A DNA stretch of 43,385 nt, taken from positions 1 through 43,385 of the forward strand of contig JAFZIG010000007.1 of NCBI GenBank assembly GCA_017554485.1, written 5' to 3'. The position numbers were made by a program, and so were the translations under genes. Within the stretch, counting starts at the first letter, position 1, and every line of letters begins with the position of its first letter. This stretch comes from Acidaminococcaceae bacterium. Lineage in GTDB: Bacteria > Bacillota > Negativicutes > Acidaminococcales > Acidaminococcaceae. Positions 1-43,385 of the stretch are shown here, one piece after another. The notes beneath the pieces were generated by a model that saw nothing but the letters and a program-made list of their open reading frames with translations, searched no databases and had not been told where the DNA came from.

Positions 1-78
1 GAAGGGCAGGAAATCGGCCTGCGTTTTCTGCAGCCCCGTTACTATCCGGCTAAAGAGCAGAAAGGAGGCAACGCATGA
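1..78 (+). CDS. 3' end of an upstream gene (partial)
   Basis: Frame 1 is open from the window edge to a TGA at 76-78, giving 25 residues ending in KEQKGGNA. The stop overlaps the ATG of the next gene (ATGA), so the two are translationally coupled and in one operon. The tail (LRFLQPRYYPA) could be the end of a TOBE-type domain of an ABC ATPase, but 25 residues are too few to decide. A substrate-binding protein or a second ATPase of the same importer would fit the context. Confidence 0.6.
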   Translation, partial: EGQEIGLRFLQPRYYPAKEQKGGNA

Positions 79-1799
79 ATATCGGAAAATCACGCAAAAC
101 GTCAGACTTAGCTGCTCTGGACGGCGCTACCTTCGGTCTGGATAAAGCCATGACCCTGGTCAGCTTTGTGCTGCTGTTCGTCATCGTCTTTATCCCTATT
201 TTCATGATCGTATACAATGCGTTCTTCTTTGAAGGCAGATTTGACATTGAAATGTTCCAGAACGTGGTGTTCAGCAAAGACAACGTGGACGCCATGACCA
301 ACACCGTCATCATCGGGGTGGCCGTTACCTTCTTCGGAACGGTCGTCGGGCTGTTCTACGCCTGGCTGCTGGGCCGCAGCGACATTCCCTGCAAAGGCCT
401 CATGCGGGCCCTGTTCATGATCCCTTACATGTTCCCCCCGTTCTTCGGCGCCATGGCCTGGGATATGCTTCTCTCGGGCCGCGGCGGTTATGTGAACACC
501 TGGCTCATGAACGCCTTCAACCTGGAAACGGCGCCTCTCAATATTAACTCACTGTGGGGCATCATCTTCGTGGAAGTATCCTATTACTTCCCCTTTGTGT
601 TCATGCAGGTTGTTTCCGCGCTGGAACGCATGGACCCGACGCTGGAAGAATCCGCCCGTATCGCCGGCGCCACCCAGGGCACGGTAATCCGTAAGATCAC
701 GATCCCGCTGGTGACCCCGGCCATTTCCGCCGGCGCGTTACTGATCCTGATCTCCTCCCTGGCACACTTCGGCGTTCCGGCCATTTTGGGTTTCTCCAAA
801 CAGATCTACACGCTGCCCACCGTAATTTACGCCTGCATCGACCGGGCAGGCGGCAGCTTCGAAGGCATCCGTCAGGGCGCGGCCCTCTCCATCCTGCTGG
901 TATTCGTCGTGGCCATGGCGCTGATTTTGCAGAAAATCGTGCTCAGCTCCGGTTCCTTCGATATCATTAAAGGCAAGAGCATGCGTCCTACGCTGATCAA
1001 ACTGCGGGGCGCCAAGTACCCGCTCCTGTTCTTATCGGTTATCACGCTGATCGTCATCGTGCTGGTCCCCCTGATCATGATCTTCCTGGAAGGCCTGGTC
1101 AAAGCCTACGGCCTGCCGCTGATACCGGAGAACTTCACCATGGAAAACTTCCGGAACCTGGCAACCAGCAAGGCGACCATGGACTCCATCCGGAATTCCC
1201 TGTTCCTGTCCATCTCCGCCGGCGTCATCTGTATGTTCCTGGGCGTTATGGTGGCCTATGTTGTTATTAAGATCAAACCTAAAGGGAAAGAAATTCTGGA
1301 AATGCTGTCCGTGCTTCCCTATTCCATTCCCGGCACCGTGCTGGCCATCGGCGTTATCCTGGCCTGGTCCGGCGCCCTGTGGGGCATCAGCCTCTACAAT
1401 ACCATCTGGATCATCCTGGTAGCCTACATGGCCCGTTACCTTTCCTTCTCCATGAAGAGCGCTTCCGCTTCATTGCAGCAGGTGCATCCGTCTCTGGAAG
1501 AAGCGGCAAGGGCCTGCGGCGCGTCTCATACGGAATCCCTGAAAGACGTTACGCTGCCGTTGATCCGTCCCGCCATGGTAGCAGGCTTCTTCCTGATTTT
1601 CCTGCCATCCATGCGCGAACTGACCACGTCCATCCTGTTGTACGGTCCTTACACCCGTACCCTGGGCGTGCAGATCTTCGCCCTGCGTGACTCCGGACAG
1701 ATCCCTCAGGCATCCGCCCTGGCTGCCATCGCGATCCTTATCATCATCGTCTGCAACTTTATCGTGACCCAGATTACCAAAGACAGAAAGGGTGTGTAA
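75..1799 (+). CDS. Ferric-iron-type ABC transporter permease (two fused permease domains)
   Basis: A 574-residue inner-membrane protein with two homologous binding-protein-dependent permease halves (about residues 25-290 and 310-565), each with several hydrophobic helices. Each half has an EAA-type loop that contacts the ATPase: LEESARIAGA with a downstream P in the first, LEEAARACGA in the second. This duplicated architecture is typical of the FbpB/AfuB/ThiP class that imports ferric iron, thiamine or phosphonates. The ATG has AAAGGAGG six bases upstream and overlaps the previous stop. The ATPase follows after 3 bp. The substrate cannot be read from the sequence; iron is the commonest assignment for this pairing. 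Confidence 0.9.
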   Translation: MNIGKSRKTSDLAALDGATFGLDKAMTLVSFVLLFVIVFIPIFMIVYNAFFFEGRFDIEMFQNVVFSKDNVDAMTNTVIIGVAVTFFGTVVGLFYAWLLGRSDIPCKGLMRALFMIPYMFPPFFGAMAWDMLLSGRGGYVNTWLMNAFNLETAPLNINSLWGIIFVEVSYYFPFVFMQVVSALERMDPTLEESARIAGATQGTVIRKITIPLVTPAISAGALLILISSLAHFGVPAILGFSKQIYTLPTVIYACIDRAGGSFEGIRQGAALSILLVFVVAMALILQKIVLSSGSFDIIKGKSMRPTLIKLRGAKYPLLFLSVITLIVIVLVPLIMIFLEGLVKAYGLPLIPENFTMENFRNLATSKATMDSIRNSLFLSISAGVICMFLGVMVAYVVIKIKPKGKEILEMLSVLPYSIPGTVLAIGVILAWSGALWGISLYNTIWIILVAYMARYLSFSMKSASASLQQVHPSLEEAARACGASHTESLKDVTLPLIRPAMVAGFFLIFLPSMRELTTSILLYGPYTRTLGVQIFALRDSGQIPQASALAAIAILIIIVCNFIVTQITKDRKGV

Positions 1800-1802
1800 A
1801 AC

Positions 1803-2912
1803 ATGGCTGAAGATCAGATTATCTTAAAACATGTAACCAAACGTTTTACCACCAAGACCCTGGGCACGGTAACGGCGGTAAACGATTTCAATCTCAACAT
1901 CCACGAGGGCGAGTGCTTCTCGTTCTTAGGCCCCTCCGGCTGCGGCAAGACCACGACCCTGCGTATGATCGCCGGCTTCGAAGACTTGTCCGAAGGTGAG
2001 ATCCACCTTTGCGGCCAGCCGGTCTCCATCAAAGAAAAGAATCTCTACGTTCCACCGGAACGGCGGGGACTGGGCATGGTGTTCCAGGCCTTCGCGGTCT
2101 GGCCCCACATGAACATCTTTGATAATGTGGCGTTCCCCCTGCAGATCAAAAAGGTGCCCCATGACGAAATTAAAAAACGGGTAAAGGAAGCGCTGCACCA
2201 CACCAGTCTGGATGGCATGGAAGATGTGTATCCTTCCGACCTGTCCGGCGGGCAGCAGCAGCGAATCGCGTTAGCCCGGGCCATCGTCACCAACCCCAAG
2301 GTCATGCTGCTGGACGAACCCTTATCCAACCTGGATCCCAAACTGCGGGAAAGCATGCGTTTCGAGATCAAGGCCCTGCAGCGCAAATTCGGCTTCACCG
2401 TCATCTTCGTAACCCACGACCAGAGCGAGGCCATGGCTATCTCCGACCGGATGATGGTTTGCGACATGGGCAACATCATGCAGATCGACACGCCGTCCAA
2501 CCTGTACAACAAACCGGTAAACCGTTTCGTGCATAATTTCCTGGGCCAGTCCACCTTCCTGCACGTAGTGCTGGATCACGGCCAGGTCTACGCCCGTGGC
2601 GATATGCAGAACCCGCTGCCTCTCACCATTCCGGAAAAGGCGGACAAAGAAATGGTGGTAGCCACCCGGCCCAACGCCATCGACCTGAACCGGGATCACG
2701 GTTTCAAGACGCACATTTACAGCCGCGTGTTCCTGACGGACACCGCCGAATACCTGGTGCCCATCGGCGACCAGCTGCTGAAGATCCAGACACCCCACCG
2801 CATCACCTTTGCCAAAGGCGAAGAATGCTACGTAGACTTCACCCACGTCATGTGGTATCCGGAAGAAGACGAAAGCGCCGAAGCGGAACGGGCAAAACGG
2901 CAGCTGGTGTAA
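1803..2912 (+). CDS. ABC transporter ATP-binding protein (FbpC/PotA-like)
   Basis: A 369-residue cytoplasmic ATPase that powers the preceding permease. Visible motifs are Walker A GPSGCGKTT (about 43-51), the Q-loop MVFQAFAVWPH (about 92-102), signature LSGGQQQR (147-154), Walker B VMLLDEP (167-173) and the switch histidine in FVTHDQSEA. A C-terminal extension of about 130 residues is consistent with a TOBE-like regulatory domain. It starts 3 bp after the permease stop and is followed by a strong terminator, so it is the last gene of the operon. Ferric iron or another small anion or chelate is the likely cargo; specificity rests with the binding protein, which is not in view. Confidence 0.92.
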   Translation: MAEDQIILKHVTKRFTTKTLGTVTAVNDFNLNIHEGECFSFLGPSGCGKTTTLRMIAGFEDLSEGEIHLCGQPVSIKEKNLYVPPERRGLGMVFQAFAVWPHMNIFDNVAFPLQIKKVPHDEIKKRVKEALHHTSLDGMEDVYPSDLSGGQQQRIALARAIVTNPKVMLLDEPLSNLDPKLRESMRFEIKALQRKFGFTVIFVTHDQSEAMAISDRMMVCDMGNIMQIDTPSNLYNKPVNRFVHNFLGQSTFLHVVLDHGQVYARGDMQNPLPLTIPEKADKEMVVATRPNAIDLNRDHGFKTHIYSRVFLTDTAEYLVPIGDQLLKIQTPHRITFAKGEECYVDFTHVMWYPEEDESAEAERAKRQLV

Positions 2913-3011
2913 CAAATGCAGGCACACCTGTGTATAGTCGCCTCTGTATGTAGTATGAGTAGCGCAAACGTAATTTCCAAGTTATTGTAAAGTGATTCAC
3001 ACATAAAAACA

Positions 3012-3065
3012 ACTGCGCTGTGTACCGGTTCTTTTCATGAACCGATCACAGCGCAGTGTATTTTT
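3012..3065. terminator. Bidirectional rho-independent terminator
   Basis: An 11-bp stem (3012-3022 with 3047-3057) is extended by an inner 6-bp stem (3026-3031 with 3039-3044) around a 7-base loop. A T-rich run follows on the + side (3060-3065) and an A-rich run precedes it (3004-3009), which serves the minus strand. It lies between two convergent genes. Confidence 0.9.
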
Positions 3066-3119
3066 CGCAAAATCAGAGTAAAAAGTTATTTCAGTTTGTT
3101 AGCAGGATTCTGTAATCCT

Positions 3120-6029
3120 TCACTTTGCTCCCCCAAGAATGATCCGCTCGAATTCATTCGCAGGCAACGGACGGGAGAAATAGTACCCCTGAACGATATC
3201 GCACCCTGCATCCTTCAGCAGCTTCAGCTGACCTACGGTTTCCACACCCTCTGCAATTACGGGCACTTTCAGGTTGCGGGCAATGTCCACGATCAGTTCC
3301 ACCAGGCGGAAATCCTGCTCGTTGCGCTCAATATTCCGGATGAAAGCAATATCCATTTTCAAAACGTCAATGGGCATGGAGGAAAGCATATTCAGGGAAG
3401 AATAGCCGGAACCGAAATCGTCCATTTCAATTTCATAGCCCTTGCCCCGCAGTTCTTCGATAACTTTTATCAGCTGTTCTGCGTTTTCAGTGTAGGCTGA
3501 TTCGGTAACCTCCAGCTTCAGGTCCCTGCTGTTAAGTCCGTTCTTTTCCACAAGCCCGTCCAAAATAGAAGACAGGGCGGGATCAAAGACATCGACCCGG
3601 GAAAGATTGACGGATACCGGCAGGACCCTGCCGAGCCGGTCGCGCCAGGCAGCCATCTGCCGGACAGCTTCTTTCCAAACGTATTGATCCAGGATACTGA
3701 TCTGGCCGCTCCGCTCAAGCAGGGGAATAAACTCGTCCGGACTAATCAGTCCCAGTTCCGGGTGGTTCCAGCGGACAAGAGCCTCGGCGCTGGCCAGTTC
3801 CGGCTGTTCCGCCTGGATATTATATTTGGGCTGGTAATACACTTCCAGTTCCTGCTTCTCCAGTGCGCGGCTCAAGTCGTTCAGAAGCCGCTGGTCGCGT
3901 TCTTCCCGCTGTTCCATGACAGCATCATAGATTATGGCCTTGTGTATGTAAGCGCCGCGGTTTGTGTTACAGGCTGTACGGGCACGGTCAAACTCCAGCA
4001 TAGGTTCTACGCCCTTCTGGCAGTGTTTCACCCCCATACGCAGCGAAATACTGGCATTGCGGAACTGGCTGTTCAGTTTTGCCTGGAACCGTTCGAACTG
4101 GGCCTGCCAATCTTCCCTGCGGGGACAGTAGATATCAAAACGGTCCGCCTCAAAACGGCAGGCGATACCCCCCGCCTCCTTCGCAAAACTCTGTATTTCA
4201 TTACCCAGCGCGCGCAGGACGTCGTCACCGAAATCCCACCCGTGCAGGGCGTTAACAGAATGGAAACGTTCGATATTCATGACCACCGCATCCATTGGCG
4301 TTTCAGGATGCTCCTGATTCAGCCGGTTAGCATAGACCTTGAAGAAGTTCCAGCTATAAAGGTTAGTAAGACGGTCGTGTTCCGCCTCGGCAATAATCTC
4401 GCGGCCTTCCGCAGCCTGAGCTTCCGCACGCATATTCCGCATCTGCAGCCACATGAGCAGGGCAGCAATAATAGCAGCAGCGGCTATAACCAGAGCCATG
4501 TTATCCCGCAGGAACTCCCCGAAAGTGACCTTTGTATCCTTTAAGGCATATTTGGTCAGGGAAGAATTCAGCGTAGCGCGGGGATAGATATGGTTGATCT
4601 TGTTAAGGATCGAATACAGGCAGTCGTCTTTCCGCCGGACAGCAAAAGACATATCCATAGCCTGTCCGGTAACAAGGGCCGTAAGTTTATATTTTGCCAG
4701 CCGTTCATTCTCGCGGTTGAGGCGGTAATTGCTAAGCAGCATACAGTCAGCCTTTCCGTCGGCCACTGCCTGGTAACCTGACGGACCGTCCGGATAAATG
4801 GCTGCTTTCCATTTGGGGAAATGATCCTTCAAAAAAGTTTCATTACCGTAATCTCCCCTGACGACGGCCACGGTCATTTCCCGGTCCGGGGAAAGGCCCT
4901 GTTTATCTGCCGTCCTCATACCGGCGTACATCATCGTACTGATCAGCGGATTTGTTATTACAACATCTCGTTTTTCGGCATCGAAAGTGCTGAGGTTAAC
5001 GGGGAACACGCAGTCAATCTCACCCTTTTCCAGAGCCTGCAGGGCATCCTCTGTGGACTCAAAGGGACGGGTTTCAAAATTCAGTTTCGCATTCTTTTCC
5101 GCGTTCTCCGCAAAAGCAAGATAATCTGCCAGGGCGCCTGTGAGCGACTTGCGTTCTTCATTATAGTCGCTGAACGGAAGGAAATTACTCTTATATCCTA
5201 CACGGATAACGCCATGCTGGGAGATCCATTCCCGTTCCTCGGTACTGAGAAACCGGTTGACGGCGCTGGCCTTATGGAACCTTGCTGTCATATCCTGATT
5301 GAAATCCCGGTTTTCCTCAAATAAGCGGTTCATGGCGGCATCCAGATCCTGCTTGATGTCAGGACGGTTTTTGTTGATGCCGAAGAAAGACTCCGCAAAC
5401 CCAATCTTGCACACGGGCACTATGTCGGCAGAGTAGCCGTAAGTATCCAGGGTCACCAGCATATCGATCTCGCCCTTGGCCAGCATCTCCAGCATTTTGG
5501 GAGTCTTCACTGATAATTCTATGATTTCCGGATGAACGTCATGTTTTTCCGCCCATTTTCGGAAGAGTTGCGCCTGGATGCTGTTCTTGTTTACCCCCAG
5601 CCTCTTCCCGTTAAAGGTAGAAAAATCGTCCGGTTTGATCTCGGTATTGTTGGGGGCGATAAAGACGTGGTAACCTTCCGAGCCCATAGGTTCGGCAGAA
5701 TACAAAATTTTCTCCGCCCGTTTCGGAGTATAGGATACATCGCTCAGCAGGTCAATCTCGCCCGCTATCAGTTTTTCCAACAGCTGCGACCAGCTGCCTT
5801 CCACATACTCATACTTCCAGCCTGCATAGGTAGCGACGCGCTGCTGGTATTCGTAACCGTAGCCTGAAACCCGTCCGAATTTATCCGTACGGTGGAAAGC
5901 CGATTCATAGAAACCGACCCGTACGACTTTCTGCTCCTTTTCATTCGCATATACTGTGAAGGCTGCCATCACACTCAGCACGATCATCATGCACAGAACC
6001 AGCCATCGTATCCATTTATTACAGCGCAT
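3120..6029 (-). CDS. Membrane receptor with two SBP_3 sensor domains, degenerate GGDEF and EAL domain
   Basis: About 969 residues. A signal peptide or N-terminal anchor (about 8-28) is followed by two periplasmic solute-binding family-3 domains (about 35-260 and 270-500), a transmembrane helix (about 510-530), a GGDEF-fold domain (about 555-710) and an EAL domain (about 725-965). The catalytic GGDEF motif is replaced by RFEADRF, so cyclase activity is unlikely. The EAL domain keeps EALVRW, DDFGSGYSS, AEGVET and QGYYFSRP, so it probably hydrolyses c-di-GMP. Ligand sensing of amino-acid-like molecules is inferred from the SBP_3 folds. A TTG nine bases upstream (6038) abuts the GAGGGG ribosome site, so the ATG at 6029 with nine-base spacing is preferred. 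The gene stands alone and ends at the bidirectional terminator. Confidence 0.92.
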   Translation of the reverse strand: MRCNKWIRWLVLCMMIVLSVMAAFTVYANEKEQKVVRVGFYESAFHRTDKFGRVSGYGYEYQQRVATYAGWKYEYVEGSWSQLLEKLIAGEIDLLSDVSYTPKRAEKILYSAEPMGSEGYHVFIAPNNTEIKPDDFSTFNGKRLGVNKNSIQAQLFRKWAEKHDVHPEIIELSVKTPKMLEMLAKGEIDMLVTLDTYGYSADIVPVCKIGFAESFFGINKNRPDIKQDLDAAMNRLFEENRDFNQDMTARFHKASAVNRFLSTEEREWISQHGVIRVGYKSNFLPFSDYNEERKSLTGALADYLAFAENAEKNAKLNFETRPFESTEDALQALEKGEIDCVFPVNLSTFDAEKRDVVITNPLISTMMYAGMRTADKQGLSPDREMTVAVVRGDYGNETFLKDHFPKWKAAIYPDGPSGYQAVADGKADCMLLSNYRLNRENERLAKYKLTALVTGQAMDMSFAVRRKDDCLYSILNKINHIYPRATLNSSLTKYALKDTKVTFGEFLRDNMALVIAAAAIIAALLMWLQMRNMRAEAQAAEGREIIAEAEHDRLTNLYSWNFFKVYANRLNQEHPETPMDAVVMNIERFHSVNALHGWDFGDDVLRALGNEIQSFAKEAGGIACRFEADRFDIYCPRREDWQAQFERFQAKLNSQFRNASISLRMGVKHCQKGVEPMLEFDRARTACNTNRGAYIHKAIIYDAVMEQREERDQRLLNDLSRALEKQELEVYYQPKYNIQAEQPELASAEALVRWNHPELGLISPDEFIPLLERSGQISILDQYVWKEAVRQMAAWRDRLGRVLPVSVNLSRVDVFDPALSSILDGLVEKNGLNSRDLKLEVTESAYTENAEQLIKVIEELRGKGYEIEMDDFGSGYSSLNMLSSMPIDVLKMDIAFIRNIERNEQDFRLVELIVDIARNLKVPVIAEGVETVGQLKLLKDAGCDIVQGYYFSRPLPANEFERIILGGAK

Positions 6030-6154
6030 ACCTATCAACCCCTCAGTCCTGCTATATGTTATACATTATTATTTTGCTGTATCAGAGTATACTATCCCAA
6101 GATATCAAATTACTTAATTATTATAACACGGTTTATGGAATCTTTCCATACTGA

Positions 6155-6199
6155 ATTCAAATAATAATAGCCACGCAGGCTTTAAACCCGCATGGCTAT
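6155..6199 (-). terminator. Terminator beyond the displaced tRNA-Arg 3' half
   Basis: A 10-bp stem with one G-U pair (6167-6176 with 6190-6199) is followed on the minus strand by a T-rich tract. It resembles the hairpin after the intact tRNA at 8601-8639, including a shared AAACCCGCATGG segment. It is therefore probably the original terminator of the tRNA gene, or a duplicate of it. Confidence 0.65.
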
Positions 6200-6209
6200 T
6201 GGATTTTTT

Positions 6210-6252
6210 TGGTGGCCCCGGAGGGATTCGAACCCCCGACCTTTTGGTTCGT
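6210..6252 (-). repeat. Distal attachment-site repeat (copy of tRNA-Arg 3' half)
   Basis: 43 bp identical to 8652-8694. On the minus strand it runs from the first anticodon base through the T-arm to the terminal CCA. The next base differs, so the repeat ends exactly at the anticodon. There is no 5' half here, so it is not a tRNA. It reads as one end of an integrated element. Confidence 0.8.
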
Positions 6253-6395
6253 GGTATCCTAAAGTCTATATATTGTAGTCAGAACTGTAATTACAATACT
6301 ATATATTGTTTTATGCGTCAAATAAAACCCATGAATTTAAGCATTATTTATGGTTTGGGCAACTTTTGGGCTACCTTTATTATCACCAACAACTA
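6253..6395. other. Left end of the island, no gene
   Basis: AT-rich stretch next to the distal att repeat. It contains two direct copies of CTATATATTGT about 30 bp apart, the kind of short repeat found in recombinase arm sites, though this is only suggestive. On the minus strand a 28-codon open stretch reads KQHVIVVGDNKGSPKVAQ before a stop; it may be the tail of a lost gene. Confidence 0.35.
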
Positions 6396-6599
6396 TCACA
6401 TGTTGCTTTCCTTTGATGTAGGCTTAGTATTTATAACATTCTCAACCCAGTTTAATATAGTCTCACTGTCAGCCAGTGCCTTTTTCACCTGAACTTCATC
6501 CACTTCAATTTCATTCGGGTATCTAGGTGCTACACCAAATTTTGTCAGAGAATTCGCTATTACCAAACCACCCTTTAAGAAGCCATACCGTTCAGTTGG
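6396..6599 (-). pseudogene. HEPN-domain protein, C-terminal fragment
   Basis: A 67-codon open stretch with no start codon overlaps the last codons of the upstream MNT gene in another frame. It reads GVAPRYPNEIEVDE followed by an amphipathic helix, VKKALADSETILNWVENVI. That matches the end of HEPN proteins that partner MNT nucleotidyltransferases (the RYP...E..A..AL.A...I..WV pattern). The N-terminal half with the active RxxxxH segment is missing, which suggests a deletion fused the end of the MNT gene to this remnant. Family assignment is by motif recognition only. Confidence 0.6.
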
Positions 6600-6952
6600 T
6601 CATAAAGTAAAATACCATTTCTTTGGACTTCACCTTCAACCATCAAAGAATGTTTTGACTTTCCTTTACGTTCAAACCTTGAGTTTGTACCGACGACGAT
6701 ATCCACAGGCCGCTTTTTCACATACATAACTGCATCATATGCTTTATCTGTAGTATCGCTAACATTACGACCATCTTCAATTACCAAATAGAAATCATAA
6801 TCGCTTTCGTCTGTATATGTTCCGTCTGCAAAAGATCCAAACAAAATAACCTTCAACGGATTTACTTGCGAAACAAAACACTTTGTAATTTCTTTAATGT
6901 TATCCATAGTTTCACGATCCGTAATGTGAGATAAACTTTCAATACCTGTCAC
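6575..6952 (-). CDS. MNT-type nucleotidyltransferase (toxin-antitoxin antitoxin)
   Basis: A 125-residue protein of the minimal nucleotidyltransferase family. The catalytic signature is LFGSFADGT followed by SDYDF: GS at 39-40 and the metal-binding DxD at 51-53. In MNT/HEPN modules this protein neutralises the HEPN RNase, often by modifying it with nucleotides. Translation starts at GTG (6952), supported by AAAGGAGG about eight bases upstream. Its own promoter and an inverted repeat lie at 6995-7034. The last residues (LNGMAS) depart from the usual end and overlap a HEPN fragment in another frame, so the toxin partner appears lost and the C-terminus may be altered. Confidence 0.85.
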   Translation of the reverse strand: MTGIESLSHITDRETMDNIKEITKCFVSQVNPLKVILFGSFADGTYTDESDYDFYLVIEDGRNVSDTTDKAYDAVMYVKKRPVDIVVGTNSRFERKGKSKHSLMVEGEVQRNGILLYDQLNGMAS

Positions 6953-6994
6953 GATATCGCCTCCTTTCTAAGGTATTTATGTTTATAGACTATT

Positions 6995-7034
6995 ATCCCG
7001 TATACATTATAATCTAAAAACACGGGATTAGCAA
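6995..7034 (-). promoter_or_regulatory. Promoter with overlapping inverted-repeat operator for the MNT gene
   Basis: Minus-strand -35 TTGCTA (7029-7034), a 17-bp spacer and -10 TATAAT (7006-7011). A 9-bp inverted repeat with one mismatch (6995-7003 with 7020-7028, ATCCCGTGT/ATACGGGAT) flanks the -10 box. This is the expected layout for autorepression by an antitoxin; the repressor is inferred. Confidence 0.6.
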
Positions 7035-7114
7035 ATTCATATATGGAAATAACACAGAACATGAGACTATTTTTAATAAAATCATTTTTGCATTCTCAGA
7101 AGAAAATGAATAAG

Positions 7115-7160
7115 AAACAAAAAAAGAGCCACAGCCAGATTTTATTGAACCTGAGTGGCT
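7115..7160 (-). terminator. Weak terminator-like hairpin inside the island
   Basis: AGCCAC (7127-7132) pairs with GTGGCT (7155-7160), with an inner CAG/CTG pairing, and is followed on the minus strand by a T tract (complement of 7118-7125). It lies 20 bp past the stop of the minus-strand fragment at 7181-7360, which supports that fragment being the end of a former gene. Confidence 0.45.
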
Positions 7161-7180
7161 TTGCTGTTTTCGTGAAGATG

Positions 7181-7360
7181 TTATTTACGATTTGCTTTCT
7201 TAAGTTTTCCTCTTAAAGGATGTCGTATTAGATTCTGTTTCTCCTTTTCAAAGAAAAATGCTACAGACTTATGGATGTATTTATCCCTAACTTCATCAGC
7301 AGCAACATGACCTCCATCATCTATATTTTTAAGTTGAACCAAGACAATGAAGATGTCCGT
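7181..7360 (-). pseudogene. Unidentified minus-strand gene fragment
   Basis: A 59-codon open stretch without a start codon. It reads DDGGHVAADEVRDKYIHKSVAFFF and ends in a basic tail (LRGKLKKANRK). The GGH-V-(x)n-VR-KY--S spacing recalls the end of zeta-toxin-like kinases (COG4185), but the match is weak and based on memory of the pattern. A terminator hairpin follows the stop. It overlaps the + strand open frame at 7271-7480, so not both can be real over the shared part. Confidence 0.3.
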
Positions 7361-7480
7361 TTATATATTAACTCTTTTATTTATGATCACCATTCATATT
7401 CAATTAAATTTATCAATAGAGCGAATGAGGCTCTTTCCGCAGAAGAGCTGGAAAGAATTGTTAATTCTGTTAAGTTTTAA
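7271..7480 (+). CDS. Possible small hypothetical protein or gene remnant
   Basis: A 69-codon frame whose second half reads like protein (INRANEALSAEELERIVNSVKF). There is no ribosome site before the ATG and no promoter I can identify. It is followed by the terminator at 7512-7538, which also fits this direction. It could be the 3' end of a gene truncated near 7320, or chance. No family recognised. Confidence 0.2.
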   Translation: MDVFIPNFISSNMTSIIYIFKLNQDNEDVRLYINSFIYDHHSYSIKFINRANEALSAEELERIVNSVKF

Positions 7481-7511
7481 GAATATGACACTAAAACCGC
7501 AAATTAAAAAA

Positions 7512-7538
7512 CCGACCGGGCTTTAACCTCCCGATCGG
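7512..7538. terminator. Terminator of the MNT/HEPN operon
   Basis: A 9-bp stem with one G-U pair (7512-7520 with 7530-7538) and a 9-base loop. On the minus strand it is followed by a run of six T (complement of 7506-7511), 38 bp after the HEPN stop. The + side has a weaker ATTCTTT tail. Confidence 0.8.
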
Positions 7539-7576
7539 ATTCTTTATGCATATTAACTTATCTGAAACAAAAATAT

Positions 7577-7975
7577 TTAAGCTTTTCTTTTCTTATGGTA
7601 CTCTTCAATTACTGCCACAAAATCAGCAGATTCTTTCAGCAGTTCTGCCACCTCATCCTTAGTGAATTCAAAATGGTCGTCATAATCGCTACTGGATCTG
7701 CTGTTAAACAAATCGGTTATTGTATCGGAGATATCTGCTGAAAACACTCCTGTCTTGATGTATTCTTTTCTGAAATATGATATGACACCTGCGTGCTTGG
7801 CAAAATCCTTACCTTCCAGAATCAACACTGAACGTATGGCATGAAACACAGCATAGTATGCCCGGTTAACAGCGCCTCTTTCATCATTGATTTGAAGTAA
7901 CGCCTCTGCAGATATAAGGCATTGTTTGGCCTGGCTTAACCGTAGTTCTGATAAGGTTTCTCTTTCAGGAAGCAT
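7577..7975 (-). CDS. HEPN-domain protein (UPF0332-type toxin partner of MNT)
   Basis: A 132-residue all-helical protein. The segment NRAYYAVFHAIRSVL (about 37-51) carries the R...H pair (R38, H45) of the UPF0332/HEPN family. It is followed by KHAGVISYFRKEYIKTG, also typical of that family. HEPN proteins of this kind act as RNases or toxins and are held in check by the partner MNT protein. Its ATG lies inside the MNT gene (11-bp overlap), so translation is coupled with the partner first. Full length for the family and apparently intact. A terminator follows within 40 bp. Confidence 0.85.
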   Translation of the reverse strand: MLPERETLSELRLSQAKQCLISAEALLQINDERGAVNRAYYAVFHAIRSVLILEGKDFAKHAGVISYFRKEYIKTGVFSADISDTITDLFNSRSSSDYDDHFEFTKDEVAELLKESADFVAVIEEYHKKRKA

Positions 7976-8306
7976 AGATAATCACCCCGTCCTTCTCGAT
8001 ATTCTGGTAGAACGGCGTCACTGCCATCCATTCCTCATATGCTTTCTTATCAATCAGGAACATGGACAACAGCACATCATGTTTTAAACCTATTCTGCTG
8101 AACACTCTGTTCACCTCACGGCGAAGCTTCCTGTTTTCTTCAGCACTTAAATCCGTAAGCACCAAAATGTCCACATCGGATTCACCAGAGTTGTCACCAC
8201 GGGCGTATGAACCGTATAATACAATTTTGTCCAATCTGTTGCCCAGCAATCCGTGAATGTTTTCTGCTAATTCATCAAGAACAGATGCTAATGCTTCGCG
8301 CTCCAT
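7965..8306 (-). CDS. MNT-type nucleotidyltransferase (antitoxin of the HEPN pair)
   Basis: A 113-residue minimal nucleotidyltransferase with YGSYARGD followed by SDVDI: GS at 32-33 and metal-binding aspartates 44 and 46. A further acidic residue is likely in LKHDVLLSM. It forms a two-gene module with the overlapping HEPN gene and is expected to modify and neutralise it. AGGAGGTG sits seven bases before the ATG. It has its own promoter with a palindrome between -35 and -10. The sequence differs clearly from the MNT protein encoded at 6575-6952, so the two modules are not a recent duplication. Confidence 0.9.
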   Translation of the reverse strand: MEREALASVLDELAENIHGLLGNRLDKIVLYGSYARGDNSGESDVDILVLTDLSAEENRKLRREVNRVFSRIGLKHDVLLSMFLIDKKAYEEWMAVTPFYQNIEKDGVIIYAS

Positions 8307-8337
8307 GGTTTCACCTCCTGTTCTGTTCTTTGGTTAA

Positions 8338-8366
8338 ATTATACACTGTTTTAATAAACAGGGCAA
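8338..8366 (-). promoter_or_regulatory. Promoter with palindromic operator for the MNT/HEPN operon
   Basis: Minus-strand -35 TTGCCC (8361-8366), 17-bp spacer, -10 TATAAT (8338-8343). A 16-bp palindrome (8346-8361, CTGTTT-4-AAACAG) fills the spacer. Such placement allows repression by the module's own proteins, which is inferred. Confidence 0.65.
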
Positions 8367-8419
8367 TAATTACATGCTGCCAAATCAAACAGAGTTTCTG
8401 GGGTATAGCGGAATTTCAT
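8351..8419 (-). pseudogene. ParE/RelE-type toxin, N-terminal fragment
   Basis: Starts at an ATG that overlaps the upstream antitoxin-fragment stop (ATGA) and reads MKFRYTPETLFDLAA before drifting into a stop after 22 codons. RYTPEAL-DL is the usual N-terminus of ParE-family toxins. The remainder is gone, replaced by the MNT/HEPN promoter region. Confidence 0.55.
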
Positions 8420-8544
8420 TCCTTGGTCCCCAAACGCTCCAACACTTCTTCTTCCGTAAACCAGTCTGCTTCGGTCTTTATGCTGTCTTCTCCTTTTTTC
8501 AACTCTAACATCAGCTGCGCAATAGCCTGTTGCCTTAATGCGTC
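8416..8544 (-). pseudogene. RelB/Phd-type antitoxin, C-terminal fragment
   Basis: A 42-codon open stretch with no start codon, preceded by an in-frame TAA. It reads RQQAIAQLMLELKKGED then EADWFTEEEVLERLG, a layout seen at the C-terminus of RelB/Phd/ParD-like antitoxins. It overlaps the start of a ParE-like toxin fragment by an ATGA junction, exactly as in intact pairs. The DNA-binding N-terminus is missing, so the pair is dead. Confidence 0.55.
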
Positions 8545-8600
8545 TTAACTTTTTTTAATCAATGGCTACGTTATAGCTACGTTTTGCTTATACGACGCAA

Positions 8601-8639
8601 AATAAAAACAACCATGTAGGCTTGAAACCCGCATGGTTG
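8601..8639 (-). terminator. Terminator of tRNA-Arg
   Basis: An 8-bp stem (8609-8616 with 8632-8639) with a T-rich tail on the minus strand (complement of 8601-8608), 13 bp after the tRNA's CCA end. Confidence 0.8.
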
Positions 8640-8651
8640 CTTAATTTTCAT

Positions 8652-8728
<77 letters not shown>

Positions 8729-8757
8729 ACATTAGCGCTGTTTTCAACAGCAAAGCT

Positions 8758-8786
8758 ATTATAACTAAAATAACAGGGATTGTCAA
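8758..8786 (-). promoter_or_regulatory. Sigma-70 promoter of tRNA-Arg
   Basis: Perfect consensus on the minus strand: -35 TTGACA (8781-8786), 17-bp spacer, -10 TATAAT (8758-8763), about 30 bp before the tRNA 5' end. Confidence 0.9.
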
Positions 8787-8905
8787 CACCTTTTACCGGA
8801 AAAATACGGTTTTCCTGAAATTCTTTAGCTGTAGCTAAATTTTTACAAAAACAGGCAAACTGTAAGCCGTCATTTTGTGCTTCGCAGCCAGCAGACTTCT
8901 CATGG

Positions 8906-9655
8906 TTACCGTATCCTTACCGGCGTAAAGCCCTGCGTGTCACAGGAAACCAGTTTATAGGAACAGCCGTCCCGTTCACCCTCAAAAACCGCAGCCGCCC
9001 CTTCCACGCCGTGAATGTGGCCAAACACACAGGTTTTCACCTCGTATTCGTCAATAATCTGTTTGAATACGGAATTCTCTTCCGCCAAATAAAACGGCGG
9101 ATAATGGAGCGCTAATATGAAATCTTCATAACCTTCATTTTTTGCCGCGTCCAACGAAGCTTTTATACGCAGTTCTTCGTGGCGAAGTATACTGTCGTCC
9201 GTTTCCGGATTGTAGCCGTCACAGACAGGCGTCAGCCAGCCACGTGATCCGCAGATGGCAAGTCTGGCATCTTTCATGTTTACAGGGTAAAAATTATTCT
9301 GCAGAAAGAAGAAAGCATCGCCTGTTGCCTGTTTCATTTTGGTAAGACCGGTCCACCAGTAATCGTGATTACCCCGCAGCACTACCTTTTTACCGGGAAG
9401 CTCCGCAACGTACCGCAGGTCGTCCTTTACTGCGTCAGATAACTTCATTGCCCAGGAAATATCTCCGCACAAAACCACGATGTCCTCCGGCGCAACTGCC
9501 TTCTTCCAGTTTTCAATGATATGCTGCCTGTGATTATCCCAGTGCTCCCCGAACACAGTCATGGGCTTTGCTTCAGGAACGCCGGAAAAGTGCAGATCTC
9601 CTATGGCGTAAATATGCACGTCCTTCTCCCCCGGTAACTTTTTAACATCGAGCAA
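8906..9655 (-). CDS. Metallophosphoesterase (calcineurin-like)
   Basis: About 249 residues of the calcineurin-like phosphoesterase fold. The metal-site motifs appear in order: GDLHFSG (D20, H22), LCGDISWA, RGNHDYWW, a later ALHYPPF and the closing FGHIHG. No signal peptide, so cytoplasmic. The substrate is unknown; relatives of this size act on nucleotides or phosphodiesters. The reading frame begins at TTG (9655) without a clear ribosome site, so the start is uncertain by a few codons, but the GDLH motif requires a start near here. The upstream region has a 9-bp inverted repeat (9663-9671 with 9708-9716). Confidence 0.88.
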   Translation of the reverse strand: MLDVKKLPGEKDVHIYAIGDLHFSGVPEAKPMTVFGEHWDNHRQHIIENWKKAVAPEDIVVLCGDISWAMKLSDAVKDDLRYVAELPGKKVVLRGNHDYWWTGLTKMKQATGDAFFFLQNNFYPVNMKDARLAICGSRGWLTPVCDGYNPETDDSILRHEELRIKASLDAAKNEGYEDFILALHYPPFYLAEENSVFKQIIDEYEVKTCVFGHIHGVEGAAAVFEGERDGCSYKLVSCDTQGFTPVRIR

Positions 9656-9996
9656 ACATTCTTTGCGATTTTTGCCTTCGCATTTTATCTTGTTACCATT
9701 GTATCACAAATCGCAACGAAACAACAATCCTTTGGAACATGCTGAAACGCTGTATCTTCTCCTTCGCATCAGGTACATATTTTTTTCACATTTTTGCCTG
9801 ATTTTCGTTACAATTTCTTTTGACCTTTTCCTTATAATGAAACCGGTCCGGCAGAGATGCTTGTCCGGTCCCTCTCGATAAACTTTATGATATGCGTATA
9901 CACGCACGGAAAACGGCTGACCCCGCAGCAGCTTTGCACCCAGATAGCTGCCACAGCTTGTTTTCTGCAATTAGATATGATTCAGGAGGAACAACA
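9656..9996. other. Divergent intergenic region, no gene
   Basis: Separates the phosphoesterase (-) from the TM2 gene (+). It contains an inverted repeat TTGCGATTT/AAATCGCAA (9663-9671, 9708-9716) and a TATAAT at 9833-9838 with no good -35, which could start the TM2 transcript with a leader of about 150 bases. No RNA gene is recognised. Confidence 0.4.
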
Positions 9997-10365
9997 ATGG
10001 ACGCACAGACCAGATTGGAAATTCAGAATTTGACAGAACAGCAGCAGCAATATGTGATACAGACGCTGCCTGTAAAAGAAAAGACCCTTTCGTCCGCTTA
10101 TATTTTCTGGGTACTCTTTGGAGCGCATTACTTTTATTTAAACAAACCATTTAAAAACATCTTTTTGTGGGCGCTGTGTTACATTTACATCGGTTTTGTC
10201 TGGTGGATTTTTGATCTTTTCCGTATGAAAAGTCTGGTTGCCGAATGCAACCGGGAAATCGCCAAACAGGTAATCCACGACGCGATCCTGCTTTATCCCA
10301 AACCCCAGAAAGTACACGGCCAAACCATCGACGCAGAATTTGAAGAAAGCAAAAAATCAGCATGA
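9997..10365 (+). CDS. TM2 domain-containing membrane protein
   Basis: A 122-residue protein. The TM2 domain (about 32-75) has two hydrophobic helices joined by a short turn: YIFWVLFGAHYFYLNK, then a GFVWWIFDLFRM helix. Helices flank a soluble N-terminus and a hydrophilic tail of about 45 residues. The function of bacterial TM2 proteins is not well defined. The frame is open further upstream, but CAGGAGGA seven bases before the ATG at 9997 fixes this start. Single-gene unit ending at a strong hairpin terminator. Confidence 0.88.
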   Translation: MDAQTRLEIQNLTEQQQQYVIQTLPVKEKTLSSAYIFWVLFGAHYFYLNKPFKNIFLWALCYIYIGFVWWIFDLFRMKSLVAECNREIAKQVIHDAILLYPKPQKVHGQTIDAEFEESKKSA

Positions 10366-10401
10366 GCCTGAAAGGTGGGAACAGAATTACCCTATTACAA
10401 A

Positions 10402-10443
10402 AACCGGCATCAGTTTATTGTACTGATGCCGGTTAATCTTTTT
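10402..10443. terminator. Bidirectional terminator between TM2 gene and dtd
   Basis: A perfect 13-bp stem (10402-10414 with 10422-10434) and a 7-base loop. It has a T run on the + side and an A run before the stem that serves the convergent dtd gene. Confidence 0.93.
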
Positions 10444-10500
10444 AAGGAAATTCTGATTAAATGAGTTTGTGCTGTCGCTTGGAAACAAATCAGCAGTTGA

Positions 10501-10944
10501 TTACATCTCCGCGCTGTCAAACAGCAGGGTCACGGGCCCGTCGTTTACGGAATGCACCTGCATGTCAGCGCCGAATTCCCCGTGCTCCACTGCAAAGCCT
10601 CTGGCACGGCAGGTTTCCATAAACTTTTCATACAGGGGAATGGCCAGTTCCGGTTTCGCCGCATGGGAAAAGCCCGGACGCCGTTTTTTTAAATCGGCAT
10701 AAAGGGTGAACTGGGAAATAACTAAGATGGAGCCGCCCACCTGATCCAGGCTCAGGTTCATCTTTCCGTTCTCGTCTTCAAAGACGCGGCAGTTACAGAT
10801 TTTTTCCGCCAGCTTATCCGCAATGGCTTCTGTGTCTTCCGGCCCGATTCCCAACAGGATCAGGAAACCTTTTTCAATTTTTCCGGCGGTCTGTCCTTCA
10901 ATTACAACAGACGCTTCTTTTACTCTGGTAACAACTGCACGCAT
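10501..10944 (-). CDS. dtd: D-aminoacyl-tRNA deacylase
   Basis: 147 residues, the normal length. Removes D-amino acids and mischarged glycine from tRNA in the cytoplasm, as an editing homodimer. The two cross-subunit motifs are present: SQFTL (77-81) and NDGPVT (134-139, the Gly-Pro motif). ATG start with a GGGGG-containing ribosome site. It stands between its own upstream gap and the bidirectional terminator at 10402. No neighbour is functionally linked. Confidence 0.95.
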   Translation of the reverse strand: MRAVVTRVKEASVVIEGQTAGKIEKGFLILLGIGPEDTEAIADKLAEKICNCRVFEDENGKMNLSLDQVGGSILVISQFTLYADLKKRRPGFSHAAKPELAIPLYEKFMETCRARGFAVEHGEFGADMQVHSVNDGPVTLLFDSAEM

Positions 10945-11043
10945 CGAATCTGCCCCCTATTATATCCTTTTCTGCCAAACCTTATGCATAATTATTACGA
11001 AATACGGGTCTTCAGCTCATTCCTGGGCTTTCTCTGTAAAACG

Positions 11044-11074
11044 ATTCCCCAACCGCAAATTGCAATTGGGGAAT
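11044..11074 (-). terminator. Terminator after metQ
   Basis: A 9-bp stem (11044-11052 with 11066-11074) 19 bp past the metQ stop, with a moderate T-containing tail on the minus strand. Confidence 0.6.
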
Positions 11075-11092
11075 GAGGTCACTATTATTATA

Positions 11093-11923
11093 TTACCATG
11101 CGCTGAGAATGCTTCCCTTGAAATGGTCAAGGATAAATTTCTTGTTCTCGTCTGAACGGTACACTTTTTCAATCTGTTTGATCCGCGGATCGTTAAAGTT
11201 CTTTTCGGTTGTAACAAAAATATTTACATACGGGTTTTCCGCGCCTTCCACAATGATTGCATCTTTTAAGGGATTCAGCCCCGCAGGCAGTGCGTAGTTA
11301 ACGTTGATGCAGGCAATCGTCACGTCCTTAATGCTTCTGGGAATGCCGGCCGCGTCCAGTTCCTGGAATTTGAAATTATGTTTATTCTCCACAACATCCG
11401 TTAATGCGGTTACGGAATTGGTTTTGTCTTTTACTTTGATCAGGCCCGCGTTATCCAGCATCAGCAGGGCGCGGCCGCCGTTGGACGGATCGTTGGGAAT
11501 GGCAACCGTCGCGCCGTCCGGAATGGGCTCGCCTTTTTTCACTTTGGTAGAATAGACGGCCATCGGGAAAATTACGGTCTTAAAGCATTCCTTCAATTTG
11601 AAGCTGGGCTCTTTCTTCAGGGTCGCTGCCAGATAGGGCGCGTGCTGCATGCTGTTGGCAAACAGTTCACCCTGGTTCAGGGCCACATTGGGCGTTACGA
11701 AATCGTTGAATTCCACAACTTCGATCTTCAGTCCCTGTTTTTCCGCCAGCTTCTTTACGTTATCCATAATTTCCGCATGCGGACCTGCGGTCACGCCGAT
11801 TTTAATGGGTTTATCCGCTGCCGGTGCTTTCTTCTCCTCTTTTTTGTCTCCGCCGCCGCAGCCCGTCAGGCTGATTGCCAGCAGAGCTGTCGCCAGAATC
11901 AGAGAAACTTTTTTCAAAAACAT
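11093..11923 (-). CDS. MetQ-family methionine-binding lipoprotein (NlpA family)
   Basis: 276 residues. A signal peptide with lipobox LTGC places the lipidated cysteine at 22, then a charged linker. The mature part is of the NlpA/MetQ family: IKIGVTAGPHAEIMDNV at the start, then FNDFVTPNVALNQGELFANSMQHAPYL. MetQ proteins hand methionine to the MetN-MetI importer at the inner membrane. No metN or metI is adjacent, so it works with a transporter encoded elsewhere or binds a related ligand. ATG start with GAGGGG about eight bases upstream. A near-consensus promoter and a small inverted repeat precede it. Confidence 0.88.
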   Translation of the reverse strand: MFLKKVSLILATALLAISLTGCGGGDKKEEKKAPAADKPIKIGVTAGPHAEIMDNVKKLAEKQGLKIEVVEFNDFVTPNVALNQGELFANSMQHAPYLAATLKKEPSFKLKECFKTVIFPMAVYSTKVKKGEPIPDGATVAIPNDPSNGGRALLMLDNAGLIKVKDKTNSVTALTDVVENKHNFKFQELDAAGIPRSIKDVTIACINVNYALPAGLNPLKDAIIVEGAENPYVNIFVTTEKNFNDPRIKQIEKVYRSDENKKFILDHFKGSILSAW

Positions 11924-11955
11924 AATTAAATCCCCTCCATTATCCTTTTCTTCTC

Positions 11956-12024
11956 ATATCATATTCAAAAAGTATGATATAGAACTATTATTTCAAATTA
12001 TAACCAACTTTATTATTCTGTCAA
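11956..12024 (-). promoter_or_regulatory. Promoter and leader hairpin of the metQ-like gene
   Basis: Minus-strand -35 TTGACA (12019-12024), 16-bp spacer, -10 TATAAT (11997-12002). Downstream in the leader is an 8-bp inverted repeat (11956-11963 with 11973-11980, 9-base loop) that could be an operator or an mRNA hairpin. I do not see a SAM riboswitch. Confidence 0.7.
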
Positions 12025-12131
12025 CAAGTTTTATTATTTTATTGGAATATTTTTATGAAAAAGAAATATCAGCGATAAATTGTATATAATCTTACACAAC
12101 TTTTGAATCCGGCAACCTTCTGAGATCACTA

Positions 12132-12782
12132 TCATTTTATTCTTCCAAAGGGCTGCTTCAACCGGTATTCTTCCGGTATATGGTCGTCCCGGCTCCATTC
12201 CGTAATGACCGCCTTGCCGTCACTGTCCGCTTCTACAATGTTCAGGGCAGCATTACCGATGGGATGCTGCCATACATCATCCAGCGGGATTCCTGCAACA
12301 GTCAGCAGAATGCTGCTGATGCACATCATGTGGGAAACGATCAGCACAGTTTTTCCCTCGTGATTCCTGACAATTTCCCAAAAGGTTTTCCAGGCCCGCT
12401 TCTGCGTTTCCACATAAGGTTCCCCACCTTTGAGACGGATTTGCGTGGGCGCAGTACGCCAGATATCATACCAGCCGGGATATCTTTCGTCAATCTCCGA
12501 GACCAGCAGTCCTTCCCATTCACCGATTCCCATTTCCCGCAATCCCTCTGTGGGATAGATAGGTATCTCCCTGTCACCCCGGATAATCTCGGCAGTTTCC
12601 ACCGCCCGCTGCAAAGGGCTGGTATAAATGGCGTCAATTTCCATGTCTTCCAGGCCGTTTTTTGCAAAACCGGCCTGCTGTCTTCCTGTATCATTCAGGG
12701 GTATATCCGTAAGTCCCTGGAAACGGTGAAGTACATTCCATTCCGTCTCCCCGTGGCGTATTAAAATAACGGTGGTTTTCAT
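12132..12782 (-). CDS. Histidine phosphatase (phosphoglycerate mutase-like)
   Basis: 216 residues. The catalytic RHG motif is at 9-11 in LIRHGETEWN, followed by PLNDTGRQQA and TSPLQRAVETAEII. The second catalytic histidine is in VSHMM. Typical of the GpmB/CobC/PhoE branch, cytoplasmic phosphomonoesterases of varied substrate. The frame extends eight codons upstream (12806), but AAAGGA lies six bases before the ATG at 12782, so the shorter form is chosen. No cobalamin genes are adjacent, so a CobC role is not supported. Confidence 0.9.
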   Translation of the reverse strand: MKTTVILIRHGETEWNVLHRFQGLTDIPLNDTGRQQAGFAKNGLEDMEIDAIYTSPLQRAVETAEIIRGDREIPIYPTEGLREMGIGEWEGLLVSEIDERYPGWYDIWRTAPTQIRLKGGEPYVETQKRAWKTFWEIVRNHEGKTVLIVSHMMCISSILLTVAGIPLDDVWQHPIGNAALNIVEADSDGKAVITEWSRDDHIPEEYRLKQPFGRIK

Positions 12783-12826
12783 TTCAAGTCCTTTATAGCA
12801 CAACATTGAAACCGAAATTACGACAA

Positions 12827-12863
12827 AGCAGGTGATTCTCCGAAATTAGGAAAACCACCTGCT
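12827..12863. terminator. Hairpin between fprA and the phosphatase gene
   Basis: An 8-bp stem (12827-12834 with 12856-12863). The strong T run is on the + side (12865-12870), but the adjacent genes are on the minus strand, where the tail is only weakly T-rich. It may act as a partial terminator of fprA. Confidence 0.45.
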
Positions 12864-12936
12864 GTTTTTTCCCTTAAGAATTGCGTAGAAGTAAACTGAA
12901 TCGTAGCTGATGAATGGTTCTGGCATCCATCGGCAG

Positions 12937-14127
12937 TTATTTCACTGCTTCCGCGAAAGCCTTACCGTACTGGCGGCATTCTTCCATATGGGCTTCATCC
13001 GGTACCCACTGGCAGCGGATCCCGTCATTCACCACGGCAAACCCTGCACCCTGCAGCAATTCCGTCATCAGCTTTACCGCTTCGCCGCTCCAGCCGTAAC
13101 TGCCAAAAGCCGCAGCCTTTTTATTTTTAAATTTCAGGCCCCGGATCAGCTCCAGCATGCCGCCGATAGAATAGGCGAAGCCGTAATTAATCGTAGGAGA
13201 ACCAACCAGGATCGCTTTGGATTTAAAAACTTCCGTGGCAATATCGCTTTTATCTTCTTTGGCCGCGTTCATCAGCTTGATGACAACGTCCGGGTCAGCC
13301 TGACGGATGCCTTCCGCGATGCACTCCGCCATACGCCGGGTGGATTCCCACATAGTGTCATATACGAAGGTGATCTGGTTTTCCTGGTAATTGGCCGCCC
13401 ATTTCTGGTAAGTCTCCACGATCTGCATGGGGTTATCCCGCCAGATGATACCGTGGCTGGGACAAATCATGTCCACCGGCACGTTCATGTCCAGGATTTC
13501 TTTGATTTTACGCGTTACCATGGGGCTGTAGGGATTCAGGATATTAACATAATACTTCATAGCTTCACTGTACATTTCATGGGTGTCAACCTTATCATTA
13601 TACAGTTCTTCGCTGGCAAAATGCTGGCCGAAGCCGTCATTGCTGAACAAAATGTTTTCCCCGGTCATGTAAGTAAACATGGTATCCGGCCAATGCAACA
13701 TGGGTGCTTCAATAAAAACAAGTTTGGAGTCACCCAGGTCCAGCGTGTCGCCGGTCTTTACGTTCACAAAATTCCAATCCTGATGATAGTGCCCCCGGAT
13801 GATGCCCTCACCCTTTTTAGTACAGTAAATGGGAACATCCGGAATCTCCCGCATCAATGCGCATAATGCACCGCTGTGATCGATCTCATTGTGGTTCATG
13901 ATCACATAATCGATCTTTTTCAAATCAATCGTTTCTTTTAAGTTATTTACATATTCTTCGTCGTAGGGTTTCCAGCAGGTATCGATCAGGGCCGTCTTTT
14001 TGTCCTGCACCAGGTAGGAATTATAGGAAGAACCTTTGTAGGTAGACAGTTCGTGTCCGTGGAAATACACCAGTTCCCAGTCGATCTTTCCTACCCAGGT
14101 AACTTTATCGGTAATTTTCTTTGCCAT
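12937..14127 (-). CDS. FprA-family A-type flavoprotein (flavodiiron protein)
   Basis: 396 residues. An N-terminal metallo-beta-lactamase-fold domain (about 1-250) carries the di-iron ligands H79-x-E81-x-D83-H84 in MNHNEIDHSG, then the H in MLHWPDTMF, the D in FSNDGFGQHF and the H in CPSHGIIW. The C-terminal flavodoxin domain (about 255-396) has VYDTMWESTRRMA for FMN binding. These cytoplasmic enzymes reduce O2 to water or NO to N2O in anaerobes and protect against exposure. AAAGGAG precedes the ATG. The carboxyltransferase gene ends 19 bp upstream in the same direction and they are probably cotranscribed. Confidence 0.95.
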   Translation of the reverse strand: MAKKITDKVTWVGKIDWELVYFHGHELSTYKGSSYNSYLVQDKKTALIDTCWKPYDEEYVNNLKETIDLKKIDYVIMNHNEIDHSGALCALMREIPDVPIYCTKKGEGIIRGHYHQDWNFVNVKTGDTLDLGDSKLVFIEAPMLHWPDTMFTYMTGENILFSNDGFGQHFASEELYNDKVDTHEMYSEAMKYYVNILNPYSPMVTRKIKEILDMNVPVDMICPSHGIIWRDNPMQIVETYQKWAANYQENQITFVYDTMWESTRRMAECIAEGIRQADPDVVIKLMNAAKEDKSDIATEVFKSKAILVGSPTINYGFAYSIGGMLELIRGLKFKNKKAAAFGSYGWSGEAVKLMTELLQGAGFAVVNDGIRCQWVPDEAHMEECRQYGKAFAEAVK

Positions 14128-14146
14128 GCAAGGACTCCTTTCAAAC

Positions 14147-15496
14147 TTATCTGTGGCCGCGGAAATAGTTTAAGGCAACATCCGGGAATAAGGCGTAAGA
14201 CAACACATCTTCCACACTGAGGCCGGGATATCCTGCTTCATCCAGCCGGTCACGCATAGCCTTAAGCTGCGGCTTAATGTCGTCGGCCGGGCGGTGATCG
14301 ATCACCGGATCGTCTCCGATAGCCAGCTTCTGCACTTCCGGGTTAATCGGGCCGGCGGTTTTGCCGTAACGGCCGCGAATCAGTTCTTTTACTTCCCGTG
14401 GAATCATTTTGTAGCGGCCCATTGCCACATTCATGACGGCCATGGAACCCACGATCTGGCTGGTAGGCGTAACCAGGGGCGGATAGCCCAGGTCTTTCCG
14501 TACCTGGGGCATCTCTTTCAGCACTTCATCCAGCTTGTCGCCGATGCCCATGCCTGCCATCTGGCTGCGCAGGTTGGACAGCATGCCGCCGGGGATCTGG
14601 TACAGCAGCACTTTGGGATTGACGTTAAAGTTCGGGTTCACGTGGAACTCATTTACGATTTTGCTCTTGACACCGGTGAAATATTCCGCCAGCTCATTTA
14701 ATGTTTCCAAATCCAGCCCTGTATCCCGGGGGCTCTCCTGCAAGGTGGCCACCATGGCTTCCGTACAGGGCTGGCTCGTGGTTCCCGAGAAGGGGGCCAG
14801 AGCCGTATCCAGGATATCTACACCGGCTTCCGCCGCTTTCAGCGCTGTCATGTGACCCAGACCGGTGGTACAGTGATTATGCAATTCCAGCGGAACTGTA
14901 ATTTCCTTTTTTAACGCTTTAATCAGCTTTTCCGCGCCATAGGGACTCAACAGGCCCGCCATGTCTTTAATGCAGATGGAATCCGCCCCCATCTGTACCA
15001 TTTCTTTAGCTAAACGCACGAAGTCTTCCGGTTTATGATAAGGGCTGGTAGTGTAGACCAACGCTCCCTGCATATGAGCCCCGGCCTTCTTGCCTGCCTT
15101 AAAGGAAGTTTCCAGGTTTCTCGTATCATTCAGCGCATCAAACACACGGATGATGGAAACGCCGTTCTCCACACTCTTTTTGACGAACTCGGACACTATG
15201 TCGTCCGCATAATGGTTATAGCCTAATAAATTCTGGCCCCGCAGCAGCATCTGGATCGGTGTGTTCGGCATCCGGTGCCGCAAAATCCGCAGGCGGCCCC
15301 AGGGGTCTTCGTCAAGGAAACGCAGGCAGGCGTCAAAGGTCGCGCCGCCCCAGGCCTCAATAGCGTGATAGCCCACCGCATCCAGTTTTTCCAGAACCGG
15401 GATCATATCCTGTACCCGCATCCGGGTCGCCACTAACGACTGGGGGCCGTCCCGCAATACAGTTTCCGTAATCTGCAAGGGTTTTGCGTCTGTCAT
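14147..15496 (-). CDS. Biotin-dependent carboxyltransferase subunit (OadA/PycB type) lacking the biotin domain
   Basis: 449 residues, shorter than the 580-600 of full OadA. It has the TIM-barrel carboxyltransferase domain: TVLRDGPQS with the metal aspartate (D16), EAWGGATFDACLRFL, the active-site lysine in CIKDMAGLL, the HxH metal pair in LELHNHCTTG, then the conserved post-barrel region (NEFHVNPNFNVNPKVL...IPGGMLSNL). The C-terminal biotinyl domain with its MKM motif is absent, so a separate carrier protein is expected. The reaction is transfer of CO2 between oxaloacetate or pyruvate and biotin; decarboxylase and pyruvate carboxylase roles cannot be separated here. Strong AAGGAG ribosome site. 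Confidence 0.88.
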   Translation of the reverse strand: MTDAKPLQITETVLRDGPQSLVATRMRVQDMIPVLEKLDAVGYHAIEAWGGATFDACLRFLDEDPWGRLRILRHRMPNTPIQMLLRGQNLLGYNHYADDIVSEFVKKSVENGVSIIRVFDALNDTRNLETSFKAGKKAGAHMQGALVYTTSPYHKPEDFVRLAKEMVQMGADSICIKDMAGLLSPYGAEKLIKALKKEITVPLELHNHCTTGLGHMTALKAAEAGVDILDTALAPFSGTTSQPCTEAMVATLQESPRDTGLDLETLNELAEYFTGVKSKIVNEFHVNPNFNVNPKVLLYQIPGGMLSNLRSQMAGMGIGDKLDEVLKEMPQVRKDLGYPPLVTPTSQIVGSMAVMNVAMGRYKMIPREVKELIRGRYGKTAGPINPEVQKLAIGDDPVIDHRPADDIKPQLKAMRDRLDEAGYPGLSVEDVLSYALFPDVALNYFRGHR

Positions 15497-15798
15497 CGTA
15501 ACACTCCTTTACTGAACTCCACATAACAAATATTTTAATTTCACCAAACATTACATTCATTGTTTAATCTTGCCACATTATTATATCATAGAAAAATCGT
15601 TATGTATACATAATACAATGATAATAATTCCTGATTAATAAAAAAATAATTTTTTCAAAAAGCCTGATTTCAAGACTGATTTGCAAAAAAGTTTCCCTGT
15701 TATTCATACGTAATTCAATTATTAAATTAAAATATCCTAATAAAAAAGACTGCGGAACTGAACCGCAGCCTTTAATAAAAGAATAACAGCTGTCGATA
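15497..15798. other. Intergenic region between leuA and the carboxyltransferase gene
   Basis: AT-rich. Apart from the leuA terminator (15745-15768) it contains a minus-strand TATAAT near 15585-15590 without a good -35, the likely start region for the carboxyltransferase-fprA transcript. No gene or RNA is recognised. Confidence 0.4.
15743..15768 (-). terminator. Terminator of leuA
   Basis: A 6-bp GC stem CTGCGG/CCGCAG (15750-15755 with 15763-15768), flanked by further weak pairs and followed on the minus strand by TCTTTTTTA. It is 31 bp past the leuA stop. Confidence 0.85.
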
Positions 15799-17502
15799 TT
15801 ATGCTTTCTGTTTTTCAGCCCGGTTGATGGCGCACAGGATACCCAGCAGGGAAGCCACAACGATACCGCTGTGGATGCCTACGCCGAAAATGTGATTCCC
15901 GTCCGGTTTCTGAAGTTCGATATAGCATATAGCCTTGGCATTGGAGCCGACACTGATAGCATGTTCGTCGTAGTTGATAAACTGATAGCCGGTTACGCCT
16001 ACTTTAGTCAGCGCGTTAAAGAATGCGTCGATAGGACCGTTGCCTCTGCCCATCACATCGATCTTATTGCCGTCCACCGCAATAACGCCGGTAAAGAGCG
16101 TGGGATTGTCCGCTTCGGTATCTTCCGCAGACTGTTTTGCATACATAAAATGACGCTCAACCAGTTCGTATTTTCCTTTCAGGTCCACAAACTCCTTGTT
16201 GAACAGGGAAACAATCTGCACTTCATTCAGCTCATCGCCGTACGCGTCCGCCGCAGCTTTGACAATGTCGCCGAACTCAGGCTGCATGGCCTTGGGCATG
16301 CGGTAGCCTTTCGCCTGTTCCAGCACATAGGCCGCGCCGCCCTTGCCGGACTGGCTGTTGATACGGATGATGGGATCATACTGGCGGCTGATGTCTTCCG
16401 GATTGATGGGCAGGTACGGAACCTCCCAGTATTCCGTGCCGGTATTCTTCATATAATCAAAGCCTTTTTTGATAGCGTCCTGATGGGAACCGGAAAAGGC
16501 GGTGAAAGCAAGCTGTCCGGCATAAGGCTGCCGGGGCGGGATTTCCATCTTGGTGCACTCCTCATACACCCTGCCGACCGATAAAATGTCGTGGAAGTCC
16601 AGTTGCGGGTCCACACCCTGGGTGTACATGTTCAGCGCCACCGTGACGATATCCAGGTTACCGGTACGTTCCCCGTTGCCGAAGAGGCAGCCCTCGATCC
16701 GTTCCGCTCCTGCCAGCAGGCCCAGTTCCGCGCAGGCCACGCCCGTGCCCCGGTCGTTATGAGGATGCAGGCTGATGATGGCCGCTTCCCGGTTGGGCAG
16801 ATGCTTGATAAAATACTCAATCTGGTCCGCATAGGTATTGGGCGTGCACATTTCCACCGTGGCCGGCAGGTTGATGATGACAGGGTTTTCTTTCGTGGCG
16901 CCCAGCGCTTCCATAACTTCATGGCAGATGCGTACGGCAAAGTCCTGTTCTGTTCCCGTATAACTTTCCGGGGAATATTCATAGCGGATGTTCATGCCGC
17001 TGCGGGCCACTTCCTCTTCCGTCAACTGGCGGATCAGTTTCGCCCCTTCCACCGCGATGTCCACGATGCCGTCCATGTCCTTCTGGAAGACGATCTTGCG
17101 CTGCAGCGTTGATGTAGAATTGTAAAAATGAATGATTACGTTTTTCGCGCCCTTGACAGATTCAAAAGTCTTCTTGATCAGCTCCGGCCTGGCCTGCACC
17201 AGCACCTGCAGATAAACATCGTCCGGCACCAGGTTCTGTTCGATGAGAGTACGTATAATTTCATATTCCGTTTCCGAAGCCGACGGAAACCCGATTTCAA
17301 TTTCTTTAAAGCCGACATCGATCAGCATACGGAACATGCGCAGCTTTTCATGGAGCTGCATAGGCGTCACCAGCGCCTGGTTGCCGTCCCGCAGGTCTAC
17401 ACTGCACCAGATTGGTGCTTTGTCAATAATCTTTTCAGGCCATTCGCGATGTTCCAGCGGAATCTGTGCAAAGGGGATGTACTTCTTCAACGGTGCTTTC
17501 AT
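15799..17502 (-). CDS. leuA: 2-isopropylmalate synthase, long form
   Basis: 567 residues. Condenses acetyl-CoA with 2-oxoisovalerate, the first step of leucine synthesis. The HMGL-like TIM barrel has LRDGNQAL (37-44), FKEIEIGFPSAS and the metal HxH in SLHPHND. The C-terminal region (about 430-567) is the regulatory LeuA dimer domain that binds leucine. Length and the N-terminal preamble (YIPFAQIPLEHREWPEK) match the long LeuA2/yeast-like type rather than the short E. coli type. AGGAGAAGG precedes the ATG. Transcribed alone from a consensus promoter, away from leuCDB 17 kb downstream. No T-box is seen in its short leader. Confidence 0.95.
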   Translation of the reverse strand: MKAPLKKYIPFAQIPLEHREWPEKIIDKAPIWCSVDLRDGNQALVTPMQLHEKLRMFRMLIDVGFKEIEIGFPSASETEYEIIRTLIEQNLVPDDVYLQVLVQARPELIKKTFESVKGAKNVIIHFYNSTSTLQRKIVFQKDMDGIVDIAVEGAKLIRQLTEEEVARSGMNIRYEYSPESYTGTEQDFAVRICHEVMEALGATKENPVIINLPATVEMCTPNTYADQIEYFIKHLPNREAAIISLHPHNDRGTGVACAELGLLAGAERIEGCLFGNGERTGNLDIVTVALNMYTQGVDPQLDFHDILSVGRVYEECTKMEIPPRQPYAGQLAFTAFSGSHQDAIKKGFDYMKNTGTEYWEVPYLPINPEDISRQYDPIIRINSQSGKGGAAYVLEQAKGYRMPKAMQPEFGDIVKAAADAYGDELNEVQIVSLFNKEFVDLKGKYELVERHFMYAKQSAEDTEADNPTLFTGVIAVDGNKIDVMGRGNGPIDAFFNALTKVGVTGYQFINYDEHAISVGSNAKAICYIELQKPDGNHIFGVGIHSGIVVASLLGILCAINRAEKQKA

Positions 17503-17556
17503 TGCCTTCTCCTCTTTTCTTCCCTATATTATTAAGAAACAATGATTTTGTCGATA

Positions 17557-17585
17557 ATTATAACAATAAGCCAAGGATAAGTCAA
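17557..17585 (-). promoter_or_regulatory. Promoter of leuA
   Basis: Minus-strand -35 TTGACT (17580-17585), 17-bp spacer, -10 TATAAT (17557-17562), about 50 bp before the start codon. Confidence 0.85.
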
Positions 17586-17595
17586 ACCGAATTAT

Positions 17596-17624
17596 TTGAC
17601 CTGATGCGCTTTTTTTCATATAAT
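17596..17624 (+). promoter_or_regulatory. Promoter of the CorC-family gene
   Basis: + strand -35 TTGACC (17596-17601), 17-bp spacer, -10 TATAAT (17619-17624). It is divergent from the leuA promoter with the two -35 boxes only 10 bp apart. Confidence 0.85.
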
Positions 17625-17692
17625 TTATAAAACGTAATCGAAATAATTTACAACAATACACAATAACTGCATAAGGAAGTGTTTATTTTTTT

Positions 17693-18985
17693 ATGTTTTA
17701 CGAAAACGAACTGTACCATTATCTGGCTTTATTATTCTTTTTCCTGTGCGCCTCCGCGTTTTATTCTGCCTCGGAAACCGCCCTGTCCACGGTAAACAGG
17801 ATCCGCATAAAAAATCTGTCCCGCAACGGGGATAAAAATGCGGCAGGTATTTTAAAACTGCTGGATCATTTTGATGAAGTGCTGTCCACGATCCTGGTAG
17901 GAAACAACATAGTGAATATCGGTACCGCCTCCATCGCCACCCTGCTTTGTATCAAGCTTCTTGGTGATAACAACAGCGTATCCATCACTACAGCCTTGAC
18001 CACTATCGTAATCCTTATCGTAGGAGAAATTTCACCCAAAAGCCTGGCAAAAGAATACCCCGAAAAATTTCTGCTGACATTCCATAAAGTATTATGGTGG
18101 AATACCAGACTGTTTACCCCCTTGAACTATCTGTTCAAAAAACTGAAAGATCGTCTCCGTCATATGATCTCCGGCAAGGAAGCTGCAAAGCCGACCCTCA
18201 CGGAAGCCGAACTGAAAGTGATGGTGGACGAGGTCGAAAATGAAGGCACTATCAGCGAAGAGGAAAGCGACCTGATCAAATCAGCCATCGAGTTCAACGA
18301 CATCCGGGTCCGTGAGATTTACACGCCACGGGTGGACATGGTGGCCTGCAACATCACCGACAGCAACGCGGAAATCTACCGGCTGTTTACGACGAATCAT
18401 TTTACCCGTATCCCGGTGTTTGATGAAGAAGAAGACAATATCATAGGCCTGCTGCACTCCAGGGATTTTTATGATTCGTATTTAAAAAATCCGAAATTCA
18501 ATCTAAAGTCTATCATTAAGAATATCGCGTACGTACACCGCTCCACGAAAATTTCCCTGCTGCTGAAGAACCTTCAGCACAATAAGCTGCAGATGGCCGC
18601 TGTCATTGACAGTTACGGAAGCGTAGCCGGCATCGTCACGATAGAAGATATTATGGAAGAACTGGTAGGCGAAATCTGGGACGAGCACGATGACGCGGTC
18701 TCTGTTTTTCACAAACTGGGAAACCGCAGATATCTTGTTTCCTGCGACAGCAATTCCCGCAATGCCAGCCTCCGGGATCTGTTTGAGTACATCCAGCTCG
18801 ATTTTGACCTGTACAATCTGGAGAACCAGTCCATCAGCGGCTGGGTCATCGAGTCATTGGGCGAGATTCCCAAGAAAGGCGACTCCTTCACCTATCAGGA
18901 CCTGCATGTGGAAGTGGCGAAAGTAGATCAGCACCGGCTGAAGAAGATTATCGTGACGCATGTTGTGAATAATAAGAAAGTGTAA
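17693..18985 (+). CDS. CNNM/CorC family protein (hemolysin-C-like, CBS domains)
   Basis: 430 residues. An N-terminal CNNM/DUF21 membrane domain (about 1-185) has the FYSASETALSTVN and ILVGNNIVNIGTAS motifs. Then come two CBS domains (about 205-330; start IYTPRVDMVAC, end GIVTIEDIMEELVGEI) and a C-terminal CorC_HlyC domain (about 345-425). Relatives take part in Mg2+/Co2+ efflux at the inner membrane. AAGGAAG lies somewhat far (about 14 bases) from the ATG. It has its own promoter, divergent from leuA, and faces the calcium ATPase gene, with a repeat hairpin between them. Confidence 0.92.
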   Translation: MFYENELYHYLALLFFFLCASAFYSASETALSTVNRIRIKNLSRNGDKNAAGILKLLDHFDEVLSTILVGNNIVNIGTASIATLLCIKLLGDNNSVSITTALTTIVILIVGEISPKSLAKEYPEKFLLTFHKVLWWNTRLFTPLNYLFKKLKDRLRHMISGKEAAKPTLTEAELKVMVDEVENEGTISEEESDLIKSAIEFNDIRVREIYTPRVDMVACNITDSNAEIYRLFTTNHFTRIPVFDEEEDNIIGLLHSRDFYDSYLKNPKFNLKSIIKNIAYVHRSTKISLLLKNLQHNKLQMAAVIDSYGSVAGIVTIEDIMEELVGEIWDEHDDAVSVFHKLGNRRYLVSCDSNSRNASLRDLFEYIQLDFDLYNLENQSISGWVIESLGEIPKKGDSFTYQDLHVEVAKVDQHRLKKIIVTHVVNNKKV

Positions 18986-18996
18986 ACAAAAAAAGC

Positions 18997-19171
18997 AAAA
19001 GCGTACAAGGTTTAAGCAAAACGTCGGGAGTGTTTGTTAAAATTCCATGAGATGAAATGTGCCGCAGCGGCGAGACTGTCTGAGGGGCGAAGCCCCGAGT
19101 TTCGAAGCCGCAGGCACATGAGTCCATGGAATAACAAACACGTACGGTTTTGCGAAATCTTGTACGCTTTT
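18997..19171. repeat. Structured intergenic repeat, copy 1
   Basis: An imperfect palindrome of 175 bp filling the gap between two convergent stop codons. Outer arms pair at 18997-19009 with 19159-19171. Inside are ATTCCATG/CATGGAAT (19042-19049, 19125-19132), ATGTGCC/GGCACAT, GCGGC/GCCGC (19067-19071, 19107-19111) and a GGGGC-GAA-GCCCC tip (19084-19096). Copies 2 and 3 share the inner layout in the opposite orientation. It probably ends transcription from both sides. Confidence 0.85.
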
Positions 19172-19177
19172 TAGTTT

Positions 19178-21820
19178 TTATTTATTCGTTGGCGCGTTAT
19201 ATCCAAAATGCAGACGGAAGAGTTTCCGCAGCCAGTCCACAACGATGATGGAAACGGCGCAGAGCAGGACAAAGCTCCACTCCTGCCCGTTCAGGGGCGC
19301 CGTGCGAAGTACGCTGCCGCCAAAAAGCGTCAGCAGGAACTGGATTAAAACGATACCGCCCATGACCTGGAGAAAGCCCGGATTATCCGTAATATGGTCC
19401 AGCAGATCCGGTCCTTCCACCCTGACGTTAAACCCGTTGGCCACCGCCATGAAAATATAAGCGCAGAAAAAGCCGGTGTATGTATAGATATGATCCGGCG
19501 CGTCGCGGAAAAGAGAATCCACCCAGGGACTCTTATAAAACGCAATCGCCACCAGGGTCATCCACAAGCCGCTGATTACGATGGTAGACATCATTCCTTT
19601 GGAAACAATGGGACCGCCCCGCTCCTTCGGTTTTTCCTGCAAATATTTTTCCAGCGCAGGCTCGCCGCCAAAGGCTAATGCAGCCAGCGTGTCCATTACC
19701 AGGTTGATCCACAGGATCTGGATGATCGTCAGCGGTTTTTCCACGCCGATAAAAGGCGCGATAAAGTTGATCAGCACAGCTGAAAAATTAATGGACAGCT
19801 GAAACGTAATAAATTTGCATATCGAATTGTAAATGGTGCGACCATACAGGATAGCTTGTTTGATGGAAAGGAAATTGTCGTCCAGAATGACGATGTCACC
19901 GGCTTCTTTGGCAACTTCGGTGCCGCTGCCCATGGCAAAACCCACATCCGCCCGTTTCAGGGCCGGGGAATCGTTGACACCGTCACCGGTCATCCCCACT
20001 ACCAGGTTCATTTCCTGGGCAATAGTCACCAGACGCAGCTTATCCAGGGGCAGCGCACGGGATACTACACGGAGGAAGGGCAGATTGAGTTTTACTTCTT
20101 CATCCGACATTGCTGCCAGTTCCTGGCTGGTCCACACCTGATCCTCAGGCCGCCGCAGCAACCCGGCGTCTTTGGCTATAGCCACTGCAGTTTCTTTTCG
20201 GTCCCCGGTAATCATAACGATCTGCACGCCGGCTTCATGCACTTTTCTGATTGCTTCCACCGCTTCCGGACGTACTTCATCACGGATAGCCAGAATGCCT
20301 ACCAGCGCCAGTCCCTTTTTCGGCAGTGCCGAACCGGGAACGATTCCCCGGCAGGTACACAAAGCCAGCATACGAATGGCCCGTCCCGCCAGTTCCAGCA
20401 TCCTTTCATCCAGAGACTGCTTCATCGCTTCCGTAAAAGCAAGGCGGCGCCCTTCTCCGTCCCAGTAATATTCACACAGGGGAAGCAGGTTTTCCGGCGC
20501 GCCTTTGGCCAGTGTATATTCCCGGCTGCCCTGCACTCCTGCAAAAGAATACTTGTTAGCACTGTTAAATGGCACAAAGGTACTCCGCAGGGGAAGGCCC
20601 ACAGCACGGTAATCGCCAATATAACGGCTCAATGCCTGCTCGGTGATGTTTCCGCCCAAAATCTTCCCGTCTGCCACCGCTGCCGAAGTATTAAGGACCA
20701 CATTCTCATAGGTAAATTCTTTTATGGTGCGCGGCAGCTTTTCAAAAGAATCGTATTCTTTCCTGTCACCTGTGATAAAACCGACGACCTCCAGCTTCCC
20801 TTTGGTGATAGTACCCGTTTTGTCGGTAAACAACAGGTTTAAACTACCTGCCGTTTCAATCCCGTTCAGCTTGCGGACCAGTACATGGTCGTCCAGCATC
20901 TTCCGCATATTCAGGGAAGAAACGATGGCAATCATCAGGGGCAGTCCTTCCGGCACGGCCATAACGATGATGATGACAGCCAGGATCAGGGCCTGCACCA
21001 CATCGCTGAGGACCTGGGCCGTATTGGCAACATAAAGAGACCATCCGCCCGCCAGAAACATCTTGTGCAGCAGCACCGCGATAAAAATCAGCAGGCCTCC
21101 CGCATAGCCGAAATAACTGATCTTGTCTGCCAGGTTCTTCAGTTTCAGCTTCAGCGGGCTGTCCCGTTCCACTTCCTTCAATTCCTGCGTCAGTTGCCCG
21201 TAGACGGATGCGTCGCCGATTTTCTCCGCCCGCATCAGGCCCTGTCCTTCTACCACGACAGAACCGCGATACAGACAGTACGGATTCAGAAAATCTGTTT
21301 CCCCGCCCCAGGAAAAAGCAGGGGAAGCAGGCTTCTTGTCCGCTTCTTCGCTTTCCCCGTTCAGTGCGGCCTGATCCAGTTTCAGCGAGCCTTCCAGCAA
21401 AATACCGTCCACAGGGACTTTGTCGCCGCTTTCCAGCTGCACCGCATCCCCGACGACAATATCGTCAATGCGCAGTTTCACCGGCTGTCCGTCGCGCCAT
21501 ACCTTGCAGGTGATGCGGCTTGCTTCCTCCTGCAGCTTCTGGAAAGCATTTTCGTTACTGTACTCAGACCAGGTGGAAACAAAGGTCGCCAGTATAATGG
21601 CAACAAAAATACCCGCCGTCTCGATCCAGTCCGCATACCCCATATAAACGAAGCCCACGTTGATCAGCAGGGCCACTATCAGGATACGAATGATGGGATC
21701 CTGGAAATTGTCCAGCAGTTTTTCAAAAAAAGTCTGTTGCGGCGGTTTGCTTAACGCATTGTTGCCGTATTTTTTTAATGACTCTTCAGCCTCTTGGCTG
21801 GTAAGACCAATATTAGCCAT
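19178..21820 (-). CDS. Calcium-translocating P-type ATPase (PMCA type)
   Basis: 880 residues. An inner-membrane pump that exports Ca2+. N-terminal cation-ATPase domain, actuator with NGES (154-157), M4 with PEGLP (290-294), phosphorylation motif DKTGTIT with D333, P-domain MITGDRKETA and GDGVNDSPALK, then M6 WINLVMDTLAALAFGGEP, which matches PMCA-type calcium ligands (N and D). The frame is open to 21958, but those codons translate the upstream repeat element; the ATG at 21820 with CGGAG seven bases before it begins the normal LTSQEAEESLKKYGNNAL domain. Repeat copies 1 and 2 flank the gene in inverted orientation. Confidence 0.93.
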   Translation of the reverse strand: MANIGLTSQEAEESLKKYGNNALSKPPQQTFFEKLLDNFQDPIIRILIVALLINVGFVYMGYADWIETAGIFVAIILATFVSTWSEYSNENAFQKLQEEASRITCKVWRDGQPVKLRIDDIVVGDAVQLESGDKVPVDGILLEGSLKLDQAALNGESEEADKKPASPAFSWGGETDFLNPYCLYRGSVVVEGQGLMRAEKIGDASVYGQLTQELKEVERDSPLKLKLKNLADKISYFGYAGGLLIFIAVLLHKMFLAGGWSLYVANTAQVLSDVVQALILAVIIIVMAVPEGLPLMIAIVSSLNMRKMLDDHVLVRKLNGIETAGSLNLLFTDKTGTITKGKLEVVGFITGDRKEYDSFEKLPRTIKEFTYENVVLNTSAAVADGKILGGNITEQALSRYIGDYRAVGLPLRSTFVPFNSANKYSFAGVQGSREYTLAKGAPENLLPLCEYYWDGEGRRLAFTEAMKQSLDERMLELAGRAIRMLALCTCRGIVPGSALPKKGLALVGILAIRDEVRPEAVEAIRKVHEAGVQIVMITGDRKETAVAIAKDAGLLRRPEDQVWTSQELAAMSDEEVKLNLPFLRVVSRALPLDKLRLVTIAQEMNLVVGMTGDGVNDSPALKRADVGFAMGSGTEVAKEAGDIVILDDNFLSIKQAILYGRTIYNSICKFITFQLSINFSAVLINFIAPFIGVEKPLTIIQILWINLVMDTLAALAFGGEPALEKYLQEKPKERGGPIVSKGMMSTIVISGLWMTLVAIAFYKSPWVDSLFRDAPDHIYTYTGFFCAYIFMAVANGFNVRVEGPDLLDHITDNPGFLQVMGGIVLIQFLLTLFGGSVLRTAPLNGQEWSFVLLCAVSIIVVDWLRKLFRLHFGYNAPTNK

Positions 21821-21846
21821 GTAGTCTCCGATATAATATACGTAAA

Positions 21847-22036
21847 AATGATGCGGTAATGATAAGACATCGCAAAACCGTCCACGATTGCTATTCCATG
21901 GATTTATTCGCCTGTGGCTTCGAAACTCGGAGCTTCGCTCCTCAAACAGTCTCGCCACGGCCGGCTCATTTCATCTCATGGAATGACGCAATCGTTTCCG
22001 ATGTTTTGCTCATGTCTTGTCATTTCCCGCATCATT
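21847..22036. repeat. Structured intergenic repeat, copy 2
   Basis: A 190-bp imperfect palindrome. Outer arms AATGATGCGG (21847-21856) and CCGCATCATT (22027-22036), the latter reaching into the stop codon of the YbjN-like gene. Inner stems are ATTCCATG/CATGGAAT, GTGGC/GCCAC (21914-21918, 21954-21958) and the tip GGAGC-TTC-GCTCC (21929-21941). It lies 26 bp before the calcium ATPase start. Confidence 0.85.
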
Positions 22037-22568
22037 AATGTACAGGATGAATCGGTCTCTCATCCTGTTCTTCTTCCAGATTAACGGCTACCGGTCCGCC
22101 CACCACCGCAGGCAGACGCAGCAGTTCGCTTTCCAGATGCGGCTGAATCACGTTCAACAGCATAACTATAATTACTTCCGGATCAAAGGTCTCATCATTG
22201 GCAACCAGGCTGCAGTCCAGTTCCAGATTGCCGTCCGGGGTAATTACATACTTAAAGGCTCCGAAGCGATGATTCAGCTGATTGAGGTATTTCAGCAATT
22301 CTTTCTCATTATTTTCATTCACAACCTTACGGCCTAGCAGCACCTTGATCATCCCGTAAATGGAATCATTCAGCTGCACCTGGACAAACTGCTGCTGCCC
22401 GGCCGTCTGCAGCCCGCTGTAATAAACGACTGTGCGGAACTGGTCATCGAATTCTTCCTTATGAAAACCGCCAACTTCATGTTCCTTCATAAATGCGTCA
22501 AACTTTTCCGCCTTTACTCTGGGCGGATTCGTGTTATCCATCTGGTCTTTTAAACTTTCTAATGCCAT
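22035..22568 (-). CDS. YbjN-like small acidic protein
   Basis: About 177 residues, no signal peptide or membrane segment. The central part (MIKVLLGRKVVNENNEKELLKYLNQLNHRFGAFKYVITPDGNLELDCSLVAND) resembles the YbjN/type III chaperone-like fold, a two-layer domain often found in stress-linked or chaperone proteins. The role here is unknown. The frame begins at a GTG (22577) that is part of the ribosome site AGAGAGGTG, so the ATG at 22568 is chosen. It follows the ABC transporter gene by 53 bp and is probably the last gene of the RND/ABC operon. The family call is by pattern only. Confidence 0.7.
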   Translation of the reverse strand: MALESLKDQMDNTNPPRVKAEKFDAFMKEHEVGGFHKEEFDDQFRTVVYYSGLQTAGQQQFVQVQLNDSIYGMIKVLLGRKVVNENNEKELLKYLNQLNHRFGAFKYVITPDGNLELDCSLVANDETFDPEVIIVMLLNVIQPHLESELLRLPAVVGGPVAVNLEEEQDERPIHPVH

Positions 22569-22621
22569 GTTAAACACCTCTCTGTTTTTTTATTGTCTTT
22601 AATATTCTTAAATAAAAGATC

Positions 22622-24349
22622 CTATATTTCCTGCCAGTACAGGGAATGGTTTGTTTTATCCAAGTATAACACATTTTGATGATATTTGCTCAACGTACTG
22701 CGATGGCCTACGCTGACCAATGTAGTACGCTTCGCGTTTTCCAGCAGCAGCGTGTAAACTTTTGCTTCCGTTTCCTCATCCAATGCGGAAGACGCTTCAT
22801 CCAGGAACAGCCAAACCGGTTTATAAATCAGTGCCCTTACAAAGGCCAGGCGCTGTTGCTCGCCCACAGAAAGAACGTGACTCCAGTCCGCTTCCATATA
22901 CAGCTTGTCGTACAGGTAGCCGATGCAGCAGTCCTCCATCAGTGCTTTCAGCTCTTCATCCGTCCGGCTTTCCGTACCGGGATATAGCAGGGATTCTTTC
23001 AGTGTGCCCAGAGGCAGATAAGGCCGCTGAGGGATGAACATTAGCTTATCTTCTGACGGTATTTCCAGTGTGCCTTTTACATAAGGCCAGATACCTGCAA
23101 GAGCCCGCAACAATGTACTTTTGCCGCTGCCGGAAACGCCCTTGATCAGCACATTGGTCCCCGGTTTCAGCGTAAAGGAAACGTTTTGCAAAACAGCGGA
23201 CTCATCCGGCAGGGTTACAGACATATCCGTCGCTGTAATAGCGTCAATAGCACCAGGCTTACGCTGCAGATCCTGCTGGGCGTTTTCCTGCTTCACCTGC
23301 TCCATGTGGAGACCGAAGCCGGTAAGACGTTCTACCACAGCCTGCCATTCCGCAATGGAGGAGTACATCTCTACAAAATAAGAAAGGCTTTCCTGTACGC
23401 GGCCAAAGGCGCTGGAAATCTGCATCAGGCCGCCTAAGGTAATCTCTTTCGCCAGATAGCGGGGCATGGCCACCACCAGTGGAAAGATGATAGCGATCTG
23501 GGAGTACCAGCTGTTGAGCCAGGTGAGCTGCTTCTGTTTCTTGATGATACTCCAGAAATTATTCAGCAACAGGGAAAAACGTTTTTTAAAAACGCTGCCT
23601 TCATGCCCCTCGCCGCTGTAGAAAGCGACACTTTCCGCATTTTCACGCATACGCATCATGGCAAAACGGAAATCCGCTTCGTATTTTTGCTGCACAAAAT
23701 TCAGTCCTACCAGCTTATTGCCCACTTTATAGGTCAGCCAGGTACCCAGGATGGAATACAGCAGGGCCGTCCATACCAGATAACCCGGAATATGGATATC
23801 CATACCGGCAACTTTGAACTCCAGGGGACCGGACAAGTTATAAAGTATCAGGACAAAGGAAGCAAAGGTCGTAAAGGCTTTTAAAATACCGATACCGAAG
23901 CGCAGCGTATATTCCACAAACATGCGGACGTCTTCACTGATACGCTGGTCCGGGTTATCCGTAGCCGTCCCGAACATCTGCAGGCGGTAATAAGTTTTAT
24001 GCTCCAGCCAGTCGTCAATGTACTCATTGGTCAGCCAGCGGCGCCAGTTGATGATCAGGACCTGCTGCAGGTAAAAGGCGTACACAGCCAGTATGATATA
24101 GATGAAAGCCAGCCAGCAGAAGTGAAACAGTTCGGAAAAAATCTTATCTTTTTCATAGTTCTGCAGTGCGCTGTAAAAAATATTGTACCACTGGTTCAGC
24201 TGCACCAGCATGAACACCACGCCTAATGTCAGCGCGATGATGGCCAGCAGCAGCAGATAGGCCTTTTTCTTTTCCTCACTCTGCCAGTATGATTTGGTCA
24301 GTGCCCAGACGTTTTTTACAAAACGGACACTGTCGTCCATTTTCTGCAT
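22622..24349 (-). CDS. ABC transporter, fused permease and ATPase (SbmA/YddA-like)
   Basis: 575 residues. The N-terminal membrane domain (about 30-330) has the SbmA/BacA/ABCD character: NQWYNIFYSALQNYEKDKIF near the start, WRRWLTNEYIDDWL, then DNPDQRISEDVRMF, the usual loop of the family. The ATPase (about 370-575) has Walker A GVSGSGKST, signature LSVGEQQR and Walker B WLFLDEASSALDE. YddA-type proteins sit in the inner membrane; peptide or lipid substrates are known for relatives, but the cargo here is not evident. The ATG is 26 bp after the RND pump stop with GAAGGTG upstream, so it is cotranscribed with the pump. Confidence 0.9.
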   Translation of the reverse strand: MQKMDDSVRFVKNVWALTKSYWQSEEKKKAYLLLLAIIALTLGVVFMLVQLNQWYNIFYSALQNYEKDKIFSELFHFCWLAFIYIILAVYAFYLQQVLIINWRRWLTNEYIDDWLEHKTYYRLQMFGTATDNPDQRISEDVRMFVEYTLRFGIGILKAFTTFASFVLILYNLSGPLEFKVAGMDIHIPGYLVWTALLYSILGTWLTYKVGNKLVGLNFVQQKYEADFRFAMMRMRENAESVAFYSGEGHEGSVFKKRFSLLLNNFWSIIKKQKQLTWLNSWYSQIAIIFPLVVAMPRYLAKEITLGGLMQISSAFGRVQESLSYFVEMYSSIAEWQAVVERLTGFGLHMEQVKQENAQQDLQRKPGAIDAITATDMSVTLPDESAVLQNVSFTLKPGTNVLIKGVSGSGKSTLLRALAGIWPYVKGTLEIPSEDKLMFIPQRPYLPLGTLKESLLYPGTESRTDEELKALMEDCCIGYLYDKLYMEADWSHVLSVGEQQRLAFVRALIYKPVWLFLDEASSALDEETEAKVYTLLLENAKRTTLVSVGHRSTLSKYHQNVLYLDKTNHSLYWQEI

Positions 24350-24375
24350 AAGAACACCTTCATCTTGCCACTTAA

Positions 24376-27300
24376 TTATGCCTGTTCCGCCTCATCTTCA
24401 TGCTCGCGTTTACTGAAAAACCGCTCTACCACCACAAAGAGAACCGGTATCAGAAAGATGCCCACAAAGGTATTGAAGGTCATACCCCCTACTACCGCGT
24501 TGCCCATGGACACACGGGAACCGGCGCCGGGACCGGTGGCTATGGCCAGGGGCAGACAGCCTAAGATAAAGGCGAAGGACGTCATCAGGATGGGACGCAG
24601 ACGGAGATGGGCCGCATTGACTGCAGCTGTTATCACATCCTGGCCGCTTTCCAGATTAATTTTGGCATATTCAACTATAAGGATCGCATTTTTGGCTGCC
24701 AGCCCGATCAGCATGATCATGGCGACCTGCATGTAAATATCATTCTGCTGGCCGCGGATGAACTGGGAACCTAAACAGCCCATGACCGCCGGGGGAACCG
24801 ACAGCAGCACCGCGATGGGAATCGTCCAGCTTTCATACAGCGCACACAGCACCAAGAACACAAACACCAGAGAAATAGCGTACAGCCCATAAGCCTGGCT
24901 TCCCGCTTCCCGTTCGTCCCGGCTCTGATCCGTCCATTCATAGGTGTAGGTGGTAGGCAGCACCTCGTGGGCTACTTCCTCCAGCGCCGCCATGGCCTGC
25001 CCGGTGGAATAGCCGTCAGCAGGAGTACCTGCAATCTTAAAGGCGCTGGCGCCGTTGAAGCGGGTGATGGCCGGCACCGTCATTTCCGGTTCCACGGTAA
25101 CCAGGGAATCCAGCGGAACCATCTCACCGGTATTACTCTTTACAAAGAAAAACCGCATATTCTTAATGTCGTCGCGGTATTCCGGCTGGGCCTGCATGAC
25201 CACTTTCCAGGTACGGCCAAAATTATTGAAGTCGTTTACCTCGGCGCCGCCCAGGAACGTCTGCAGGGTGGTAAACACACTGGCAACAGGAACATTCAGG
25301 GATTCCGCCTTTTCACGGTCCACATTAAACTTGTAACCGGGGGTATCCGTATTAAAAGTGGTATACGCGACCCCCACTTCCGGCCGCTGGTTGGCTTTCA
25401 TAACAAACTGCTGTGCGTACACGTTCATCTGGTCAATGGAATCGCCGGCCAGGTTCATGATGTACATACTCAGGGAACCCGTGCTGGACAGGCCCGGCAA
25501 TGCCGGCATATTAAAGGCCATAACATTCATTTCCGGCGTCTGGGACGCCAGCCCATAGGTACGCTGGATCAGTTCAAAAGTACTGGTGGAACGCTGGTCA
25601 TATTCTTCCAGCATGACCGGGATGATACCGGCGCTGGACTTGGGGGCGCCGCTCAGGATATCATACCCGTTAACCGGCATGACATATTTAACCCCCGGGA
25701 ACCCTCCCACCTTCCGGGCAAAATCTTCCATCTGCTTCATGCCCCGGTTGGAAGACGCTCCTTCCGGCAGGTTGTAGGAAATGATATACATTCCCTGGTC
25801 TTCTTCCGGAACATAACCGGTAGGAGTAATCTTGAACAGGAGGCCGGTCAGGATACAAATTACAATCAGGGCGCACATCATCAGCTTGGAATAGCGGATG
25901 CACTCGCTCACCCGTGTCGTATATTTCGCCAGGGTATTGGCGTACCATACATTAAAGCGGTAAATAATCTTGCCGATCAGGCCTTTATTGGCTTCTTCAC
26001 TGGTAGCGCTGTGCTGGGGTTTCAGAAGCTTGGCGCACAGGGCCGGCGTAAGGGACAGGGCCACTACGGCAGATAACATCATGGAAACGGAAATGGTCAG
26101 GGCAAACTGTTTGTACAACTGACCGGTGGAACCGCCCATGAAGGAAATAGGCACAAACACAGCCGCCAGCACACAGGCAATGGCCACTACCGGGCCGGAC
26201 ACTTCTTTCATGGCACGGTAGGTCGCTTCTTTGGGAGACAAACCGGTTTCCTGAATGTGGTGCTCTACCGCTTCCACCACGACGATGGCGTCGTCTACCA
26301 CCAGACCGATGGCCAGGATCATGGCAAACATGGACAGGGTATTGATGGAAAAGCCCAACAGCACGAAGGCGCCGAAGGTGCCGATCAGGGAAACGGGGAC
26401 CGCCAGCATAGGCACCATGGTGGCCCGGAAATTGCCCAGGAAAATATAAACGACAATCAATACCAGCACCAGCGCTTCAAAGAAGGTATGGGCAACTTTT
26501 TCCAAAGACTCTTTTACGAACTGGGTCTTGTCCTGGGCGATGATCAGTTTCATATCCGGCGGGAACCGGGTTTCCGCATCCGCCAGCACCTTTCTTATCT
26601 CCGCCACAGCTTCGATGGCATTGGCATCCGTAGTCAGGGAAACCGGATACATTACCGATTCGCCGGCTACGCCTTTATCCAGAAACAGGGAAGAAGGCGT
26701 ATCCATACGTTCGCCTTCGTATATATCCGCAATGTCTTTCAGCTTCAAAACCTGGCCGTTAGAAACACGGACAATGATATTCCCGAATTCTTCCGGGGTT
26801 TTCAGACGGCCCTGGGCACTGGCAGAATATTTGAATTCCTGGTCGCCGGTAGTGGGTTTGGAACCGATAGAACCTACCGGAGCCTGGATATTCTGAGACT
26901 GAATGGCAGCTGCCACTTCTGCAGCGGTCAGTCCCAACTGGGCCATCAGGTCCGGCTTTAATTCCACACGCATGGAGTATTCCGGTCCGTATTCGCCTAC
27001 GGAAGAAACACCCTTGACACGCTTCACCGGATCCACTACGTTGGATGCCCCATAGGCTTTCAGGAACATGGCGTCATAGGTCTTATTGGGCGAGACCAAG
27101 GTAAAATACATGATGTCCTGGGAAGACATCTTGGCCGTGGTAATACCATACTGGGTAACCTCGGTGGGCATGGAAGCCTTGGCCTGGTCCACGCGGTTCT
27201 GCACTTCCACGGAAGCAATGTCGCCGTTCTTTTCCAGGTTAAAGTTAACGTCCAGCACATAACGGCCCGTGTTAGTAGAGGTAGAACGCATATCCCGCAT

Positions 27301-27522
27301 ATTTTCCACGCCGTTAACCTTCTGCTCGATAGCCTGGGCAATGGATTCTTCCACTGTGGTGGCATTGGCGCCTACATAGTTGGTTTCCACTTCAATCTGC
27401 GGTCTGGTAATATTCGGATACTGTGCGATAGGCAGGCTGAACCCTGCGATGATCCCCGCGAACACAATGATCAGGGACAAGGCTATCGCAAAAATCGGTC
27501 GGTCGATAAAGAACTTAGCCAC
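24376..27522 (-). CDS. RND multidrug efflux pump, inner-membrane subunit (HAE1/AcrB-like)
   Basis: 1048 residues, normal for the family. Twelve membrane helices with two large periplasmic loops. The N-terminus FFIDRPIFAIALSLIIVFAG is typical. The proton relay is present: the DD pair in GLVVDDAIVVVEAVE (TM4) and the lysine in GLAAKNAILIVEYAK (TM10). Proton-driven export of drugs, detergents or metabolites through a periplasmic adaptor and an outer-membrane channel. It starts at GTG with GGAGG eight bases upstream, overlapping the adaptor stop region (12-bp gap). No TolC-type gene is in the window. Confidence 0.95.
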   Translation of the reverse strand: MAKFFIDRPIFAIALSLIIVFAGIIAGFSLPIAQYPNITRPQIEVETNYVGANATTVEESIAQAIEQKVNGVENMRDMRSTSTNTGRYVLDVNFNLEKNGDIASVEVQNRVDQAKASMPTEVTQYGITTAKMSSQDIMYFTLVSPNKTYDAMFLKAYGASNVVDPVKRVKGVSSVGEYGPEYSMRVELKPDLMAQLGLTAAEVAAAIQSQNIQAPVGSIGSKPTTGDQEFKYSASAQGRLKTPEEFGNIIVRVSNGQVLKLKDIADIYEGERMDTPSSLFLDKGVAGESVMYPVSLTTDANAIEAVAEIRKVLADAETRFPPDMKLIIAQDKTQFVKESLEKVAHTFFEALVLVLIVVYIFLGNFRATMVPMLAVPVSLIGTFGAFVLLGFSINTLSMFAMILAIGLVVDDAIVVVEAVEHHIQETGLSPKEATYRAMKEVSGPVVAIACVLAAVFVPISFMGGSTGQLYKQFALTISVSMMLSAVVALSLTPALCAKLLKPQHSATSEEANKGLIGKIIYRFNVWYANTLAKYTTRVSECIRYSKLMMCALIVICILTGLLFKITPTGYVPEEDQGMYIISYNLPEGASSNRGMKQMEDFARKVGGFPGVKYVMPVNGYDILSGAPKSSAGIIPVMLEEYDQRSTSTFELIQRTYGLASQTPEMNVMAFNMPALPGLSSTGSLSMYIMNLAGDSIDQMNVYAQQFVMKANQRPEVGVAYTTFNTDTPGYKFNVDREKAESLNVPVASVFTTLQTFLGGAEVNDFNNFGRTWKVVMQAQPEYRDDIKNMRFFFVKSNTGEMVPLDSLVTVEPEMTVPAITRFNGASAFKIAGTPADGYSTGQAMAALEEVAHEVLPTTYTYEWTDQSRDEREAGSQAYGLYAISLVFVFLVLCALYESWTIPIAVLLSVPPAVMGCLGSQFIRGQQNDIYMQVAMIMLIGLAAKNAILIVEYAKINLESGQDVITAAVNAAHLRLRPILMTSFAFILGCLPLAIATGPGAGSRVSMGNAVVGGMTFNTFVGIFLIPVLFVVVERFFSKREHEDEAEQA

Positions 27523-27534
27523 TTGGGTTACCTC

Positions 27535-28695
27535 CTACTGTTTGCTTTCATTGCTCAGGTCGGCTTCCGTCATAGCGGCCGGTTTCACTTCGGATCCTTT
27601 GTTAACTTTCTGGACACCTTCCACTACCAGCGTTTCATCGCCGTTCAGGCCTTTTTCCACCAGCCAGAGTTTACCTACCCGGGCGCCCAGGGTAACTTCC
27701 TTCATATCAACTTTATTGTCACTGCCTACAATAAACACGAATTTTTTGTACAGCATTTCCCTGACGGCCCGCTGGGGGATCAGCAAAGCATTCTTTGTAG
27801 TTCCCGCATTGGCCTGCAGGCGGGCGAACATACCCGGCATCAGCACATTATTGTCATTGCTGAACTTTGCTTTTAATGTCAACGCGCCGGTACCGTTACC
27901 AATCTCCCGGTCCACCTGGTCCACTACGCCGGCGCCGGTATAAATGCTGCCGTCGGATAACACCAGCTTCAGGTCTTCCAGGGCTTTGGCGCCGGAATCG
28001 GAATGGGCTTTGGAAAGCTGCAGGTATTCATTTTCAGACATGCTGAACTTGATCCGTACCGGATTGGTATTGCTCATGGTGGCCAGCACCGTCTGCCCTG
28101 CCGCAACGAAATTGCCTACAGACAGGTCGCTGGTGCTGATCTTGCCGGAGAAAGGCGCCTTTACCTCCGTATCGCCCATGTTGATCTGGGCATTTTCCAG
28201 GATTGCCTCCTGGGCTGTTACCTGGGCCCGGGCAGAATCCCGCTGGGCAATGGAAAGGTCATACTGCTGTTTGGAAACCGCGTTCTGCTCATACAGTTTC
28301 TTATATCGTTCCGCATCCGCCACCAGGCGGTTATATTCCGTCCGGGCCGCAGCCAGCCCCGCCTGGGCGTTCAGAAGGTTTGCCTTATAGGTCCGCTGGT
28401 CAATGGTAAACAGGACCTGCCCTTCTTCCACCCAGTCGCCGCCGTTAAAGCTTTTGCTGGTGATCTTACCGGACACATTGGCTGTCAGCTTCGCTTCCTG
28501 CTGGGCTTCCACAAAACCGGTAAACTCATGCACATTGGGCGTATCTCTTTTTATAACCTGCATAGTTTTTACTGCTACTGCGGCAGGTGCTTTCTGCTGC
28601 GCCTGTTTGCCGCAGCCGGCAAACAGCAACAGCCCGGAAACTGCCAAAGCAACAGCAAAACCTTTTCCCCATTTTCCACGGAAAGTATGTAACAT
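27535..28695 (-). CDS. RND efflux periplasmic adaptor lipoprotein (AcrA/MexA-like)
   Basis: 386 residues. A signal peptide ends in a lipobox (LLFAGC), so the protein is anchored in the inner membrane and reaches into the periplasm. The barrel-sandwich/lipoyl part (VSGKITSKSFNGGDWVEEGQVLF...VKAPFSGKIS) encloses a coiled-coil hairpin (about 95-160), followed by a beta-barrel and a membrane-proximal domain. The frame is open 14 codons further upstream, but GGGAGG nine bases before the ATG at 28695 and the signal peptide fix the start. First gene of the pump operon, with its own promoter. Confidence 0.94.
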   Translation of the reverse strand: MLHTFRGKWGKGFAVALAVSGLLLFAGCGKQAQQKAPAAVAVKTMQVIKRDTPNVHEFTGFVEAQQEAKLTANVSGKITSKSFNGGDWVEEGQVLFTIDQRTYKANLLNAQAGLAAARTEYNRLVADAERYKKLYEQNAVSKQQYDLSIAQRDSARAQVTAQEAILENAQINMGDTEVKAPFSGKISTSDLSVGNFVAAGQTVLATMSNTNPVRIKFSMSENEYLQLSKAHSDSGAKALEDLKLVLSDGSIYTGAGVVDQVDREIGNGTGALTLKAKFSNDNNVLMPGMFARLQANAGTTKNALLIPQRAVREMLYKKFVFIVGSDNKVDMKEVTLGARVGKLWLVEKGLNGDETLVVEGVQKVNKGSEVKPAAMTEADLSNESKQ

Positions 28696-28825
28696 AAAAT
28701 GAATCCTCCCTGAACTTAGCCGCCTTTCACTTTTCAAAAAAGCGAAAGCCTGATATGTTACTATCTGTATAATTGACGTTTTTAAATGAATCTATTATTC
28801 TGTTCTGATTTTCAGCATGTTATGT

Positions 28826-28854
28826 ATTATAGTATAAATTAAAACAAAACGCAA
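28826..28854 (-). promoter_or_regulatory. Promoter of the RND pump operon
   Basis: Minus-strand -35 TTGCGT (28849-28854), 17-bp spacer, -10 TATAAT (28826-28831), with an untranslated leader of about 120 bases. No regulator gene is adjacent. Confidence 0.7.
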
Positions 28855-28972
28855 ATTGAATCAGTTGTATTTTTATCAATTTTACTCTAATATTCTTTTA
28901 TTATTTACATTTCTTCTTTATCAAACTGAATAGTCAGTTTAAAAGACCACATACTGAAAAACCTGTATTTGT

Positions 28973-30463
28973 TTATTCTTCTAAAAGCTTTTTATCCTTT
29001 AAGAATGGAATTAAATCGTTTTTCTCCACAACTGCCATACAGATAGCTTCTTCATCTTGGAACCCCTCGCCCAGCAGCCGGTCCTGCAATACGAAATGTT
29101 TTCCGGTAAAATGCCAGAAAAACGGTTTCGCTGTGGAAAAACAGTTTTTAGGTTTGCCCACCAGGTTTATGATTTTCAAAAAGTCCGGATTTTTGGTGTC
29201 AAACATATCATTTAGTTTAAGCGGCTCACCGCTCCGCATATCAAAATTGTACAATTCCCGGATTACTTCTCCTTTTTTATTTCTGCGTCCCAGTTCCAGG
29301 CTTAACAGTTTCGAACCTGCAAACTTCACCTGAAAAGCCCTTTCGTCCTCCTCCGGAGCTTTAGCATACCATTCATGCAGTTTATCATTGATTTTGTTTT
29401 GCAGTTCCGGTTTTTCCTCAACGGCTACCACAGGACGGCTGATCACCCGCTCCCCAATGAACGCCCTGCGGGGATATAGCCTCCAGCTTCCTGCCCCTGC
29501 CGCCTGATTCGAATCATCAGCCTTCAGCAATTCGTCCAACGTATCCTTCAGTACAATTTCCTCCGGGATCCATCTGTCTTCTTTATGTATCCACCTTACT
29601 GCAAGGCGTCCCAGCAGATCCTGTCCATTGGCTGCCAGCACATTTTGTTCCGTAAACAACCGCCCGTCCAGGGTCGTAAGAGAAGCAACCTCTGTAACCT
29701 GCGGCTGCAGCCAGGATTTGGCAATGCTTCCGTCTGCGTTGTACAGACGTAGCACATTCTTTGCGCTTCCCGAGAAAGATATCGTTTTGTTCATGCCATT
29801 TGATTCAGAAAGGGTGCATTCGACTGTAAACCGATTGTCCGGTTTATACTCCGCTTTTGCCGCTACGCCCATACTGTCCGCTGCGGAAAACACTTCCCGT
29901 ACCTGCTTCCTGTCAGAAAAGTCCAGTATCCGCCAGTTAGACGCAGCGTTTTTTCCGCCTTTGGCTGCCATCAGGAGAATCTGGTCGTGGGGTTTGTCTG
30001 AAATTTTGTTTTTAGTTTTCTCTTTATCTGCATTTCCGGCTTCTTCTAACGATTCCAACAGCTTTTCAAAACGCTTTTCCGCATCTTCTTTGCCGTTTAT
30101 CTTTTTCTTCTCTGACTCAGCATCTTGCTGTTTCGCTTTTAAATCTTTCTGATTTGCTTTTCTGGTTTTTTTCTCCGTCGTGGCATTCACAGGCATTTTT
30201 TCCAACAGACAGTAATACCCACCGTCCAGGTTCGCTTTCCAGGCAGTCACCATCTTTCCTTCCGCATCCTTCACCATGATCCACAAATTGGAATAATAAT
30301 TGCTGCCGGGCATCTTTTTATCTCCCGTCAGTTCCACGGTCTTTTTCTGGCCGCTGCCGTCCACATCCGCTTCCACCTTGGCCAGCAGTGCCGCCTGAGC
30401 AGAAGAAAAAGGCACTGTCAGCAACAGTAAAGCCCCTAATCCTGTTATCACACGTTTGAACAT
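28973..30463 (-). CDS. Secreted protein of unknown function with C-terminal DUF3298-like segment
   Basis: 496 residues. Signal peptide at 1-24 (AQA cleavage). A charged, lysine- and glutamate-rich stretch at about 95-160 is probably coiled-coil or disordered. The C-terminal third (NFDMRSGEPLKLNDMF) resembles the DUF3298/RsiV-type periplasmic domain; the rest I do not recognise. Probably periplasmic. GGAGG precedes the ATG by six bases. It lies 110 bp downstream of the C39-like peptidase gene, with a weak 7-bp hairpin between them (30517-30523 with 30540-30546), so the two may share a transcript. Function unknown. Confidence 0.75.
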   Translation of the reverse strand: MFKRVITGLGALLLLTVPFSSAQAALLAKVEADVDGSGQKKTVELTGDKKMPGSNYYSNLWIMVKDAEGKMVTAWKANLDGGYYCLLEKMPVNATTEKKTRKANQKDLKAKQQDAESEKKKINGKEDAEKRFEKLLESLEEAGNADKEKTKNKISDKPHDQILLMAAKGGKNAASNWRILDFSDRKQVREVFSAADSMGVAAKAEYKPDNRFTVECTLSESNGMNKTISFSGSAKNVLRLYNADGSIAKSWLQPQVTEVASLTTLDGRLFTEQNVLAANGQDLLGRLAVRWIHKEDRWIPEEIVLKDTLDELLKADDSNQAAGAGSWRLYPRRAFIGERVISRPVVAVEEKPELQNKINDKLHEWYAKAPEEDERAFQVKFAGSKLLSLELGRRNKKGEVIRELYNFDMRSGEPLKLNDMFDTKNPDFLKIINLVGKPKNCFSTAKPFFWHFTGKHFVLQDRLLGEGFQDEEAICMAVVEKNDLIPFLKDKKLLEE

Positions 30464-30572
30464 TCAATCCTCCAGTCTGCCGTCCTTCCCGGCAGTCTAA
30501 CCATTCTGCAAAGACTGTACTCCCTGTCGCCTGTCAGATGGAGTACGCTGAAACACGGATATCAAATCAAAT

Positions 30573-31385
30573 TCAATTCTTATTTAATCCTTTATATCCA
30601 GGCGGCACAGCCGTCAGCCACTGCCTGTTCTTTTCTTTTTCACGGAACAGTTGGGCGTCGAACCACATATGGTAAAACCGTTCCGCAGAAACAATATTAT
30701 ACCCGTCCTGATGATGATCTGATGTATCATAGGGATCGGCCAGGATCAGCACATCATTTTCTCCATACTTATCCCCCATGGAATCATGACCGATGATCAC
30801 GCGCCAGTGTCCTCCCCAGTCCACATTCTCCACCATAATGGGTATGCCCCGCTTCAGGTTATCATCCACAAAATCAAGGAACTTCTCGTACGTTTCAGGA
30901 GAACCGTTTTTCAGGGAATTCTTTACAGTCCAGCCTTTTTGCTCAAAGTAACGGCTCATGCCCCGGGTATTGGTACCCGGGTCTTTTATTCCTGCAGGAT
31001 GTGTTTCCATTACTTTGGCAATCTCCATCTCCGTATCCGGGGATTTACCCCAAAAAAACTCAACTACCGTAAAGGCCGCCGCCGGGCCGCAGGTATATTC
31101 CGTATGCTGCTGATGCGTTTTGTATTTTTCCAGAACCAGCAGGCTGCCACCGGATTTCATATTATACACATCTACTCTTTTAAAGTAAGGGGAATCTTTC
31201 ACATCCGCCTGGTTTTGTATAGCAGACGGACCGCCCCCGTCCTTTTCCAGCATCAGAACGATTCTGGAGGTAACATCATTAAGCACGCCGGATTGTTCCG
31301 GCTTTCCATTCGATGTTGTATCTGTATGAAAGTTTAACGCTGCAACCGCAATAACTGCTACTGCCAGCAGGATCACTTTTTTCAC
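30573..31385 (-). CDS. Exported C39-like cysteine peptidase
   Basis: 270 residues. An N-terminal hydrophobic segment (about 4-17) exports or anchors it. The papain-like C39_2 domain (about 80-235) shows the catalytic cysteine C99 in QQHTEYTCGPAAA, a glutamine just upstream for the oxyanion hole, the histidine in WGGHWRVIIGHD and the aspartate in LADPYD. Such proteins cleave peptides outside the cytoplasm; the substrate is unknown. It starts at GTG (31385) with AAAGGGA upstream; no nearer ATG suits the signal segment. It follows the CCA enzyme gene by 39 bp and may be cotranscribed with it and the secreted protein downstream. Confidence 0.82.
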   Translation of the reverse strand: MKKVILLAVAVIAVAALNFHTDTTSNGKPEQSGVLNDVTSRIVLMLEKDGGGPSAIQNQADVKDSPYFKRVDVYNMKSGGSLLVLEKYKTHQQHTEYTCGPAAAFTVVEFFWGKSPDTEMEIAKVMETHPAGIKDPGTNTRGMSRYFEQKGWTVKNSLKNGSPETYEKFLDFVDDNLKRGIPIMVENVDWGGHWRVIIGHDSMGDKYGENDVLILADPYDTSDHHQDGYNIVSAERFYHMWFDAQLFREKEKNRQWLTAVPPGYKGLNKN

Positions 31386-31424
31386 AACTACATCATCCCT
31401 TTAATATTTAGTAAAGGCGGTTTC

Positions 31425-33158
31425 TTAAACAGTCTGATCCTGTTCCGATATGTTAATTTTCTCCAGCTTCCGTTCTATGGCCCGTAGCAATGGCCCCCTT
31501 TCATTGGGGATGCTGCCGCTTTGGACACGAGCCAGCAGATATCTCATGGCTTCGCCGATGGAAATCGTCATTTGCGGCTTCGAATTCTTGTGCGTTTCTT
31601 CCTGTTCATTCATGTTACGATTATGAACAGGACATTCCCTTTCTATTAGCTTTTGTATCTCATTGCCGCTGACTTTTAAATCTGAAGTATGCACCGGCAT
31701 CCGGTCACGGGCAATTTGGATTGCTTCCTCTCCCAGCCTGTGTCCTTCTTTAAGCACAGGCTCTTGCAGCACACCGGCCCAGGTAGCTCCCATATCTGCC
31801 AGAAAAACTTCTGTCAGCTGCGCAAAGGCCTCTGCCATTTCCTTTTCTGTGCGAAATGCGCCACTGACGGCCTCACTGCGGATCCAGCGCAGCAGCGTAT
31901 TGTTTTTATGAATCATCATGGGCGCAAAACGCATGTGCTTTGCTACCAGCCAGCGAACACGCCGTACAAACTCACGGGGATAACGCAGCCGGATCAGGAT
32001 TGTTTCCGCCATTTCGGAACTTTTCTGTTCATGCCCGTGATCATTCGGATATCCGTCGGGCGTCGTTCCCCGGACTCCCGGCAGGCCTTTTGCCACGTCG
32101 TGCAGCAACAGCGACCAACGCAAAGCAAGCTCCCGGGGACTCTTATCCACTGCCGCCAGAGTATGCTCCCATACATTATAACAATGAAAGCGGATATTCT
32201 GGGGCAAACCAGGCAAATGTGCCAGCTCCGGCAGCACGTCCACATAACTTTCACTGCCTTTATCCCTAACCCTGCACTGCGCCCCGGCCAGACCGCTGGA
32301 AAGGAACAGTGCCAGCCCTCTGCCCGCTGCCTTCCCCAGCAGCATTTTATCCAATTCCGTTTTTACCCGTTCCAGGGAAAGATTGCGGCACCGGCTGATA
32401 TCAAAGACATATCGCTTTTGCAGGTAATACTTTGTGCCTGGCTGGCCGAATCCGTTCCCGTCCAGGCTCCCTGTCAGCTGGGCATCCGGCCCCATGGTTT
32501 TCATATCGGCAGGCACCGGCCTGCCAGCTTTTACCATCGCAGACCGCAGATTCTGTTCTACAGTTTGCTCCTCATCATAGTCACCCAGCACGTCCGCCGC
32601 CGTATCATTTCCTTCCACATAAGTAAAGTCCAACTGAGCCACAAAACGGCAGGCCCGGTACATACGCAGGGCATCTTCCGCAAAACGCTGCTTCGGATCG
32701 CCCACCGTTCGCAACAGTTTCGCTTTTAAATCCTCCTGCCCTCCGAAAAAATCATACAAATTACCGGAGCTGTCCATAGCCATGGCGTTCACCGTAAAAT
32801 CCCGGCGGGACAGATCCTCTTTCAGCGTATCGCAGAACCAAACTTCGACCGGACGGTGGGCATCCTGACCATAGACATAACGTTCGTTACGGAAGGTTGC
32901 GATTTCCAGCGCATGCTTCTCCGTTACCGCCGCTACTACGCCGAAATTCTCCCCCAGCTTTTCCGCCAATGCGTAACCGGCAGGGCGCAGAATTGCAGCA
33001 ATCTGCTCCGGATGGGCGTTAGTGGTAATATCGTAGTCGCCGGGCTCAATACCCAGCAGCATGTCACGCACCGCGCCTCCCACCACATAGGCTTCATAGC
33101 CAGCATCGTTCAGTATACGTAATGTTGTCTGTACATACTCAGGAAACAGTATTTGCAT
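31425..33158 (-). CDS. cca: CCA-adding tRNA nucleotidyltransferase with HD domain
   Basis: 577 residues, larger than the usual 400-450. Adds or repairs the 3' CCA of tRNA. The head domain has YVVGGAVRDMLLG with the metal DxD (D41, D43) in GDYDITT, then RRDFTVNAMAMD and RFAEDALRMYRACRF (about 158-172). After that comes an unusual segment of about 75 residues (179-255), rich in D, G and Q, before SLERVKTELDKML resumes the family pattern. An HD phosphohydrolase domain follows (H353-D354 in LLHDVAKG). The tail includes another non-conserved linker. Start at ATG 33158 with AAGGA upstream. Confidence 0.93.
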   Translation of the reverse strand: MQILFPEYVQTTLRILNDAGYEAYVVGGAVRDMLLGIEPGDYDITTNAHPEQIAAILRPAGYALAEKLGENFGVVAAVTEKHALEIATFRNERYVYGQDAHRPVEVWFCDTLKEDLSRRDFTVNAMAMDSSGNLYDFFGGQEDLKAKLLRTVGDPKQRFAEDALRMYRACRFVAQLDFTYVEGNDTAADVLGDYDEEQTVEQNLRSAMVKAGRPVPADMKTMGPDAQLTGSLDGNGFGQPGTKYYLQKRYVFDISRCRNLSLERVKTELDKMLLGKAAGRGLALFLSSGLAGAQCRVRDKGSESYVDVLPELAHLPGLPQNIRFHCYNVWEHTLAAVDKSPRELALRWSLLLHDVAKGLPGVRGTTPDGYPNDHGHEQKSSEMAETILIRLRYPREFVRRVRWLVAKHMRFAPMMIHKNNTLLRWIRSEAVSGAFRTEKEMAEAFAQLTEVFLADMGATWAGVLQEPVLKEGHRLGEEAIQIARDRMPVHTSDLKVSGNEIQKLIERECPVHNRNMNEQEETHKNSKPQMTISIGEAMRYLLARVQSGSIPNERGPLLRAIERKLEKINISEQDQTV

Positions 33159-33275
33159 GGTAAATTTTTATCCTTATGGTCATTATTTATTTATTATACC
33201 ATACAAACCCTATATCTGCTTTTTTATCCGAAACAATTATTTTGCCATAATTTAGCAAAGGAAAATAAATTTAAA

Positions 33276-33305
33276 ACCGCCGACTGTTATTAAAAAGCCG
33301 ACGGT
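33276..33305 (-). terminator. Terminator of the methyltransferase gene
   Basis: A 10-bp stem with two G-U pairs (33276-33285 with 33296-33305), followed on the minus strand by a TTTTAAATTT tail. Confidence 0.7.
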
Positions 33306-33383
33306 AATAGTTGAATCTTTCAACATTTCCATACCCTGTGCTGGGCAAGTTTGCTGTTTATTGCTTCAGCAAGCCTGCAAAGC

Positions 33384-34298
33384 TCACTTCTGCATGATCC
33401 ACTCATTGTAGTTTCCAAGATGCTCCCGGGCCGAATCGTAGGCAATCCAGCCGGCAATGAGATTCACGGTATAGGCCCGGGGCAATGTACGGAACACAAT
33501 TTTTGCCCGCAGGGGGTGCGCCATGACCATATCAAAATGCTTCTGCATGCGCTTCAGGTCCGGCAGGATCCGGTCCGTTAGGCTGTTAATGGCAACCGTT
33601 TTAAAACCGGCATGGCTGAAATGCGCCTTCCAGGCTTCTTCGTCTTCAATTTGGGCAAAGGCGCCGCCATGCTCTGTTACGGACAATGCGGTCTGTATCT
33701 CCCTGCTATAGGTCTCAAAAGGATATTTTGTCACGTAATCCCAAATCAGAAAATGGCCGCCGGGCTTCAGCACGCGGTACACTTCCGCCATCAGCTTATT
33801 CTTTTTCTCACTGTTGACATACACAACGGTCTCCACGCCGTAGACCACATCAAATGTATTGTCCGGGATATCTGGCAAGGAAGTGTAATCCTGCTTCTGG
33901 ATCGTCAGGTTGGCAGGCTTCTCCTTCAGCTCTCTGGGAAAAAGATCTATCCCCAGAAACTCCTTGTCCGGATGGCTCTTGGCCAGATGCAGCAGGTTTT
34001 CCCCCTGACCGGGGCCCAGTTCCAGCACTTTGCCTCCGGGCGGGGCATAGTTTATGGCTACGTCCGGTTGATAGAACATGTCATCATAGGAAAAGGTTTC
34101 TCCGTCTTTGGATACAATAAAATGCATATTGCCTTTGCCGTTATAGATGTGGCGATAACGGGAATGGTTTTCTTTAAAATAGGCAATGATGTGTTCTGGG
34201 TCGTTATGATTTTCCGTAAGAAATTTATCCAAGTCAATGAACTTTTCCATGTAATGGATTTTATCAGCAACCGTCTGGGGCTTTGAATCACCACTCAT
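33384..34298 (-). CDS. Class I SAM-dependent methyltransferase
   Basis: About 304 residues. The Rossmann core has motif I VLELGPGQGENLLHLA, the acidic end of strand 2 in FLGIDLFP, FDVVYGVETVVYVN and the post-motif LKPGGHFLIWDY. A C-terminal part of about 100 residues is helical. The substrate is not evident; the layout resembles small-molecule or sterol-type methyltransferases. A TTG five codons upstream overlaps the AAAGGGAG ribosome site, so the ATG at 34298 is used. It follows leuB by 79 bp on the same strand and may be read through from the leu operon. Confidence 0.85.
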   Translation of the reverse strand: MSGDSKPQTVADKIHYMEKFIDLDKFLTENHNDPEHIIAYFKENHSRYRHIYNGKGNMHFIVSKDGETFSYDDMFYQPDVAINYAPPGGKVLELGPGQGENLLHLAKSHPDKEFLGIDLFPRELKEKPANLTIQKQDYTSLPDIPDNTFDVVYGVETVVYVNSEKKNKLMAEVYRVLKPGGHFLIWDYVTKYPFETYSREIQTALSVTEHGGAFAQIEDEEAWKAHFSHAGFKTVAINSLTDRILPDLKRMQKHFDMVMAHPLRAKIVFRTLPRAYTVNLIAGWIAYDSAREHLGNYNEWIMQK

Positions 34299-34377
34299 GC
34301 AGTATCTCCCTTTCAAATAAGCAATTGCTTCATCGTTTTGTCGATGGTTTTAGTTATAACTACAGAACCCGCAATCT

Positions 34378-35451
34378 TTACGCTTCCAGCAATGCTTTCG
34401 CCACCAGATCACCCATCTCCTGGGTGTTGACCTTGGTCATGCCTTCACCAAACAGGTCCGCTGTACGGTAACCGGCTTCATACACCTTGTCAACGGCTGC
34501 TTCCACCGCATCCGCCGCTGCCTGCAGATCCAGGGAATAACGGAACAGCATGGCTGCGGAAAGGATAGTGCCCGTGGGATTGGCGATGCCCATGCCCGCA
34601 ATATCCGGCGCGCTGCCGTGGATGGGCTCATAAAGACCGGTGCCGTCGCCCAGGCTGGCGCTGGGCAGCAGGCCGATGGAACCGCCCAGCACGGAAGCTT
34701 CGTCCGATAAAATGTCGCCAAAGATGTTATTGGTCAGCACCACGTCAAACTGGCCGGGGTTCAGCACCAGCTGCATGGCGCAGTTGTCAACATATAAATG
34801 ATTCAGTTCGATTTCGGGATACTCTTTCTTCTGCATTTCTGTAACGATTTTACGCCACATGCGGGATTCCGCCAGTACGTTGGCCTTGTCCACAGAGGTC
34901 ACCTTGCCCCGGCGCACTTTAGCTGCTTCAAAAGCCTTCCGGGCGATGCGTTCCACTTCCGGACGGGTGTAAAGGTCAACGTCCGACGCGGTCTCCACAC
35001 CGTCAACTAAGGCCGCTTCATTGTGGGTCCCGAAATAAATGCCGCCGGTCAGTTCACGGACGATCAAAAGATCCGTATTCTCTACCCGCTCCGGTTTCAG
35101 CGGGGAAAGATGGGCGGTAAAACGGCTCACCTTCATGGGCCGCAGGTTGCAGTACAATCCTAAGTCTTTACGGATGCGCAGCAGCCCTTTTTCCGGACGG
35201 ATGGAAGGATCCACGTTATCCCATTTGGGTCCGCCTACCGCGCCTAACAAAACAGCGTCAGCAGCTTTTGCGGATTTCTGCGTCACTTCTGGATAAGGAT
35301 CGTTATAAGCGTCAATGGCGCAGCCGCCCAGCAGCTGATGGTCATACTCCAGGCTGAAGCCAAACTTTTTCGCCGCCGCGTCCATTACTTTAACCGTTGC
35401 GGTTACAATTTCCGGGCCGATACCGTCGCCCGGCAATAAGGTAATTTTCAT
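34378..35451 (-). CDS. leuB: 3-isopropylmalate dehydrogenase
   Basis: 357 residues. Oxidises and decarboxylates 3-isopropylmalate to the leucine keto acid using NAD+. Visible: LLPGDGIGPE at the start, GAVGGPKWD, RELTGGIYFG, the Mg-binding region SDEASVLGGSIGLLPSASLG, and EPIHGSAPDIAG near the C-terminus. Two upstream start options exist in frame, but AAGGAG ten bases before the ATG at 35451 marks the start. Third gene of leuC-leuD-leuB, separated from leuD by a hairpin. Confidence 0.95.
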   Translation of the reverse strand: MKITLLPGDGIGPEIVTATVKVMDAAAKKFGFSLEYDHQLLGGCAIDAYNDPYPEVTQKSAKAADAVLLGAVGGPKWDNVDPSIRPEKGLLRIRKDLGLYCNLRPMKVSRFTAHLSPLKPERVENTDLLIVRELTGGIYFGTHNEAALVDGVETASDVDLYTRPEVERIARKAFEAAKVRRGKVTSVDKANVLAESRMWRKIVTEMQKKEYPEIELNHLYVDNCAMQLVLNPGQFDVVLTNNIFGDILSDEASVLGGSIGLLPSASLGDGTGLYEPIHGSAPDIAGMGIANPTGTILSAAMLFRYSLDLQAAADAVEAAVDKVYEAGYRTADLFGEGMTKVNTQEMGDLVAKALLEA

Positions 35452-35505
35452 AATCGACAGTCTCCTTGTCATTGTAATTTCTGTATGTGTTCAGATAAAC
35501 AGCGT

Positions 35506-35532
35506 AAGGCGAAGCCAAAACGGCTTCGCCTT
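35506..35532. terminator. Hairpin between leuD and leuB
   Basis: A perfect 11-bp stem (35506-35516 with 35522-35532) and 5-base loop. The T run is on the + side, where no gene ends. On the minus strand the tail is poor, so it may only partly stop leuCD transcription or stabilise its 3' end. Confidence 0.6.
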
Positions 35533-35537
35533 TTTTA

Positions 35538-36017
35538 TTATGCCTGTGCCTTTGCGTAGTTTACCAGGCCGCCGCAGTCCGCGATCTTCTGGCAGAATTC
35601 CGGCAGCGGTTTCGTTTTGATGACCAGGTTCTTATTAACGATTCTAATTTCACCGGTCTTCAGGTCCACTTCCACGTCGTCGCCCTTTTCAATCTTTTCC
35701 ACATCCGGGCCGATCTCCAGCACCGGCAGGCCGATGTTGATGGCATTGCGGTAGAAGATGCGGGCAAAGCTGTCCGCGATGATGCATTTGATGCCTTTCA
35801 CTTTAATCACAACAGGCGCGTGCTCCCGGGAGGAACCGCAGCCGAAGTTCTTGCCCGCCACCATGATCTCATCTTTCTTTACATTGGGGGCAAAGGTGGT
35901 GTCGATGTCTTCCATGGCGTGTTCCGCCAGTTCGTTGAAATCAGAAATATTCAAATAACGGGCCGGGATGATTACATCCGTATCCACATGGTCCCCGTAA
36001 CGCCAGATCTTGCTCAT
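35538..36017 (-). CDS. leuD: 3-isopropylmalate dehydratase small subunit
   Basis: 159 residues, the short archaeal/HacB-like form. Swivelling domain with [12 protein letters not shown], the substrate-binding loop. It works with LeuC to isomerise 2- to 3-isopropylmalate. Its ATG overlaps the leuC stop (ATGA), so expression is coupled and the subunits are made in equal amounts. Confidence 0.95.
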
Positions 36018-37276
36018 CCTAATACCTCCTCTGCCGAAGCGATATAGCCTTTTACCGCGCTGGCCGCTGCCGTGTAGGGGCTGGCCAGGTACACTTCACT
36101 GTCCACATGGCCCATCCGCCCGCGGAAATTGCGGTTGGTGGTGGAAACGCAGCGCTCCCCTGCTGCCAGGATGCCCATGTAGCCGCCCAGGCAGGGTCCG
36201 CAGGTGGGCGTGGAAACCGCCGCGCCGGCGTTGATGAAGATATCCACATAGCCTAAACGGATGGCTTCCTGGTACACTTCCTGCGTAGCCGGAATGATGA
36301 TGCAGCGCACGTTGTCGTTTACCTTATGGTCTTTCAGCACTTCCGCAGCCTGGGCGATATCTTCCAGCCGCCCGTTGGTGCAGGAACCGACAACCACCTG
36401 GTCGATTTTGATGTGATGGGATTCGCTGACGGGATGGGTGTTCTCCGGCAGGTGCGGGTAGGAAACCACCGGCACCAGCTTGGACAGGTCCATCTGTACC
36501 GTCTGCACATACTCTGCGTCCGGGTCCGGTTCCACGGCCGTCCAGGGACGGGTCACACGACCCGCAAGGAAGGCTTTTGTCTTTTCATCCACAGGGAAGA
36601 TGCCGTTCTTGCCGCCGGCCTCAATGGCCATATTGCAGATGGTGAAACGGTCGGCCATTTCCAGTTCAGCAACGCCGGGTCCGGTAAATTCCAGGCTCTG
36701 GTACCGGGCTCCGTCCACGCCGATCATGCCGATGAGGGTTAAGATCAGGTCTTTGCCCTTTACATACTTGGGCATTTTGCCTGTCAGTTCCACTTTAATG
36801 GCAGCAGGGACCTTGAACCAGGTGGTACCGCTGGCCATGGCGCAGCCGATATCCGTCTGGCCCATACCGGTGGACAGGGCGTTCAATGCGCCATAGGTAC
36901 AGGTGTGGGAGTCAGCGCCGATAACGATCTCGCCGGGAGCCACCAGGCCTTTGTCCGGCAGCAACGCATGCTCAATGCCCATGCGTCCCACTTCAAAATA
37001 ATTGGTGATATTATGCTTTCTTGCAAAATCCCGCATCTGTTTGCACAGGGTTGCGGATTTAATATCTTTGCAGGGAGAAAAATGATCCGGCACCAGGGCA
37101 ATCTTGTCTTTGTTAAAGACAGGGCGCCCAATCTTTTCAAACTCATTGATGGCAGGCGGTCCGGTGATATCGTTGGCCAGAATCAGGTCCACCTGGGAAA
37201 CCAGCAGGTCGCCGGCCTCCACAAATTCCCGTCCCACATGCATGGCCAGAATCTTCTGCGTCATTGTCATGCCCAT
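36014..37276 (-). CDS. leuC: 3-isopropylmalate dehydratase large subunit
   Basis: 420 residues, the HacA-like size class. Aconitase-fold enzyme with a [4Fe-4S] cluster; the ligand cysteines are in VVGSCTNGR and [20 protein letters not shown] is the active-site loop. First gene of the leuCDB operon. GAGGAGG lies seven bases before the ATG. A TATAAT is present near 37300 in the leader but the -35 is weak. No T-box or obvious attenuator is seen in the 110-bp leader. Confidence 0.95.
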
Positions 37277-37352
37277 AAGAAACTCCTCCTCATTACATTA
37301 TATTTACAGTATCAATAATTGTCCGTTAAACAGAACCTCTTTATTAAATTAT

Positions 37353-37371
37353 TTGCCGCAGGCAACGGCAA
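37353..37371 (-). terminator. Weak terminator-like hairpin after the NCS2 permease gene
   Basis: A 6-bp stem TTGCCG/CGGCAA (37353-37358 with 37366-37371), followed on the minus strand by an AT-rich tail without a strong T run, 18 bp past the permease stop. Confidence 0.4.
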
Positions 37372-37388
37372 CTATGACATATTTGTCT

Positions 37389-38777
37389 TTATATCAAAAT
37401 ATACTTCAGTATAAATATAACTGCCAGGATATACATCAGCGGACCCACCCGTCTCGCATGTCCGGTCAGCGTATTGACAACGGCGTAGGAAATGATACCG
37501 AAGGAAATACCTTCAGAAATGCTGTAAGTAAACGGCATAGCGATGATGCACATGTAAGCGGGAATCGCTTCCGGCAGATTGCCGAAGTCAATCTGGCTGA
37601 TGGAAGAAACCATCAGGAATCCGACCATGACCAGCGCCGGAGCTGTCGCGAATGCAGGGATCGCCATAAAGAACGGGGCCAGGAACAGGGACAGGAAGAA
37701 GAGCACCGCTGTGGTCACCGCCGTCAGGCCCGTACGCCCGCCTTCGCTGACACCGGCAGCCGATTCCACAAATGTGGTAACGGTACTGGTACCCATCAGA
37801 GCACCGGCAATCGTACCTAAAGAGTCTGACAGCAGGGCGCCTTTGATGTGAGGCAGCGTGCCATCCTTTTCCAGCATGTTGGCTTTAGAGGCTACACCCA
37901 TCAATGTTCCCAGTGTATCAAAGAAATCAACAAACATGAACGATAATACAATAACCAGAAAATCAATGGAAGCTACCTTGCTGAAATCTAATTTCAGTAA
38001 GATCGGCGAAGGGTCTGCCGGCAGGAAAGAGGCTGCACCGGCGGAAAAGTCCGGCAGCACGCTAAATGCTCCCACCTTGGGATCCGGCACATACAGGCCG
38101 GTCACTTCACAGATTATGCCCAGGACCCAGGTTGCCAGGATGCCCCAGAGGATACCGCCTTTCACATCCCGCGCCAACATGATGCCGGTGATAATGATAC
38201 CGATAATGGCCAGCACCACTGTAATGCCCGTGGTATGGAAAGTACCGCCCAGCATAGACTGTTTAAAGTTGAACAGGGCAATCTTGGTAGCTGGGTTGCC
38301 CACTATAATCTGCGCGTTGAAAAGGCCAATCAGGGCTATGAACAGACCAATACCTACGGATACGGCCCGTTTCAGGCTCAGGGGAATGATGTTGAACACG
38401 GCCTCGCGAATGTTGGTCAGGGACATCAGGAAAAAGAGAACTCCCTCCACACAGACTGCAGCCAGAGCCATCTCCCAGGTATAGCCCATCTGCTTGACAA
38501 CCGTAAAGGCAAAGAAGGCATTGAGCCCCATGCCTGCAGATAACGCAAAAGGATAGTTGGCAAAGGCCGCCATCAGCAGCGTGGCAAAACAGGAGGCCAG
38601 GGCTGTAACGGTCAGCACCGCTCCTTTGTCCATGCCGGTCACGCTCAGAATCGACGGGTTAACAGCCAGGATGTAGGCCATTGTCATAAAGGTGGTGATA
38701 CCGGCCATGACCTCCGTTTTTATCGTGGTGCCGTTTTCCCGCAGGTGAAATAGTTTTTCCAATGCTCCGTCCTGCAT
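37389..38777 (-). CDS. NCS2-family purine permease (AzgA/PbuG-like)
   Basis: About 462 residues with 12-14 hydrophobic helices. Signature regions are TFMTMAYILAVNPSIL near the N-terminus, SAGMGLNAFFAFTVV, FVDFFDTLGTLMGVA and GTSTVTTFVESAAGVSEGGRTGLTA. These match the adenine/guanine/hypoxanthine proton symporters of the AzgA branch. An in-frame ATG four codons upstream is itself part of the ribosome site (ATGGAGG), so the ATG at 38777 is chosen. It has its own promoter about 115 bp upstream; I looked for a purine riboswitch and saw none. Monocistronic. Confidence 0.92.
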   Translation of the reverse strand: MQDGALEKLFHLRENGTTIKTEVMAGITTFMTMAYILAVNPSILSVTGMDKGAVLTVTALASCFATLLMAAFANYPFALSAGMGLNAFFAFTVVKQMGYTWEMALAAVCVEGVLFFLMSLTNIREAVFNIIPLSLKRAVSVGIGLFIALIGLFNAQIIVGNPATKIALFNFKQSMLGGTFHTTGITVVLAIIGIIITGIMLARDVKGGILWGILATWVLGIICEVTGLYVPDPKVGAFSVLPDFSAGAASFLPADPSPILLKLDFSKVASIDFLVIVLSFMFVDFFDTLGTLMGVASKANMLEKDGTLPHIKGALLSDSLGTIAGALMGTSTVTTFVESAAGVSEGGRTGLTAVTTAVLFFLSLFLAPFFMAIPAFATAPALVMVGFLMVSSISQIDFGNLPEAIPAYMCIIAMPFTYSISEGISFGIISYAVVNTLTGHARRVGPLMYILAVIFILKYILI

Positions 38778-38888
38778 GATATCCTCCATTTCCCGGTTCT
38801 GCCTTTTACATTCTTTAATACATTTTGAATGATAAATACATTAAACTGCATTAAGTAATTAAAGAGGCTGCAACCTGAATTATATTTT

Positions 38889-38917
38889 ATTATACCATTT
38901 TATGAAAATCCTGTGAA
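38889..38917 (-). promoter_or_regulatory. Promoter of the purine permease gene
   Basis: Minus-strand -35 TTCACA (38912-38917), 17-bp spacer, -10 TATAAT (38889-38894), about 110 bp before the start codon. Confidence 0.7.
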
Positions 38918-38936
38918 CTGAATTTTACGATATATA

Positions 38937-38992
38937 AAGACAGTAGAGGAAAAACAACCATATGTTAATACAAGCTTCGCTTTTACTGTCTT
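38937..38992 (-). terminator. Possible long-loop hairpin after the zinc-ribbon gene
   Basis: AAGACAGTA (38937-38945) pairs perfectly with TACTGTCTT (38984-38992) across a 38-base loop, eight bp past the gene stop, with a TTTATATA tail on the minus strand. The loop is long for a terminator. Confidence 0.4.
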
Positions 38993-38999
38993 CTTAACA

Positions 39000-40271
39000 T
39001 CAGTAATTCCCGTTGGTTCTCTTCAGTTCTTCAAAATCCACACCGGGATCCAGCCAGATATTCTCTGCTGCCACAAACACATCCGGATTCTGCGTGTTCT
39101 GGTACACATGGTCCCATCTGATATCCGCTTCTACCACGTCCGGGTTCCCGTACCCGGGGGAGGCCGTATTGTACGTGTTCACCTCCCGGAGCATCTCGGA
39201 ACGCATGTTGGCCACCCGCTGATGAGTGGCGGCGGTATTGGCGTTCATTTCCCGCATGGTGTTCATGGTATGGTTGTGCGCATCCTGTAAAATCCGGGAA
39301 CGCCGGTCCCAGGAAGCCATCTCCTGCTGATGAATGGCCATGGCGGTCTGGTTCTTTAAGTTCTGAATATACTGGATCAGGGATTGCCGGATCCTGTCCA
39401 GATCCGGCGCTTCCCGGATGCTCTCGTTGATCTTCCGGGCAATGGGGTATATACTGTCAAATTTATCTTTGTCCGCCACAATGATAAACTCGTACTGGGT
39501 TTCCCAGTAATGCTCGTCCGTATTGAACATCTGCCCCATGAGCTGGCCGAAGAAACCACCCCCGGACATGGACTGCATTCCTTTGTGCAGATCGTTCAGC
39601 CTGGTTTCCACCGCAGCGATTTTCTGCTTCCCGTCCTGACCGATAAAAGAGTAGAATATACGTTTCCATTCGATGGTAATCTGGCTAAACCCCTGAGACG
39701 CATACATTTCATAAATGGTTTCCTGCCGTTTCTGCTCCGCTGTGTCGGCCTCTTCCACTTTCAGCTTTTGTCCGGACGCAGGCTGCAGATCCCGCTGCAC
39801 CAGGTAATCGCAGTACTGCTCCGCCCCAAAAGGCGAGCCGACCCGCAGGTACGAACCCAGCACATCGATCTGCTTCAACAAAGGAACCCGGGACAGCTTC
39901 CTGTCCGTATATAAATTGGGACCCCGGTACAGAACGACGGCCGAACGGTCGGGCGACCTGTATTCTGCTTCCACCACAAAGGGGTTCCCCACATGGTCCC
40001 CGTAATAATCGTCCGGCGCCTGCCGGGCGCAGACACTCCAGCCCTGAGGCGCATAGCTTTTAATGGGACACAGCCCGCTACAGTCATTGCCCTGAATGAT
40101 AGGGATGCCCTGGACTGCACCGGTTCCCGTGTATGGGTCTGTTCTTTTTTGCAGCTTCTCGCGCCGCGGGTGCATCAGGTACTCCGCCCCGCAATAGGCA
40201 CACTGTACTACATTTCCCCGTCCGTCCCAGTGCAGCGCCGCGCCGCACTGCTGGCATTTCAGGTTGATCAT
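39000..40271 (-). CDS. Zinc-ribbon protein of unknown function
   Basis: 423 residues. A C4 zinc ribbon at the N-terminus (C6, C9, C24, C27, with CxxCG and CxYCG spacing) is followed by a basic linker. The middle (about 75-300) is a globular region I do not recognise, and a helical segment at about 290-370 is probably coiled-coil, with repeated methionine, asparagine and glutamine. No signal peptide or membrane helix, so cytoplasmic. AGGAGG precedes the ATG. It stands alone between the serA terminator and the purine permease. Zinc-ribbon headers of this kind occur on proteins that recruit partners, but no function can be assigned. Confidence 0.75.
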   Translation of the reverse strand: MINLKCQQCGAALHWDGRGNVVQCAYCGAEYLMHPRREKLQKRTDPYTGTGAVQGIPIIQGNDCSGLCPIKSYAPQGWSVCARQAPDDYYGDHVGNPFVVEAEYRSPDRSAVVLYRGPNLYTDRKLSRVPLLKQIDVLGSYLRVGSPFGAEQYCDYLVQRDLQPASGQKLKVEEADTAEQKRQETIYEMYASQGFSQITIEWKRIFYSFIGQDGKQKIAAVETRLNDLHKGMQSMSGGGFFGQLMGQMFNTDEHYWETQYEFIIVADKDKFDSIYPIARKINESIREAPDLDRIRQSLIQYIQNLKNQTAMAIHQQEMASWDRRSRILQDAHNHTMNTMREMNANTAATHQRVANMRSEMLREVNTYNTASPGYGNPDVVEADIRWDHVYQNTQNPDVFVAAENIWLDPGVDFEELKRTNGNY

Positions 40272-40332
40272 ACATGCCTCCTGCTTGTCTTTACACTGTG
40301 CGAATTTCAGTTAAAAACATTCTGTAACAAAC

Positions 40333-40364
40333 AGAGGAAGCGCAAACTGCTTTGCGCTTCCTCT
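40333..40364 (-). terminator. Terminator of serA
   Basis: A perfect 14-bp stem (40333-40346 with 40351-40364) with a 4-base loop, followed by TGTTTGTT on the minus strand, 19 bp past the serA stop. Confidence 0.88.
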
Positions 40365-40383
40365 CAAATAACACTGATACAAT

Positions 40384-41961
40384 TTAAATTTTCAGCAGCC
40401 TAACTTTTGAAATGCCATCCAGGCCCTGCAACAGTTTCAGGGTTTCTTTAGCCACTTCGCTGTCAACGGTCAGGAACATCATGGCCACGCCGTTTTGCTG
40501 GTTACGGCTGACCTGCATGGTAGCAATGTTGACCTTGGATGCACCCAAAAGCGTACCGATCTGACCAATCATGCCGGGTTTGTCTTCGTTATTGACCGCC
40601 AGCATAAAGGCAGCGGGCTCAATATCAAACTGGTAGCCGTTGATGTCTTTAATGCGTACTTCCCCCTCCGGATTCACGTTGCCGGCTGCCGTAAAGATGC
40701 CTTTCTTTGTATGTACTTTTACCGTCAGCAGGTTAGCCGGACTGTTTTCCTTGCTTTCCACAACCTCGACACCGCGGCCTTCCGCCGTCAGTTCCGCATT
40801 GACGTAGTTGACGCGTTCTTTCAGCACAGGCTCAAACAGTCCTTTCAGCACGGCGCGGGTCACCATATCCGTTTCCATTTCAGCCAGGGCACCGCTGTAA
40901 ATCACTTCTACCTTTTCTACCGCGTCATGTTCCAACTGGTAATAGAGCTTGCCCAGATCCTCGCCCAAAGCCATGATCTTCTTTACTGCATCCAGTTCGC
41001 TGGCCTGCAGGGCCGGCAGGTTCACCGCATTGGGCACCATTTCACCCCGCAGCGCGGCGATAACTTCTTCCGCAATGGCGATACCGACGTTGTCCTGAGC
41101 CTCCTGGGTATCGGCGCCCAGGTGCGGAGTTAATACGCACTGAGGCAGATCGATCAACGGAGAAATAGGCTTCGGTTCGTCAACCAGCACGTCCACACCG
41201 GCGCTGGCCACGATGCCTTCCCGGATCGCCCTGGCCAGATCCTGCTCGTTGTACAGACCGCCCCGGGCGCAGTTTACCACCCGGACACCCTTTTTGCATT
41301 TCAGCCATTCTTTATAGGTGATCATATTCATGGTCTCTTCGGTCTTCGGTGTATGGATGGAGATTACGTCGGATTCCTTCAGCAGCTCATCCAGGGTTTC
41401 GCATTTCTTGACATTATATTTTTTGAAGCGGGCGTCGGCAATGTAAGGGTCGTAGGCAATAACCTTCATGCCAAAAGCTTGCATACGGGTGGTCAGCAGC
41501 CCGCCGATACGCCCCAGACCGATAATGCCCAAGGTCTTGCCTAACAGTTCCATGCCTTTCAGTCCATCCCGGTTCCACACACGGCTTTCAATCATCTTGT
41601 GGGCCTTCACGGTATTGCGGCAGGAAGCCAGCAACAGGCCTACCGTATGTTCGCAGGCGGAAACGATGTTGGATTCCGGTGTATTCACGACGATGATACC
41701 GCGTTTGGTAGCGCCTTCCATCTGGATATTATCCACACCGTTGCCGGCACGGCCAACTACTTTCAGGTTGGTAGCGTGTTCGTAGAACTCTTCGTTGATC
41801 TTCGTTACGCTGCGGACGACGATGGCGTCGTATTCGGGAATCCGTTTCAGCAGCTCTTCCCGGGACAGGTTCATCTCCACATCAACCTGCAGATCTTCCT
41901 GCGCCTTTAACAACGCAACGCCTTTGTCCGAAATCTTTTCCGTTACAATAATTTTTTTCAT
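40384..41961 (-). CDS. serA: D-3-phosphoglycerate dehydrogenase
   Basis: 525 residues, the long form. First step of serine synthesis: oxidises 3-phosphoglycerate with NAD+. The substrate domain begins at the N-terminus, with VVGRAGNGVDNI. The NAD-binding Rossmann fold has LGIIGLGRIG, then HTPKTEETM, VNCARGG and the catalytic histidine in LTPHLGADT. An intervening domain (about 315-445) and a C-terminal ACT domain (about 450-525) sense serine. AAGGAGG precedes the ATG. A T-box leader upstream links expression to uncharged tRNA, most likely tRNA-Ser. Confidence 0.95.
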   Translation of the reverse strand: MKKIIVTEKISDKGVALLKAQEDLQVDVEMNLSREELLKRIPEYDAIVVRSVTKINEEFYEHATNLKVVGRAGNGVDNIQMEGATKRGIIVVNTPESNIVSACEHTVGLLLASCRNTVKAHKMIESRVWNRDGLKGMELLGKTLGIIGLGRIGGLLTTRMQAFGMKVIAYDPYIADARFKKYNVKKCETLDELLKESDVISIHTPKTEETMNMITYKEWLKCKKGVRVVNCARGGLYNEQDLARAIREGIVASAGVDVLVDEPKPISPLIDLPQCVLTPHLGADTQEAQDNVGIAIAEEVIAALRGEMVPNAVNLPALQASELDAVKKIMALGEDLGKLYYQLEHDAVEKVEVIYSGALAEMETDMVTRAVLKGLFEPVLKERVNYVNAELTAEGRGVEVVESKENSPANLLTVKVHTKKGIFTAAGNVNPEGEVRIKDINGYQFDIEPAAFMLAVNNEDKPGMIGQIGTLLGASKVNIATMQVSRNQQNGVAMMFLTVDSEVAKETLKLLQGLDGISKVRLLKI

Positions 41962-42090
41962 TTTGTTTTCCTCCTTTTCGTTTGGCAGGCGCTCAATTAC
42001 GTATTATTAAAATTTTGCCATGACACGCCGCCTGCAGGGAGACTCTGTTCTTTTTCCCTGCGTTTCCCAAGGACCGAAGCGAAAGCAATG

Positions 42091-42330
42091 AAAAACTCCC
42101 GTCCTTCCATAAGGACGAGAGTTCGTATTTGTCTGAGCTCGCGTGGTGCCACCTTAGTTCACTGTAAAAAACACTTACAGCCTCATTCCCGGGATATCGG
42201 CCGGAACCGGACAGGTTGCAACCCCTGCCTTCTCCAGAGCGGAATTCAGTCTTCGACAGGACGGTTCGCACTGCCCACCGTCTCTCTGCACAGCCTGGGA
42301 CTTACTTTTCTCTTTCATGAAATTGCGTTT
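42091..42330 (-). promoter_or_regulatory. T-box riboswitch of serA (probably tRNA-Ser)
   Basis: On the minus strand the leader shows stem-I elements (AGTA, CAGAGAGACGG, then a GNUG/AACCG distal loop), a candidate specifier region GAATTCCGCTCTGGAG, the T-box core AAGGTGGCACCACGCGA (complement of about 42138-42154) and a terminator hairpin (42095-42106 with 42111-42122) with T run. The T-box core would pair in the antiterminator when uncharged tRNA binds. UCC (Ser) is the specifier that fits serA; UUC is the neighbouring alternative. Confidence 0.9.
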
Positions 42331-42346
42331 TGCTTTTATAAAAGAG

Positions 42347-42375
42347 ATTATATGCGTTTCACCGCAAAAAGTCAA
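42347..42375 (-). promoter_or_regulatory. Promoter of the serA T-box leader
   Basis: Minus-strand -35 TTGACT (42370-42375), 17-bp spacer, -10 TATAAT (42347-42352). This places the transcription start near 42340, just before stem I of the T-box, about 380 bases before serA. Confidence 0.9.
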
Positions 42376-42403
42376 TACAGAAGTTTTGTAAAATTTGAAA
42401 CAT

Positions 42404-42585
42404 AAAACAGCATCGGACCAGGCAACGCAAAAACGTCAATGATTGCTATTCCATGGATTTATGTGCCTATGGCTTCGAAACTCGGGCTTCGCCCTCAAAC
42501 AGTCTCGCCATGACAGCACATTTCACCTCATGGAATGACGCAATCGTTTCCTATGTTTTGCTTATGCCTTACCCGATGCTGTTTT
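42404..42585. repeat. Structured intergenic repeat, copy 3
   Basis: A 182-bp imperfect palindrome starting 8 bp after the waaA stop. Outer arms are AAAACAGCATCGG (42404-42416) and CCGATGCTGTTTT (42573-42585), an ordinary-looking terminator stem. Inside are ATTCCATG/CATGGAAT, ATGGC/GCCAT (42469-42473, 42507-42511) and the tip GGGC-TTC-GCCC (42484-42494). Same orientation as copy 2. It probably ends waaA transcription. Confidence 0.85.
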
Positions 42586-42593
42586 TGCTACTA

Positions 42594-43385
42594 TTATTTC
42601 CCTGCCAAATCTTTCTGATTCAAAAGATCCGTCAGATAATGCATGGTTTTCTGGGCGGCGCCGCGGTTCTCCCGGATGATCTGGATGGAAGCGTCTCCCA
42701 TTCTTTTACGCAGGGCATCGTCCCCGGCAATTTCCAAAAAAGCTTCTGTAAGGCCATCTACATCGGATACCGTGCGGCAGGCGCCGGCTTTGCTTAACAG
42801 GGAATAGGAGTCTTTAAAATCTTCCATGCTGGGACCTACTAAAATGGGTTTGGCATGGGCTGCCGGCTCCAATACGTTGTGACCGCCGTAATGCACAAGA
42901 CTGCCGCCGACGAACACAATGTCACCTATGGCATATATGCGGCCCAGTTCACCAATGGTATCCAGCAGAAGGACTGGAAACTCAGGCCGCCTCCCTTCAA
43001 TCTCCTTCAATTTGGAACGGGGAGCCATTGCATAACCAAATTTGGCATTCACCTTCTTAATCTCTTCAATCCGATTCAACTTACGGGGAGCAATGACCAG
43101 ACGAGCATGGGGATATATTTTGCGCAGGGCGGTAAAAGAAGTCAGCACGGCTTCCTCTTCCGAAGGATGGGTGGAACCTGCTATAATGATAGGATAGGCA
43201 TCTTCTCCCAGCCCCAGTTCCGTTTTATAGGTTGCTAGATCTTCCGGAGAAACTTCTGCGTAGGTCTGATCAAATTTTGTGTTGCCGGTAACAAAGATTT
43301 TTCCAGGATCCGCACCCAGTTGCGTAATATATTTGGCGTCTATGCTGGACTGCATACAGAAGCGGCTTACGGTGTTTAGCATATC
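42594..43385 (-). CDS. waaA: Kdo transferase (lipid A), C-terminal part
   Basis: The frame is open to the window edge, so only the last 263 codons are present. It matches the C-terminal GT-B half of 3-deoxy-D-manno-octulosonate transferase: VTGNTKFDQ, IIAGSTHPSEEEAVL, VIAPRKLNRIEEI, DTIGELGRIYAIGDIVFVGGSLVHYGGHNVLEPAA. The enzyme adds Kdo sugars to the lipid A precursor at the inner membrane, so the organism makes LPS. The gene ends 8 bp before repeat copy 3. The internal ATG near the edge is not the true start. Confidence 0.92.
   Translation of the reverse strand, partial: DMLNTVSRFCMQSSIDAKYITQLGADPGKIFVTGNTKFDQTYAEVSPEDLATYKTELGLGEDAYPIIIAGSTHPSEEEAVLTSFTALRKIYPHARLVIAPRKLNRIEEIKKVNAKFGYAMAPRSKLKEIEGRRPEFPVLLLDTIGELGRIYAIGDIVFVGGSLVHYGGHNVLEPAAHAKPILVGPSMEDFKDSYSLLSKAGACRTVSDVDGLTEAFLEIAGDDALRKRMGDASIQIIRENRGAAQKTMHYLTDLLNQKDLAGK

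Follow-up and report, generated by a model that had tools for sequence, protein, structure and literature searches.

A dispersed Succiniclasticum hairpin reversed at orthologous loci, probably through template switching between its arms

The window, by which we mean the whole stretch of 43,385 nucleotides analysed here, contains three copies of one hairpin element (Table 1). Copy 1 lies between a CNNM/CBS/CorC gene and a cation ATPase gene whose ends converge, and copy 2 is located upstream of that ATPase gene. A first-pass annotation had reported three structured repeats with covarying stems, and all three were recovered from the sequence where it had placed them, copy 1 on the plus strand and the other two on the minus strand. 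Read on a common strand, the inner stems of copies 1 to 3 are GCGGC/GCCGC, GTGGC/GCCAC and ATGGC/GCCAT, and the tips are GGGGC-GAA-GCCCC, GGAGC-GAA-GCTCC and GGGC-GAA-GCCC, while the unpaired-looking bases GAGACTGT(C/T)TGAGG and GAGTTTCGAAGCC are constant across the three copies, all in agreement with that annotation. The predicted fold of each copy is a single long, imperfect hairpin (-93.9, -87.5 and -83.6 kcal/mol for copies 1, 2 and 3), with z-scores of -11.8, -8.3 and -8.2, and none of 200 shuffled sequences was equally stable.

Table 1. Positions of the three hairpin copies in the window
Feature	Position	Strand	Basis
Copy 1, whole hairpin with outer arms	18991..19179	+	Sequence, fold, model match 19002-19168, neighbour genes
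Copy 1 core, AGCAAAAC to GTTTTGCG	19015-19154	+	Sequence
Copy 2, whole hairpin, core 21871-22010	21847..22036	-	Sequence, fold, model match 21857-22023, orthologs
Copy 3, whole hairpin, core 42426-42562	42404..42586	-	Sequence, fold, model match 42412-42575
Copy 3 arms	about 42405-42425 and 42563-42586	-	Sequence

These copies belong to a dispersed hairpin family of Succiniclasticum, a rumen bacterium; the earlier observation holds, and the family is larger than three copies. Of 14 Succiniclasticum genomes, 11 contain the element, a hairpin of ~200 bases with a core of about 140 nt and arms, and most of the genomes examined have tens of copies each. None of 45 other genomes of the bacterial family had it. 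This search of the genome and its relatives, which the first-pass annotation had proposed, yielded 349 matches in the 11 genomes at E-values up to 0.01, a total to which short forms and a few duplicates on the opposite strand contribute, and the structure and conserved unpaired bases are kept in many more copies. The changes in the stems were not random in these and no known RNA family was matched, so that neither outcome named by the first-pass annotation as refuting it was obtained. Further analysis was based on 102 copies from the 11 genomes, which are the best-scoring of the 349 matches, so that decayed copies are under-represented; they remained from 114 matches after removal of two with long inserts, four weak opposite-strand duplicates, four nested matches and two repeats in genome G013. 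Like the MITE-type repeats ERIC, Correia and RUP, the element is a dispersed non-coding stem-loop repeat of about 100-200 bp. No Rfam family was matched: at the gathering threshold the window gave one tRNA only, and copies 1 and 3 had zero matches to the covariance models at E-values up to 1. Copy 1 had no match in plasmid and phage collections, and a pattern match on a viral contig was rejected as a carried copy, since it lies inside a coding sequence and resembles none of the collected loci. In open-licence PubMed Central, neither a Succiniclasticum repeat nor a bacterial family of inverting hairpins turned up.

Covariation is standard evidence for selected RNA structure. Among the 22 copies of the window's genome, 96.0% of cells were paired, versus 89.0% after shuffling, and 22 of 54 pairs had changed on both sides, against a shuffled mean of 11.1 (0 of 500 as high) in a control that keeps shared descent; these are the covariation statistics that had been proposed. 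The inner arms (AGCAAAAC/GTTTTGCG) are conserved at nearly all loci and the outer arms differ from locus to locus, some groups sharing longer ends as judged by eye. With one copy taken per locus (66 loci), 92.1% of outer-arm cells pair within a copy versus 67.7% when right arms are swapped between loci. Between orthologs, 35 arm positions that differ on both sides still pair in both copies and 14 do not, and single-sided changes broke the pair in 45 cases versus 31 in which it was kept; these counts leave out six ortholog pairs with unequal arm offsets and take the G009 ortholog of copy 3 on its weaker strand match. The first-pass annotation had taken compensatory change to mean a selected structure. 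The covarying stems and conserved unpaired bases stand, but this is not the sole reading, given the reversed orthologs and the arms made alike that are described below.

At 12 of 22 orthologous loci the element is reversed between species, or at 13 of 22 when copy 3 is compared on the better of two strand matches of its G009 ortholog (L218) rather than on the weaker one. Both flanks are collinear around the element in the two-sided ortholog pairs. The core of copy 3 matches this ortholog at 120/124 positions when inverted and at 84/128 as it stands, again between collinear flanks. Copy 2 and its G009 ortholog have the same orientation (119/134 matched), and in G001 this site retains just a coreless short form. 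Identity between reversed cores is 0.95 or higher at six loci (L141/L162, 0.993; L145/L154, 0.986; L232/L247, 0.971; copy 3 and its G009 ortholog, 0.968; L152/L161, 0.964; L215:3690/L239, 0.957), versus 0.83 between copies in general, a sequence pattern that suggests flipping in place. A tree of the cores contains the clades L145/L154/L164 (96.4/99), L232/L247 (97.6/100), L215:3690/L239 (83.3/100) and L141/L143/L162 (75.1/77), and one extra member falls within each of the L118 and L123/L218 clades. Six reversed sites are non-monophyletic (the L113, L111, L112, L144, L128 and L129 groups). Core identity is 0.81-0.89 at five reversed loci (the L111, L112, L128, L129 and L132 groups), no closer than between unrelated copies. 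In both of these sets of loci separate insertion or replacement is possible. At site f1, the core in G001, G003, G004 and G011 is on the strand opposite to that in G009, with 92-95% identity. The longest perfect arm repeat has a median of 10 nt and a maximum of 30 nt, which makes an assembly artefact unlikely.

Some copies have arms that have been made alike. The same inner-arm marker is present on both sides in 6 of the 102 copies, two of which have 30-nt identical arms, and 76 copies have the usual asymmetric marker. All four of the symmetrised copies with orthologs (L161, L218, L231 and L128, the first and third being one locus) are at reversed loci; the link between homogenisation and inversion is not significant, with three loci and 13 of 22 reversed anyway. 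Short forms keep the arms without the core, and cores have been lost at some loci. Three sites initially considered empty (e3, e5 and f1) actually hold remnants or short forms, and at three others (f2, f3 and e1) the arms, too, are missing from relatives that have no element, so that loss and never having been present look the same. The longest word shared between flanks was nine nucleotides in 6 of 100 copies, versus 1.6 by permutation, and none was longer, with 0.9 expected. Overlaps of 8-9 nt in blast alignments of site f3 resemble a target duplication, although the junction alignments are ambiguous.

We consider it likely that template switching during replication, from one inverted arm to the other, has reversed this dispersed hairpin at the same loci between species. 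Such switching would flip the core in place, as we propose for the best loci, and could also copy one arm onto the other, in which case arm matching would partly be a product of copying, and template switching rather than a recombinase would be the cause of the flips. Template switching has been reported to give arm homogenisation together with spacer inversion (PMC8604942), and compensatory changes together with loop inversions (PMC8794818); core inversion and paired arm changes are both predicted by this mechanism, and part of the 'compensatory' change here may be mutational. The spacers in those reports are a few bases long, with 2-5 bp substitutions in yeast genes and rRNA loops of up to 7-8 nt, whereas the inversion here exceeds 130 nt, and no dispersed element family figures in the excerpts of either report. 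A further-reaching claim, for which we would put the chances somewhat below even, is that each Succiniclasticum genome has tens of flipping hairpins, in which template switching at replication turns cores of more than 130 nt in place on a short evolutionary time scale and rewrites the arms pairwise; textbook RNA covariation would then be made at the DNA level genus-wide.

The reversed loci could also have arisen by independent insertions, in either direction, of a mobile hairpin into palindromic hot spots that it enters repeatedly, terminators for example, the arms being host dyads. A precedent is YPAL / RU-2 of Yersinia, a palindrome of about 168 bp repeated between genes and atypical of TA-ended mini-transposons; its targets lie in or next to regions of dyad symmetry and are duplicated over 3-26 bp. 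YPAL was unrelated to our element in the searches made, and in-place inversion is not mentioned in the excerpt of that report (PMC2229807). The locus-specific arms fit such insertions, as do T-runs on at least one side in 74 of 100 copies, non-sister cores at orthologous positions of site e1 (L111, L219, L249 and L214) and like sites, and arms that differ between copies sharing a site in L153/L235 and in the e1 group. However, reversed cores from different species are sister lineages at the best loci, a pattern that separate insertions of each genome's own copies would not produce, and this, together with the armless element-free sites, weakens insertion into host terminator loops as a leading model. 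Arm 12-mers are also rare elsewhere (9 in 89,513 masked bases, about chance, two of them in a short form), and we consider independent insertions unlikely overall. Still less probable is a family of invertons in which a dedicated site-specific recombinase would recognise the conserved inner arms and flip the core as a switch. As in invertons, a segment between inverted repeats is found in both orientations, here between species only, and G004 and G009 differ in orientation at two of four loci compared (flanks 82-96% identical), but in the two clearest pairs the orientation switches 23-37 nt outside the core, beyond the inner arms, and there is no apparent effect on a neighbouring gene. The transposase and recombinase search covered one family, the Y1 transposases (PF01797), and identified no recombinase for the element: PF01797 is present in 8 of 14 genomes, is absent from the element-bearing G002, G007, G009 (70 element matches) and G012, and occurs in G008, which has no element. 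The lack of co-occurrence also led us to reject a RAYT partner of the REP/REPIN type.

Selection alone on a non-coding RNA or 3'-end structure, with incidental inversions, would explain the covariation as well, and we rate this about as improbable as independent insertions. With one copy per locus, G.U exceeds A.C on one strand in the arms (35 to 18) and the inner stem (47 to 16), which suggests some structural selection too and keeps selection on structure in play; several retained cores are, moreover, far more conserved than neighbouring genes. Copying between arms does not predict a one-strand G.U excess. On the other hand, the middle stem has no such excess (14 to 13), copies lie about equally often in either orientation to codirectional neighbours (17 to 14), cores have been lost at some loci, and in some ortholog pairs the core is conserved no better than the flanks (L157/L233, 0.768; L119/L142, 0.835). 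A family with both covarying stems and inverted orthologs offers many replicates with which to tell selection and template-switch mutation apart.

Small inversions at chloroplast hairpins (Kelchner and Wendel 1996, cited in PMC12371153 and PMC6005162) likewise involve a segment between inverted repeats that is recurrently turned in place in non-coding DNA; those are 4-50 bp at single loci, unlike the repeated bacterial family described here. If flipping in place is true, hairpin inversion reaches more than 130 nt at several bacterial loci. ERIC and Correia (NEMIS) are also dispersed repeats of 100-200 bp that form long stem-loops, but they have TA-ended terminal repeats and target duplications (PMC2229807), both of which give mixed signs in the present element, where arms vary between loci but some groups share longer ends.

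Of 100 copies, 55 have a T-run 3' of the core at a distance of 8-34 nt, 59 have one 5' of it in the same range and 40 have both, compared with 30, 31 and 12 in a control zone 36-62 nt out. The gene context of 59 copies was convergent in 19 and divergent in 6. Judged from these sequence features, many copies may act as terminators in both directions, a role in which core orientation would be immaterial. Terminator-like stem-loops of low-GC Firmicutes have similar complementary A/T edges near gene ends and are possible bidirectional terminators (PMC1590033); the difference is that the stem of the present element encloses a conserved core of about 140 nt.

The first-pass annotation had described three structured intergenic repeats in the window, with covarying inner stems, variable tips and conserved unpaired bases, and inspection of the sequence found all of these as described. 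Folding of the three copies showed that the hairpin reaches past those inner stems, to a total of ~185 nt. The window is contig C75 of an assembly of 177 contigs, and since the protein adjoining copy 1 shares 85% identity with the counterpart from Succiniclasticum ruminis DSM 9236, the source is presumably a Succiniclasticum species (Negativicutes, Acidaminococcaceae). Allowing up to one mismatch, a 14-base motif has 29 sites in the source genome (22 exact), including the three in the window; at one of the 29 (L024) the surrounding sequence, judged by eye, lacks the element. A covariance model built from 22 copies gave 45 matches in the source genome, 31 of them above 90 bits and two being opposite-strand duplicates, and detected the element in 11 of 14 Succiniclasticum genomes, with 8 to 70 matches each and 349 across the genus (E up to 0.01). 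Under stricter filters, 45 genomes from elsewhere in the family yielded no match.

Coordinates of the element copies and other features
Feature	Sequence	Position	Strand
Copy 1	window	18991-19179	+
Copy 2	window	21847-22036	-
Copy 3	window	42404-42586	-
ATPase mechanical ORF	window	19178-21958	-
Direct repeat, first	window	6159-6252	
Direct repeat, second	window	8600-8694	
tRNA gene	window	8655-8728	
Element ends around an insert of another palindromic repeat	L217	4320-4553	
Element ends around an insert of another palindromic repeat	L217	13999-14230	
Second repeat family	L214	16902-17069	

The compensatory change that the annotation had read from three copies was borne out in the 22-copy alignment: its 54 pairs were 96.0% paired, both sides had changed at 22 against a shuffled mean of 11.1, and the covariation score was 0.245 compared to 0.114 after shuffling and at most 0.079 with slid partners. 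The outer arms are the most variable part, yet they pair at 92.1% within a copy, which falls to 67.7% when right arms are swapped between loci (66 loci). On the GAGACTG strand, with one copy per locus, G.U outnumbered A.C in the inner stem (47 versus 16, P 0.0001) and the arms (35 versus 18, P 0.027), with no excess in the middle stem (14 versus 13); these counts omit a single column pair, at which 99 of 102 copies have G.U, and the P values are optimistic because copies are not independent. This bias points to partial selection for folding of one strand, as RNA or single-stranded DNA, and could also come from biased mutation. The apical loops are mostly GNA triloops (GAA 57, GCA 11, GTA 7, GGA 4; 106 rows scanned, 11 not parsed), which are unusually stable in DNA.

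When flanks and cores were compared separately, orthologous elements were often oppositely directed. In an automatic survey, ortholog pairs were available at 22 loci, and orientation differed at 12 of them. Copy 3 had been scored as the same owing to a weak other-strand match of its ortholog in genome G009; direct comparison gave 120/124 identities inverted and 84/128 as it stands, with collinear flanks and an adjoining gene 86.0% identical, bringing the reversed loci to 13 of 22. Copy 2 is oriented as in G009 (119/134) and copy 1 as the same-site element in G007 (111/138). Genomes G004 and G009 differ at two of four loci compared, and at site f1 the core of four genomes (G001, G003, G004, G011) lies on the strand opposite to G009, with 92-95% identity. 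Reversed cores were at least 0.95 identical at six of the 13 loci, ~0.91 at two (L113 and L144 groups), and 0.81-0.89, no better than copies generally, at five (L111, L112, L128, L129 and L132 groups). In a maximum-likelihood tree, L145/L154/L164, L232/L247, L215:3690/L239 and, weakly, L141/L143/L162 formed clades, the L118 and L123/L218 groups each held one extra member, and the L111, L112, L113, L128, L129 and L144 groups were not clades. The orthologs L153 (G011) and L235 (G009) have cores 0.956 identical and quite different, but internally paired, arms.

Switching of template between the inverted arms would flip the core and copy one arm onto the other. Such switching is reported to homogenise arms and invert the spacer (PMC8604942) and, in RNA genes, to produce loop inversions as well as compensatory changes (PMC8794818). 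It would fit arms that are locus-specific yet paired, the orientation reversals, and copies with an identical inner-arm marker on both sides. In ortholog comparisons, arm positions changed on both sides were paired in both copies in 35 cases and not in 14, while single-side changes kept pairing in 31 and lost it in 45-47, so pairing is also being lost. L218, the G009 ortholog of copy 3, entered these counts on its weaker strand match, which matters little because its arms repeat each other perfectly. The same marker stood on both sides in six of 102 copies (L120, L128, L137, L161, L218, L231; arms of L218 and L231 identical over 30 nt), and the usual asymmetric marker in 76. Orthologs exist for four of the six, and each of these four is reversed relative to at least one, at three loci, a link that is not significant when 13 of 22 loci are reversed in any case.

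The perfect repeats shared by the two arms have a median length of 10 nt and a maximum of 30 nt, so that confusion during assembly is an unlikely source of the reversals. Homologous recombination between the arms would also seem less likely with repeats this short. A dedicated recombinase could conceivably flip the core. In the two clearest pairs, orientation switches 23-37 nt outside the core. Mini-transposons are defined by terminal repeats and target duplications; these marks gave no clear outcome, and the element is therefore not classed among them. As a dispersed palindrome its closest likeness is YPAL. Chloroplast DNA hairpin inversions, reported at 4-50 bp (PMC12371153), appear to work similarly, but the element is much longer and repeated.

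Mean core identity was 0.829 within and 0.830 between genomes (102 copies), and the closest relative of 82 copies lay in another genome (same genome 20, versus 13.5 expected); therefore, the majority of copies are old, with some spread within genomes. Short forms, keeping the arms without most or all of the core, made up 7 of 11 weak matches inspected, and several have junctions, by eye, that fall on short repeats (TTGCG and ATCG, for example), as expected from slipped deletion. The site of copy 2 in G001 is a short form, and at sites f2, f3 and e1 some relatives lack the element, by gain or loss. L133, L136, L139 and L140 of the source genome are nested: inside one copy lies a second element that bears arms of its own (GTTGAGCGTTGAGG.. 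/ ..CCCTCAACGC). L191 and L217 hold an unrelated longer insert, bounded by element ends, and L214 and L192 contain a further repeat family, ~167 nt long, whose members are 92-98% alike and which is matched many times in G012. Some contigs end in or beside the element (L143, L126, G000 C32, G011 C39/C31), which either repeats or a sample of mixed orientations would be expected to cause. G001 has 31 matches to the Y1 transposase family PF01797; many are fragments where contigs end, pointing to a recently expanded Y1 insertion sequence at which the assembly breaks.

For 59 copies with long flanks, the flanking genes are convergent at 19, divergent at 6 and codirectional at 31 (17 in one element orientation, 14 in the other); the other three have a called gene on a single side, and a mechanical ORF of at least 100 codons spans four. 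A T-run borders at least one side of 74 out of 100 copies and both sides of 40, versus 12 farther out. For many loci we infer a putative role in bidirectional termination or at 3' ends. Some retained cores are far better conserved than neighbouring sequence, as in L141/L162 (0.993 versus 0.84 and 0.89; binomial P ~1e-7, assuming a divergence of 0.13), but not all are (L119/L142 0.835, L157/L233 0.768).

The ATPase ORF opens within copy 2 and its first ~40 codons are element sequence, which explains many 40-residue matches at element positions; the true start is probably downstream. Elsewhere in the window are 49-nt direct repeats (96% and 78%) ~2.44 kb apart, the second at the tRNA gene; the first resembles part of a tRNA, a pattern that integration sites show.
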